Source: Siderastrea radians
Lineage: Eukaryota; Cnidaria; Anthozoa; Scleractinia; Rhizangiidae
Reading direction: 5' to 3'
Assembly (NCBI GenBank): GCA_964017195.1
Contig: OZ024894.1
Coordinates: 37,519,865 to 37,583,864 of the forward strand
DNA length: 64,000 bases
Made by a program: the position numbers and the translations under genes
The notes under the pieces: model-generated
What the model was told of the DNA's origin: nothing
Database searches by the model: none
The model's input: only the letters and a program-made list of their open reading frames with translations
Shown: positions 1 to 64,000 of the stretch, in pieces
Layout of the letters: each line of letters starts with the position of its first letter
Numbering within the stretch: position 1 is the first letter of the stretch

Positions 1-1
1 T

Positions 2-560
2 AAAAAGGCCTTTGATACGGTCAACTATGAGATTCTACTGAAAAAGTTATAATATTTTGGTTTTGATTATACAGCTATAGCCTTTTTTGATTCATTTCTT
101 TCAAATCGTAAACAACAATGCAATGTTAATGGGGCTTCTTCTGAGTTACTGGATATATCTTGTGGAGTATCACAATAATCAATTTGAGGCCCCTCCTGGC
201 TGTAATGTACATAAATGATATGCCTAACTGCCTGGAGTCCTGCACCGCAAGAGTTTATGCAGATGACACAAGCCTAACGTTGTCTCGTGCTCAATTTCAT
301 GACGTTGAAGGGTTAATGAACACTGACCTTAGGCACGTGTTAACGTTAATTGTGTACAAACTATCATTGAACATATTGAAATCGGAATTTATGATCATTG
401 TATCCAGGCAAAAAATTGCACCACTAGAGGTTACTATTGATTTGTCTGTGAACGGAATTTCTTTAAGTAGAGTTTAACACACCAAATGTCTTAGTGTTCA
501 CATACAAGAAAATCTTACATGGGCTGAACATGTCAACAACCTAACAAATGAAAGGGCCCC
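2..560 (+). pseudogene. LINE reverse transcriptase fragment (CR1/L2-like), degenerate
   Basis: Translation of the first 170 bases gives KAFDTVNYEILLKK and FLSNRKQQCNVNG, the usual finger/motif-A region of a non-LTR retrotransposon reverse transcriptase. It runs through a stop into GVSQ, then changes frame. From about 160 the reading continues as PLLAVMYINDMPNCL and YADDTSLTL, where YADD is the catalytic motif C. It ends near VHIQENLTWAEHVNNLTN at about 555. The stops at positions 50-52 and 176-178 and the frame change show the copy is dead. The 5' end is outside the window. The C-terminal part of what may be the same element appears at 3527-4069, after about 3 kb of other DNA. Confidence 0.85.
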
Positions 561-1524
561 TTGGGTGACGCACGTGTTATTTGTTAAGGTTAAAAGTGGA
601 AACATTTATTAAATAAGTACATGTAAGGTCATTGAAAAGGTGGTATTTTGAAGATTCACACAACGAGAGTACTATGCTCAAACAAACTATTATTGCAAAG
701 GCCGAATTGCAGAAAATGTCCTGTTGTTCGAGCATTTACAAAATCTTATTTGTAACAGTAAGAAACATTGTTTGTGGTCATTAAAGCTGTCAATCCATAA
801 TACATGCACTTGCAACGTTATCTGTCAAAATCCACAAGTTTGAGAGCAAACTGAAAATCATGTAACAGCTCAATAGGGCTCGATGGAGACTATGCCTTTT
901 ATTAACTATTCTTTTATGAAACCTTCGCCTAAAGCAAACACCGTTGTCATTGCATGAATTGCTGTCATATCTTCCACACTAACCTGCAGCACAGCTCTGA
1001 AAACCGATACAAACAATACTCCTTCCACACCAACTTCCCCAGTTATGCTCAATTGCACAACAATTCATACATTTCTGACAATTCTCATAACTGACAACTC
1101 TGATATTTCCTCTCATAGTTTGTCATTTTATTACATTCTTCTTTACTGTTCAACATTAAAAACACAACAGTCTGAATCTTTCAAACAAAAGGCACACCAA
1201 AAATAAGTAAACGTAAATCTAACATCTCACACAATTGTTAACTTCAGGCGATGTCACATTGGCATACATCACGTACATACAAAAATGCTATTCACACACT
1301 TTCAACATTTTCACCCTACAATTCTTTTTCATCGTCCCAAATAACACGTCAAACGCTAACCACCTCTATTCTGGCAATTTGTCAGAGTAGCACCGCACCA
1401 AATAATTCAACTTCACACACCCGTGACTACACAGCAGACGAAAAATAAAATTCGAAGTGACCTTTCCAATACAACGACATCTTTTTGGCGCTTAAAATGT
1501 TGTTATGGCAACACCTATCGTTTT
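561..1524. other. No gene seen; A+T-rich spacer within interrupted LINE
   Basis: No coding sequence or structured RNA is recognised here. The short open frames have no familiar motif and no coding-like composition. The sequence lies between the two LINE pieces and is most likely inserted or diverged intronic DNA. Confidence 0.4.
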
Positions 1525-1676
1525 AAATGTGAAGAAGATCCTCGCAGTTTAATAACGCAACTTATGCAGTTGCGAAAAGAAAGCCTGAAAAAATCAGGCT
1601 TGCCGGGATTCGAACCCTGACCTCTGCGATACCGGTGCAGCGCTCTAACCAACTGAGCTAACAAGTCAACTGGGAG
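1525..1676 (-). mobile_element. tRNA-derived SINE, left (minus) copy
   Basis: Read on the minus strand, 1676 to about 1600 has a tRNA-like head: D-arm TAGCTCAGTTGGTTAGAG (A box) and GGTTCGAATCC (B box, internal Pol III promoter). A body follows with CAACTGCATAAGTTG and TGCGAGGATCTTC. The T stem is irregular and the loop where an anticodon would sit lacks the usual preceding U, so this is a SINE head rather than a working tRNA gene. A second copy lies at 1898-2098 in the opposite orientation. Confidence 0.75.
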
Positions 1677-1897
1677 CTGGTCATTAAATTGGTTCGTAAT
1701 ATACCCGGGAAAGATGAAGATGAAATTATGAATATATGAAATTCATATATTTGAACTGCGGAATGAAGAAATAAATGTGAAGAAGATCCTCGCAGTTTAA
1801 TAACGCAACTTATGCAGTTGCGAAAAGAAAGCCTGAAAAAATCATCTTCATCTTTCCCGGGTATATTACGAACCAATTTAATGACCAGCTCCCAGTT

Positions 1898-2098
1898 GGC
1901 TTGTTAGCTCAGTTGGTTAGAGCGCTGCACCGGTATCGCAGAGGTCAGGGTTCAAATCCCGGCAAGCCTGATTTTTTCAGGCTTTCTTTTCGCAACTGCA
2001 TAAGTTGCGTTATTAAACTGCGAGGATCTTCTTCACATTTATTTCTTCATTCCGCAGTTCAAATATATGAATTTCATATATTCATAATTTCACCTATC
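1898..2098 (+). mobile_element. tRNA-derived SINE, right (plus) copy
   Basis: The head starts GGCTTGTTAGCTCAG and carries A-box and B-box (GGTTCAAATCC) sequences. The body then continues through CAGGCTTTCTTTTCGC, GTTATTAAACTGCGAGG and the palindromic ATATGAATTTCATAT tail. It is nearly identical to the minus-strand copy at 1525-1676, so the pair forms a fold-back. Confidence 0.75.
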
Positions 2099-2109
2099 GT
2101 TTTGTAACG

Positions 2110-3060
2110 TAACAATTGGTCCATAACAAGTGGATTCAGATGGAAACCAGATAATTCGTACTTTCTAAAGCATGCTTTGATTTAACCCCGTAACCGTAAC
2201 CTATACACTGTCAAAAACTTGTCAAAAATTTAAACACTTGAAATTAACACACTTAACAACATTCTGTTACATATTCCACGCATGTCAACTTTAAGAATCT
2301 TCACATTTTCTTTGATTGAAACAAGAAATTAAGTTGTTTATACACAGACATAAACATTTTCCATAAAGTATCGAAAATGTTTTAAAAAGCCAAACATGTT
2401 TTCTCGTACAGTTTTCTAATTAAGTTAACTGATATCAGAGATAAGCCGCAAATAGGCAACAACGTTTACAAAAGGGTTATTGTAAGTGCTACCATTTTGT
2501 GTGATATGCCGGATTTTGGTGTTAACACCGAAAAGCGGACAAACCTTGGAGAGATATGTGACTGAACAATTAAATTGTATTTTCCTTTCTTTTGCCATTA
2601 ACTTCTGCTCGAAAACCACACAATAAAATCAACATGAAACACACATAAACTAAGAACCACCAAAAATACAGCGACAATACTTTTATTGCTTGAGTCTATG
2701 ACTATAATAAACGATCAAGTATTCCTTCACCAATCCCAAAGAGTTGCCATTTTAAACAACAAAGATATTTCATCATCAAACAACACACTCCATATATCAA
2801 ACTACTTGTTTTTTTTTTTGTTTTTTTTTTACCGTTGGTAATTTGACTTAGAAGAGCGTCGACAGTTTTGGAGTAAAATGATTATGCAGTTTGGGAAAAG
2901 ATTTTTATGCTTTGCTTTCTGGAGCAAAGATCTGATTTCGTTTTTTGAACAAAGGACTGCTCCGTCGGTTTGGCTCCGAATATATTTACAAGAGTTTATC
3001 AAAAAGATGCTCGTCAGGGCAATCAGAAAGAGATGTAGACCATGCTACAACGGGAAAGTT
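2110..3060. other. No gene seen; A+T-rich
   Basis: No recognisable protein, RNA or repeat family was found. There is a poly-T/G tract near 2812-2830. Short open frames here look like chance. Confidence 0.35.
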
Positions 3061-3061
3061 A

Positions 3062-3278
3062 TCTCATATTTGTGTGACTGAGCGCGTAAAGCATTTGACG
3101 ATTTTCAGATGTGGTAGATAAGCTGGCTATAAGATATCGCTTCCACTGCTAACTGCACTTACGTCATATACATATACACTTACGTAATCTTGAACGAGCA
3201 ATTCAAACATATTTTAAAAGCTTATCTACCACATCTAAAATCTTCAAATACTTCACGCGTTCAGTAACACAAATATGA
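3062..3278. mobile_element. MITE with about 55 bp terminal inverted repeats
   Basis: The left arm (3062-3117, catatttgtgtgactg through gtggtagataagct) is the imperfect reverse complement of the right arm (3217-3278, agcttatctaccacat through cagtaacacaaatatg). About 100 bp without coding potential lie between them. The size and structure fit a non-autonomous DNA transposon; the superfamily is not determined because no clean target-site duplication is seen. Confidence 0.65.
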
Positions 3279-3526
3279 TATTTTTTGCTCTTTTTCCCCA
3301 CCCCTACGCTCAAAAAATTATTTTTCTCCCTGTTGCTATAAGCGCGACTTACTTGCACCGTAAACGTGTTCCTGTTGTATTACTCGTTGACTATTGTTTA
3401 CTGATAACAGAAGAAAATAGCACATCATATTCATATTTCTACCTGCTAAGAATGTTAAACACAGGAATTTGTTATTCCCTCGATATACGCATCGTGTCGT
3501 CATGACGACAGAGCGTAAAAAAGGTT

Positions 3527-4069
3527 GTGTGTAACATCAGTATTGTTCAGAAAATATCTTCCGCCCTAACTCTAGATAATAGACTTACTGTTAACAGATC
3601 AATCATTGAACCTTGTTTTAATTATTGTTCTCTTGCATGGGATAGCATTGGCGACATTCTCTCCAAAAATCTTCAGACTTTACAAAATCGACCTGCTCGC
3701 ATTGTTACAGGATTACCGTACACAGTGCGATCAGCCCGAATTCTTCAATTATTGGGTTGGTCGTCGCTGGCTGAAATACGTATGCAACATAAGGCTATTA
3801 TGATGTACAAAATCGTTCATGGTCTTGCCCCACCGTACATGACAGACATGTTTAGAGAGCAGTTGGATCCAAGAGTTTATGACCTCCAAAACTCTAAATT
3901 AAATTTAGAAATCCCAGCTGCTCGTATCTCTCTGTTTAAAAACAGCTTTCCATTTACTGGGGCTTTAATTTGGAATGCACTAACAGATGACTTGAAGCAA
4001 TTATCTGTTAGTACTTTCAAAAAGAAAATTAAGACCTATAGTTTTGCATCGACAACGACAATTATGTAA
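3527..4069 (+). pseudogene. LINE ORF2 C-terminal region (CR1/L2-like), truncated
   Basis: An open frame of about 180 codons encodes the conserved segment after the reverse transcriptase domain of CR1/L2-type LINEs: IIEPCFNYCSLAWDSIG, LQTLQNRPARIVTG, ILQLLGWSSLAEIR, YKIVHGLAPPYM, then FPFTGALIWNAL before a stop. The N-terminal catalytic part is missing; the likely remainder is at 2-560. A short 3' UTR with an AATAAA-like site (attaaataaag near 4192) leads into a (TTCTA)n tail, the 3' end type of this clade. The copy cannot move by itself. Confidence 0.85.
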
Positions 4070-4200
4070 ACTTTGTAAACAGTTCGCTTTTATTCTGCAA
4101 ACGTGTAATGATTATTTGTACACCTGACGAGTTTAAGTAGAACAGATTTTCTTCGTTGATTACATATGTAAATTTCATAGAATTACCGTGGTTAAATAAA

Positions 4201-4262
4201 GGTTTCTATTCTATTCTATTCTATTCTATTCTATTCTATTCTATTCTATTCTATTCTATTCT
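4201..4262 (+). repeat. (TTCTA)n tail of the LINE
   Basis: About twelve copies of the pentamer follow the LINE 3' UTR without interruption. CR1/L2-group elements commonly end in short tandem repeats, so this marks the 3' terminus of the insertion. Confidence 0.85.
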
Positions 4263-4268
4263 TACTAC

Positions 4269-4400
4269 CTATTTCACAACTATGCCCTGTAAATCCAGCT
4301 ACACAGGAACACGTGTAATTCTTTAATCCATCTATGTATGAGCCACCATTCTTGCAAGTAACATTTATGCAGTAATCGATATGGAAAACAGGTAAAGGGA
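4269..4400 (-). CDS. EGF-like exon, probable downstream exon of the VWDE-like gene
   Basis: The minus strand encodes IDYCINVTCKNGGSY, YTCSCVAGFTGHSCE, a complete six-cysteine EGF domain. It is bounded by an AG acceptor (cctcag) and a GTAGTAAG donor. The exon is 132 bp, in phase 1 and out phase 1. That fits directly after the exon at 52883-53077, which ends in phase 1 at an EGF boundary. If they belong together the intron is about 48.5 kb and holds almost all the mobile DNA here. The polypyrimidine tract is weak, so the acceptor is the least certain part. Confidence 0.6.
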
Positions 4401-4711
4401 CTGAGGACATCACACTTGATACAACCTCGTCGTAATCGCAAGTATTGGCCACTTGAGATTACAGCGATGTTGCATTTAGAAACAAACATTCTATTATAAA
4501 AGCAAAACCAGGTGAATTTAACTTGTCATTATAACCCTTTCTAGAGATAAATTTCAATTTAAATCAACCCAGCCCCCTCTTTTTAAATGAATTCGTCTAA
4601 TTTCCTTTATAAGGGCTTAAACAGAAGTTAAAGCCAACACAGCCTTCTCTTAAGATCGTAGCTTCTAAGAAGTGGATACTTGAAAGGGAACTGGAAATGA
4701 ACGTCGTAAAG

Positions 4712-4800
4712 GAAAAGAAGAAGAAAAAGAAGAAGAAGAAGAAGAAGAAGAAGAAGAAGAAGAAGAAGAAGAAGAAGAAGAAAAAGAAGAAGAAGAAGAT
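4712..4800. repeat. (GAA)n polypurine microsatellite
   Basis: An almost pure AAG/GAA tract of about 85 bp gives a meaningless poly-Phe frame on the minus strand. Long GAA/TTC tracts can form triplex DNA. Confidence 0.9.
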
Positions 4801-5199
4801 CGTATCCAAAAATTCAGTTCCTCTTATTTGAAGCCTTAAAATAACACTAAGTACTGCAAAAATCTTTCTAAAATTATATCTGTTGGTAGTCTTATGCAGA
4901 AAAAAGCTAAAAAGCACATTCTCAGATCTTTTGCTAAGAACTACGAATAAATCTGGACGATTTTCCGCAAAAGCGTTCCTCGTAAGGGGAACGGCCATGG
5001 AAAGGCACGCTTGTTCCTATACTGTAGCCTTAAATTTATATCAGCAAACAAGGGTTTACCCAGAGCGATTTTGTTTCATGATATCTACGCGAGTTTGTCT
5101 CCGGCATATCCGTTATATCGGTTGAGTTTATACAATCAGTGTTGGATTGCAAAAATTGTATTAAAGCAAAAGTTGATCACGATCTTTGGTGGTTCACCG
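4801..5199. other. No gene seen
   Basis: Short overlapping open frames on both strands have no recognisable motif. This is probably intronic DNA. Confidence 0.35.
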
Positions 5200-5204
5200 T
5201 TAAA

Positions 5205-5648
5205 TCCGTAGAATCCATCTTTTCCGTGTGTGGGGTAAAGATCTTTGAAGTGGAAAAGAAATGCATTAAGCATTGACTGCTAGTGAAATTCATACACGGT
5301 AAAACTCTTAAAAAGAGTACCGGAGAATACGGATTTCACGGATTTCCCGGAGACATGAATGTTTAAGAAGACAACTTGCAGTCCTGACTGACTGCTAACT
5401 GAAAAAGGCTCTTAAAAGAGTAGCGGAAAATACGGATTTCACGGATTTCACTAAGACATGAATGTTCAATAAGATAACTTGCAGTCCTGACTGACTGCTG
5501 ACTGAAACGAGACTCTTAAAAGAGTAGCGGAAAATACGGATTTCACGGATTTCACGGAAATATGAATCTTCAATATTATCCAAAATTAATTTGATATACT
5601 TCTTCTATTTTTTACTGTAAGTATCTTAATACAATTATATATGTATAT
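5205..5648 (+). repeat. Left arm of a large inverted repeat, with internal ~105 bp tandem units
   Basis: From about 5301 there are 2.7 units of about 105 bp, each with agagtagcggaaaatac, ggatttcacggatttc, gacatgaatgtt and cttgcagtcctgactg. Upstream is ttttccgtgtgtgg and aatgcattaagcattg. The same series is found reversed at 15765-16165, including the single-copy inner part (aattaatttt and tacaattat). The two arms face each other across about 10.1 kb. Confidence 0.75.
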
Positions 5649-8600
5649 TCTGACTGATTTTACAAAAACATACCTATACAAAATTCAAGACAGTTTCCAA
5701 CTTTGTTCATCTAAGGCCTCTGCTAATCAATAGGCAGCCCCAAATTAGGGCTTATTATGACAATTCTAAATCGAGTAAATGTTTGGAAAGAAACACGTTT
5801 AATTTTTAATGCAACTGAAACTGACATACATTTTTGACAGACTAGGAAATTAATCATGACCTCTGATCTCGTGAGAAGGTGGGCTGCAAATTGCAAATCT
5901 CACTCAAAATCCGACCCGTTCGAGTTAAAATTTATCTTTCTAAGGACAACTAGCCTTAAGCAAAGTGAAACAGCGTTTTCAATCGGGACTTGATCGAATT
6001 CCTACATTATTCACTGTTCCAAATAATCAAACAAATGCAGCCCGCTAAAATTTACTGACACGTCTGGTAAATGTTACGTCAACTCTTCAGCGGAAATGAC
6101 ACAGATCGACACTTTGAAAGCATCAAGGCCACGACATAACTTCCCTCTAGCGACAAAAACGAAAACAAAACGAAAAACTATTCAAACTCACGCTTTTTCC
6201 AGGCAAATCTCTTCACAAACTCTTTCTCTGCTCGCCATTCTAGTTGAAGTCCCGGATGTTGAGAAAAATTCTCAAGAGGACACCTTTATACCACCGCCTT
6301 TGACAAGAATTTTTCTAAGTCTTTGGCCAGGCCAAGATTCAAGTCCAATTTTGCTCTGTCCGCTTAGAAAAGATCCCTAAGACCTACTTTTCGAGGCCAA
6401 AGACTTGTTACCACCTCGAGCAAGGCCCACAATATCAATCCCTGCAAATGGACCCGAGTCAAAGACCCGTTAAGTTCAAAAAGCAAAACAAACTGCAGGT
6501 AAGATATTAGACGACGCATTACCAGCAAATCGTAAGACTTTTTCCATCACTAGGCTTCATGATGCCTTCAGGAAAACTTTGCTCAAGGCAGCCAACTGAA
6601 AATCTAGATCTATTCATTTCAATCTGAGCGAAGACCGCTCCAATTCAAAAATGTCGTTAACTTGCGTAGGAGAGAGAGACAGAAAGAGAATGGGCCAGAG
6701 TGAAGAGAAACCCTACCCGGGGAGGGAGGAGGGGGGGGGGGGGTAGAGTGTGTCCGGGAGAAAAAAAAAGCCTGAATAGCCTAACACTCTGTTCTGTTCA
6801 TTTTTACCGATAAATGCTTTGCGATTGCCGAAAAAAAAATCAAAAAAAAAAAAAACTAAACAAACAGGAACAGCATGAACAACTCAAGATCAACTAAAAT
6901 TTCTGTAGGTATGTTTTATCAAATCCAGTCAGAAAGTTCAAACAAATTGGTCGCAATGTACAAGATAAGTTGATGTTCTACTTTACATGAGGTACTTGAT
7001 CAAAATAAACTGTAGCAGTCACAAATAGAACAAAAGTGGACTTCAAAGCCTTGTTCTATAGGAGAGAAAAGCAAAATCAAAACACAAACAAACAATCAAA
7101 CAGACAAGGAAGTCTGTGCTCGCTCAGTGTGTCAAGAAAAAAGAAAACAGTGAATTTCTTCTGGAAAAGTTTTTGTTATTTCGTGGCCTAACTTCATGCT
7201 TGAAGCCCGTCTTTTGGCATCAGTGACATTTGAATGCAACAGAGACCTCATTTAGACTGATACGCGTCTTAGATCTGCCCTATACTTTGCCGTATACCTT
7301 TGAGCTTAAATCTGACTGATTTTACAAAAACATACCTATACAAAATTCAAGACAGTTTCCAACTTTGTTCATCTAAGGCCTCTGCTAATCAATAGGCAGC
7401 CCCAAATTAGGGCTTATTATGACAATTCTAAATCGAGTAAATGTTTGGAAAGAAACACGTTTAATTTTTAATGCAACTGAAACTGACATACATTTTTGAC
7501 AGACTAGGAAATTAATCATGACCTCTGATCTCGTGAGAAGGTGGGCTGCAAATTGCAAATCTCACTCAAAATCCGACCCGTTCGAGTTAAAATTTATCTT
7601 TCTAAGGACAACTAGCCTTAAGCAAAGTGAAACAGCGTTTTCAATCGGGACTTGATCGAATTCCTACATTATTCACTGTTCCAAATAATCAAACAAATGC
7701 AGCCCGCTAAAATTTACTGACACGTCTGGTAAATGTTACGTCAACTCTTCAGCGGAAATGACACAGATCGACACTTTGAAAGCATCAAGGCCACGACATA
7801 ACTTCCCTCTAGCGACAAAAACGAAAACAAAACGAAAAACTATTCAAACTCACGCTTTTTCCAGGCAAATCTCTTCACAAACTCTTTCTCTGCTCGCCAT
7901 TCTAGTTGAAGTCCCGGATGTTGAGAAAAATTCTCAAGAGGACACCTTTATACCACCGCCTTTGACAAGAATTTTTCTAAGTCTTTGGCCAGGCCAAGAT
8001 TCAAGTCCAATTTTGCTCTGTCCGCTTAGAAAAGATCCCTAAGACCTACTTTTCGAGGCCAAAGACTTGTTACCACCTCGAGCAAGGCCCACAATATCAA
8101 TCCCTGCAAATGGACCCGAGTCAAAGACCCGTTAAGTTCAAAAAGCAAAACAAACTGCAGGTAAGATATTAGACGACGCATTACCAGCAAATCGTAAGAC
8201 TTTTTCCATCACTAGGCTTCATGATGCCTTCAGGAAAACTTTGCTCAAGGCAGCCAACTGAAAATCTAGATCTATTCATTTCAATCTGAGCGAAGACCGC
8301 TCCAATTCAAAAATGTCGTTAACTTGCGTAGGAGAGAGAGACAGAAAGAGAATGGGCCAGAGTGAAGAGAAACCCTACCCGGGGAGGGAGGAGGGGGGGG
8401 GGGGGGTAGAGTGTGTCCGGGAGAAAAAAAAAAGCCTGAATAGCCTAACACTCTGTTCTGTTCATTTTTACCGATAAATGCTTTGCGATTGCCGAAAAAA
8501 AAATCAAAAAAAAAAAAAAACTAAACAAACAGGAACAGCATGAACAACTCAAGATCAACTAAAATTTCTGTAGGTATGTTTTATCAAATCCAGTCAGAAA

Positions 8601-10225
8601 GTTCAAACAAATTGGTCGCAATGTACAAGATAAGTTGATGTTCTACTTTACATGAGGTACTTGATCAAAATAAACTGTAGCAGTCACAAATAGAACAAAA
8701 GTGGACTTCAAAGCCTTGTTCTATAGGAGAGAAAAGCAAAATCAAAACACAAACAAACAATCAAACAGACAAGGAAGTCTGTGCTCGCTCAGTGTGTCAA
8801 GAAAAAAGAAAACAGTGAATTTCTTCTGGAAAAGTTTTTGTTATTTCGTGGCCTAACTTCATGCTTGAAGCCCGTCTTTTGGCATCAGTGACATTTGAAT
8901 GCAACAGAGACCTCATTTAGACTGATACGCGTCTTAGATCTGCCCTATACTTTGCCGTATACCTTTGAGCTTAAATCAAGACAGTTTCCAACTTTGTTCA
9001 TCTAAGGCCTCTGCTAATCAATAGGCAGCCCCAAATTAGGGCTTATTATGACAATTCTAAATCGAGTAAATGTTTGGAAAGAAACACGTTTAATTTTTAA
9101 TGCAACTGAAACTGACATACATTTTTGACAGACTAGGAAATTAATCATGACCTCTGATCTCGTGAGAAGGTGGGCTGCAAATTGCAAATCTCACTCAAAA
9201 TCCGACCCGTTCGAGTTAAAATTTATCTTTCTAAGGACAACTAGCCTTAAGCAAAGTGAAACAGCGTTTTCAATCGGGACTTGATCGAATTCCTACATTA
9301 TTCACTGTTCCAAATAATCAAACAAATGCAGCCCGCTAAAATTTACTGACACGTCTGGTAAATGTTACGTCAACTCTTCAGCGGAAATGACACAGATCGA
9401 CACTTTGAAAGCATCAAGGCCACGACATAACTTCCCTCTAGCGACAAAAACGAAAACAAAACGAAAAACTATTCAAACTCACGCTTTTTCCAGGCAAATC
9501 TCTTCACAAACTCTTTCTCTGCTCGCCATTCTAGTTGAAGTCCCGGATGTTGAGAAAAATTCTCAAGAGGACACCTTTATACCACCGCCTTTGACAAGAA
9601 TTTTTCTAAGTCTTTGGCCAGGCCAAGATTCAAGTCCAATTTTGCTCTGTCCGCTTAGAAAAGATCCCTAAGACCTACTTTTCGAGGCCAAAGACTTGTT
9701 ACCACCTCGAGCAAGGCCCACAATATCAATCCCTGCAAATGGACCCGAGTCAAAGACCCGTTAAGTTCAAAAAGCAAAACAAACTGCAGGTAAGATATTA
9801 GACGACGCATTACCAGCAAATCGTAAGACTTTTTCCATCACTAGGCTTCATGATGCCTTCAGGAAAACTTTGCTCAAGGCAGCCAACTGAAAATCTAGAT
9901 CTATTCATTTCAATCTGAGCGAAGACCGCTCCAATTCAAAAATGTCGTTAACTTGCGTAGGAGAGAGAGACAGAAAGAGAATGGGCCAGAGTGAAGAGAA
10001 ACCCTACCCGGGAAGGGAGGAGGGGGGGGGGGGGGGTTGAGTGTGTCCGGGAGAAAAAAAAAGCCTGAATAGCCTAACACTCTGTTCTGTTCATTTTTAC
10101 CGATAAATGCTTTGCGATTGCCGAAAAAAAAATCAAAAAAAAAAAAAACTAAACAAACAGGAACAGCATGAACAACTCAAGATCAACTAAAATTTCTGTA
10201 GGTATGTTTTATCAAATCCAGTCAG
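5649..10225 (+). repeat. Tandem array: 2.75 copies of a ~1.66 kb unit
   Basis: Copy 1 is 5649-7310, copy 2 is 7311-8975 and copy 3 is 8976-10225. Copy 3 lacks the first 36 bp of the unit and is cut off at the right by a (TA)n tract and a PLE palindrome. Copies differ mainly in length of poly-G (near 6730, 8392, 10022) and poly-A tracts. Each contains an identical 94-codon open frame (6096-6380, 7758-8042, 9387-9671) with no recognised domain. It is probably not a gene, because the flanking non-coding sequence is equally conserved. Confidence 0.9.
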
Positions 10226-10278
10226 ATATATATATATATATATATATATATAATAATGATCAAAAGTAGAAAGATTTC

Positions 10279-10356
10279 AATTCATCGTTTTATTGCGACA
10301 ACGCTGTTTCGTGTGATCAAAGGACGACCACACTCATCAGGCAATATCAACGAATG
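10279..10356 (-). ncRNA. Type I hammerhead ribozyme, mirror copy (PLE)
   Basis: This is the exact reverse-complement counterpart of the ribozyme at 11036-11113 with all core bases kept. Predicted cleavage on the minus strand is between 10297 and 10296. With the other copy, a transcript of either strand carries one ribozyme and one antiribozyme sequence. Confidence 0.8.
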
Positions 10357-10483
10357 ACCGTTAAAATACATAAACTGGCAATAAAAGGCTAACTTAAGGT
10401 TGCTATGCGATATAAAAACAGTTGCTATGATATATAAAAACTATGGGATTTAAAAACAGAAATTGCATGTACTAAAGATTGCG

Positions 10484-10693
10484 TTACTTAATCACAAAGT
10501 TCTTGAGCAGGTATCTGTTTCTGTGTGGGCACGAGCTTGCCAGCTCATTTCGCTTGTTTAGACTGCATAAATTCTTCTTACAAATTATTACAAATTTTTC
10601 AAAAAGACATAAATTACATTTGTTGTTAATGTTATTGTAAGGTCTACACTGCTTAATAATTCTCCACTTGATACTGAAAGGTTTGTTGGTGTC
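10484..10693 (-). pseudogene. PLE endonuclease C-terminus (minus arm)
   Basis: This is the mirror image of 10699-10908 with almost identical sequence. It extends about 12 bases further toward the 5' side (codons for LQDTNKPF), which gives the asymmetry at the palindrome centre. Confidence 0.7.
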
Positions 10694-10698
10694 TTGGA

Positions 10699-10908
10699 GT
10701 GTCCAACAAACCTTTCAGTATCAAGTGGAGAATTATTAAGCAGTGTAGACCTTACAATAACATTAACAACAAATGTAATTTATGTCTTTTTGAAAAATTT
10801 GTAATCATTTGTAAGAAGAATTTATGCAGTCTAAACAAGCGAAATGAGCTAGCAAGCTCGTGCCCACACAGAAACAGATACCTGCTCAAGAACTTTGTGA
10901 TTAAGTAA
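10699..10908 (+). pseudogene. PLE endonuclease C-terminus (plus arm)
   Basis: The frame reads NKPFSIKWRIIKQCRPY, NNKCNLCLFEKFVIICK, LCSLNKRNELASSCPHR and then a stop. It is homologous within this window to the C-terminus of the PLE at 11453-12199 (WRIISSC, RCNLCLKEKLLIICR, LSSLNKRN). Only the last part of the GIY-YIG domain region remains; the reverse transcriptase is missing. Confidence 0.75.
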
Positions 10909-11035
10909 CGCAATCTTTAGTACATGCAATTTCTGTTTTTAAATCCCATAGTTTTTATATATCATAGCAACTGTTTTTATATCGCATAGCAACCTTAAGT
11001 TAGCCTTTTATTGCCAGTTTATGTATTTTAACGGT

Positions 11036-11113
11036 CATTCGTTGATATTGCCTGATGAGTGTGGTCGTCCTTTGATCACACGAAACAGCGTTGTCGCAAT
11101 AAAACGATGAATT
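11036..11113 (+). ncRNA. Type I hammerhead ribozyme (PLE)
   Basis: All core elements are present: CTGATGA at 11052-11058, stem II GTGTGGTC/GATCACAC with loop GTCCTTT, GAAA, a minimal stem III ACA/TGT with loop GCGT, and C17. Stem I is TATTGC paired with GCAATA, extended by CGTT/AACG. Self-cleavage is predicted between 11095 and 11096. The ribozyme lies just 3' of the PLE reading frame on the same strand, as described for Penelope-like elements. No activity can be shown from sequence alone. Confidence 0.85.
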
Positions 11114-11198
11114 GAAATCTTTCTACTTTTGATCATTATTATAACTGCTCCTCTAAGAGTTGAGCGCTCTACAAATTTATTCTATTCAAGTTCAAGAA

Positions 11199-11232
<34 letters not shown>

Positions 11233-11312
11233 TTTGTGTTTCGATTTTCCGAAGTACAGTGCTCGATACGTTAAAGTAGAGCGTAATATATATTTTGCAA
11301 ATAGAAAAAAAC

Positions 11313-11372
11313 TTCACTTTCATCCCGACAAGCCTGTTTCGAGATTGCTCACTCTTCAGGGGATTTTAATGA
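11313..11372 (-). ncRNA. Hammerhead ribozyme of second PLE family
   Basis: On the minus strand the core is CTGAAGA (allowed, since position 7 is variable), a short imperfect stem II (GTGAGCAATCTC), GAAA, stem III ACA/TGT with loop GGCT, C17, and stem I ATCCC/GGGAT. Predicted cleavage is between 11327 and 11326. It sits about 80 bases 3' of the stop codon of the minus-strand PLE at 11453-12199. Stem II is weak, so activity may be low. Confidence 0.7.
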
Positions 11373-11452
11373 TAAGAATACTCTCAAGCGTCGTATATAT
11401 ATACTTATAATTTACATGATCAATGATGCAGAAAATTTGAATGTTCAAGTGC

Positions 11453-12199
11453 TTAGTTGTTACATAGCAACGCTTTGTTCCTGTGACGGCAAGAAGATAT
11501 AAGTGCGTTACGTTTGTTGAGTGATGACAGATCAGGTCGGCAGATGATTAGCAATTTCTCTTTCAGACAAAGATTGCATCTTTTGCTTGAGCTGTTGTAA
11601 GATGAACAAGATGAAATGATTCGCCATGAAACAGAGTGGTCAATGTTGTTGTCTTGAAGGGTCCAGATGTGTTTGCTAAGTTCGGTAGAGTTCCTGTGTT
11701 TTGCGTGACGGAATGATGAAGTGTGGTTTCTAAATCTAGTCTTGAAGTCGTTTTCAGTCAGTCCGATGTACGTTTCAGTAGCGTTATTGTCGTTGCGTTT
11801 AACGGTTGCTTGGTAGATGATGGATGATTGAAGGCAGTTTCCGTTAAGTGGGCATGTGTTCGTTTGTCGGCAGTTGCATGACTTGTTGTTAACTGTGTTA
11901 TCTGTGGAATCAATGGTGTGTTTGGATGAATTCAAAATACGCTTGTTGTGGTTGTCGATAATCTGCCTAGTGTTATTCATGCAACTGTAGCTGATCTTGA
12001 TGGTTTTTCGATTGAAGATTTTTCTAAGCTTGTGGTCTTTAGGGAAGTGCTTATCTACTAGTGTGAGGAATTTGCGACCGATATTAGTGCTGACGTTTTT
12101 GCTGAATGGAGGGTTGTACCAGAGGATGTTGTTTCGTCGTCTGTTTCTCAGTTTGGCAGTTGCGGTTGGATCATAGTGTAGAGTGTAATGGTATCCGCT
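11453..12199 (-). pseudogene. PLE protein: C-terminal region with GIY-YIG endonuclease
   Basis: The open minus-strand frame encodes GYHYTLHYDPTATAK, ILWYNPPFSKNV, IGRKFLTLVDKHFPK, then a zinc-binding-like CNCRQTNTCPLNGNC and the endonuclease core IIYQATVKR, ETYIGLTENDFKTRFRNH (the GIY-YIG equivalents plus catalytic Arg). The tail is CNLCLKEKLLIICR, and it stops at 11453. The reverse transcriptase N-terminal to this is missing, so the copy is dead, but this portion has no stop. In an intact PLE this nuclease nicks the target for reverse transcription. Confidence 0.8.
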
Positions 12200-13462
12200 A
12201 ATACTAATACTAATACTTTTGTTTGCTTCGACATCGTAGAATTCTACCCCTCCATCAGCCAAGACCTTCTAAACAAAGCACTCGACTTTGCCTCTGCCTA
12301 CGACAACATCACAAACGACGAAAGAAACATCATCATTCATGCTAAAAATTCGATCCTAGTACTGACACCAGCAGCAATCATGGCAAAAGAAGGGTGTCAC
12401 GACATTCGACGTTACTATGGGCAGCTATGACGGCGCTGAAACATGTGAGCTAGAAGGAAGTTTCCTTTTTTGGCAATTACAAGTCCTTGACATCAACATA
12501 GGACTATACCGAGACGATGGTCTAGCCATTTCTAACGCAACACCAAGAGTCACAGAGAACATCAAGAAGGAAATATGTCGCGTCTTTAATCAAAATGGGC
12601 TACGGATCACAATTGAAGCAAACAAACAAATCATTAACTTCCTAGACGTCACCTTTAACCTGAGCAACAGTACCTACCAGCCCTTCACAAAGCCTAACAC
12701 TACACTACAATACGTCCATCGCGAGAGCAATCACCCACCGATCACCACAAAGAACATACCCGCCGGCATCAACAAACGGCTATCATCCCTTTCATCAGAC
12801 AAAGCATCTTTCGACCGTGCCACCCCTCCATACCAAAAATCACTCGACGAAAGCGGATACCATTACACTCTACACTATGATCCAACCGCAACTGCCAAAC
12901 GGAGAAACAGACAACGAAACAACATCCTCTGGTACAACCCTCCATTCAGCAAAAACGTGCTTAGTGTTATTGCATGAATAACACTAAGCAGATTATCGAC
13001 AACCACAACAAGCGTATTTTGAATTCATCCAAACACACCATTGATTCCACAGATAACACAGTTAACAACAAGTCATGCAACTGCCGTCAAACGAACACAT
13101 GCCCACTTAACGGAAACTGCCTTCAATCATCAATCATCTACCAAGCAACCGTTAAACGCAACGACAATAACGCTACTGAAACGTACATCGGACTGACTGA
13201 AAACGACTTCAAGACTAGATTCAGAAACCACACTTCATCATTCCGTCACGCAAAACACAGGAACTCTACCGAACTTAGCAAACACATCTGGACCCTTCAA
13301 GACAACAACATTGACCACTCTGTTTCATGGCGAATCATTTCATCTTGTCCATCTTACAACAGCTCAAGCAAAAGATGCAATCTTTGTCTGAAAGAGAAAT
13401 TGCTAATCATCTGCCGACCTGATCTGTCATCACTCAACAAACGTAACGAACTTATATATTCT
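12200..13462 (+). pseudogene. PLE copy, plus strand: RT remnant plus GIY-YIG, broken
   Basis: The frame begins in the reverse transcriptase with FVCFDIVEFYPSIS (motif A), then shifts frame near 12410. It resumes with MGSYDGAETCELEGSF and NIGLYRDDGLAI (motif C region, YRDDG). It then runs through ITIEANKQIINFLDVTF and GYHYTLHYDP to PPFSKNV, where about 120 bases are deleted and replaced by a short palindrome at 12960-12988. The GIY-YIG part follows (ETYIGLTENDFK) and is cut at about 13460 by a (TA)n tract. With the minus copy to its left it makes a head-to-head inverted PLE pair sharing 12853-13462 with 11453-12199. Confidence 0.8.
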
Positions 13463-13490
13463 TATATATATATATATTCTTATATATATA

Positions 13491-14146
13491 TAGCCGGATT
13501 TTTGAAAACGGTACCGCTCGGTTGAGGTGTCCGAGCGGTGTGTCGCGAGCACTTTTTTGTCGTTCAGAAACTATCTCCAAAGTAGGCAATATAAAAATTA
13601 TGAGTGCCAGCAGTCCTTTTTTCTTCTCCCCTCTCTCCCCTCCCTTCTCTTTTCTCTCCCGTGCGGTTTCTAGGCTCATGGGAGTCCAAAAAACCCAGCT
13701 GCGGTGTCTTTCCGGTCAAAATGGCCAACTCTTCAGGAGCCACCTTTTCAAAAATCCAGGTAGATATTGCAAGCAAATGTTGCCAGATGGCGAAAAACGA
13801 CCGAATTCTGGCTGATGAGCGGCCTTTTCAGCATTTCTTGGCCATCTTAGCCCATTTCATGCCAATATATAGCCGGATTTTTGAAAACGGTACCGCTCGG
13901 TTGAGGTGTCCGAGCGGTGTGTCGCGAGCACTTTTTTGTCGTTCAGAAACTATCTCCAAAGTAGGCAATATAAAAATTATGAGTGCCAGCAGTCCTTTTT
14001 TCTTCTCCCCTCTCTCCCCTCCCTTCTCTTTTCTCTCCCGTGCGGTTTCTAGGCTCATGGGAGTCCAAAAAACCCAGTTGCGGTGTCGTTCCGGTCAAAA
14101 TGGGCAACTCTTCAGGAGCCACCTTTTCAAAAATCCAGGTAGATAT
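13491..14146 (+). repeat. Direct duplication (2 x ~276 bp) between TA tracts
   Basis: 13491-13766 and 13870-14146 are about 98 percent identical. Both have gaaaacggtaccgctc, gtccgagcggtgtgtc, a pyrimidine-rich tctcccctcccttctc stretch and aggagccaccttttc. About 103 bp lie between (13767-13869). Open frames on both strands are products of low-complexity sequence and have no known domain. The family is unknown. Confidence 0.7.
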
Positions 14147-14292
14147 ATATATATATATATATTCGGCCTTCTGGGCCTCATCAGTGCAGTGCTGATGCTG
14201 GAGTTGAGGTTAGCGGCTATATAGCCACCCCAGACGATCCCACACATGTGGTATCATCGTACCATGTCAGAGTGCTCAAACTAGTACACTAG

Positions 14293-14451
14293 ACACGTTT
14301 TCAAAAACATTGCAACTTGAAAAATATATATACATATATACATCTTTTGTCTTCACAACGCGAAAACAAAAGAATAAATATGAAAACAAAAGGTATATAT
14401 ATATATATATATGGATATATATTTTTCAAGTTGCAATGTTTTTGAAAGCAG

Positions 14452-14456
<5 letters not shown>
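14293..14456. mobile_element. Palindromic MITE adjacent to PLE
   Basis: Arms gttttcaaaaacattg / caatgtttttgaaagc and cttgaaaaatatata / tatatatttttcaag surround an inner hairpin of aaaacaaaag repeats. The same palindrome occurs at 41462-41622. In both places it is followed by (TA)n and then the end of the same PLE family. Confidence 0.65.

Positions 14457-14506
<50 letters not shown>
14456..14506. repeat. (TA)n microsatellite
   Basis: A pure TA run of about 50 bp separates the palindromic MITE from the PLE. Comparable runs border most mobile elements in this window (10226-10250, 11200-11227, 13455-13490, 15706-15766, 41622-41673, 46288-46306, 47699-47750, 48042-48116, 49512-49584). Confidence 0.9.
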
Positions 14507-14507
<1 letters not shown>

Positions 14508-14680
14508 TTGTCACAAGCATTTCCTTATCCCGTCCTCCTAGAAAACAATATAAAATAATCACAAATGACGACGAAACACCGCAAATTCCTTTTACACCTA
14601 TATTTCGACCACATTCAGTGAATGAAGCCCTAAGCCCTAAGGAATAAGCTAAAAGAAGAAAACAATAGGACCCATTTACA

Positions 14681-15430
14681 GTGACATACCATCCGGGTCG
14701 TCTCAATATCGGGCGCTTCCTGAGGGATTTGCAGCCCGTTCTGCACTCATCAAATAGATGCAAAAATGCCATCAAAGAAGTTCCAATGGTAGCCTTTAGG
14801 AAACCCAAAAGTCTTTCAGACTATTTGGTCCGCGCCCGGTTTACAAGTGGCCCCAAAGATGAAGTTAAAGGAACTTGGAAATGTCATTCTAATCGTTATC
14901 AGATTTGTAATTTTCTTTGTTTAGGAAGAGTTTTTCAAAGTAACAAAACAGGAAAGGAGTTTACCATAAATTATAACCTTAATTGTAACTCTAAAAATGT
15001 AGTCTATCTTATCACTTGTAAGAAATGTGGCATTCAGTATGTTGGCTCAACTACAACTGCGTTTAGAACGAGGTTCAATAATCACAAGAGTAGGGTAAAT
15101 GCGCACGTAATTGTGTCCCCAAATTAGTATGGGATTTTCCCAGGCTATGTGGCCTTGACACATTAATAAAGTTTATCATCATAAAAGTTTATCATCATCT
15201 TCGGGAAATACGGAGAAGGATGATGTACTTTACCGGCATTTTCATAGCCAGGGAGATTTTGGTTTAGAGCACATGAGCATCCAACTAATAGACTGACTTA
15301 AAGGGGAGCGCGAGCTACGCGATAAAGAGGGACAGTGGATCTACAAACTGAGAACTTTGATACCACATGGACTTAATGACAATGATGGTTTCTTTGGGCA
15401 AAACAAAAAGACGCGAATGAGCGCGCGCAT
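14681..15430 (+). pseudogene. PLE RT C-terminus and GIY-YIG endonuclease, interrupted
   Basis: The frame reads TYHPGRLNIGRFLRD, VPMVAFRKPKSLSDYL, YQICNFLCLGRVFQ, NVVYLITCKKCGIQYVG, FRTRFNNHKSRV, i.e. the RT thumb/linker then GIY-YIG. It stops at 15127, where about 60 bases are inserted. It resumes near 15188 with YRHFHSQGDFGLEH, ELRDKEGQWIYKLRTL (catalytic Glu region) and PHGLNDNDGFF, ending about 15430. It is related to the PLE at 41.7-46.3 kb. No RT core remains. Confidence 0.8.
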
Positions 15431-15619
15431 ACGATAACGTAACACTTTTCAGTTAGTTTCAAAATAGTATTCAACTGTCTGAGTGCGCGCAGACTATAAC
15501 GTTAGAATTTTCCGTTACAGTTTCAAAACAGCAGTTAGCTCAGTGGCAGTTGTATTCATTTACGCGCGTTACCTTGGCAATTCAACAATTTAAAAAGTGT
15601 AACACGTTAACGGTTTATT

Positions 15620-15665
15620 AGTCACCCTGGAGAAGATCACTGAATGTGGTCGAAATATAGGTGTA
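15620..15665 (+). ncRNA. Hammerhead-like stem-loop at PLE 3' end
   Basis: The sequence has a CTGGAGA core (one change from the CUGANGA consensus), stem II GATCAC-TGAAT-GTGGTC, GAAA, an almost absent stem III (TATA) and flanking CACC/GGTG as stem I. The related element at 46155-46200 keeps the same layout with compensating stem II changes. Because a core base is altered, this copy is probably inactive. Confidence 0.45.
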
Positions 15666-15700
15666 AAAGGAATTTGCGGTGTTTCGTCGTCATTTGTGAT

Positions 15701-15705
<5 letters not shown>

Positions 15706-15766
<61 letters not shown>
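15706..15766. repeat. (TA)n microsatellite
   Basis: A pure TA run of about 60 bp lies between the PLE and the right arm of the large inverted repeat. Confidence 0.9.
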
Positions 15767-15769
<3 letters not shown>

Positions 15770-16165
15770 ATTGTATTAAGATAATTACAGTAAAAAAGAG
15801 AAGTATTATATAAAATTAATTTTGAATAATATTAAATATTCATATTGCCGTGAAATCCGTGAAATCCGTATTTTCCGCTACTCTTTTTAGAGTCTTTTTC
15901 AGTTAGCAGTCAGTCAGGACTGCAAGTTATCTTATTATATATTCATGTCTCCGGGAAATCCGTGAGATCCGTCTTTTCCGCTACTCTTTTTAAGAGTTTT
16001 TCTGTCTATGAATTTCACCAGCAGTCAATGCTTAATGCATTTCTTTTCCATTTCAAAGAACTTTTCACCACACACGGAAAAGATAGATTTTACGGAAAAG
16101 ATGGATTTTTTTGTTTTCGTTTTAGACAATTGTTTTTATAGATTTCCCAGAGACATGAAGCTTCG
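15765..16165 (-). repeat. Right arm of the large inverted repeat
   Basis: This is the reverse complement of the arm at 5205-5648, with the same inner single-copy part, about two tandem units (tattttccgctactc, gcagtcagtcaggactg, attcatgtctcc) and the outer part with aatgcatttcttttcc and cacacacggaaaag. It has fewer tandem units than the left arm. Confidence 0.7.
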
Positions 16166-16845
16166 GTTGAGTTTAAGTTCCACCTTGAGCATCACAGAAA
16201 CTTCTTTTAAAAAAGGTCCGTTGTGAAAAGGCATGAGAAAGACAATCATTTCTTGCATTTCATTACCAAGTTTGCTCCTAGATGGTGACACTAAATGCAT
16301 CACACCTTTTCGGTCGTTCCTTTGAATCATTGTTTGAGAAAAGGCGCTGGCTGCTACCTGGATTGAATGACATTGTTTGAGCGTCCGAGAAAATAAGTCA
16401 GAGAACAAGTCTAATGATCCTATCGTTTTGTATTTCACCAAAAAGGGTAGGTTTTTTGCTTCGATTTTTCCTGGAGGGCACTATCATAATGAAGCGATTG
16501 CATTTTTGTCGTTGAACTTGCCCTCTAAATTACATCAGAGCGTCCCTATTGTCCTGCGCTAACAACAGCGACTCATACTTTAAAGAAACGTGCAAAAAAG
16601 GAACGCCCTTTATAACGCTCATTTCATAGTTACATCATTTCCGACACGTCCTCGTCAACAAATTTGACTTCAAAACATGACAAACAAACTAATGAATCAT
16701 CTTTCACAGTTATTCATCAGCACGTCGAAAACATAGCCAACAAAAGCCTAAACTTTCAAATTTATCCGTCAAAATTTCACGGCGCTGATCCACTATATAA
16801 ACAGCGCACCCATGCCACAACATTTGTGCTACGAAAGACGAATGC

Positions 16846-17128
16846 AGCGAACAAGACAACCATGTCGACAGCTCAACAGTGAGGGTATAAAGAGTACGGC
16901 CTTGTGCTACCTTACGCCAGTAATAAGCGGAAGGTGTAGCATTATCGGGCTTGTGTCTTTGTTCCTTTTGATTGGATGTGTACCAAATATGGACAAGGGA
17001 ACAATGGGACAAGGGGCAAGAATGTAGCGAACAAGACAACCATGTCGACAGCTCAACAGTGAGAGTAAAGAGTACGGCCTTGTGCTACCTTATGCCAGCA
17101 ATAAGCGGAAGGTGTAGCATTATCAGCG
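16846..17128 (+). repeat. 105 bp direct duplication
   Basis: 16846-16950 and 17021-17128 repeat gcgaacaagacaacc, gtcgacagctcaacag, agtacggccttgtgct and agcggaaggtgtagc at about 95 percent identity, with about 70 bp between. No function is recognised. Confidence 0.7.
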
Positions 17129-17343
17129 CTAAATGTGTTTGCAAAGTCAAAGATAAGGCCTTGCCAAAGGCGTGGGCAACTGTTTGCGGAAAACGAGATT
17201 TGTGCGACCGTGCAATATCAGGTTACCATTTGTTGCAATACGCTGATTTCAGATGAGATTTCAAAGAACATTTTAGTGCAAAGGTTCGACGCATTTTACC
17301 TTTCTAATACTGCAGGTATCCATAAGGTAGCATTTTTCTTTAG

Positions 17344-17596
17344 CGCCATAGCAAGCCAAGAGAAAAAAAGTGGAAGTATCAACGAGAACACAGAAGAGGA
17401 GAGCAGTTCTGGCGATGAAATTCCGAGCTCTATTTCCCAACAATGGCTTGAAGAAAACTTAACGAACGTAAGCAAATCACCCTGCCCTGCCATCGCATAC
17501 TGGGTGGCGTTGACTACAGTAAACGGTGCGCCCGCCAGTCCAATTTCTGTACGCAAAGCCCTGTTGAATTCAGGACTGGAAGTCACAGCAACAGAG
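17344..17596 (+). CDS. Possible exon of an unrecognised gene
   Basis: A good acceptor (ttttctttag, ending 17343) and a donor (GAG|GTAATT at 17597) enclose an open frame encoding an acidic/serine stretch (NTEEESSSGDEIPSS) followed by QWLEENLTNVSKSPC and VALTTVNGAPASPISV. The composition looks coding, but I recognise no family and see no adjoining exon. It may be a host exon or a fragment of a mobile element. Confidence 0.3.
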
Positions 17597-17599
17597 GTA

Positions 17600-18350
17600 A
17601 TTAAATTATTTTCTTACTTTTCGATAACCCAAGCATTCCCTTAGCCGTGAACATATTGGACAAAATTGAGAACTAAAAAAATGAATAATCAGAGTAAGGA
17701 AAAGCCAAAGCCAAAGAGGTTTTGTCCAAAACGTTTGCTCGAAACTCGAGAATAAAAAACAAACAGGCAATTAATGACCCTCTCTTGATTCATCTAAATC
17801 TTTGCTAGCATTTAAGATGTTTTCTCTTCTCAGTTGCTTTGAAAGAACCTAACAACGAAGACTGTACTTTTTTCTTGTGACACTGCTATTATCAACTTGA
17901 ATTTTGTGACTGGGAATGATGAACTCAGTTTTCAATTGTTTCTGTTATTTTCTGATTGAAAATGTGCTTGTTCCACGGAAAAGTCATGTCAAAGGTTTAC
18001 ATGACCAAACTGAATTTCTACTTGTCCCGGACAATCGGACATGGGTTTTGGTGCACCCTGATTGCTGTTAATAATAGTAATGATGATAATAATAAACAAT
18101 ACAAGCGGTCAGTCAGTAAAGAAAAAGGAAACGTAGAACCGTGTTTGGTAAAATGCTTCAATTTGATATCCTTCAGGTACAGTTTCAAGAGGGAAAAGTA
18201 TCCCCAGCCACAAAAATCCTTTCATGCAAGACCTCGTTAGCTCGTCCTTCAAACACTGTTACCAAGACAAAGCGAGGAAGGTGGTCGGCCATGATGGCTT
18301 ATGCACCCACCGCAAAGCGAGAACGGCACTGACGACGACGACGAACAGGA
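17600..18350. other. No gene seen
   Basis: Non-coding appearance; open frames are short and without motifs. Confidence 0.3.
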
Positions 18351-18354
18351 GATG

Positions 18355-18480
18355 TACATATAATAATAATAATTTAATAATTTAATAAACTTATATAGCG
18401 CTATAATTTATAAAAATATTCTAATGCGCTTTACATGATATTCATAATTAAGTGAAAATAGGATTAACTAAAAATTTACA
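18355..18480. repeat. Short interspersed repeat with TATAGCGC ... GCGCTTTACA
   Basis: An ATAAT-rich lead-in is followed by ttatatagcgctataa and aatgcgctttacatga. The ATATAGCGC to GCGCTTTACA arrangement recurs in many marine invertebrate genomes as a small repeat. Only this copy is seen here, so the assignment rests on memory of the motif. Confidence 0.4.
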
Positions 18481-18499
18481 TGGATTTTATCTAAAAATT

Positions 18500-19214
18500 T
18501 AATAACTATATAATATGTTCGTACGCTTGCGTAAAAAGAAAACTTTTCAAGTTAGTTTATTACATCACGCAAAAACCCAAATCGCCTTCCTACTTGCCTT
18601 CCTACGACACTTCATTCGACTTTCCGTGTCCACCGTCACCCTTCTCGTTGGCCAGAACCCCGAGAAAAAGACCTCGCCTTGCCGAAAGCCAGTCGTCCAT
18701 TGGAAAGCAGAAGAAAATAACCATTTTTTTCCTGTTGCAGCAACGCCCTCGAAATTAGTATTTTGTTCAAGTAACTATTTTCAGTTAGTGTTATTCGATG
18801 TAATTTGTTAACTGAAAGCGTAGAAGACACAAACAGTAGTGAAAAAAACACGAACGTGAATATTGTTTCTTTGACATTGTGCGAGATGAAATCAAATGTA
18901 TTTCTCAGTTGAAATGATGAATGTCATTTATGTTTTCTCAAAATGGTTTAGACAGTCCACAAGAATGAACCAGTAGAATTTGTCAGTTGCGATTTATTTT
19001 GTTATCTTGTCGATTGAAAGTTAGCGTATCGATTAAGTAATGCATGTAAGGAAAGGAAAGGAAAACGTCAACCTTGATTAAAAGAAAGTCACTTTTCGAG
19101 TGCGACTTTGCTTACCCTACTTCAACTATCTCTTACACGATAAAGGGTGCGTCGGGTCGGTCCCATATTTTATTAGACGAGTTTTGGAACATTAGTTTGT
19201 TTCTAAACATTATG
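18500..19214. other. No gene seen
   Basis: No recognised gene or repeat. Short open frames on both strands have no coding-like features. Confidence 0.3.
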
Positions 19215-20268
19215 TCAAGCTATAGCTGCATTTTCATTCCAGCCCTTTTCTTGAGAGAGTCCACCGTTCTTCCGTCTTGAAATTTGAGATCGGGATCCCT
19301 CAGAATTGCCATCCACTGCCCAAACCCGTGCCGATCGATTCCCTTCTTGAGAAAATCGTCCTCGTCTGCCGTGAATTTCAACACCTGACGATAATTTCTT
19401 TGAACTTGAATTGGTTTGTGGGCGGGCAATCCTTTTCTTTAGGGGGCGCGCTCTTTTTTTCTGCTGTTTCGACTGGAGCTGCAAGACTTGAAGTTGAGCC
19501 GCTAAACCTCGTTTGTACTTCCCTATCCACCTTCGAGCCTTTCGTACCTTGTAGCTTTTGTAGACACTCGTGAGCTTTGACAGCAAATTCGCGCGATCTT
19601 TGCTTTTGATAGTATAGTGAACTTTTGCAACGGCAGAACTGTGTTTTTGGTCTTCTGACAAAATTTGTTGCTCCTTGCTTGTGAGCAGATTGAGGCTTTG
19701 CGTCTCGACAATATGACGATAGCGAGTCGGATGAATGAACTTTCCGATTGCATCAAACACTAGTTTACTCATGACGTCGCCCGATTTGCTGTGCGGGCCT
19801 CCATTTTTCGTGACCAGAACGAACTCGCACTGGGGTGTTAGCAATAGCCTTACGAAATTTATGTAGCTATCAAGCACCTGCATGCTTGCATCGGTTAGAA
19901 TTAAGGAGTCAAATGCATATTTGCTAGCAGTCTTGAGCTTTTTCTGGTCGATGAATCCCCCGTTCTCCTTAGCTGCTCTGACCATGTCCACTCTCAAACA
20001 CTGATAAGTCATAGGCCGAGATCCCTTCACCTTGATGAACAAATACACTGAGACAAATTTCGTGGCAAATGTTAAGTCCGAAGGATTAACTTGACCTGGA
20101 ATAGTTTTGCACGTCTTCACAGTGTTCTCGTAACGAGGCAAATAAAATGTCACCACTTCTAACAGTTCTTCCATGGTTGCCCAGTGCCCCCTAGCATCCA
20201 ATGTTTCAATATCTAGATCTTGTGTCCACTGCAGTCTCATCATCTTTGCCACCATCTTGCGCGCTCGT
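19215..20268 (-). pseudogene. Crypton-like tyrosine recombinase, C-terminal half, with SANT/Myb tail
   Basis: The minus strand reads KRARKMVAKMMRLQW, then LDARGHWATMEELLEV, TFATKFVSVYLFIKVKG, KTASKYAFDSLIL and KNGGPHSKSGDVMSKL. The tyrosine-recombinase signature follows: IHPTRYRHIVETQS and HSSAVAKVHY. A frame change near 19430 leads to a SANT/Myb-type domain (FTADEDDFLKK, HGFGQWMAILRD, DGRTVDSLKKR) ending at 19220. There is no start: the N-terminal half is at 51198-51786, beyond a 31 kb insertion. Crypton elements use such recombinases for transposition; this copy is broken by both the insertion and a frameshift. Confidence 0.7.
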
Positions 20269-20276
20269 TTTTAAAC

Positions 20277-21293
20277 GAGCGGATGTCTGTAAATATCGAC
20301 CAAGGGTGGGAAATATAAAAATTTTGAAAAATCCCAAAAAAATTCTGTAAACTTCCCTAGGTATTCTATTAACGAAAATATAAATTTTAGTTTCATCAGA
20401 TAAATATTTTGGCGATACGGCGGGTGTCAAGTTTGGGTGCTTCACGGCCTCCGCCAGACAGCTTTTTTGGGGCCCGAGACCGGGTTATGAAAAGAGCTCG
20501 ATTTGAATCTAATTCAAATATCATTCAACCCAAAAAGCTTTTTATCGTATTAAAGGGAATTTAACACATATTTTGAGTGGTAATGTGCTCGAATTGATTG
20601 TGACTAGAATATTTTACAGATTTTTAAATATTTACAAAATTTCGAGGATTTCACGCGAGCAAAATGTTGTCGAAATTCGAAGGCCTAAAATCACACCCGG
20701 TACCTAGTTTCAAACAGCAAAAGACATTTCACATTAAAAAGCAATCTCTAAGCTTTCAAAATATGGTTTTAAAACTTTGGGCAACACATGAAATGAATTT
20801 ATGGGAACGCAAAATTCAGGGAGCACTTGAGTGAAATTTGATCTTTCTGAATTGACAGTTTTGAGGTTCGGCGCGAGAAACAAATCAATACTCAAACAAA
20901 TGTTTCAGCCAAAATACGTTTAATTTAGGCAATCTCAAGTACCACAGTGATACATACATGCTTCATAGACATTAGGTGGAAAATGTTACCCCAATTTTCA
21001 GCCGAAAAGAACTCATATCTCGGCTTTCAAGTATTTGAACTTGCCTCGCTAATGTAAACATGTGGGTCAAGTTCTTATCACGTTACAGCGTTCAAAATCT
21101 ACACCAAATATCTATCCTGTCTAGTATAAAATCAGGTCTACAATATGTTTGTTTGTACCTTGTGTCCTTGTCTGTCTTCATTTCCCAAAATACTGAGGTA
21201 AACTACAGCGAAATCCCCGCGCGCTCGACGTGTCACGAGTCTCGTGGAAGTGCTGTTACGTGAGTCGAGATTGCGTTACATAACATGACACAC
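20277..21293 (+). repeat. Left ~1 kb terminal inverted repeat
   Basis: It is about 90 percent identical to the reverse complement of 50178-51193. Shared blocks include aatatcgaccaagggtg, aaatattttggcgatac/ggcgatacggcgggtg, ccgagaccgggttatg and tgcgttacataacatg. Identity stops at acacacag on the inside. Confidence 0.8.
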
Positions 21294-21669
21294 AGTTCAG
21301 GATTATTTCTGAGTAGTGAAAAAAATTCCATCCCTAATCTACATGTTGTAGGTATGCCATTGGAATGAGCTGGCAATCTTAAATTGTCATACTTAACCAT
21401 CGCAGACTTGTGATCACCGAACGTGCCAAACAGTATTCATTAGCGCTATGTAAATAACGTGTTCTTTTTTGTTGTTTGTTTTTGTTCCCCATTTTTGTCC
21501 TGATTTTTATCCGATTGGGAAATGTCCTAATACTTTTGCAATACCCTATTATACAAATCACAAGTAAGAGCGTCCCGGTACAGTCTGATCTTGTGCTTGC
21601 GGCATCAATCTTGATAGCCCAATCTCGTTCTATAAACTAGCGCTGAAAATAAGTAAGCATCATTGCTAC
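21294..21669. other. No gene seen; between TIR and tandem array
   Basis: Single-copy-looking sequence with no recognised feature. Confidence 0.35.
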
Positions 21670-24297
21670 TGTCCGAATGAGATCGATGATGAAATTGCCC
21701 ACTGTAACTGCAAACCAACCAAACTCTGTGACTTATGTACAGTTTCAGTGGTAAACTGTGGTTGCGGCGTTTTGCATTACAAATGGCACATGTGACACAA
21801 GAATAGTTGGGAGAGGGGTGGGTAAGTGTCATTCCAGCAAAATGTTGGTGGAACGGTTCTTGGTGTGTAAAATATAATACACTCGAGTGACTTTTCTCAT
21901 TGAAAGACGAAGTTATCACACCAAAACGATACCCTAATTACTGTTAAAAGAGAGAGAACGTACTTGCAACAAATGTAAGGCTTATTTTACGAAGTAATAG
22001 CATTGACTGAGCAAGCTTGAAAACGGATTTTTATTGTCCCAACAGCAAATCAATGAGGCTATAGGGTGCCCTTTTTACCCAAGTGACACAATTCACTCTG
22101 CATTTGAAAATATTTTCTTTCCGTTGAATGCTAATAAATCGCAGTTCCTCACCAGACACTTCGAACTGGAATTCAAGTCACGCGTATAATACGTCATGGC
22201 TAATGAGTAACGCCAACAGTACTCGGCAACAGTACTCAGCAACATTTTCTGCTTTTTCTCGTTCTAGAATAGAAAGAATCCCAGTAAAAGTGGTTCAAAT
22301 GTATCACTCCTATTAGAATAATAGTTTAATCAGGTTTTCCATATCAATGATGCTCGTTTTGGTCGACTTTAGCACAGTACTCGGCATATTTGCACTAAAA
22401 TAAACAAGAGAGGGAATATTTACTTCTTGTCTATAGGTGAGTACTGTTGATAAAATTCGATAGCTAGGGATCATTCGAGACTTTTCAATCTCAGTAAGTT
22501 GAAGAAACTATTGTTAACATATTGCCATAGAAAACAAAAGTAAACCTGAATAACCCGTGTTGTTACGCCTGACAATTTGTGTGAGTATTGTCGCTTTTTT
22601 AGCTGAGTACTGTTAACGCAGTGATAACATAAACGTGTATGTTTCAACGCTCATATAGCGTTCCTCTGTTAAATCAGACTGTTTGTGAAAATAGCAATAT
22701 TGCCTGTCATTGAACAACGCTTTTTTATATCAGTAAGGAAACAGAACCCTATAAACGCATATTTTAGCCCGAAAAGAAAATATGAAAAGATGTCATAAAT
22801 ACCACTTCCTGTATCTTCAATTAATAGTCCGCAAAGTAATGCCGCATGTGATGATAAAATATACTAACTACCCAGGACTATGGCTTGTTTGAGCTATTTC
22901 CGAAACGAGACTGTCTATTTCTACTAGTCAAAGCTTATATTCTAAGCGACAAACGCTCTCTCTTTCAAACTGGTCTATAGACATGTCCGAATGAGATCGA
23001 TGATGAAATTGCCCAGTGTAACTGCAAACCAACCAAACTCTGTGACTTATGTACAGTTTCAGTGGTAAACTGTGGTTGCGGCGTTTTGCATTACAAATGA
23101 CACATGTGACACAAGAATAGTTGGGGGAGGGGTGGGTAAGTGTCATTCCAGCAAAATGTTGGTGGAACGGTTCTTGGTGTGTAAAATATAATACACTCGA
23201 GTGACTTTTCTCATTGAAAGACGAAGTTATCACACCAAAACGATACCCTAATTACTGTTAAAAGAGAGAGAACGTACTTGCAACAAATGTAAGGCTTATT
23301 TTACGAAGTAATAGCATTGACTGAGCAAGCTTGAAAACGGATTTTTATTGTCCCAACAGCAAATCAATGAGGCTATAGGGTGCGCTTTTTACCCAAGTGA
23401 CACAATTCACTCTGCATTTGAAAATATTTTCTTTCCGTTGAATGCTAATAAATCGCAGTTTCTCACCAGACACTTCGAACTGGAATTCAAGTCACGCGTA
23501 TAATACGTCATGGTTAATGAGTAACGCCAACAGTACTCGGCAACAGTACTCAGCAACATTTTCTGCTTTTTCTCGTTCTAGAATAGAAAGAATCCCAGTA
23601 AAAGGGGTTCAAATGTATCACTCCTATTAGAATAATAGTTTAATCAGGTTTTCCATATCAATGATGCTCGTTTTGGTCGACTTTAGCACAGTACTCGGCA
23701 TATTTGCACTAAAATAAACAAGAGAGGGAATATTTACTTCTTGTCTATAGGTGAGTACTGTTGATAAAATTCGATAGCTAGGGATCATTCGAGACTTTTC
23801 AATCTCAGTAAGTTGAAGAAACTATTGTTAACATATTGCCATAGAAAACAAAAGTAAACCTGAATAACCCGTGTTGTTACGCCTGACAATTTGTGTGAGT
23901 ACTGTCGCTTTTTTAGCTGAGCACTGTTAACGCAGTGATAACATAAACGTGTATGTTTCAACGCTCATATAGCGTTCCTCTGTTAAATCAGACTGTTTGT
24001 GAAAATAGCAATATTGCCTGTCATTGGACAACGCTTTTTTATATCAGTAAGGAAACAGAACCCTATAAACGCATATTTTAGCCCGAAAAGAAAATATGAG
24101 AAGATGTCATAAATACCACTTCCTGTATCTTCAATTAACAGTCCGCAAAGTAATGCCGCATGTGATGATAAAATATACTAACTACCCAGGACTATGGCTT
24201 GTTTGAGCTATTTCCGAAACGAGACTGTCTATTTCTACTAGTCAAAGCTTATATTCTAAGCGACAAACGCTCTCTCTTTCAAACTGGTCTATAGACA

Positions 24298-24565
24298 ATT
24301 ATGGCCATTAGACCTTGGGACACTTGGTAATATTTCAGTGAGAAGTAAGAAAATGTAATCTCCACTGTAAGTAAAAGTCTTTTACAGGTTTTATGACTAT
24401 CTGTCCCCCTCCCCACCTCCCCAAACAATGTTGAAGATCAGTCACCAGTTTCAAATCCTAACTTCAACATTGTACAGGGGGGAGGGGGGCGAGGTAAGAG
24501 AATTTTTTAAATGACGCTAACGGGAAGCCATTTGAGCAAAGTGTCCCAAGAATTATGGCCATAGT
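24298..24565. mobile_element. 268 bp MITE inside array (copy 1)
   Basis: Terminal inverted repeats attatggccattag...CTTGGGACACTT and AAGTGTCCCAAGaattatggccatagt enclose an inner hairpin: cctccccacctcccc pairs with a G-rich gggaggggggcgagg, and aacaatgttgaag with cttcaacattgt. The flanking bases gaca and tgtc rejoin exactly as in monomer junctions without the MITE, so no target-site duplication is visible. Confidence 0.8.
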
Positions 24566-27196
24566 TGTCCGAATGAGATCGATGATGAAATTGCCCAGTG
24601 TAACTGAAAACCAACCAAACTCTGTGACTTATGTACAGTTTCAGTGGTAAACTGTGGTTGCGGCGTTTTGCATTACAAATGACACATGTGACACAAGAAT
24701 AGTTGGGGGAGGGGTGGGTAAGTGTCATTCCAGCAAAATGTTGGTGGAACGGTTCTTGGTGTGTAAAATATAATACACTCGAGTGACTTTTCTCATTGAA
24801 AGACGAAGTTATCACACCAAAACGATACCCTAATTACTGTTAAAAGAGAGAGAACGTACTTGCAACAAATGTAAGGCTTATTTTACGAAGTAATAGCATT
24901 GACTGAGCAAGCTTGAAAACGGATTTTTATTGTCCCAACAGCAAATCAATGACGCTATAGGGTGCCCTTTTTACCCAAGTGACACAATTCACTCTGCATT
25001 TGAAAATATTTTCTTTCCGTTGAATGCTAATAAATCGCAGTTCCTCACCAGACCCTTCGAACTGGAATTCAAGTCACGCGTATAATACGTCATGGTTAAT
25101 GAGTAACGCCAACAGTACTCGGCAACAGTACTCAGCAACATTTTCTGCTTTTTCTCGTTCTAGAATAGAAAGAATCCCAGTAAAAGTGGTTCAAATGTAT
25201 CACTCCTATTAGAATAATAGTTTAATCAGGTTTCCCATATCAATGATGCTCGTTTTGGTCGACTTTAGCACAGTACTCGGCATATTTGCACTAAAATAAA
25301 CAAGAGAGGGAATATTTACTTCTTGTCTATAGGTGAGTACTGTTGATAAAATTCGATAGCTAGGGATCATTCGAGACTTTTCAATCTCAGTAAGTTGAAG
25401 AAACTATTGTTAACATATTGCCATAGAAAACAAAAGTAAACCTGAATAACCCGTGTTGTTACGCCTGACAATTTGTGTGAGTACTGTCGCTTTTTTAGCT
25501 GAGTACTGTTAACGCAGTGATAACATAAACGTGTATGTTTCAACGCTCATATAGCGTTCCTCTGTTAAATCAGACTGTTTGTGAAAATAGCAATATTGCC
25601 TGTCATTGAACAACGCTTTTTTATATCAGTAAGGAAACAGAACCCTATAAACGCATATTTTAGCCCGAAAAGAAAATATGAAAAGATGTCATAAATACCA
25701 CTTCCTGTATCTTCAATTAATAGTCCGCAAAGTAATGCCGCATGTGATGATAAAATATACTAACTACCCAGGACTATGGCTTGTTTGAGCTATTTCCGAA
25801 ACGAGACTGTCTATTTCTACTAGTCAAAGCTTATATTCTAAGCGACAAACGCTCTCTCTTTCAAACTGGTCTATAGACATGTCCGAATGAGATCGATGAT
25901 GAAATTGCCCAGTGTAACTGCAAACCAACCAAACTCTGTGACTTATGTACAGTTTCAGTGGTAAACTGTGGTTGCGGCGTTTTGCATTACAAATGACACA
26001 TGTGACACAAGAATAGTTGGGGGAGGGGTGGGTAAGTGTCATTCCAGCAAAATGTTGGTGGAACGGTTCTTGGTGTGTAAAATATAATACACTCGAGTGA
26101 CTTTTCCCATTGAAAGACGAAGTTATCACACCAAAACGATACCCTAATTACTGTTAAAAGAGAGAGAACGTACTTGCAACAAATGTAAGGCTTATTTTAC
26201 GAAGTAATAGCATTGACTGAGCAAGCTTGAAAACGGATTTTTATTGTCCCAACAGCAAATCAATGAGGCTACAGGGTGCCCTTTTTACCCAAGTGACACA
26301 ATTCACTCTGCATTTGAAAATATTTTCTTTCCGTTGAATGCTAATAAATCGCAGTTCCTCACCAGACACTTCGAACTGGAATTCAAGTCACGCGTATAAT
26401 ACGTCATGGTTAATGAGTAACGCCAACAGTACTCGGCAACAGTACTCAGCAACATTTTCTGCTTTTTCTCGTTCTAGAATAGAAAGAATCCCAGTAAAAG
26501 TAGTTCAAATGTATCACTCCTATTAGAATAATAGTTTAATCAGGTTTTCCATATCAATGATGCTCGTTTTGGTCGACTTTAGCACAGTACTCGGCATATT
26601 TGCACTAAAATAAACAAGAGAGGGAATATTTACTTCTTGTCTATAGGTGAGTACTGTTGATAAAATTCGATAGCTAGGGATCATTCGAGACTTTTCAATC
26701 TCAGTAAGTTGAAGAAACTATTGTTAACATATTGCCATAGAAAACAAAAGTAAACCTGAATAACCCGTGTTGTTACGCCTGACAATTTGTGTGAGTACTG
26801 TCGCTTTTTTAGCTGAGTACTGTTAACGCAGTGATAACAACATTAACGTGTATGTTTCAACGCTCATATAGCGTTCCTCTGTTAAATCAGACTGTTTGTG
26901 AAAATAGCAATATTGCCTGTCATTGAACAACGCTTTTTTATATCAGTAAGGAAACAGAACCCTATAAACGCATATTTTAGCCCGAAAAGAAAATATGAAA
27001 AGATGTCATAAATACCACTTCCTGTATCTTCAATTAACAGTCCGCAAAGTAATGCCGCATGTGATGATAAAATATACTAACTACCCAGGACTATGGCTTG
27101 TTTGAGCTATTTCCGAAACGAGACTGTCTATTTCTACTAGTCAAAGCTTATATTCTAAGCGACAAACGCTCTCTCTTTCAAACTGGTCTATAGACA

Positions 27197-27464
27197 ATTA
27201 TGGCCATTAGACCTTGGGACACTTGGTAATATTTCAGTGAGAAGTAAGAAAATGTAATCTCCACTGTAAGTAAAAGTCTTTTACAGGTTTTATGACTATC
27301 TGTCCCCCTCCCCACCTCCCCAAACAATGTTGAAGATCAGTCACCAGTTTCAAATCCTAACTTCAACATTGTACAGGGGGGAGGGGGGCGAGGTAAGAGA
27401 ATTTTTTAAATGACGCTAACGGGAAGCCATTTGAGCAAAGTGTCCCAAGAATTATGGCCATAGT
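27197..27464. mobile_element. MITE inside array (copy 2)
   Basis: Same as 24298-24565, at the same site between monomers. Confidence 0.8.
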
Positions 27465-30095
27465 TGTCCGAATGAGATCGATGATGAAATTGCCCAGTGT
27501 AACTGAAAACCAACCAAACTCTGTGACTTATGTACAGTTTCAGTGGTAAACTGTGGTTGCGGCGTTTTGCATTACAAATGACACATGTGACACAAGAATA
27601 GTTGGGGGAGGGGTGGGTAAGTGTCATTCCAGCAAAATGTTGGTGGAACGGTTCTTGGTGTGTAAAATATAATACACTCGAGTGACTTTTCTCATTGAAA
27701 GACGAAGTTATCACACCAAAACGATACCCTAATTACTGTTAAAAGAGAGAGAACGTACTTGCAACAAATGTAAGGCTTATTTTACGAAGTAATAGCATTG
27801 ACTGAGCAAGCTTGAAAACGGATTTTTATTGTCCCAACAGCAAATCAATGACGCTATAGGGTGCCCTTTTTACCCAAGTGACACAATTCACTCTGCATTT
27901 GAAAATATTTTCTTTCCGTTGAATGCTAATAAATCGCAGTTCCTCACCAGACCCTTCGAACTGGAATTCAAGTCACGCGTATAATACGTCATGGTTAATG
28001 AGTAACGCCAACAGTACTCGGCAACAGTACTCAGCAACATTTTCTGCTTTTTCTCGTTCTAGAATAGAAAGAATCCCAGTAAAAGTAGTTCAAATGTATC
28101 ACTCCTATTAGAATAATAGTTTAATCAGGTTTCCCATATCAATGATGCTCGTTTTGGTCGACTTTAGCACAGTACTCGGCATATTTGCACTAAAATAAAC
28201 AAGAGAGGGAATATTTACTTCTTGTCTATAGGTGAGTACTGTTGATAAAATTCGATAGCTAGGGATCATTCGAGACTTTTCAATCTCAGTAAGTTGAAGA
28301 AACTATTGTTAACATATTGCCATAGAAAACAAAAGTAAACCTGAATAACCCGTGTTGTTACGCCTGACAATTTGTGTGAGTACTGTCGCTTTTTTAGCTG
28401 AGTACTGTTAACGCAGTGATAACATAAACGTGTATGTTTCAACGCTCATATAGCGTTCCTCTGTTAAATCAGACTGTTTGTGAAAATAGCAATATTGCCT
28501 GTCATTGAACAACGCTTTTTTATATCAGTAAGGAAACAGAACCCTATAAACGCATATTTTAGCCCGAAAAGAAAATATGAAAAGATGTCATAAATACCAC
28601 TTCCTGTATCTTCAATTAATAGTCCGCAAAGTAATGCCGCATGTGATGATAAAATATACTAACTACCCAGGACTATGGCTTGTTTGAGCTATTTCCGAAA
28701 CGAGACTGTCTATTTCTACTAGTCAAAGCTTATATTCTAAGCGACAAACGCTCTCTCTTTCAAACTGGTCTATAGACATGTCCGAATGAGATCGATGATG
28801 AAATTGCCCAGTGTAACTGCAAACCAACCAAACTCTGTGACTTATGTACAGTTTCAGTGGTAAACTGTGGTTGCGGCGTTTTGCATTACAAATGACACAT
28901 GTGACACAAGAATAGTTGGGGGAGGGGTGGGTAAGTGTCATTCCAGCAAAATGTTGGTGGAACGGTTCTTGGTGTGTAAAATATAATACACTCGAGTGAC
29001 TTTTCCCATTGAAAGACGAAGTTATCACACCAAAACGATACCCTAATTACTGTTAAAAGAGAGAGAACGTACTTGCAACAAATGTAAGGCTTATTTTACG
29101 AAGTAATAGCATTGACTGAGCAAGCTTGAAAACGGATTTTTATTGTCCCAACAGCAAATCAATGAGGCTACAGGGTGCCCTTTTTACCCAAGTGACACAA
29201 TTCACTCTGCATTTGAAAATATTTTCTTTCCGTTGAATGCTAATAAATCGCAGTTCCTCACCAGACACTTCGAACTGGAATTCAAGTCACGCGTATAATA
29301 CGTCATGGTTAATGAGTAACGCCAACAGTACTCGGCAACAGTACTCAGCAACATTTTCTGCTTTTTCTCGTTCTAGAATAGAAAGAATCCCAGTAAAAGT
29401 AGTTCAAATGTATCACTCCTATTAGAATAATAGTTTAATCAGGTTTTCCATATCAATGATGCTCGTTTTGGTCGACTTTAGCACAGTACTCGGCATATTT
29501 GCACTAAAATAAACAAGAGAGGGAATATTTACTTCTTGTCTATAGGTGAGTACTGTTGATAAAATTCGATAGCTAGGGATCATTCGAGACTTTTCAATCT
29601 CAGTAAGTTGAAGAAACTATTGTTAACATATTGCCATAGAAAACAAAAGTAAACCTGAATAACCCGTGTTGTTACGCCTGACAATTTGTGTGAGTACTGT
29701 CGCTTTTTTAGCTGAGTACTGTTAACGCAGTGATAACAACATTAACGTGTATGTTTCAACGCTCATATAGCGTTCCTCTGTTAAATCAGACTGTTTGTGA
29801 AAATAGCAATATTGCCTGTCATTGAACAACGCTTTTTTATATCAGTAAGGAAACAGAACCCTATAAACGCATATTTTAGCCCGAAAAGAAAATATGAAAA
29901 GATGTCATAAATACCACTTCCTGTATCTTCAATTAATAGTCCGCAAAGTAATGCCGCATGTGATGATAAAATATACTAACTACCCAGGACTATGGCTTGT
30001 TTGAGCTATTTCCGAAACGAGACTGTCTATTTCTACTAGTCAAAGCTTATATTCTAAGCGACAAACGCTCTCTCTTTCAAACTGGTCTATAGACA

Positions 30096-30363
30096 ATTAT
30101 GGCCATTAGACCTTGGGACACTTGGTAATATTTCAGTGAGAAGTAAGAAAATGTAATCTCCACTGTAAGTAAAAGTCTTTTACAGGTTTTATGACTATCT
30201 GTCCCCCTCCCCACCTCCCCAAACAATGTTGAAGATCAGTCACCAGTTTCAAATCCTAACTTCAACATTGTACAGGGGGGAGGGGGGCGAGGTAAGAGAA
30301 TTTTTTAAATGACGCTAACGGGAAGCCATTTGAGCAAAGTGTCCCAAGAATTATGGCCATAGT
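30096..30363. mobile_element. MITE inside array (copy 3)
   Basis: Same as 24298-24565, at the same site between monomers. Confidence 0.8.
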
Positions 30364-32994
30364 TGTCCGAATGAGATCGATGATGAAATTGCCCAGTGTA
30401 ACTGAAAACCAACCAAACTCTGTGACTTATGTACAGTTTCAGTGGTAAACTGTGGTTGCGGCGTTTTGCATTACAAATGACACATGTGACACAAGAATAG
30501 TTGGGGGAGGGGTGGGTAAGTGTCATTCCAGCAAAATGTTGGTGGAACGGTTCTTGGTGTGTAAAATATAATACACTCGAGTGACTTTTCTCATTGAAAG
30601 ACGAAGTTATCACACCAAAACGATACCCTAATTACTGTTAAAAGAGAGAGAACGTACTTGCAACAAATGTAAGGCTTATTTTACGAAGTAATAGCATTGA
30701 CTGAGCAAGCTTGAAAACGGATTTTTATTGTCCCAACAGCAAATCAATGACGCTATAGGGTGCCCTTTTTACCCAAGTGACACAATTCACTCTGCATTTG
30801 AAAATATTTTCTTTCCGTTGAATGCTAATAAATCGCAGTTCCTCACCAGACCCTTCGAACTGGAATTCAAGTCACGCGTATAATACGTCATGGTTAATGA
30901 GTAACGCCAACAGTACTCGGCAACAGTACTCAGCAACATTTTCTGCTTTTTCTCGTTCTAGAATAGAAAGAATCCCAGTAAAAGTGGTTCAAATGTATCA
31001 CTCCTATTAGAATAATAGTTTAATCAGGTTTCCCATATCAATGATGCTCGTTTTGGTCGACTTTAGCACAGTACTCGGCATATTTGCACTAAAATAAACA
31101 AGAGAGGGAATATTTACTTCTTGTCTATAGGTGAGTACTGTTGATAAAATTCGATAGCTAGGGATCATTCGAGACTTTTCAATCTCAGTAAGTTGAAGAA
31201 ACTATTGTTAACATATTGCCATAGAAAACAAAAGTAAACCTGAATAACCCGTGTTGTTACGCCTGACAATTTGTGTGAGTACTGTCGCTTTTTTAGCTGA
31301 GTACTGTTAACGCAGTGATAACATAAACGTGTATGTTTCAACGCTCATATAGCGTTCCTCTGTTAAATCAGACTGTTTGTGAAAATAGCAATATTGCCTG
31401 TCATTGAACAACGCTTTTTTATATCAGTAAGGAAACAGAACCCTATAAACGCATATTTTAGCCCGAAAAGAAAATATGAAAAGATGTCATAAATACCACT
31501 TCCTGTATCTTCAATTAATAGTCCGCAAAGTAATGCCGCATGTGATGATAAAATATACTAACTACCCAGGACTATGGCTTGTTTGAGCTATTTCCGAAAC
31601 GAGACTGTCTATTTCTACTAGTCAAAGCTTATATTCTAAGCGACAAACGCTCTCTCTTTCAAACTGGTCTATAGACATGTCCGAATGAGATCGATGATGA
31701 AATTGCCCAGTGTAACTGCAAACCAACCAAACTCTGTGACTTATGTACAGTTTCAGTGGTAAACTGTGGTTGCGGCGTTTTGCATTACAAATGACACATG
31801 TGACACAAGAATAGTTGGGGGAGGGGTGGGTAAGTGTCATTCCAGCAAAATGTTGGTGGAACGGTTCTTGGTGTGTAAAATATAATACACTCGAGTGACT
31901 TTTCCCATTGAAAGACGAAGTTATCACACCAAAACGATACCCTAATTACTGTTAAAAGAGAGAGAACGTACTTGCAACAAATGTAAGGCTTATTTTACGA
32001 AGTAATAGCATTGACTGAGCAAGCTTGAAAACGGATTTTTATTGTCCCAACAGCAAATCAATGAGGCTACAGGGTGCCCTTTTTACCCAAGTGACACAAT
32101 TCACTCTGCATTTGAAAATATTTTCTTTCCGTTGAATGCTAATAAATCGCAGTTCCTCACCAGACACTTCGAACTGGAATTCAAGTCACGCGTATAATAC
32201 GTCATGGTTAATGAGTAACGCCAACAGTACTCGGCAACAGTACTCAGCAACATTTTCTGCTTTTTCTCGTTCTAGAATAGAAAGAATCCCAGTAAAAGTA
32301 GTTCAAATGTATCACTCCTATTAGAATAATAGTTTAATCAGGTTTTCCATATCAATGATGCTCGTTTTGGTCGACTTTAGCACAGTACTCGGCATATTTG
32401 CACTAAAATAAACAAGAGAGGGAATATTTACTTCTTGTCTATAGGTGAGTACTGTTGATAAAATTCGATAGCTAGGGATCATTCGAGACTTTTCAATCTC
32501 AGTAAGTTGAAGAAACTATTGTTAACATATTGCCATAGAAAACAAAAGTAAACCTGAATAACCCGTGTTGTTACGCCTGACAATTTGTGTGAGTACTGTC
32601 GCTTTTTTAGCTGAGTACTGTTAACGCAGTGATAACAACATTAACGTGTATGTTTCAACGCTCATATAGCGTTCCTCTGTTAAATCAGACTGTTTGTGAA
32701 AATAGCAATATTGCCTGTCATTGAACAACGCTTTTTTATATCAGTAAGGAAACAGAACCCTATAAACGCATATTTTAGCCCGAAAAGAAAATATGAAAAG
32801 ATGTCATAAATACCACTTCCTGTATCTTCAATTAATAGTCCGCAAAGTAATGCCGCATGTGATGATAAAATATACTAACTACCCAGGACTATGGCTTGTT
32901 TGAGCTATTTCCGAAACGAGACTGTCTATTTCTACTAGTCAAAGCTTATATTCTAAGCGACAAACGCTCTCTCTTTCAAACTGGTCTATAGACA

Positions 32995-33262
32995 ATTATG
33001 GCCATTAGACCTTGGGACACTTGGTAATATTTCAGTGAGAAGTAAGAAAATGTAATCTCCACTGTAAGTAAAAGTCTTTTACAGGTTTTATGACTATCTG
33101 TCCCCCTCCCCACCTCCCCAAACAATGTTGAAGATCAGTCACCAGTTTCAAATCCTAACTTCAACATTGTACAGGGGGGAGGGGGGCGAGGTAAGAGAAT
33201 TTTTTAAATGACGCTAACGGGAAGCCATTTGAGCAAAGTGTCCCAAGAATTATGGCCATAGT
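32995..33262. mobile_element. MITE inside array (copy 4)
   Basis: Same as 24298-24565, at the same site between monomers. Confidence 0.8.
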
Positions 33263-36200
33263 TGTCCGAATGAGATCGATGATGAAATTGCCCAGTGTAA
33301 CTGAAAACCAACCAAACTCTGTGACTTATGTACAGTTTCAGTGGTAAACTGTGGTTGCGGCGTTTTGCATTACAAATGACACATGTGACACAAGAATAGT
33401 TGGGGGAGGGGTGGGTAAGTGTCATTCCAGCAAAATGTTGGTGGAACGGTTCTTGGTGTGTAAAATATAATACACTCGAGTGACTTTTCTCATTGAAAGA
33501 CGAAGTTATCACACCAAAACGATACCCTAATTACTGTTAAAAGAGAGAGAACGTACTTGCAACAAATGTAAGGCTTATTTTACGAAGTAATAGCATTGAC
33601 TGAGCAAGCTTGAAAACGGATTTTTATTGTCCCAACAGCAAATCAATGACGCTATAGGGTGCCCTTTTTACCCAAGTGACACAATTCACTCTGCATTTGA
33701 AAATATTTTCTTTCCGTTGAATGCTAATAAATCGCAGTTCCTCACCAGACCCTTCGAACTGGAATTCAAGTCACGCGTATAATACGTCATGGTTAATGAG
33801 TAACGCCAACAGTACTCGGCAACAGTACTCAGCAACATTTTCTGCTTTTTCTCGTTCTAGAATAGAAAGAATCCCAGTAAAAGTGGTTCAAATGTATCAC
33901 TCCTATTAGAATAATAGTTTAATCAGGTTTCCCATATCAATGATGCTCGTTTTGGTCGACTTTAGCACAGTACTCGGCATATTTGCACTAAAATAAACAA
34001 GAGAGGGAATATTTACTTCTTGTCTATAGGTGAGTACTGTTGATAAAATTCGATAGCTAGGGATCATTCGAGACTTTTCAATCTCAGTAAGTTGAAGAAA
34101 CTATTGTTAACATATTGCCATAGAAAACAAAAGTAAACCTGAATAACCCGTGTTGTTACGCCTGACAATTTGTGTGAGTACTGTCGCTTTTTTAGCTGAG
34201 TACTGTTAACGCAGTGATAACATAAACGTGTATGTTTCAACGCTCATATAGCGTTCCTCTGTTAAATCAGACTGTTTGTGAAAATAGCAATATTGCCTGT
34301 CATTGAACAACGCTTTTTTATATCAGTAAGGAAACAGAACCCTATAAACGCATATTTTAGCCCGAAAAGAAAATATGAAAAGATGTCATAAATACCACTT
34401 CCTGTATCTTCAATTAATAGTCCGCAAAGTAATGCCGCATGTGATGATAAAATATACTAACTACCCAGGACTATGGCTTGTTTGAGCTATTTCCGAAACG
34501 AGACTGTCTATTTCTACTAGTCAAAGCTTATATTCTAAGCGACAAACGCTCTCTCTTTCAAACTGGTCTATAGACATGTCCGAATGAGATCGATGATGAA
34601 ATTGCCCAGTGTAACTGCAAACCAACCAAACTCTGTGACTTATGTACAGTTTCAGTGGTAAACTGTGGTTGCGGCGTTTTGCATTACAAATGACACATGT
34701 GACACAAGAATAGTTGGGGGAGGGGTGGGTAAGTGTCATTCCAGCAAAATGTTGGTGGAACGGTTCTTGGTGTGTAAAATATAATACACTCGAGTGACTT
34801 TTCCCATTGAAAGACGAAGTTATCACACCAAAACGATACCCTAATTACTGTTAAAAGAGAGAGAACGTACTTGCAACAAATGTAAGGCTTATTTTACGAA
34901 GTAATAGCATTGACTGAGCAAGCTTGAAAACGGATTTTTATTGTCCCAACAGCAAATCAATGAGGCTACAGGGTGCCCTTTTTACCCAAGTGACACAATT
35001 CACTCTGCATTTGAAAATATTTTCTTTCCGTTGAATGCTAATAAATCGCAGTTCCTCACCAGACACTTCGAACTGGAATTCAAGTCACGCGTATAATACG
35101 TCATGGTTAATGAGTAACGCCAACAGTACTCGGCAACAGTACTCAGCAACATTTTCTGCTTTTTCTCGTTCTAGAATAGAAAGAATCCCAGTAAAAGTAG
35201 TTCAAATGTATCACTCCTATTAGAATAATAGTTTAATCAGGTTTTCCATATCAATGATGCTCGTTTTGGTCGACTTTAGCACAGTACTCGGCATATTTGC
35301 ACTAAAATAAACAAGAGAGGGAATATTTACTTCTTGTCTATAGGTGAGTACTGTTGATAAAATTCGATAGCTAGGGATCATTCGAGACTTTTCAATCTCA
35401 GTAAGTTGAAGAAACTATTGTTAACATATTGCCATAGAAAACAAAAGTAAACCTGAATAACCCGTGTTGTTACGCCTGACAATTTGTGTGAGTACTGTCG
35501 CTTTTTTAGCTGAGTACTGTTAACGCAGTGATAACAACATTAACGTGTATGTTTCAACGCTCATATAGCGTTCCTCTGTTAAATCAGACTGTTTGTGAAA
35601 ATAGCAATATTGCCTGTCATTGAACAACGCTTTTTTATATCAGTAAGGAAACAGAACCCTATAAACGCATATTTTAGCCCGAAAAGAAATTATGAAAAGA
35701 TGTCATAAATACCACTTCCTGTATCTTCAATTAATAGTCCGCAAAGTAATGCCGCATGTGATGATAAAATATACTAACTACCCAGGACTATGGCTTGTTT
35801 GAGCTATTTCCGAAACGAGACTGTCTATTTCTACTAGTCAAAGCTTATATTCTAAGCGACAAACGCTCTCTCTTTCAAACTGGTCTATAGACATGTCCGA
35901 ATGAGATCGATGATGAAATTGCCCAGTGTAACTGCAAACCAACCAAACTCTGTGGCTTATGTACAGTTTCAGTGGTAAACTGTGGTTGCGGCGTTTTGCA
36001 TTACAAATGACACATGTGACACAAGAATAGTTGGGGGAGGGGTGGGTAAGTGTCATTCCAGCAAAATGTTGGTGGAACGGTTCTTGGTGTGTAAAATATA
36101 ATACACTCGAGTGACTTTTCCCATTGAAAGACGAAGTTATCACACCAAAACGATACCCTAATTACTGTTAAAAGAGAGAGAACGTACTTGCAACAAATGT

Positions 36201-37207
36201 AAGGCTTATTTTACGAAGTAATAGCATTGACTGAGCAAGCTTGAAAACGGATTTTTATTGTCCCAACAGCAAATCAATGAGGCTATAGGGTGCCCTTTTT
36301 ACCCAAGTGACACAATTCACTCTGCATTTGAAAATATTTTCTTTCCGTTGAATGCTAATAAATCGCAGTTCCTCACCAGACACTTCGAACTGGAATTCAA
36401 GTCACGCGTATAATACGTCATGGTTAATGAGTAACGCCAACAGTACTCGGCAACAGTACTCAGCAACATTTTCTGCTTTTTCTCGTTCTAGAATAGAAAG
36501 AATCCCAGTAAAAGTGGTTCAAATGTATCACTCCTATTAGAATAATAGTTTAATCAGGTTTTCCATATCAATGATGCTCGTTTTGGTCGACTTTAGCACA
36601 GTACTCGGCATATTTGCACTAAAATAAACAAGAGAGGGAATATTTACTTCTTGTCTATAGGTGAGTACTGTTGATAAAATTCGATAGCTAGGGATCATTC
36701 GAGACTTTTCAATCTCAGTAAGTTGAAGAAACTATTGTTAACATATTGCCATAGAAAACAAAAGTAAACCTGAATAACCCGTGTTGTTACGCCTGACAAT
36801 TTGTGTGAGTACTGTCGCTTTTTTAGCTGAGTACTGTTAACGCAGTGATAACATAAACGTGTATGTTTCAACGCTCATATAGCGTTCCTCTGTTAAATCA
36901 GACTGTTTGTGAAAATAGCAATATTGCCTGTCATTGAACAACGCTTTTTTATATCAGTAAGGAAACAGAACCCTATAAACGCATATTTTAGCTCGAAAAG
37001 AAAATATGAAAAGATGTCATAAATACCACTTCCTGTATCTTCAATTAATAGTCCGCAAAGTAATGCCGCATGTGATGATAAAATATACTAACTACCCAGG
37101 ACTATGGCTTGTTTGAGCTATTTCCGAAACGAGACTGTCTATTTCTACTAGTCAAAGCTTATATTCTAAGCGACAAACGCTCTCTCTTTCAAACTGGTCT
37201 ATAGACA

Positions 37208-37475
37208 ATTATGGCCATTAGACCTTGGGACACTTGGTAATATTTCAGTGAGAAGTAAGAAAATGTAATCTCCACTGTAAGTAAAAGTCTTTTACAGGTT
37301 TTATGACTATCTGTCCCCCTCCCCACCTCCCCAAACAATGTTGAAGATCAGTCACCAGTTTCAAATCCTAACTTCAACATTGTACAGGGGGGAGGGGGGC
37401 GAGGTAAGAGAATTTTTCAAATGACGCTAACGGGACGCCATTTGAGCAAAGTGTCCCAAGAATTATGGCCATAGT
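37208..37475. mobile_element. MITE at right end of array (copy 5)
   Basis: This copy follows the last monomer but is joined on its right to non-array DNA (tgtagctagtaaaag). It has small differences from the others (gggacgcc for gggaagcc). The array therefore ends exactly at a MITE boundary. Confidence 0.8.
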
Positions 37476-37490
37476 TGTAGCTAGTAAAAG

Positions 37491-37700
37491 TCTGCTCGCT
37501 GATGTGCGACGATACAGCGTGCGAATATGGAGCGTTGGTAGGGGGCGAGTGTGGCTTAAGTACCAAATACCCGAGCACAGAGTACGTGCGCATTGGAGAG
37601 TGCAACCGAACAACTGAGCGCCACTTTACAGACACCCTGCAAGCCAGTTTTGCTAACTGTGGCTTGAACACTGAAGCAGAGCTGATATTAGCCAGGGCAG
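37491..37700 (+). CDS. Possible exon of an unrecognised gene
   Basis: An open frame (SLMCDDTACEYGALVGG, YVRIGECNRTTERHF, LQASFANCGLNTEAEL) ends at a strong donor, GCAG|GTAAGT at 37701. A possible acceptor is ...taaaag just before it. There are five cysteines and a coding-like composition, but I recognise no family. It may be a fragment carried by the large element. Confidence 0.3.
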
Positions 37701-38619
37701 GTAAGTTTGAGACATATTTTATTTTTAATCCCACGTTAAGTTGTACTCTGGTGTTGTGTACGCGCGCGCTGAGTTGCACTGTTGTAGCCTTTTTTCTCAT
37801 AAGTTGATTTATCAATGACCGGGAGTCAAAAGCGCGGTACGCTTTTTTGCAAGCTAGAGCTCATGTATTACACTCTACATGCAATTTTCTTGCTCTAGCT
37901 CGGTCTGTTTTTTTTGGTATTTTACCACGTGATAAAGAAATCAGCAATTATAAAGCGCGCGCTTATTGGCTACGATGAGGGGATGTATTATGGAACACCC
38001 ATGCGCGAGTCAAAGTACTAAGGGACGGACCAGGGGGGAAGGTGCAGGTTTTTGCTCTTGTTTTGTTTTTTTCTTCTTCTTCTTCTTCTTTCCTGGGGTA
38101 GCGTTTGTGCTTGATTTTTTAAATGATTTTATGTGATTTTTTTTATCACTTTGTGTTCTTTTTGTCCTTGCACGAACTGTGTTCCTTGGAATTTAGGCTT
38201 GCACAATTTTTATTTTTGGATTTCTGCACTCCTCCCCTAAAATATCTAATTGCCAGTCCCTAGCAAAACTCGGCAAAGTGAGACTGAAAATATCCGCCAT
38301 ATGATTCAAGGAAAATCCGTCACCCGACCCGGTTTTATGCGTTGTTCTAAAATGCAAGTTCTGCACTATAGACAACGGAAAGCGTTTCAAGAATAAGGGG
38401 CCTATATTTGAGGGCAGGGGCTTATAAAATGGGGGAGGGCGCCTTATTTTGGAATTTTACCGTACTCTCATTAAGACAAGGAAGCCCGCGTATAAGAACA
38501 GTTTTGATAACATGCTCGGAGCCCCAGCGCTCTTTCCCAAGGAACCGGAAATAAAACTGAACGCTGGATCCTTGAGCATGTTTTGAAAATATCTCGTGTG
38601 ATATAACGTTTTTCGCTTA
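37701..38619. other. No gene seen
   Basis: This stretch has a CTT-repeat near 38072-38090 and poly-T tracts but no recognised gene. Confidence 0.3.
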
Positions 38620-38970
38620 AAATTAACCTTTATTTCCTTTTTCGGGCAAAAGTCAGATCTACATATAGAATTTCATAACATCAAATATAACGCGCGCGCG
38701 CACTATGGATGATTCTCTAGCAAAGCATTTTAAATGCCTGCTCCCCTCTGATAAGAACTGTGATAAAGATTTGATAAAAACTTTGTGATAAAAATTATGT
38801 GATAAAACTGTGACAAAAATTTGATAAAACTATGATAACTGTGATAAAAACTATGGTAAAAATTTACCTTTATTTCCTTTGTCGGGCAAAAGTCAGATCT
38901 ACACATAGAATTTCATAACATCAAATCTAACGCGCGCGCGCGCGCTATGGACGATTCTCTAGCAAAGCAA
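38620..38970 (+). repeat. ~100 bp direct duplication with CG dinucleotide runs
   Basis: 38624-38727 and 38868-38970 both contain ctttatttcctttt/cctttg, gggcaaaagtcagatc, atagaatttcataac, a (CG)5-7 run and gattctctagcaaagc. Between them are degenerate tgataaaaact repeats. No function is recognised. Confidence 0.65.
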
Positions 38971-39029
38971 TAATACCTGATCCCCTCTATGACAAAAACT
39001 GTCCCCTAGCTCACAAGGGAGGCGTTAAA

Positions 39030-40208
39030 ATGGATTTTACCATTGTCTGTGACGGCCCGGAATGCGCCCGCGGACATCAACTGCTCGGGAGGCAAGATCA
39101 TTATCACCCTTTCCACTACCCAACTCGTACGATTTTTCCTTCGTCGGGCAATGGATATCCTTTTGGGAATTGCCATTCATTATTGTTAGAATTATTGTTT
39201 CTTTTATTATCGTCTCTCCCAGGTGTATTTGAATTTAAGGACTCGAGCTTTCAAATGTCGATAAGCACCGCGACGATTTTGATATCGGATGGCGCTGCCG
39301 GCAAAAGTTATGTAAAGTTCCCCTGGCTCTCGCACCCTATCATGTCACCAAGAGAAGAAGGAAAGAAAGGACGCTTTCTTTTGCACAGTCCAAGATGATC
39401 TACAAGCATACGTCGATAATTGTGCCATTTGGTTCTCGTAAGTATAGTACTCTAAGTGATGATGGGATTTTTGCATGAAACTGTGATGAGACTACAATGT
39501 TTGGTCAGTGCTGCTTGCGACCTCTCAGAAAATACATCTTGCCGGACCAGGCAGTCCTTCTTAATGCAAAGAAGCTCGTGGAAGGAGACAGTGACCAGCC
39601 CACTCTCGCCGTCCAGGCTGAACAATGTGAGGCCGTCGAGTCACTACAGAAAGCCTGGGCCCCAAAAGGATCCAGGAAGGCAGCCAGCTTTACGGGAGAC
39701 CAGAGGAAATACCTGGAGGAAAAGTTTAGAATTAGCCAGGAGACGGGCCATAAAGCTGACCCCGAACAAGTTGCACGGGAAATGCGGTATGTGCGCAACG
39801 AAAGAGGCGAGCGCCGATTCAAGGTGGATGAGTGTCCTGACCGCGGGGCAGATCCAGAGCTTCTTCTCCAGACCAGCCGCCAATCTTCGCCATGCTGTCA
39901 CTCCAGAAGAAGACGACGAAGAAACGGATGCCAACAGCCGAGCGGCCGAAGAGGAGGAGGCTTTCTTAGATGCGCGCAACACCATCCTGGTGCAATGCGC
40001 ACCAGTGCACGCCATAGTCTACGACACGTGGAAGCTCTGTGCGATGAGCTCGTCCAACAAACTCAGTAAGCTGACGGTAGCCCAGCTACGGGAGATTTGC
40101 TCCCACTTCAACATGGAGGATGAACCCTCTGGGCACAGGAAGAAGCCCTATCTGGATTTTATTTTGAACCTTGTAGGTGCCTGCTCTTGCGCATCCTCGA
40201 ACCAGTAG
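39030..40208 (+). pseudogene. Frameshifted repetitive-family gene relic with SAP-like C-terminus
   Basis: From 39497 the frame reads AVESLQKAWAPKGSRK, FTGDQRKYLEEKFRIS, ETGHKADPEQVAREMR and GERRFKVDE. A one-base shift near 39832 moves the continuation LTAGQIQSFFSRPAANL to another frame, which then gives an acidic Glu-rich stretch, YDTWKLCAM, and NKLSKLTVAQLREICS...RKKPYLDFILNLV, like a SAP-type helix pair. I recall related proteins as a multicopy family in cnidarians and fish, function unknown to me. 39030-39398 upstream is open but unrecognised. The frameshift indicates a relic. Confidence 0.55.
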
Positions 40209-40439
40209 AACCAGCAGAACAAGTGTAACACGAACTCTTGACGGGAGCAAAAGCAGTTCGAGTTACCGCTTTGAGTCAGGGGTTAGTTGGTTTAACTTTC
40301 CTATAAAGACTACTTTGTACCCCTAAATTTTTGCGGGAGTTTAATTTTGCGAATGGGCGATGTTTTGTGTTTTGCGGGAACTAATTTTTGCGATTGGAAA
40401 ACACTGTTTTTTCTGACTGGGAATATATGTATATATATT

Positions 40440-40720
40440 CATTGATTCATTCAGCTTTGCAATGAAACGCTCCAGCACTTCGCAAGGTTTTGGCGCCTTT
40501 TTCGTTCAGTCATGTGATCGATTCTTGTTCCGCTTAAATTTCTTTTTTCATTTTTCCCTTTCTTTCTTGATTTTTTTTTATAGTGGTTAAGTTTTTAATA
40601 AAACAATTATTCTACTCGGGCTTGCTGGATATCGAATGATTATAACCAACTCGGCGCTACGCGCCTCGTTGGTTATCTATCATTCGATATCCAGCGCGCC
40701 CTCGTAGAATAATTGTTAAA
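40440..40720 (+). mobile_element. Helentron-like non-autonomous element, 3' end fragment
   Basis: It matches the hairpin end of the elements at 46305-47698 and 48117-49511 in opposite orientation: aatgaaacgctccagc, gttaagtttttaataaaac, then a ~110 bp hairpin beginning caattattctactcgg and ending cgtagaataattgtta. Confidence 0.6.
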
Positions 40721-40732
40721 CATATATATATA

Positions 40733-41458
40733 TTTATTATTCAACAAATTGTCACTATGCCCATATATGGAAAGGAAGCCCTCAATATCTGTCATCCGTA
40801 CATGACAGATATCCTGCGATATACGTAAATGACCATATTTGGAAGTGCACTGCAGATTTTCTTTCATTGCTTGTTTGGCGGCCATTTTGAAAAGCGAGGC
40901 AGTTTTAGCAGTGTTCTCCGTAAATTTTAACTCTCTGGAAGACACTTTCCACGATGAAATGCTCTCAAAAAGTCAACAAGTATTTGCTTCAGCTCACTTG
41001 GAATTTTGATAGTGAGAACTCAACCAAGAAAATGCTACTGCGAACGAAGCAGCACACTTGCTCACGGAAAGTTGTAAAGACTAAAGTTGAAAAGATTTTA
41101 ATTCACAGAAAGAGGACTTATTCTCGGTAAGGTAGCAATATTGTTTTTCCTCTGTCTTGTCATTTCCAAACATGAGTTTGTAAATAAGTCTTTTTAAGTG
41201 AACGGTAGTAAACTTCGATTTCTTGAAGTTCTGTTTTGATTTTTATTAAGCTTAAGTTTCTAGCTTTTAGCGTTTTCATCATAGAGCCGTAGTTTTTCTC
41301 GTTCTGAAAATGGTAGGCGTTGGGAATTTGTTGAATAATAAAACAATTATCCTGCTCAATCTTGCGGAATATCCCCTGATTTTAGCCAACTCGGCCTACG
41401 GCCTCGTCGGCTAAGTATCAGGTGATATTCCGCGCGATTTCGCAGGATAATTGTTAAA
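40733..41458 (+). mobile_element. Helentron-like non-autonomous element, second family
   Basis: The body is bounded by inverted ttattattcaacaaatt (40734) and aatttgttgaataataa (41325-41341). A ~110 bp terminal hairpin follows at once (acaattatcctgctc ... gcaggataattgt, with inner ccaactcgg/ctcgtcggc). Subterminal inverted repeats plus a one-sided 3' hairpin is the layout reported for Helentron-type elements; this assignment is inference. Confidence 0.5.
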
Positions 41459-41461
41459 TAT

Positions 41462-41616
41462 ATACACCCGTTTTCAAAAACATTGCAACTTGAAAAATAT
41501 ATCTACATATATACATCTTTTGTCTTCACAACGCGAAAACAAAAGAATAAATATGAAAACAAAAGGTATATATATATGTCTATATATTTTTCAAGTTGCA
41601 ATGTTTTTGGAAACGG

Positions 41617-41622
<6 letters not shown>
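41462..41622. mobile_element. Palindromic MITE, second copy
   Basis: It is nearly identical to 14293-14456: cccgttttcaaaaacattg and caatgtttttggaaacggg form the outer arms. It is again followed by (TA)n and the PLE end. Confidence 0.65.
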
Positions 41623-41676
<54 letters not shown>

Positions 41677-42064
41677 TTCTCACAAGCATCCATTCTTGTA
41701 GTCTCTCATAACGATCATATAAATTTAACACAAATGAAGACAAACTCTAACTTTTTTTGTTTAACACCTATATTTCGAGTACATTCAGTACTCTTCTTTA
41801 GGGTGACTAAAAACCGTTACAAGAATCGTATTACAATATTCAAACTGTACATTTCAAAATTGCGCTACTAAGGACACGCGTCTTAAACGATTTTTATCGC
41901 GCGCGTACACCCGCACGTGACTTCTTGTATTGTGCGTAAAATCCGTCATTGTCGTTGAGGCCATGGGGCGCCAAGGTCGCCAGTTTGTAAATCCAGTGAT
42001 TTTCTCTTTCTCGTAATTCTTTTTCTCCTTTGACATGGTCTATCAGCTGTATTTGCATGTCTTC

Positions 42065-42370
42065 TCAACCTCTGTGCCCGTCACTATTGAAATGTCTGTA
42101 TATGAGGTCATCTTTCCCTTTTTGATTTAAACTTAAATTAACATGAGCATTGACCCTGCTTTTATGATTATTAAATCGGGTTCTAAATCTAGTCGTAGTA
42201 GATCCTACATATTGCACTTTGCACTTAGTACAATTGATCAGGTAGATTACGTTACTACAGTTGCAATCTAAGTTATAATTAATTTTAAATTCTTTGCCAT
42301 TCTCATTGCTACAAAAGGTGTCACCTAGACATAAAAAATTACATATATTTGACAGTTTTTTGAAGTACAT
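42065..42370 (-). pseudogene. PLE GIY-YIG endonuclease, out of frame with RT
   Basis: The frame reads SNICNFLCLGDTFCS, EFKINYNLDCNCSN, VIYLINCTKCKVQYVG and FRTRFNNHKSRVNAH, covering the GIY (IYLI) and YIG (YVG) segments and the catalytic Arg. A stop follows HFNSDGHRG at 42065-42067. Beyond the stop the conserved tail (IQLIDHVKGEKELRE, NHWIYKLATL) can still be read at 41930-42060. The frameshift before and the stop within are both shared with the inverted copy at 45.6-45.9 kb. Confidence 0.8.
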
Positions 42371-44391
42371 TTCAATGTTCCATTGATCTTCTCTTTCGGG
42401 GCGTTCGTAAAACGAGCACGAACCAGGTATTGAGCTAAGCTCTTTGACTTCCTATACGCCACCATTGGTACTTGTGGAATGGCTTCTTTACACCTCGTGG
42501 ATGAATGTAAAACTGGATGTAGCTTTTGAAGTAGACCTCCAATATGCGGGAGGCCAGGATGGTAGGTTACCACAAACGGAACCCGAGTGTTTTCTTTTCT
42601 CGGTCTTTCTGCTAAAACTTCATCTCTCGACGTTCTCCTTGCTCGATCTATTTGTTCTTCCACATACTTCTTCTTGTATCCCCTCTCTTCTAAAAACTTG
42701 CATAAATCACTAGCTCGTTTCTCAAAGAACGAGTTCCTTGAACAGATTCGTCTTAATCTCAACGCTTGCGCAAAAGGGATCCCTTTCTTGCAAGCGTTTG
42801 GGTGACACGATGTTTTGTGGAGGTATTGATGACTATCTGTTGGCTTTATGAAGACATCAGTCTCGAGTTTCCCAGAATCATTGATCACTTTCACATCCAA
42901 GAATTCTATTTCACTACACGACCATTTTGATGTAAACTTTATTGTTCTATGTGCATTGTTGAGGTACTCGATGAAGCTTTTAAGACTGTCTTCCCCCTCC
43001 GTCCAAATAATGAAAATGTCATCAATGAAACGCCACCATGTGTGAGGTTTAATTTCTGCTTGTGAAATTAATTGTCTCTCTAGTCTATCCATGAATATAT
43101 TGGCATACGATGGAGCCATGCGAGTTCCTATCGCTGTTCCCAACTTCTGCACATAGTGCTTGTTATCAAATTCAAAATTATTATTTTTAAGAACGAGCTC
43201 TGTAAAATCAACAATGTCCTGTTTGAGACCACTGTTCTCCGATCGATCTGAATGATGAGTATTAGAAAGTCCCAGGGCCTCTCGGACCGCCTGTAACCCC
43301 TCGTCGTGCGGAATGTGCGGATACAGACCAACAACATCTATTGTACATAAAATAGCTCCATCAGGCAATGTTCCTACGTTCTTCAATTTGCGTAAAAAGT
43401 CATTGGTATCTTTTATATAAGACGCTATATTTGGTACCAATGGTCGCAAGTGGTGGTCTACATATTGTGAAATCTTCTCTGTAGGTGTATTACAACCTGA
43501 TATCACTGGTCGTCCGGGACATCCTTCCTTGTGAATTTTTGGAAGTAAGTAAAATCTTCCTGCTCTCTCTTCCCCTGAAGCCATAAGATATTGCTGCGTT
43601 TCCTTGTCAATGTTGCCCTGGTGATATGATTTCTGAATCCGTTCATTAATCTTTTTTATCATGTCTTTAGTTGGGTCTTTCACTAACGGTTGGTATACCT
43701 CCTTATCATCAAGTTGTCTCATCGCTTCCCTTAAGTAGGCTTCTTTATCCATTACAACAACCACAGACCCCTTATCCGCTTGCTTAATGATTATGTCATC
43801 ATAACGACGTAAATTTTCAAGTGCTGTTTGTTCATCTTTGGAAAGATTTCTCTGATAAGCCGTATCAAAATCATGCGACAACAATTCTTTTTCAAGGGAT
43901 TCAACGTAAGCCTCAATTGCTAATTCTCTATTCCTGTCAGGGATCCAACCAGATTTTTTCCTAAACACTGGGATTTCAGAAAAATCTCCTCCTACATCGT
44001 CGTCTTTGTGAAAGTATTCTTTTAATCGGATGCGTCTAATGTAATCCTTAATGTCTTTCCGCAGCGCATAAAGATCAACCTTCAGTCCTTTTGACAAAAG
44101 TGACACTTCTGGTTCACTTAACACTCTTCGGGAAAGATTCACAACATTTTTAAACGCACTCGCAAAGTTACTCTGTTCTCTCATACCCTCGGGCTCTCCT
44201 GATATATCTTCCGTTCTTCGACTTTCCGTTTCCATACTTCCTATTTCTGATGTTTCTGCACGTGAACGACTTCCCTCTCTATAACAATCTACTGACGGGA
44301 GCACTCTGTCCCCCTTGCATTCTTTTACTAGAGAATCAATGTCACTACTATTTACTTTCGTCAAATCAACTAAAAAGAAGTGGACAATCAA
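42325..44391 (-). CDS. PLE reverse transcriptase
   Basis: An open frame of 688 codons encodes a complete PLE-type reverse transcriptase. It has ADKGSVVVVMDKEAY, RFYLLPKIHKEGCPG and RPVISGCNTPTEKIS, motif A TIDVVGLYPHIPH, motif B LGTAIGTRMAPSYAN, motif C WWRFIDDIFIIW, then IEFLDVKV and the thumb region TYHPGLPHIGGLL. The catalytic Asp residues of motifs A and C are present. The frame runs out at IYVIFYV because of a 2-base insertion in an AT run near 42348; the endonuclease continues in another frame. PLE RTs copy the element RNA at a nicked target. The element is unlikely to be autonomous in this state. Confidence 0.85.
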   Translation of the reverse strand: MIVHFFLVDLTKVNSSDIDSLVKECKGDRVLPSVDCYREGSRSRAETSEIGSMETESRRTEDISGEPEGMREQSNFASAFKNVVNLSRRVLSEPEVSLLSKGLKVDLYALRKDIKDYIRRIRLKEYFHKDDDVGGDFSEIPVFRKKSGWIPDRNRELAIEAYVESLEKELLSHDFDTAYQRNLSKDEQTALENLRRYDDIIIKQADKGSVVVVMDKEAYLREAMRQLDDKEVYQPLVKDPTKDMIKKINERIQKSYHQGNIDKETQQYLMASGEERAGRFYLLPKIHKEGCPGRPVISGCNTPTEKISQYVDHHLRPLVPNIASYIKDTNDFLRKLKNVGTLPDGAILCTIDVVGLYPHIPHDEGLQAVREALGLSNTHHSDRSENSGLKQDIVDFTELVLKNNNFEFDNKHYVQKLGTAIGTRMAPSYANIFMDRLERQLISQAEIKPHTWWRFIDDIFIIWTEGEDSLKSFIEYLNNAHRTIKFTSKWSCSEIEFLDVKVINDSGKLETDVFIKPTDSHQYLHKTSCHPNACKKGIPFAQALRLRRICSRNSFFEKRASDLCKFLEERGYKKKYVEEQIDRARRTSRDEVLAERPRKENTRVPFVVTYHPGLPHIGGLLQKLHPVLHSSTRCKEAIPQVPMVAYRKSKSLAQYLVRARFTNAPKEKINGTLKCTSKNCQIYVIFYV

Positions 44392-45115
44392 CGGGAAGGG
44401 GATTTACTCCGGCATTATTCTCATCCAGCTCTAAATCTTTAATTTCTACTTGCATAGGTCTTCTTGATTCATCTCCATCGGTAACTTGTTGTCTAATATT
44501 TGAAATAAACTCTCCAATCTGGACCTCTAGGTTTTGATCCCCTATTGTTTCGTTCACGACGTCATTTGGCGTAAAATTACCTTCAAAGGTCAGGTCACTC
44601 GTCTCACCGTTTCCTTCCATGAGATTATTTAATTTCTTAGTTCTTTTGTTCGTTAAACCCTCTTTGAATTTAGAACTAACCTCCAAAGCCTTAGTGATCA
44701 TTTGCTGTGCCGTTGGATGACCATATTTAGCTGTGATAACTTCTTCCATGTTCAAAATTTCTTCAGCAATCATTTCTTTTACCTTGTGTGTTTCCACTAC
44801 TAAAAGCTCTTGTATACGATAAGATGCGTCCATTAAAACAGCTTTCCAATTTCTATCAAATTCTTCTGTTACGCTTTCAATGTTAGGATGTTTCTTGATC
44901 TTCAAACCAGTGGCAATGACACTGTGTTCTTGACAATTTTTCAGGAATAAATTGTGATGTTCGTACCTGGTGCGCTTCTTGTACAGATTCAACAATTTGA
45001 AAAAATAATACGATTCTGACCTCTCCATCGATGCAATTAAATATAAACTTCTCACAAGCATCCATTCTTGTAGTCTCTCATAACGATCATATAAATTTAA
45101 CACAAATGAAGACAA
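44366..45115 (-). pseudogene. PLE N-terminal coding part
   Basis: The open frame of about 249 codons starts MSSFVLNLYDRYERLQ within the terminal repeat. It encodes a charged, helix-rich region (NWKAVLMDASYRIQEL, EEILNMEEVITAKY) without known domain. It ends in PLPVDCPLLFS just as the RT frame opens in another register (VHFFLVDLTKVNSSD) near 44391. A single-base lesion therefore probably separates two parts of one original protein. Confidence 0.6.
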
Positions 45116-45128
45116 ACTCTAACTTTTT

Positions 45129-46107
45129 TTGTTTCAATACCTCCACAAAACATCGTGTCACCCAAACACTTGCAAGAAAGGGATCCCTTTTGCGCAAGCG
45201 TTGAGATTAAGACGAATCTGTTCAAGGAACTCGTTCTTTGAGAAACGAGCTAGTGATTTATGCAAGTTTTTAGAAGAGAGGGGATACAAGAAGAAGTATG
45301 TGGAAGAACAAATAGATCGAGCAAGGAGAACGTCGAGAGATGAAGTTTTAGCAGAAAGACCGAGAAAAGAAAACACTCGGGTTCCGTTTGTGGTAACCTA
45401 CCATCCTGGCCTCCCGCATATTGGAGGTCTACTTCAAAAGCTACATCCAGTTTTACATTCATCCACGAGGTGTAAAGAAGCCATTCCACAAGTACCAATG
45501 GTGGCGTATAGGAAGCCAAAGAGCTTAGCTCAATACCTGGTTCGTGCTCGTTTTACGAACGCCCCAAAAGAGAAGATCAATGGAACATTGAAATGTACTT
45601 CAAAAAACTGTCAAATATATGTAATTTTTTAAGTCTAGGTGACGCGTTTTGTAGCAATGAGAATGGCAAAGAATTTAAAATTAATTATAACTTAGATTGC
45701 AACTGTAGTAACGTAATCTACCTGATCAATTGTACTAAGTGCAAAGTGCAATATGTAGGATCTACTACGACTAGATTTAGAACCCGATTTAATAATCATA
45801 AAAGCAGGGTCAATGCTCATGTTAATTTAAGTTTAAATCAAAAAGGGAAAGATGACCTCATATACAGACATTTCAATAGTGACGGGCACAGAGGTTGAGA
45901 AGACATGCAAATACAGCTGATAGACCATGTCAAAGGAGAAAAAGAATTACGAGAAAGAGAAAATCACTGGATTTACAAACTGGCGACCTTGGCGCCCCAT
46001 GGCCCCAACGACAATGACGGATTTTACGCACAAAACAAGAAGTCACGTGCGGGTGTACGCGCGCGATAAAAATCGTTTAAGACGCGTGTCCTTAGTAGCG
46101 CAATTTT
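45129..46107 (+). pseudogene. PLE RT thumb and GIY-YIG (inverted copy)
   Basis: The frame ends at 45632 after KNCQIYVIF. It then shifts to NICNFLSLGDAFCS, VIYLINCTKCKVQYVG, FRTRFNNHKSRV and stops after DGHRG near 45898. A last frame gives FTNWRPWRPMAPT, which is an off-register reading of the conserved C-terminus HWIYKLATLAPHG. The lesions are the same as in the minus-strand copy. Confidence 0.75.
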
Positions 46108-46154
46108 GAAATGTACAGTTTGAATATTGTAATACGATTCTTGTAACGGTTTTT

Positions 46155-46200
46155 AGTCACCCTGAAGAAGAGTACTGAATGTACTCGAAATATAGGTGTT
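46155..46200 (+). ncRNA. Hammerhead-like motif at PLE 3' end
   Basis: The core is CTGAAGA (consensus CUGANGA), one extra A, stem II GAGTAC-TGAAT-GTACTC, then GAAA, a nearly absent stem III (TATA) and flanking CACC/GGTG as stem I. The homologous site at 15620-15665 changes two stem II pairs in a compensating way. The minus-strand copy near 41772-41815 has a core change (CTAAAGA). Stem III is shorter than in well-studied hammerheads, so activity may depend on dimer formation. Confidence 0.45.
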
Positions 46201-46304
46201 AAACAAAAAAAGTTAGAGTTTGTCTTCATTTGTGTTAAATTTATATGATCGTTATGAGAGACTACAAGAATGGATGCTTGTGAGAAGTATATATATATAT
46301 ATAT

Positions 46305-47695
46305 ATTTAACAGTTATTCTACGAGGGCGCGCTGGATATCGAATGATAGATAACCAACGAGGCGCGTAGCGCCGAGTTGGTTATAATCATTTGATATCCA
46401 GCAAGCCCGAGTAGAATAATTGTTTTATTAAAACTTAACCACTATTAAAAAAAAATCAAGAAAGAAAGGGAAAAATGAAAAAAGAAATTTAAGCGGAACA
46501 AGAATCGATCACATGACTGAACGAAAAAGGCGCCAAAACCTTGCGAAGTGCTGGAGCGTTTCATTGCAAAGCTGAATGAATCAATGAAAACTGCTCGAAA
46601 GTGAACAAAGTAGCACAAGTTTTGGAAAAAACCTTATAATTATTGGCTCTGAAATATCGTACATGTTTGATTTTTCCTGAACATTGTTGTAATCATCGTT
46701 CAAAGCCGGATTGAAGCTGTACAATTTCACCATATAGCTGCTGGAGTAGAACTGAACAAGTTTGTAATCTGTTCGCACAACGGAGCCATCATGTGCGTGT
46801 TTGATCGAACTGAAGACAGAACAAATTTGAACAGTTGAACTTAAACAGGTATTTTCTGTGCAGCTCAGAAGCAAGATTACTGTAGCGAGGAACATTAGAA
46901 TTCACCATCATAGTTTGTTAAACGGAAAGCGCAAAATGCAGTTGTTCTCGGTTTAGAGGTTGCGGACGGAATGGTAAAAACAACATTCAAACAACTGGAA
47001 AAGCGATTCAACTCCGTTTACATGGCATCCGATTTCTATCTGAGCATTTGGACCTGTTGGAACACAGAGCTACAACAAGTGCAGGTAAACCAGTGTCAAT
47101 TTTGCGTGTTAAAGCCGAAAAACAATCTCGCCCTTCCTTCCTTCTTGGTAGTTTGCAGCTGTATCTTTTTTAGTAAGCTTACTTGTTTAGACTGCTTCAT
47201 GATTTTCGCACCGACTTGCCATGAATGTGTGATAGTTTTTATTAAATGCTCCTGCCCCATTTCACTGTGTTTTATTTTATGTCTTGTCTTGATATTATGA
47301 AGTGGAAATCCTTTCTGATAAAACCTACCGTTTGTTCAATTTCAATGATCGACGTGACGATCGATGAAAGAAATTAATTGTAAACACAACGCTTAATGCT
47401 TAAATTTCTATTTCTGCACAGTTTCTTCAAACAATTATGACTTTTGTTAGACTACGCTGTTGGTGATGCTTGTTGGTGACGCTGTTGGAATTTCTGCTTA
47501 ATTTAAATTTGCTGGCAAGTGATTTTTCTCGTCCATTTTTCTCGCCGGGTTGCTCGCGGGGAAAAAAACTTTCAGGTCACTTTGTTGTTGAGTGTTCATT
47601 GACCATATTTGGTCGCAGCAGGTATATGAACTGATAGCCTAGCTCCGTTGAGCCAATCAAAATGCTAGTAATCCAATATACCTAGTCCAGTTTTT

Positions 47696-47698
<3 letters not shown>
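46305..47698 (-). mobile_element. Helentron-like non-autonomous element, copy B
   Basis: It is about 1.4 kb between (TA)n tracts. A ~110 bp hairpin at the left (acagttattctacgag ... gtagaataattgt, inner ggcgcgtagcgcc) is followed by ttttattaaaacttaacc. The other end is ccagtttttaataata, so short inverted repeats bound the body and the hairpin lies outside them at one end. It is about 95 percent identical to copy C. Confidence 0.6.
46581..46895 (-). CDS. Small open frame with signal-peptide-like start, inside Helentron-like element
   Basis: The frame starts MFLATVILLLSCTEN, a typical hydrophobic signal sequence, and continues SSTVQICSVFSSIKHAH, SYMVKLYSFNPALNDD, for 104 codons. Copy C has the same start (48710) but shifts frame after about 50 codons. 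It may be an exon captured by the element or chance; no homologue is recognised. Confidence 0.3.
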   Translation of the reverse strand: MFLATVILLLSCTENTCLSSTVQICSVFSSIKHAHDGSVVRTDYKLVQFYSSSYMVKLYSFNPALNDDYNNVQEKSNMYDISEPIIIRFFPKLVLLCSLSSSFH

Positions 47699-47750
<52 letters not shown>

Positions 47751-47751
<1 letters not shown>

Positions 47752-48041
47752 CAGTTAATGGTTGCCTCAGGCCAACAAAGAATGCCACTGCGTCAGGAGG
47801 ATCAAAGATTCACAGTCCAAGCCTCACTGCATGGAATTAAAACTCGTTGAAGGAAAGCGAGGACGGACAACTTCTGACGATTAAAAAGTTAAAAAATTTA
47901 ATAAAAAATAAAAACGTTTCGGTCTTAGACCTTCATCAGTGTAACTGATGAAGGTCTAAGACCGAAACGTTTTTATTTTTTATTAAATTTTTTAACTTTT
48001 TAATCGTCAGAAGTTGTCCGTCCTCGCTTTCCTTCAACGAG
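47751..48041. mobile_element. PLE 3' end palindrome with hammerhead-like motif
   Basis: 47843-47940 and 47944-48041 are perfect reverse complements (98 bp arms, centre 47942). Each arm carries CTGATGA-AGGTCTAAGACC-GAAACG, a hammerhead-type core with stem II GGTC/GACC, and a long A/T stretch, ending ctttccttcaacgag. 47751-47842 is a unilateral extension. (TA)n flanks both sides. Stems I and III are not complete, so ribozyme activity is doubtful. Confidence 0.6.
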
Positions 48042-48047
48042 TATATA

Positions 48048-48116
<69 letters not shown>
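48042..48116. repeat. (TA)n microsatellite
   Basis: A nearly pure TA run of about 75 bp lies between the PLE palindrome and the Helentron-like copy C. Confidence 0.9.
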
Positions 48117-48119
<3 letters not shown>

Positions 48120-49509
48120 ACAATTATTCTACTAGGGCGCGCTGGATATCGAATGATAGATAACCAACGAGGCGCGTAGCGCCGAGTTGGTTATAATCAT
48201 TTGATATCCAGCAAGCCCGAGTAGAATAATTGTTTTATTAAAAACTTAACCACTATTTAGAAAAAAAAAATCAGAAAGAACGGGAAAAATGAGAAAAAAA
48301 TTTAAGCGGAACAAGAATCGATCACATGACTGAACGAAAAAGGCGCCAAAACCTTGCGAAGTGTTGCAGCGTTTCATTGCAAAGTTGAATGAATCAATGA
48401 AAACTGCTCGAAAGTGAGCAAAGTAGCACACGTTTTGGAAAAAAATCTTCTAATTATTGGCTCTGAAATATGGTACATGTTTGATTTTTCCTGAACATTG
48501 TTGTAATCATCGTTCAAAGCCGGATTGAAGCTGTACAATTTCACCATATAGCTGCTGGAGTTGAAACTGAACAAGTTTGTAATCTGTTAGCACAACGGAG
48601 CCATCATGTGCGTGTTTGATCGAACTGAAGACAGAACAAATTTGAACAGTTGAACTTGAAGAGGTATTTTCTATGCAGCTCAGAAGCAAGATTACTGTAG
48701 CGAGGAACATTAGAATTCACCATCATAGTTTGTTAAACGCAAAGCGCAAAATGCAGTTGTTCTCGGTTTAGAGGTTGCGGACGGAATGGTAAAAACAACA
48801 TTCAAACAACTGGAAAAGCGATTTAACTCCGTTTACATGGCATCCAATTTCTATTTGAGCACTTCCACCTGTTGGAACACAGAGCTACAACAAGTGCAGG
48901 TAAACCAGTGTCCTGATTTTGCATGTTAAAGCTGAAAAACAATCTCGCCCTTCCTTCCTTCTTGGTAGTTTGCAGCTGTATTTTGTTTTAGCACTTGTTT
49001 AGACAGTGCTTCATGATTTTCGCACCGACTCGCCATAAATGTGTGATAGTTTTTATTAAATGGTTCAGCCCCATTTCATTGTGTTTTATTTTATGTCTTG
49101 TCTTGATATTTTGAAGTGGAAATCCTTTCTGATAATACCTACCGTTTGTTCAATTTCAATGATCGACGTGACGATCGATGAAAGAAATTAATTGTAAACA
49201 CAACGCTTAATGCTTAAATTTCTATTTCTGCACAGTTTCTTCAAACAATTTTGGCTTGTGTTAGACGACGCTGTTGGTGGTGCTTGTTGGTGACGTTGTT
49301 GGAATTTCTGCTTAATTTAAATTTGCTGGCAAGTGATTTTTCTCGTCCATTTTTCTCGCCGGGTTGCTCGCGAGGAAAAAACTTTCAGCTCACTTTGTTG
49401 TTGAGTGTTCATTGACCATATTTGGTCGCAGCAGGTATATGAGCTGATAGCCTAGCTCCGATGAGCCAATCAAAATGCTAGAAATCCAATATACCTAGTC
49501 CAGTTTTTA

Positions 49510-49511
<2 letters not shown>
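48117..49511 (-). mobile_element. Helentron-like non-autonomous element, copy C
   Basis: It has the same structure as copy B: terminal hairpin 48120-48230, then ttattaaaaacttaacc, and right end ccagtttttaataaa. The matching inverted ends ttattaaaaact/agtttttaataa are clearest in this copy. (TA)n tracts lie on both sides. Confidence 0.6.
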
Positions 49512-49563
<52 letters not shown>

Positions 49564-49584
49564 ATATATATATATATATATATA
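49512..49584. repeat. (TA)n microsatellite
   Basis: A TA run of about 70 bp with one C interruption. Confidence 0.9.
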
Positions 49585-50177
49585 TTTGCGATTTTGAGGA
49601 AGTCGCCTTCTATTTGAAATTATAACATTCTCTTTTTTGAGTGCAAACCATCGAATGTAGGCCAGGTGAACAGCATGTAGATGTTACAATTCAGTCAGTC
49701 AATCAATGGAATACCTTCAGACGATCCTTTTTTAAAAGCTTTTAATATCCAAATACCTGTAGTGTACCTACTGCAATTTCATCGTTTTATTTCTGAATGC
49801 TGTGTTTTGTAATTTCCGTTTGGTTTTGTAAATGAGCAACAACATGATTTTTAATACATGTTAAAGGCGATGTTTGTATATAAATTTGACAGTAGAGTCA
49901 ATTTTTGCGAAGAAAATGTTTAGATGCGCGCAACACCCGTCAAAAAAACCCGCAAAAATTAGAACCCGCAATTCGCAAGAATTAAGTGCCACACGGTATC
50001 ACAAGAAAAAAAAAAAAGGAATCGGCGCGAGTAAACGCTGAAATTTGAGTTTGCCGAGTTCAAGTTATCAAGGTTCTACTGTGATTTGCATTTTTAAATC
50101 TAAAGTTCATTTTTCCCAAAGAATCTCCTGTAGACGAAGGTGCCCGTGTTTTCGGTCTTCCTGTGTTCGGTCTCCCT
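49585..50177. other. No gene seen
   Basis: A+T-rich DNA between the microsatellite and the right TIR. A segment near 49910-50000 (acccgcaaaaattag, acccgcaattcgcaag) resembles scattered repeat sequence, also seen in inverse form near 40330-40395. No gene recognised. Confidence 0.3.
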
Positions 50178-51193
50178 GTGTGTCATGTTATGTAACGCAA
50201 TCTCGATTCACGTAATAGCACTTCCACGAGACTGGTGCCACGTCGAGCGTGCGGGGATTTCGCTGTAGTTTGCCTCAGTTTGTGAGGAAATGAAGACAAA
50301 AAAGACACAAGCTACAAACAAACATGTTGTAGACCTGGTTATATACTAGTCAGGATAGATATTTGGAGTAGATTTTGAACACTTCGCTGTGACGTGATAA
50401 GAGCTTGACCCACATGTTTATATTAGCGAGGCAAGTTCAAATACCTGAAAGCCGAGATATGGGTTCTTTTCGGCTGAAAATTGGGGTAACATTTTCCACC
50501 TAAGTCTATGAAGCACCTTTGTATCACGTGGGACTTGAGATTGCCTAAATTAAACGTATTTGGCTGAAATATTTGTTTGAGTATTGATTTGTTTGTCGCG
50601 CCGAACCTCAAAACTGCCAATTCAGAAAGATCAAATTTCACTCAAGTGCTCCCTGAATTTTTTGTTCCCATAAATTCATTTCATTGTTGCCCAAAGTTTT
50701 AAAACCATATTTTGAAAGCTTAGAGATTGCTTTTTAATGTGAAATGCTTTTGCTGTTTGAAACTAGGTACCGGGTGTGATTTTAGGCCTTCGAATTTCGA
50801 CAACATTTTGCTCGCGTGAAATCCTCGAAATTTTGTAACTATTTAAAAATCTGTAAAATATTCTAGTCGCAATCAATTCAAGCAAATTACCACTCAAAAT
50901 GTCTGTTAAATTCCCTTTAATACGATAAGAAGCCTTTTGGGTTGAATGATGTTTGAATTAGATTCAAATCGAGCTCTTTTCATAACCCGGTCTCGGGCCC
51001 CGAAAAAGCTGTCTGGCGGAGGCCGTGAAGGGCCCAAACTTGACACCCGCCGTATCGCCAAAACATTTATCCGACGAAACTAAAACTTATATTTTCGTTA
51101 ATAGAATACCTAGGGAAGTCTACAGAATTTTTTTGGGATTTTTCAAAATTTTTATATTTCCCACCCTTGGTCGATATTTACAGACATCCGCTC
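50178..51193 (-). repeat. Right ~1 kb terminal inverted repeat
   Basis: Reverse complement of 20277-21293 at about 90 percent identity, ending in gacatccgctc next to the N-terminal half of the recombinase frame. Confidence 0.8.
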
Positions 51194-51786
51194 TTAACGT
51201 ACAACTCCGTTGAGGGCAAATTTCGAAGAACTGTGTCTGATGCGCCGTTTATTTTTCTGAAGTCGATTAATTCGGAGATCGCATCAATGTAGCCCAATCG
51301 GCCACCGTGTCCGAGTTTGCATTCATCTTGCAAGTGGTCGATAAACTTGAACAACAGACTATGAGAACACAGGCTAAAGTCCAGCACTTCAAAACTCAAT
51401 TCCTCTTCATCTTCGCAGCAAAATTGGAGAAATTTAAAGCATCTCTTGGCTATCTGCTGAGCTGCACGATCTTTCTTGCAACCCCCACCACCTCCAGTCA
51501 ACCATTTCGTGAATAACTCGCCAATTTGGCTGGAAACTGAAAACGAAGGCATTACCCTGGCAGTTTGTTTTGTGATTTCACCCGATGTGTCATCATCGGA
51601 AAGTTCTTTGGTACTTGAAACGTCGGGTTTTTCGTCAAAGAAAAAGAACCAACTGTGCTTGGTGTTCACATGTTTCCTGCAGCCACGTTGACTTTCTTCT
51701 TTTTCCAAGTGAAGCCGTTTTGGTTTTGGTGATGAGCCATCAATTTTCGACCAGTCAACCTTACCCTTTTTGTTCATGTCGGACAT
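51194..51786 (-). pseudogene. Crypton-like tyrosine recombinase, N-terminal half
   Basis: The frame starts at 51786 with MSDMNKKGKVDWSKID and contains NTKHSWFFFFDEKPDV, an acidic/Ser linker, SSQIGELFTKWLTGG, CFKFLQFCCEDEEEL and FSLCSHSLLFKFIDH. It ends GGRLGYIDAISELIDF, ASDTVLRNLPSTELYVK. This core-binding part matches the start of a Crypton-like recombinase. The frame breaks at LYVK, where the 31 kb element begins, and continues as KRARKMVAKMM at 20268. The start codon context and the 5' flank look otherwise intact. Confidence 0.7.
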
Positions 51787-52170
51787 CTGAGTGATTCACA
51801 CAATTTGTTCCACTTGCATAAATAGTGAACAAAACACAGTGGCGACAAAAAAAGAATGGCTGCATTGTGCAAGTTTAAACTTGCCCCAACCTGCCCCAAC
51901 TTGCCCCTGCTTGCTCAGGCATGTGTCTGCTTGCCACTGTTCATTATTCTTAAGTAAGTTTACAAATTTAAAGTGATATATGGTGTTGGTGCGATTATAT
52001 TCAACCTTGCCCGGGCAAGTCTATAAGGGCCTCGAAAAGTCTTTAAAAATCTGCTATTGACTCTGCTTCGTGTTGTTTGAAACTTAAAACACTACACCAA
52101 ATGTTTTTGCCAATTAAAAAGCGATAAAATCATAGATGGCAAGAAAAGAAGAATGTTTCTGTTGAACAAG
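51787..52170. other. No gene seen; degenerate TTGCCCC repeats
   Basis: 51880-51945 has tandem-like cttgccccaacctgcccc variants. No gene recognised. Confidence 0.35.
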
Positions 52171-52174
52171 ATGT

Positions 52175-52705
52175 ACAAAGGAACTGTCATAGGAACTAAT
52201 GGCTAGGAACAAACTGTTCCACGTGCCAATAAAAAGGAACATTTCGTTCAAAACGGAACCATTAATGGGAACAATTGTTCCTCAAGTGAATAAAAAGGAA
52301 CCAATTTTTCAAAGCAGGAACAATGTTAGAAAGGAACAAACGTTCCTTTACAAAAAAAGGAACGTAATTAATTGGGAACCAAAGTTCCTCGTGTCAGCAT
52401 AAAGGAACAGCCACTCTAAAAGGGAACGCATTAATAGGCACAATTGTTCCTCAAGCGATTAAAAAGGACCAAAATGATAAAAGAGGAACAATACCATTGG
52501 GAACACCTGTTCCTAGGCCACTCATTTAGGAACAAAAAGTTCCTTTCAATGTTAAAAATTCGGAACAAAAAGTTTTTTTTAGCTCTAAATGAACACTTTG
52601 TTCCTATTTTTAACAGCAATTTGTTCCTTTTGATGCTAAAAGGACCGCTCCAAAGAGGAACAATCATCTCTTAATCGGAACGTTCCCAAAGCAAAAATGG
52701 GAACA
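52175..52705. repeat. Cluster of GGAAC / GTTCC dyads
   Basis: About 30 GGAAC or GTTCC half-sites occur in 530 bp, many paired head to head: ggaacaaactgttcc, gggaacaattgttcc, ggaacaaacgttcc, gggaacacctgttcc, ggaacaaaaagttcc and ggaacgttccc. Spacers between pairs are A/T-rich and recur (aataaaaagg, gattaaaaagg). It is a degenerate minisatellite-like array of short palindromes, probably intronic to the EGF gene. Confidence 0.75.
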
Positions 52706-52882
52706 GTGCTCAAAAATAAAAGTAAGTTAAAAAGCCACTTAAAGGATGAATAAAATATGCCAAAGCATCTTATGACTCGCTATACTGAACAGATACAACA
52801 GCCAAAATTTGATTGATAAAATCATGCTAGAACATGTTCAAATTTGGAAGTAAAAGTTTTGGGAAACGTAGAAGTATGTTAC

Positions 52883-53077
52883 CTTCACAGTTCTTTCCAT
52901 CGCCACTGAAGCCAGGTGGACATGGACCGCAACTGATTTGTTCGTTGTTTTTGTAGCAAGTCACATTGGGATAACAAGTATCGTCCGTACAGTTCTTTAT
53001 GGGTACATCACATATTAAGCCAGTGAAGCCAACACTGCAGTTGCAGGTGTAGTTGTTCACCAGATCTACACAACTCC
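52883..53077 (-). CDS. VWDE-like gene: exon with EGF half and a CxxCP-type EGF
   Basis: The 195 bp exon, phase 1 to 1, has acceptor ccataag (53078) and donor GAAG|GTAACA. It encodes GSCVDLVNNYTCNCSVG, FTGLICDVPIKNCTDD, then TCYPNVTCYKNNEQIS and CGPCPPGFSGDGKNCE. The first half completes an EGF started in the previous exon (53928-54038). The second is a complete EGF of the type with CG.CP.GF.GDG.C. The exon ends at a domain boundary, unlike the preceding EGF exons. Confidence 0.8.
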
Positions 53078-53404
53078 CTTATGGAAAAAAAAGTACGGTG
53101 TAAGTCCGGTCCGTTAATGTGGCCCCCAGTGGTTCACACAAATGTGCATGGCCTTGTTAACGGAGTGACCATATTGGCGAAGTTCGCCAATTTGTTTTTG
53201 CCAGAAAAGAAAACGACAAGAGGTGTTTTTTAGTATGTCCAGACCAATGAGAATAAAGGTAAACATTATCTTTTTTGCAAAGCTTGAACATTTTTTACGT
53301 CAGTGAAGTTTGTTCGACTGGGTGGGTGGAGTCCTAAGAAGAACTCCACCACGAGTGAATTGTGAGTCTTCAGTAGATGTGATGATGGTCTGTCGTTTGT
53401 AAAA

Positions 53405-53800
53405 TTATCGACGACACCAATAAGACGGACGATAGTCTAATTTTACTGACAACAGATCAGCGGACATCCTCCCCCACCCCCCCCCCCAAAAAAAAAACGG
53501 ATCGAAAATCACCGAACACGTTTTACAGTCGTCGCAGCCAAAAACATCACGGCTTAACAGACAGACGACCAATAACGTTGTGAACTCGTCGACCAATCAG
53601 GACAACGACAAAAGACTGAAAATCCATAAATCACTGACGATGACTTCCGCTCAGATTGTCGAAACGTCAGTCATTGTCACCACAAACAGTCCTTCCCAGG
53701 ACTACACTCACCCGGACGTACATACCTCACCGTCTTATGATGTGACTCCTGGGTTCAAACCATTTCTGAGTTAAAAATTTCTGTAACCAATCTGTAATAT
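53405..53800 (+). mobile_element. PLE-type 3' remnant with hammerhead-like core
   Basis: The stretch aatcactgacgatgac, gctcagattgtcgaaac, cgtcagtcattgtcac resembles the 3' ends of PLEs: CTGACGA and GAAAC are separated by a weak stem. It is followed by ccttcccaggactaca, cacccggacg and tgactcctgggttcaaac. There is an A/C-rich tract at 53470-53500. The coding part is absent. The assignment rests on the motif only. Confidence 0.4.
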
Positions 53801-53927
53801 CACTGCTACGTTGACATGCCATTGGTTAACTTTTCTTATACAACAATTACGTAATGCCTTCTGACTTTCATACGGCTACTACAGTGTTAAATTACAATAT
53901 AATACACAAGATGTTGCATTTACGTAC

Positions 53928-54038
53928 CATTTACACAGGGGTATGTTTGGCAGTCGTCAATGTCCACATTGCATCTGACTCCAGTGAAACCAGCCTCACA
54001 GTTGCAGGTAAAATCGTTGACTTTGTCGAGGCACGTCC
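53928..54038 (-). CDS. VWDE-like gene: EGF exon
   Basis: The 111 bp exon, phase 1 to 1, has acceptor tgtttag and donor AATG|GTACGT. It encodes [38 protein letters not shown]. As in Notch-type genes, each exon holds the last four cysteines of one EGF and the first two of the next, with a calcium-binding type DIDDC start. Confidence 0.85.
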
Positions 54039-54990
54039 CTAAACAAATTCGTCCATGAGATATTCGATGTATTACGAGTTGTTTATAAAATTTGGCTCAC
54101 TCTGTAAGTAACCCAACGCGTCATTGGTAATGTGTATATAAACCAAAATCTTGTCTCTAATAAGTAAAATGTCGAGTTTTGAGTTATCTGGGTGTCCTTA
54201 GTAAGCGGCCTACTCTCTGAAAAAAGTGTCACGAAAATTTGTTTTACCAATGCATGCGTAAGGTTACATGTTTATAACTTTAAGTCAGACTGAAGAGTCC
54301 TCACGATGCATAGCACAACGTAAAATGGTCACTAAAAGTATACTGTGTGACAACCTCAGTTTCTCAAACATGAGTCATTAGCTAATATATAGATTTAGCC
54401 ATGCCTAAAAGCGGAGCCGCGAAGGAAGAAACTGGTGTTTGTTTCTCAAAAATAGTCCTGAAACTTTTCGGTCTGAAATATATTTCGGGGCTTTTTTGGC
54501 TCGTTCGCTTTCGAAAAGTGTTTCTCAAAAAGCCTGAAAGTGTTCCGAATTGTCCTCCAATATTTTGGGGGTCTGTTCTGTAAAACTAATCTCGAAAAGT
54601 CATTCTAGAGGCTGAGCACAGCTTGATTATTTTACTCACGAGCCGTCTTTCTTGGTGTTTGCAATGTTTCCATATCCTGTCATTAACTTTCGAGGCTTGT
54701 CAAATCTCCTTGGATTATTGGCTGTTCGCTTGAATGAACTTGCAACGGCGCTCATTTACAAAAACAAAACAAAAATTATTCGACCGTTTAAATGGGTTAT
54801 CTTCATCGCGTTCGGATGTTAACAAATAACATGAACTGCCACTAAATAAAAATATTAGTGTGGTCAAAAATTTATACTGACATTTCAAGAGCATTTTACT
54901 GGGATTATCCGAAAGAAACGATCTGGGGAGCTTCGAAGCACTTGTAATAAACTTATCGAAGAAATGTCGCGTAGGTTTTAGCCGCCGCTA
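54039..54990. other. Intron; no gene seen
   Basis: No exon or recognised repeat beyond short degenerate ttttcggtctgaaa-like stretches at 54460-54600. Confidence 0.35.
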
Positions 54991-54999
54991 AAAAAATTC

Positions 55000-55510
55000 A
55001 AGCACTTTGAGGAACACACATTACTTACCGGGTAAAATAGCTTTAAACTCAAAACTCCTTCGCTTATAGTTACTGAAGTCACCCTTATATTTCGTTCTCT
55101 AACTTGAGACCATCGAGATTGAAAACATACAAACAAACACCGTCCAAACATTCTTAACTCTGTGGCATAAGTTTTGCGGCTGCAAATCGTCTGAAATTCG
55201 AGCGCTTTTAAAAATGCACAGAACAGTTTTTGGAAGCTTTTCGGATACAAAAGGTTTAAACCGACAACTGCTTCGCTTACAGTTTTTCAAATAACTGTTA
55301 TATTTCGTTCTCTAACTAGAGACCATCAAGATTCAAAACAAAGAAACACCAAACACGCTTTAATTAAATTATGCCGGCATAAGTTTTGCGGATGCGAAGT
55401 AAGCCTAAATAAAGTTAGGCGCTTTGAGGAACGCACAAAACTGTTTTCGGAAGCTTTTGGGATAAAATACCTTTAAGCAAACAACTGCTTCGCTTAAAAG
55501 ATTATTACAA
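55000..55510 (-). repeat. Diverged tandem repeat, three units of ~215 bp
   Basis: Units near 55000, 55201 and 55418 share gcgctttgaggaacgc, ggaagctttt(c/g)gga, acaactgcttcgctta, tatttcgttctctaac, gagaccatc(a/g)agatt and gcataagttttgcgg. They are clearly related but only about 75-80 percent identical. Located in an intron. Confidence 0.65.
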
Positions 55511-56154
55511 GAAAATCGACAAGGACAAGGACAAGGACAAGAAAATCGACAGTTGCACAAAGAGATGGACCGGACAGTCAAAATTGAAAGCAAAGATTGT
55601 GCAGTTGTCTTGCGGCTGTGCTTAGACCTAATGTTATGAATAAACAAACGCAAAATAATGGACAAAGAAATCATTTTTGAAAAAAGTTTATTCGAAAACC
55701 CGTAAGTTTATACCTAAATGCAATTCGCGTTACACTTCCAACATCGTAGGTCGGTCCATGCGAGTGAAATCGGCTGAGCATGGCAAAATATTCAAAGTCA
55801 AAAGTAAATGACAAATTTCTAATGGCATAAATCAAATTCCCATTTCAAAACGTAATTTCTTTCACCGTAATACTCGAAATCATGTACCTTGGACCCTTTA
55901 AAAACTTCACTTATTCGGTTGTGTTTTACAACAACGCGAGCTCTCCGCCGTGAAGAAAACAAAGCGATGAAGTCCTTTGAAGGCAGCTTTCGTAGCTTGA
56001 ACTTTTCGCCTTCTACCAGTCTTCTTTTGAACTTTTTCTTTCCTTTTTCTTTCCATTTATAGATATTAGATGTTTCTTTGTCAAGTATAAAACTTCAGTA
56101 CTCTCGAGCAATCGTAAAATGCTAAAGAAGCTTAAGCTTTTAAAGAAACCTCTT

Positions 56155-56460
56155 TTTCAAAAGCAACGATGGTCATGCGATTTCCCGCCAAGAAAAACGC
56201 CCGTTGCCCAAAAGTACCGCGCAATTTTCCGCCAAGAAAAGATGGCATTCTCTACCCCCGTCGGGTTGTCTTGGGACTCCCCTCCCTCTCCCACAGAGTC
56301 TGTGCGGACGGACGGACGTACGGATGTACGGACGTGAAGGTCGTACGGACGGACGGTCATGTGACTATTACGTCACAGCCAAAATTTCTCGGATTGATAG
56401 GTTACCAAATTTCCTTAGCAATGGAGCTCCGCTGGCGGGCTTTGCCCGCAGGCTCCGCTA
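56155..56460 (+). repeat. Interspersed repeat with GGACGGACG tract
   Basis: A G+C-richer island with tttcccgccaagaaaa repeated twice (56182, 56228) is followed by ctcccctccctctccc. It then has degenerate (GTACGGAC)n at 56305-56360, tgactattacgtcacag, and gctccgctggcggg/gccgcaggctccgc. It is probably a small mobile element. The open frames across it are not convincing. Confidence 0.45.
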
Positions 56461-56779
56461 TGATTCGTCCGTTTAGCTTTGCCCATGATTACGAAACTGT
56501 GAAGGAAATTGGGAGCTCTCGTCTTTCTTTCTTGATGTTTGTATATGAAAAACTCATGGATGTTAATGGGCAAATCCTGGTCGCCGTGTGACGCTTGAAC
56601 TATCTGACTGTGCCCACAACAGTGAAAATATTGGTAAACAAGACTTGAAGTGCATAAGAAGACTAAAACTGAATAACATAGAGTTTGACTGAGGATGAGG
56701 AAAGGTTTAAGGAGATGAATGAACAAGCAAGCAGACATGCATTGCCTACTAGAAGTGGACTTGATATGCAGATCCTTAC

Positions 56780-56890
56780 CATGAACACAAGGAGAGGACT
56801 GGCATTCGTCGATTTCAACATTGCAATCATAACCAGTGTAGCCGTCCTCGCAGTGACAAGTGTATCTATTAACTTTATCCTCACAGGTTC
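56780..56890 (-). CDS. VWDE-like gene: EGF exon
   Basis: The 111 bp exon, phase 1 to 1, has acceptor attaaaag and donor CATG|GTAAGG. It encodes [38 protein letters not shown]. The first 35 bases of this exon are also present, truncated, at 58111-58145. Confidence 0.85.
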
Positions 56891-57377
56891 CTTTTAATTA
56901 AAAAGGAAATAACTTAGATAACTATTCTGATCATCGCCGATGTTAGTAGGGAATCTTGATATGTTTTCTTCCATACCCTATGAATATTGCTACCAGTGGC
57001 AAACTGTTTGCCTCTCTTGTCTATGGTTCATTCTCTTACTTACTAAAAAAGTAAGTGAAGCGTTGATGTTCACTTATGGCCACCAGTTCTCGACATGGGT
57101 ATTTAAATCTTATTAGCTGTCGTAGGAATAGTGATGTTTTCGTTTGTTTGTTTGTTTTTCACAGTACGGATTCCACTATAAATGACTTGTTCTTGATCAT
57201 TATTGTCCGAACTCTTTTCCGCTACATAGTACTTTACGTCCCTCAATTTCGCACATTTCGGCGATGTTTTTGTGTGTATTGTAGTTTAAATGGAAATAAC
57301 AATAAAGGTTTGGCTGGAACCACTGATTAGTTAATCAGACTCCCTTGTTGGACGAATAAAATGTGGGCCTAACATAC

Positions 57378-57488
57378 CATGTCTGCAAGGTGATGATTGG
57401 CACTCATCTATGTTAATAGTACAATTCTGTCCAGTGTATCCAGGATCACACGTGCACCTGTAGGGGCCTGTATAGTCGGTGCAATTTC
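57378..57488 (-). CDS. VWDE-like gene: EGF exon (duplicate 1a)
   Basis: The 111 bp exon, phase 1 to 1, has acceptor ttcgtag and donor CATG|GTATGT. It encodes [38 protein letters not shown]. Its paralogue at 58633-58743 differs at two residues. Confidence 0.85.
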
Positions 57489-57741
57489 CTACGAACAGAA
57501 GACAGAAGTATACAACGTAACATGGAGGCAAACTACTATGATATAAACGTTTAAAAAATCTATACAACCGAAAAAAAGGGGAATTTATATTACATCTGAC
57601 GCTTCATATTTCATAATCCTAGTAGGTCGTTATATAGTTTTCTTGTGAAATTATTGCAATGATTTGAAAGTGACAATTAATAATTATACTATTTTATTAT
57701 TTGTTCTTGTACCAGGATGACTTATTTCCTACAACACTAAC

Positions 57742-57852
57742 CATGATCACAAGGAGAAGAGCTGCAGTCATCATAATCAGTGTCACAGTTCCTTCCCACG
57801 TACCCAGGATCACAGATACACGTGAAGTTGTTTATCCCATCGATGCAACGAC
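57742..57852 (-). CDS. VWDE-like gene: EGF exon (duplicate 1b)
   Basis: The 111 bp exon, phase 1 to 1, has acceptor atttcaag and donor CATG|GTTAGT. It encodes [38 protein letters not shown]. Its paralogue at 59013-59123 has Tyr for the last Asp. Confidence 0.85.
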
Positions 57853-58110
57853 CTTGAAATGAAGAAAAGAATGTCAAATAAAGTAAATATCTCCTGCATA
57901 GCTTTCTGCCTGTGTCAGTTTGAAGGATTCAAAAGCAAGGAGGGTATGTTTCAAAACACATTTTTTACGTCCATGCAATTGTCCTCTTTTTAATGCAAGT
58001 TTATACAAAGTCGGCGTGAGCCAGGGTTGGTGTGGACCAGAGAAGTTAATGGAGAGAACGTAATGTTGTTTAGTTTGTTGTTGATTCTCGCCCTTGCTCC
58101 GAGAGGTTTA

Positions 58111-58145
58111 ACAAGTGTATCTATTAACTTTATCCTCACAGGTTC
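58111..58145 (-). pseudogene. Truncated EGF exon relic
   Basis: The acceptor and first 35 bases of the exon at 56780-56890 are duplicated here. The copy is then cut by the duplication breakpoint, which creates an in-frame stop (TAC ACT TGT TAA). There is no donor, so it should be skipped in splicing. Confidence 0.85.
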
Positions 58146-58632
58146 CTTTTAATTAAAAAGGAAATAACTTAGATAACTACTCTGATCATCGCTGATGTTA
58201 GTAAGGAATCTTGATATGTTTTCTTCCATACCCTATGAATATTGCTACCAGTGGCAAACTGTTTGCCTCTCTTGTCTATGGTTCATTCTCTTACTTACTA
58301 AAAAAGTAAGTGAAGCGTTGATGTTCACTTATGGCTACAAGTTCTCGACATGGGTATTTAAATCTTATTAGCTGTCGTAGGAATAGTGATGTTTTCGTTT
58401 GTTTGTTTGTTTTTCACAGTACGGATTCGACTATAATTGACTTGTTCTTGATCCTTATTGTCCGAACTCTTTTCCGCTACATAGTACTTTACGTCCCTCA
58501 ATTTCGCACATTTCGGCGATGTTTTTGTGTGTATTGTAGTTTAAATGGAAATAACAATAAAGGTTTGGCTGGAACCACTGATTAGTTAATCAGACTCCCT
58601 TGTTGGACGAATAAAATGTGGGCCTAACATAC

Positions 58633-58743
58633 CATGTCTGCAAGGTGATGATTGGCACTCATCTATGTTACTAGTGCAATTCTGTCCAGTGTATCCGGGA
58701 TCACACGTGCACCTGTAGGCGCCTGTATAGTCGGTGCAATTTC
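58633..58743 (-). CDS. VWDE-like gene: EGF exon (duplicate 2a)
   Basis: The 111 bp exon encodes [38 protein letters not shown]. Splice sites and phases match its paralogue at 57378-57488. Substitutions relative to the paralogue are conservative for the fold, so both copies could be used. Confidence 0.85.
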
Positions 58744-59012
58744 CTACGAACAGAAGACAGAAGTATACAACGTAACATGGAGGCAAACCATTATGATATT
58801 AACGTTTAAAAAATCTATTGGAAAAATATTTTGATACAACCAAAAAAAAGGGAATTTATATTACATCTGACGCTTCATATTTCATAATCCTAGTAGGTCG
58901 TTATATAGTTTTCTTGTGAAATTGTTGCAATAATTTGTAAGTGACAATTAATAATTATACTATTTTATTATTTGTTCTTGTACCAGGATGACTTATTTCC
59001 TACAACACTAAC

Positions 59013-59123
59013 CATGATAACAAGGAGAAGAGCTGCAGTCATCATAATCAGTGTCACAGTTCCTTCCCACGTACCCAGGATCACAGATACACGTGAAGTT
59101 GTTTATCCCATCGATGCAGCGAC
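59013..59123 (-). CDS. VWDE-like gene: EGF exon (duplicate 2b)
   Basis: The 111 bp exon encodes [38 protein letters not shown]. It joins in phase to the exon at 59862-60272 upstream and to 58633-58743 downstream. Confidence 0.85.
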
Positions 59124-59861
59124 CTTGAAATGAAGAAAAGAATGTCAAATAAAGTAAATATCTCCTGCATAGCTTTCTGCCTGTGTCAGTTTGAAGGATT
59201 CAGAAGCAAGGAGGGTAGGATTCAAAACGCATTTTTTACGTCCATGCAATTGTCCTCTTTTTAATGCAAGTTTATACAAAGTTGGCGTGAGCCAGAGTTG
59301 GCGTGGACCAGACAAGGTAATGGAGAGAACGTAATGTTGTTTAGTTTGTTGTTGGTTCTCGCCCTTGCTCTGAGAGGTTTAACTTTTCTTTGGGTACTCC
59401 GGTTTTCCCCCTCTGCTCAAAAACCAACATTTCCAAATTCCAATTCGATCTGGATTTCGAAGTCTCCCCGATTAGCTGCAGTGCACTTGTGCACGGCTAG
59501 AAGATCGAGAATATAATAAAGTTATTTAATTTTATAAAACGGAACGGTTTCAGTACATGATGACGGAAAGATTGTGGAATGCTCATATTGAAGGAATGTA
59601 CATTCTTAAACACGGCAGAAGAAATTTCCGACTGTTGAATGATTCATTTCATCATAGCGTTATTTTACTTTAACAACAAGCCAACATGCTGTTTTCCTTC
59701 TCGCTTTCCCTTCCCTTTTAATGGTGTAATCCTAGTGCAAATGAGATGATAATTGAACAATTTTGCATGCATAGGAAGAAAAAGGTGAAACCCCCTCTGG
59801 TATTTATAGTAATACCACGGAAGGGAAAAAAATGTCCATTCGCAAGCGATGACGTCATTAC

Positions 59862-60272
59862 CTCGCAAACATGGATAGGTTTGACACTCGTCAATATTTG
59901 TCTCACACGTATGCCCAGTAAAACCAGGAACACAATTACATTGATAGAAACCGGATCCCCTTGGCTTGCTTGGGTGAGGTGAGCAGCTTCCGTTATTCTG
60001 GCATTGGCAGACGACTAAGGATACTGTGATATTAAATATGGAAACAGCTCCGCAGGCATCTGTAGCCTTGAGAAAGAACATTGTTTCTGCATCGTTGGTG
60101 GCGTTCCATACTAACACGTTGTCGCGCATTACAGCATCACTTGGGCTTCCAACCATTAGTGAAACAGTAACAGGCATGCCTTCGGGATCCGAAACCTGAA
60201 TAGTCAACTCTAGGGTTTTTTGAAACAGTGCGTAGTACTCTTTAGTTGGTGAGAACTTGGGTGGGAGGTTAA
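59862..60272 (-). CDS. VWDE-like gene: Ig/cadherin-like module plus EGF
   Basis: The 411 bp exon, phase 1 to 1, has acceptor acttttag and donor CGAG|GTAATG. It encodes NLPPKFSPTKEYYALF, LTIQVSDPEGMPVTVS, DNVLVWNATNDAETMF and KATDACGAVSIFNITV, a beta-sandwich module of the Ig/cadherin-like type with a DPEG turn. CQCQNNGSCSPHPSKP and YQCNCVPGFTGHTCE follow as an EGF domain, then NIDECQTYPCLRG begins the next EGF. This junction of module and EGF run is characteristic of VWDE-type proteins as I know them. Extracellular. Confidence 0.85.
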
Positions 60273-60429
60273 CTAAAAGTAGGAAATGACATCTTAGTTT
60301 AGTAAAATCGTCTTTGATCGCGCATACGACTAGGAAGAAAAAAACACACGTGTGTTAGCAGAAACCGACCTTCATTGCCATCACAACAACAACATCAATC
60401 CTAAAACACAAAAGAGCTTCATAATTTAC

Positions 60430-60544
60430 CTTGGCGTTTGGTCCATGTGTTTGTGCTAACATCCGGGACACACTGATGGCACCAGTCGATTGGATTTGTT
60501 TCGTTTGGAGCAAAACAGTAGCGATTGATGAAGCAAGAGTTGTT
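60430..60544 (-). CDS. VWDE-like gene: cysteine-rich exon
   Basis: The 115 bp exon, phase 0 to 1, has acceptor attctcag and donor CAAG|GTAAAT. It encodes NNSCFINRYCFAPNET, NPIDWCHQCVPDVSTN, TWTKRQ. The pattern C.I...C......NP...C..C.P..S...W is recognised from VWDE-type proteins between the spacer and the Ig-like module. Confidence 0.8.
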
Positions 60545-61463
60545 CTGAGAATTTGAAGAGAAATGTGTTCTTATCTTTGTATGCGAAAAAAAAAAGATCA
60601 ACGGTAATTTGCACTGACTGTTCAATTACTCCAAAGAAACTTGTAAGAAAGTAGAAATGTAAGAGAGGCAAAAGAAAAACGAAGGAATGTGAGTGGTAAA
60701 AAAAAGCATCGGCTTTGTTTTCTTTTGTTTAGTACCAAGTTTAGACAATAATAAACAAACATAAACAAAAATAATTAAAAAATAGACAAAAATAAACAAA
60801 CATGAACAAATAAATGAAATCACGTTGCTAAAAAGACATTGTCACACGCATCGATAAAGTAGTGTCGCCAAATTCAGAACTTCACGCAAACGTAGGTTTG
60901 TAAGTATCTTGAACGATCTACTCTAAAACTAAACTTTTGCGAAAAAATAAATTTATGAAATTTTATTTGAATTTTTTAATATTGTTTGCCGTAGATGCTG
61001 TAGGCGCGATCCCAAATAAATTATCAAATTCATTGTTTTCTCCATCCTTTCATCATCATCATCATCATTTTCCATGCGTCCCCAAGTGGGGAATTGGGCC
61101 CACTGTGGTGTAATATGTTCCGATAAGAGAAAATAGAGGTAAGTTTTCAAACTGTAGAATTTCAACGCTGCAACGTTTTATTTTATTCTTTGAAAATTTC
61201 ATAAAAGGATAAAATGTTCTTTACCACCGATAAAGATCTCAGCACGTCTTTTCGCTCCACCGAATAGCTGGTAGGACGATTCTCGCCTACGCCCTAAGTT
61301 CTCCCTACGCCATCATCGGAGCGGAATGACGTGCAATGATCTACATCAGAGTATAGAGAATTATAGTTGTTTCGATAGAAAACAGGACCAGGAAGACAGA
61401 ACGAGTTTTGTAGGTTATTTTTACAAACACTGCTCTTTTAATGGAACAAAAATATGCACATAC
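60545..61463. other. Intron; no gene seen
   Basis: A/T-rich, with degenerate taaacaaacataaac repeats near 60740-60810. No exon recognised. Confidence 0.4.
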
Positions 61464-61727
61464 CTTGAGAACGCATCCTGAAGAAATATTGCAACTCATA
61501 CAAGCTGAGTCATACGAAATAAATGTAAGATTTTCCTTGCTTTTGTGTTCACCGTCATTAGACACAGATATCACCAGACCAGCTGCTGGAGTTCCTTCAT
61601 TGATGTCATCGAAAAAGCCTTGCTTCACAGAGGATTCAGGTAAAAAACAGTCTGCAAGAACTAGGTCCGTCATCTTACCAGGAAACTTATGTTCTGTGTT
61701 GTTGGGTGTCCAAGAACTATTGAACAC
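61464..61727 (-). CDS. VWDE-like gene: spacer exon
   Basis: The 264 bp exon, phase 0 to 0, has acceptor ctcttag and donor CAAG|GTATGT. It encodes VFNSSWTPNNTEHKF, KMTDLVLADCFLPESS, FFDDINEGTPAAGLVI, VSNDGEHKSKENLTF and SYDSACMSCNISSGCV. Several N-glycosylation sites (NSS, NNT, NLT, NIS) fit a secreted protein. No standard domain was recognised. Confidence 0.8.
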
Positions 61728-61942
61728 CTAAGAGAGGAAGAAAATTAGAAAACCGCTAAAAGTGCTATATCATTACTTTGAAAAGATGGCAGCCCGGCCT
61801 GCCTTAATTCGGCTCTTGCAGATGGTCAAGCTCTTATTTTCTATTACTAAGTCACCCCGATTTACAGAGAGAGGTTGTAGCAAAAATCTGGAGGGAAACG
61901 GTGAATTCGCATTAGGAGTAAAAACATATGTAATACGCTCAC

Positions 61943-62057
61943 CTTGAATTCTTTTACATGGCAGGTCATATTCCTTGATTTTATAAAACCGTTTCCTAAC
62001 ACCGTAACCTTCCTGCAGGGTCGTTTCCTTCTATCGCACAATCCATTTCCTTGCAGA
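61943..62057 (-). CDS. VWDE-like gene: exon after tenascin-type EGF
   Basis: The 115 bp exon, phase 2 to 0, has acceptor attctgcag and donor CAAG|GTGAGC. It encodes LQGNGLCDRRKRPCRK, VTVLGNGFIKSRNMTC, HVKEFK. The GLCD.R..PC..V.V.G..F motif continues from the EGF-containing exon upstream. Confidence 0.8.
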
Positions 62058-62261
62058 CTGCAGAATGGGAAAGAGACATTTTGTCACAACTTGCAAAGTA
62101 ACACCCCAACACCAGGGTGAAGGAATAATGGGCATGGGGGTGGGTGTTTGCACAAACTGTGATGGCGTCCAAAGGTGGTAAGAAAAAGGTAGACTCGAAA
62201 CCTTGAGTTAGGAAACTCACAAAACGTTCCATATTTACGTGCAACATTTTGTTTTAGTTAC

Positions 62262-62536
62262 CTCATTATCGTTGGTATTTGATAAATGGATGCTGAACAG
62301 TCTTCAGCTGTGTAGTCTTTGTTGCATACACAGGAGCCGTTGACACATCTCCCATTAGACGTGCAGTCATTAAGACAAAGAAGCTCAGCAATTTCCTCCA
62401 CCAAAACAGAGCCAGCGGGTCCATTTTCCTCGTTGGTATGATTTGCAGACATGGACACATTCCTTGCTGCCAAGCTTCCACATTCGTCCATCAGAGAAGA
62501 AACACTTCCACTTGTATATGAAAAGGCTCCAGTCAA
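62262..62536 (-). CDS. VWDE-like gene: spacer plus tenascin-type EGF exon (most 5' seen)
   Basis: The 275 bp exon, phase 0 to 2, has acceptor cactattag and donor GAG|GTAACT. It encodes LTGAFSYTSGSVSSLM, DECGSLAARNVSMSAN, VEEIAELLCLNDCTSN and GRCVNGSCVCNKDYTAEDC. The last part is a compact EGF of tenascin type, which in VWDE-like and mucin-like proteins follows the VWD domain. Exons further 5' (including any VWD domain and the signal peptide) are expected beyond the right end of the window. Confidence 0.8.
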
Positions 62537-62904
62537 CTAATAGTGAAATGAGTAAAACCGTGTTATCTGTTAAGTGTCGGTTTCCACTAAATAACAATAA
62601 CAAAAAAAATAATCAGGAAATCAGGGCCGGAAAAATGAAAACCTTTGGATTGAAATGTGCAAACGTGTCTCCTAATTTTTGCTAAATAAGGTTGTTGAGA
62701 TCTCAGTAAGGAAGAGACAAGGCTCAGTTCATGCGTGACACCAATAACAACAAGGAAAAAGTTAATACGCTAGTTAAACACGTAAAGGTGTCATGTTTGT
62801 AACAGAACAAACCTTGCGCGTTGCGCCATACAAAAGCCTAACTGCAAAATGCACACGTTAAGCGCGCGCAAGGGAAACGGACTACCGAAGCGCGCGCGCG
62901 AGCT

Positions 62905-63478
62905 AAAATTCTCAAAAAGGATAAAAAATTTTAACATCCTGTCATCTGATCCTGAGACACGTGGTATATTCCCTGAGCCGCCCCTCGTCTCATATCGGCG
63001 CGACAAGAATCTCCGGGATTTCCTCGCACGTTCTACTAGCGGCTCCCAGAGGCTCTTTGGTGCTGTCTTTTTTCCCTGCCGTCGTCCCCGCTGTCATACA
63101 TGCTAGTACATTACGTTTCGGACTGTTCTACATGGGCCCAGGAGCTCACACACTATCCATAATTGCTTCACCTGTCAAACTGAGAATGTGGGGTACTGCA
63201 TCACTTGCCGCCGTTGTACCAGCATGTACATCGGTGAGACCAGGCACCTACGGGAACGCTTCAGTGAGCACCTGCGCAGCATTCGCAACTGGTCTCCTGG
63301 GATTCCTGTGGCTGAACACTTCAACTCCGCAAGCCCCACAATAGATGACATCAGGATCTGCAGTGTCAAGCAATGCTGCGGCAGCAACACCAGTCGAAAG
63401 CGGCAGGAAATGCAGCCTATCTTCATGCTCGGCACGCTCAAACCGAGCGGACTCAATATTAATTTTAGTTTCGTATAA
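62905..63478 (+). pseudogene. PLE fragment with GIY-YIG endonuclease
   Basis: The frame reads NFNILSSDPETRGIF, PPLVSYRRDKNLRDFL and CRRPRCHTC, then after a frame change NVGYCITCRRCTSMYIG, HLRERFSEHLRSIRN, VAEHFNSASPTIDDI and LGTLKPSGLNINF before the stop at 63476. It is a third PLE family in this window, with YCIT...MYIG as the GIY-YIG core. The RT core is missing and stops interrupt the join. It lies just 5' of the first recognised VWDE-like exon in this window, presumably in an intron. Confidence 0.75.
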
Positions 63479-64000
63479 GTATGTATGTTCATTCGACATG
63501 CACGCGTTTCGGTTGTTCTTTTCCTGTGCGCGCGCTTTACGTACGCATTTTTCAGTTTGGCTTTTCTTTGTTGAGATCTCCTCTTGGGCAGGTATTTGCT
63601 TTCGGCTTTTCGAAACATCAGCTTAACCATTGGACATACATGAAAAGTCACTCCCCTACCGTGGAACAAGGGGCGCAGGGTAGATCGACCCTCTATTTCG
63701 GTTCTTGCTGTCTTACCATATTTCGAAAAGTTTTTACCTTTTATGGGTTGTGGCACTGTTGGGGGCCTGTCTTGTCATCCAAAATGGTGGCCATCTTGGT
63801 CACCTTCTTGGATTTTACCCAAAATTAGAATACCAAGAAATACGGGCAATTAAATATATGATAGACATGTAAACTATGACTTAAGTAAACAGTTTGTTGC
63901 TTGTTTTAAACGTTTTGTACTTTTGACATATTAAAAAGTGAAAAACACGCAGTTTTTGGAAAAATGGCTTGACCGCCTTTTACTTATAATAACATATCTC
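63479..64000. other. No gene seen
   Basis: Probable PLE 3' sequence up to about 63600, then A/T-rich DNA without recognised features. Confidence 0.3.

Follow-up and report, generated by a model that had tools for sequence, protein, structure and literature searches.

Inverted repeats of about 1 kb in the genome of the coral Siderastrea radians bracket 30.9 kb of DNA and lie between the two parts of a reading frame resembling that of a tyrosine recombinase, raising the question of whether this locus holds a giant transposon or a smaller element that has swollen. The evidence given here makes it very probable that a ~5.9-kb non-autonomous TTAA transposon sits in the tyrosine-recombinase-like frame, and that this copy reached 30.9 kb through a tandem array and a nested block. 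The window, that is, the whole stretch analysed, comprises 64,000 nt (C8:37519865-37583864 of an 805-Mb assembly with 439 contigs); its EGF-like exons and Penelope-like frames (RVT_1, GIY-YIG) mark it as eukaryotic DNA.

Element ends and target site

20277..21295, plus strand: left terminal inverted repeat (TIR), tip GAGCGGATGTC
50176..51193, minus strand: right TIR, tip GAGCGGATGTC on the minus strand
51194..51197, no strand: right copy of the target-site TTAA, directly at the right tip

The two TIRs of ~1.02 kb are identical in 966 of 1,025 alignment columns (46 substitutions, 9 gap runs), their local alignment terminates exactly at 20277 and 51193, and the element measures 30,917 bp from TIR to TIR. 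At up to three mismatches, the 22-nt tip matches just the two element ends in the window and nothing in 100 shuffles. Together with the minus-strand frames described below, this alignment bears out the preliminary description, which had the inverted repeats ending exactly where the recombinase-like frame breaks. The flanks had also been described as near-identical (TTAAAC/TTAACG), but they form no clean 6-bp duplication: the right tip is followed by TTAA and the left one preceded by TTAAAC, and what remains of that claim is the TTAA duplication typical of the family, with extra changes at the left end. Target duplications of 5, 6, or 8 bp were rejected, as all 54 other family ends read have TTAA. 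The arms of the nine other family copies measured all differ by 4.5-6.2%; arm divergence is thus ancestral and gives no date for the insertion in the window. Viral and prokaryote contigs contained no match to the tip and phage records none to the TIR, these collections being ill suited to an animal transposon.

Probable interruption of a recombinase-like gene

51194..51795, minus strand: N-terminal part of the interrupted recombinase-like frame (ORF reading)
19215..20270, minus strand: C-terminal part of the same frame (ORF reading), with candidate catalytic motifs

A 200-codon frame on the minus strand ends in ...STELYV plus AA at 51194, followed by five codons inside the element up to a stop, and a 351-codon frame starting with KRARKMV begins at 20270, right behind a TAA. 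The GC3 values of the two halves are 0.475 and 0.476. Four candidate tetrad motifs occur in order in the C-terminal half (residues 83, 153, 180, and 209); we take GSRPMT, VTKNG, HPTRYRH, and KHSSAVAKVHY to be candidate catalytic motifs of a tyrosine recombinase, and on these motifs the split gene would be a tyrosine recombinase of the Crypton type. Pfam, PHROGs, and NCBIfam models as well as PDB sequences yielded no convincing match to this gene, and no relative of its C-terminal half was found in viral and prokaryote contigs, collections ill suited to an animal transposon. The single-sequence structure model of the frame (pLDDT 38.3) was unusable for reading a fold. For Crypton-type tyrosine recombinases, an R-H-R-Y tetrad has been described (PMC3212892).

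Removing a plain 4-bp duplication did not restore the frame. When the halves were joined with 0-15 bases dropped, the frame was open after dropping 5, 8, 11, or 14 alone; with 4 of 16 joins open, this frame test is weak. The halves lie on one strand and in order and stop at the tips, which we count in favour of an insertion; we infer an uninterrupted ancestral recombinase gene. Neither half contains a further frame lesion, against ~7.3 indels expected under neutral decay over the whole arm divergence, so that either the insertion is younger than the divergence of the arms or the halves stayed under selection.

Compact copies of the same family

A TIR search of the 805-Mb genome gave 40 scored matches at 92-100% identity among 251 first-look candidates, and all family copy numbers given here are therefore lower bounds. 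In the 20 stretches taken around TIR matches, 18 of which include both ends, each of the 38 readable ends has TTAA at the tip, which reads GAGCGG or, at the left end of L021, GAGTGG. TTAA is likewise present at all 16 end pieces read in addition, among them the ends that the stretches of L014 and L018 lack, so that the left end in the window, where TTAAAC replaces a TTAA directly at the tip, is the sole exception among 56 family ends. These ends are partly non-independent, since L037/L027, L039/L040, and L042/L009 have like flanks, a likeness that, judged by sequence, points to duplicated segments.

The complete copies are mostly small, with 16 of 18 spanning 4,350-5,924 bp. Three of them, L015 (5,924 bp), L016 (5,912 bp), and L017 (5,863 bp), have neither array nor nested block and no frame longer than 217 aa, and are collinear with the TIRs and the following parts of the window element at 91.5-97.6% identity by segment:

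21296..21669, plus strand: left body, present in compact copies
37479..40430, plus strand: core, present in compact 5.9-kb copies
49590..50175, plus strand: right body, present in compact copies

A second subfamily of 4.8-5.1 kb accounts for 11 of the 18 (L009-L012, L019, L020, and L022-L026), and L027 and L028 measure 4,555 and 4,350 bp. The two larger complete copies are L013, a composite of 8,118 bp with a third, partial TIR, and L021 (9,490 bp), which has a retroelement insert with RVT_1 and phage-integrase-type frames. The closest relative of the window copy, L014 (10,886 bp), is likewise without the array; the TA tract that holds the nested block in the window is occupied there by another insert, which contains an endonuclease-type frame. 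A further frame of the L014 insert looked Penelope-like by eye, which Pfam did not confirm.

Without the array (15,809 bp) and the nested block (9,159 bp), 5,949 bp of the 30,917 bp remain, about the size of a compact copy. A ground state of 7,263 bp that includes one monomer was rejected, as the compact copies contain no monomer. The preliminary description had offered two readings, and the sizes of the complete copies speak against a new class of giant element, whereas L015-L017 directly support a smaller TIR element swollen by tandem amplification and nested insertions. Its proposal of a single insertion delimited by the TIR ends is also supported, as the same tips with TTAA directly against them occur in each of the 20 other copies whose two ends were read, and the search it advised for other full-length copies and their gene content recovered compact, composite, retroelement-bearing, and transposase-bearing forms.

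Tandem array and nested block

21670..37478, plus strand: tandem array of 11 monomers of 1,314-1,317 bp with a dimeric higher-order pattern
24298..24565, plus strand: first of five ~268-bp inserts in alternate monomers
40431..49589, no strand: nested block in the element's TA tract, absent from compact copies
41654..46309, minus strand: Penelope-like retroelement in the nested block (RVT_1, GIY-YIG), with an inverted arm of 1,176 bp
46288..47749, plus strand: unnamed 1.46-kb repeat, copy 1, nested block
48098..49561, plus strand: unnamed 1.46-kb repeat, copy 2, nested block

The 15.8-kb array consists of monomers nearly identical to one another. Monomers 2, 4, 6, 8, and 11 have the ~268-bp insert, and shared variants divide the inner monomers into two sets (3, 5, 7, and 9; 4, 6, 8, and 10), from which the edge monomers 1, 2, and 11 differ. 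Such a pattern would be expected from amplification of a ~2.9-kb dimer by unequal exchange. Compared with L014, which reads ATTGCTAGCTAG, the array is flanked by two TA steps (ATTGCTA-C...TTG-TAGCTAG in the window), and the array may have started as an insertion with TA duplication; L015-L017 read ATTGACAGCTAG at this site, which is uninformative on the duplication. Tandem gene duplication has been described as pervasive in coral genomes (PMC10236652).

The Penelope-like element in the 9.2-kb nested block was recognized by RVT_1 (E=3.7e-10) and GIY-YIG (E=1.3e-5), and its frame had no relative in viral contigs, a collection ill suited to an animal transposon. Its arms are identical at 1,165 of 1,176 positions; with just 11 differences there and near-identical monomers in the array, both additions look young. 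The two unnamed repeats agree in 1,405 of 1,473 columns.

The most probable history of the locus is as follows. A compact ~5.9-kb cut-and-paste element with ~1-kb TIRs, derived by deletion from a family whose transposase is spliced and DDE-like, would have moved in trans and landed at a TTAA in the tyrosine-recombinase-like coding frame. Before or after landing, an insertion flanked by TA would have given rise to 11 monomers by unequal exchange, and the entry of a Penelope-like element and other repeats into the internal TA tract would have brought the copy to 30.9 kb.

Transposase-like gene and possible superfamily affiliation

The copy covered by L018 and L029 (C10:10916935-10927646, 10,712 bp, TTAA on both sides) carries a stop-free, transposase-like gene of 676 codons in three exons with GT-AG introns, whose product has candidates for the catalytic residues D, D, and E, assigned by eye. 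A further exon, the last, encodes a C2H2-like finger followed by a SAP-like end with weak support (E=0.0063, short of the cut-off), and is frame-broken in L018. The window retains part of that exon:

39497..40206, plus strand: frame-broken remains of the last transposase exon, at 92.8% identity to L018

The two transposase exons have no match in the window, and with a remnant of the last exon alone we take the window copy for a deletion derivative, presumably mobilised in trans. The earlier statement that the element has no recognised transposase fits the window copy as far as a Pfam scan of 17 of the 99 ORFs (at least 50 aa, unique parts) goes, which detected none, but does not extend to the family, given the transposase-like gene of L018. 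The same 17 ORFs gave no match to a Polinton gene set, in agreement with the preliminary description. Neither the ORF at 39479-40066 nor the L018 exon has a relative in viral contigs, which are ill suited to an animal transposon, and PDB sequences offered nothing convincing for the L018 transposase exon.

The combination of TTAA with 5'-RR...YY-3' termini (GA...TC at the ends read) fits Kolobok as a candidate superfamily; these features mark Kolobok and set it apart from piggyBac (PMC9587614). Kolobok transposases are described as usually having THAP, H2CH, and DDE parts (PMC6004289). A profile scan of five L018 pieces up to E 0.5 detected no THAP and no transposase model, although upstream exons are possibly missing from these pieces, and a lineage sister to Kolobok is accordingly possible. 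A bolder reading, which we consider rather doubtful, is a separate TTAA-specific lineage whose TIRs measure 1 kb and whose spliced DDE-like transposase has C2H2 and a SAP-like end but no THAP, one of its defective copies having seeded a higher-order satellite. If true, a transposon that interrupts a gene would here be on its way to becoming a satellite locus. Two other affiliations were rejected: piggyBac, as the family tips GAGCGG/GAGTGG are not of the CC[C/T]T type (PMC2872659), and Polinton/Maverick, characterized by PolB and a retroviral-like integrase (PMC6431247), in view of the 5.9-kb ground state, the short frames of L015-L017, and the scan of 17 of the 99 window ORFs.

The left junction

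20262..20281, no strand: left junction, perfect palindrome CGCTCGTTT-TT-AAACGAGCG, extending over gene, TTAAAC, and tip

After a plain duplication of TTAA, the left junction should read CGCTCGTTTAA+GAGCGG, but in the window it is CGCTCGTTTTTAAAC+GAGCGG. The expected sequence, CGCTC-GTTTAA-GAGCG, is an imperfect palindrome, whereas the 20-mer in the window is a perfect one with 9-bp arms, of which there are four in the 64 kb (arms of at least 9, spacer of at most 5, each arm with 3 or more G or C). Dropping 8 bases here gives STELYVKRARKMV. Perhaps a quasi-palindrome correction after the insertion added four bases to the four of TTAA, a source that we put forward tentatively and hold to be somewhat less probable than even; a local assembly error would also explain the odd junction. 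A literature search yielded no paper joining quasi-palindrome template-switch mutation with a transposon.

Alternative explanations

The array and nested block could have formed first, the whole ~31-kb unit then transposing as a giant element, and relatives of 8-11 kb flanked by TTAA on either side (L013, L021, L014, and L018) agree with the mobility of larger units. Yet the array is absent from all 18 complete copies fetched, and the near-identical monomers and Penelope arms make the additions look young, leaving this order of events unlikely. That the target duplication is of ~5 bp (TTAAC/TAAAC), which would place the element in a different superfamily, is scarcely credible with TTAA at the tip of every other family end read, even though the frame is also open after dropping 5 bases.

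The halves of the frame might never have been one gene, their agreement with the TIR tips being chance, and both the weak frame test and the failure to find a recombinase relative in viral and prokaryote contigs or, convincingly, in the PDB leave room for this. Against it, there are just 20 frames of at least 150 aa in the whole window, and two long ones, ordered on one strand and equal in GC3, stop at the tips, which makes such a coincidence very improbable. The length of the array and the linkage of the TIRs rest on the assembly, whose correctness across the array we infer, and an array is difficult to assemble when its units are near-identical and of kb scale; still, a misjoin of separate TIR copies or a mis-sized array is highly improbable, as core, left body, and right body are ordered as in L015-L017 and the edge monomers are unlike the inner ones. 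We count against the swollen compact transposon the TTAAAC at the left end, the frame that dropping 4 bp leaves closed, the lack of a recombinase homologue in the collections searched, and the frame break in the last L018 exon.

Comparison with known systems

The family resembles Kolobok in its TTAA duplication, 5'-RR...YY-3' ends, and candidate DDE-like transposase (PMC9587614, PMC6004289), and differs in the lack of THAP in the transposase pieces scanned, in its ~1-kb TIRs, and in the 31-kb window copy; full-length Kolobok copies in Xenopus range from several to ~14 kb (6.8-13.9 kb tabulated; PMC9587614, PMC6004289). Arrays inside Kolobok-type or foldback elements are already precedented (Xmix/Xstir, PMC6004289; Tetris, PMC4079207), and the window element is thus of an already known general type. 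The Xenopus T2-MITEs Xmix and Xstir are presumed non-autonomous Kolobok elements with an amplified internal tandem segment, but these MITEs contain simple sequence repeats, in contrast to the dimeric pattern of 1.3-kb monomers in the window (PMC6004289). KolobokP multimers likewise combine a TTAA element with tandem structures, but what they repeat are long terminal direct repeats, whereas the repeated unit in the window is free of TIRs and the element has inverted termini (PMC9587614). Tetris, a foldback element of Drosophila virilis, is also a non-autonomous TIR element whose internal repeats gave rise to satellite-like arrays; its repeats, unlike the array in the window, are ~220 bp long and lie within its TIRs (PMC4079207). 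Coral CMITEs and piggyBac share the TTAA duplication but differ from the window element in their CCC-type ends and ~100-bp length (PMC2872659).

The would-be giant element thus resolves into a compact family and one swollen copy, and a single genome contains compact forms next to transposase-bearing and inflated ones. It shows clearly how a tandem array of higher order can be seeded by one copy of a DNA transposon, and cautions that the spacing of TIRs alone is no proof of a giant transposon. The nested retroelement, with its RT, GIY-YIG, and inverted terminal parts, resembles known Penelope-like elements (PMC3846280) and, unlike the TIR element proper, is a passenger only.

Transposase-like gene and insertions in the TA tract

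A transposase-like gene was recognised by reading the sequence of L018, a copy of the element family elsewhere in the same genome that is 10.7 kb long and flanked by TTAA:

L018:1077-4585, minus strand, spliced DDE-like transposase gene

The gene carries a C2H2- and SAP-like end, and Pfam transposase models gave no match to it. The TA tract of the element appears to be an insertion hotspot, since the window copy and its closest relative, L014, hold different retroelement inserts there (40431-49589 in the window vs. L014:674-5610).

Other repeat structures in the window

Besides the main element, the window contains a further TIR-bounded structure at 5205-16096, with TIRs (5205-5451 and 15850-16096) that share 227/247 identity and no TTAA pair found at its flanks. 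It encloses Penelope-like pieces and a tandem array of ~1.66-kb units (5649-10226), which is young, as in the main element.

An inverted repeat at 10249-11143 has 441-bp arms, reported as 100% complementary, a spacer of only 13 bases and TA runs on its flanks. Two tRNA-Thr (GGT) genes in opposite orientations lie inside nearly perfect inverted repeats at 1524-2095. Finally, EGF-like exons adjoin a ~1.26-kb tandem duplication (56856-59383), the copies of which are identical in 1,222 of 1,274 columns.
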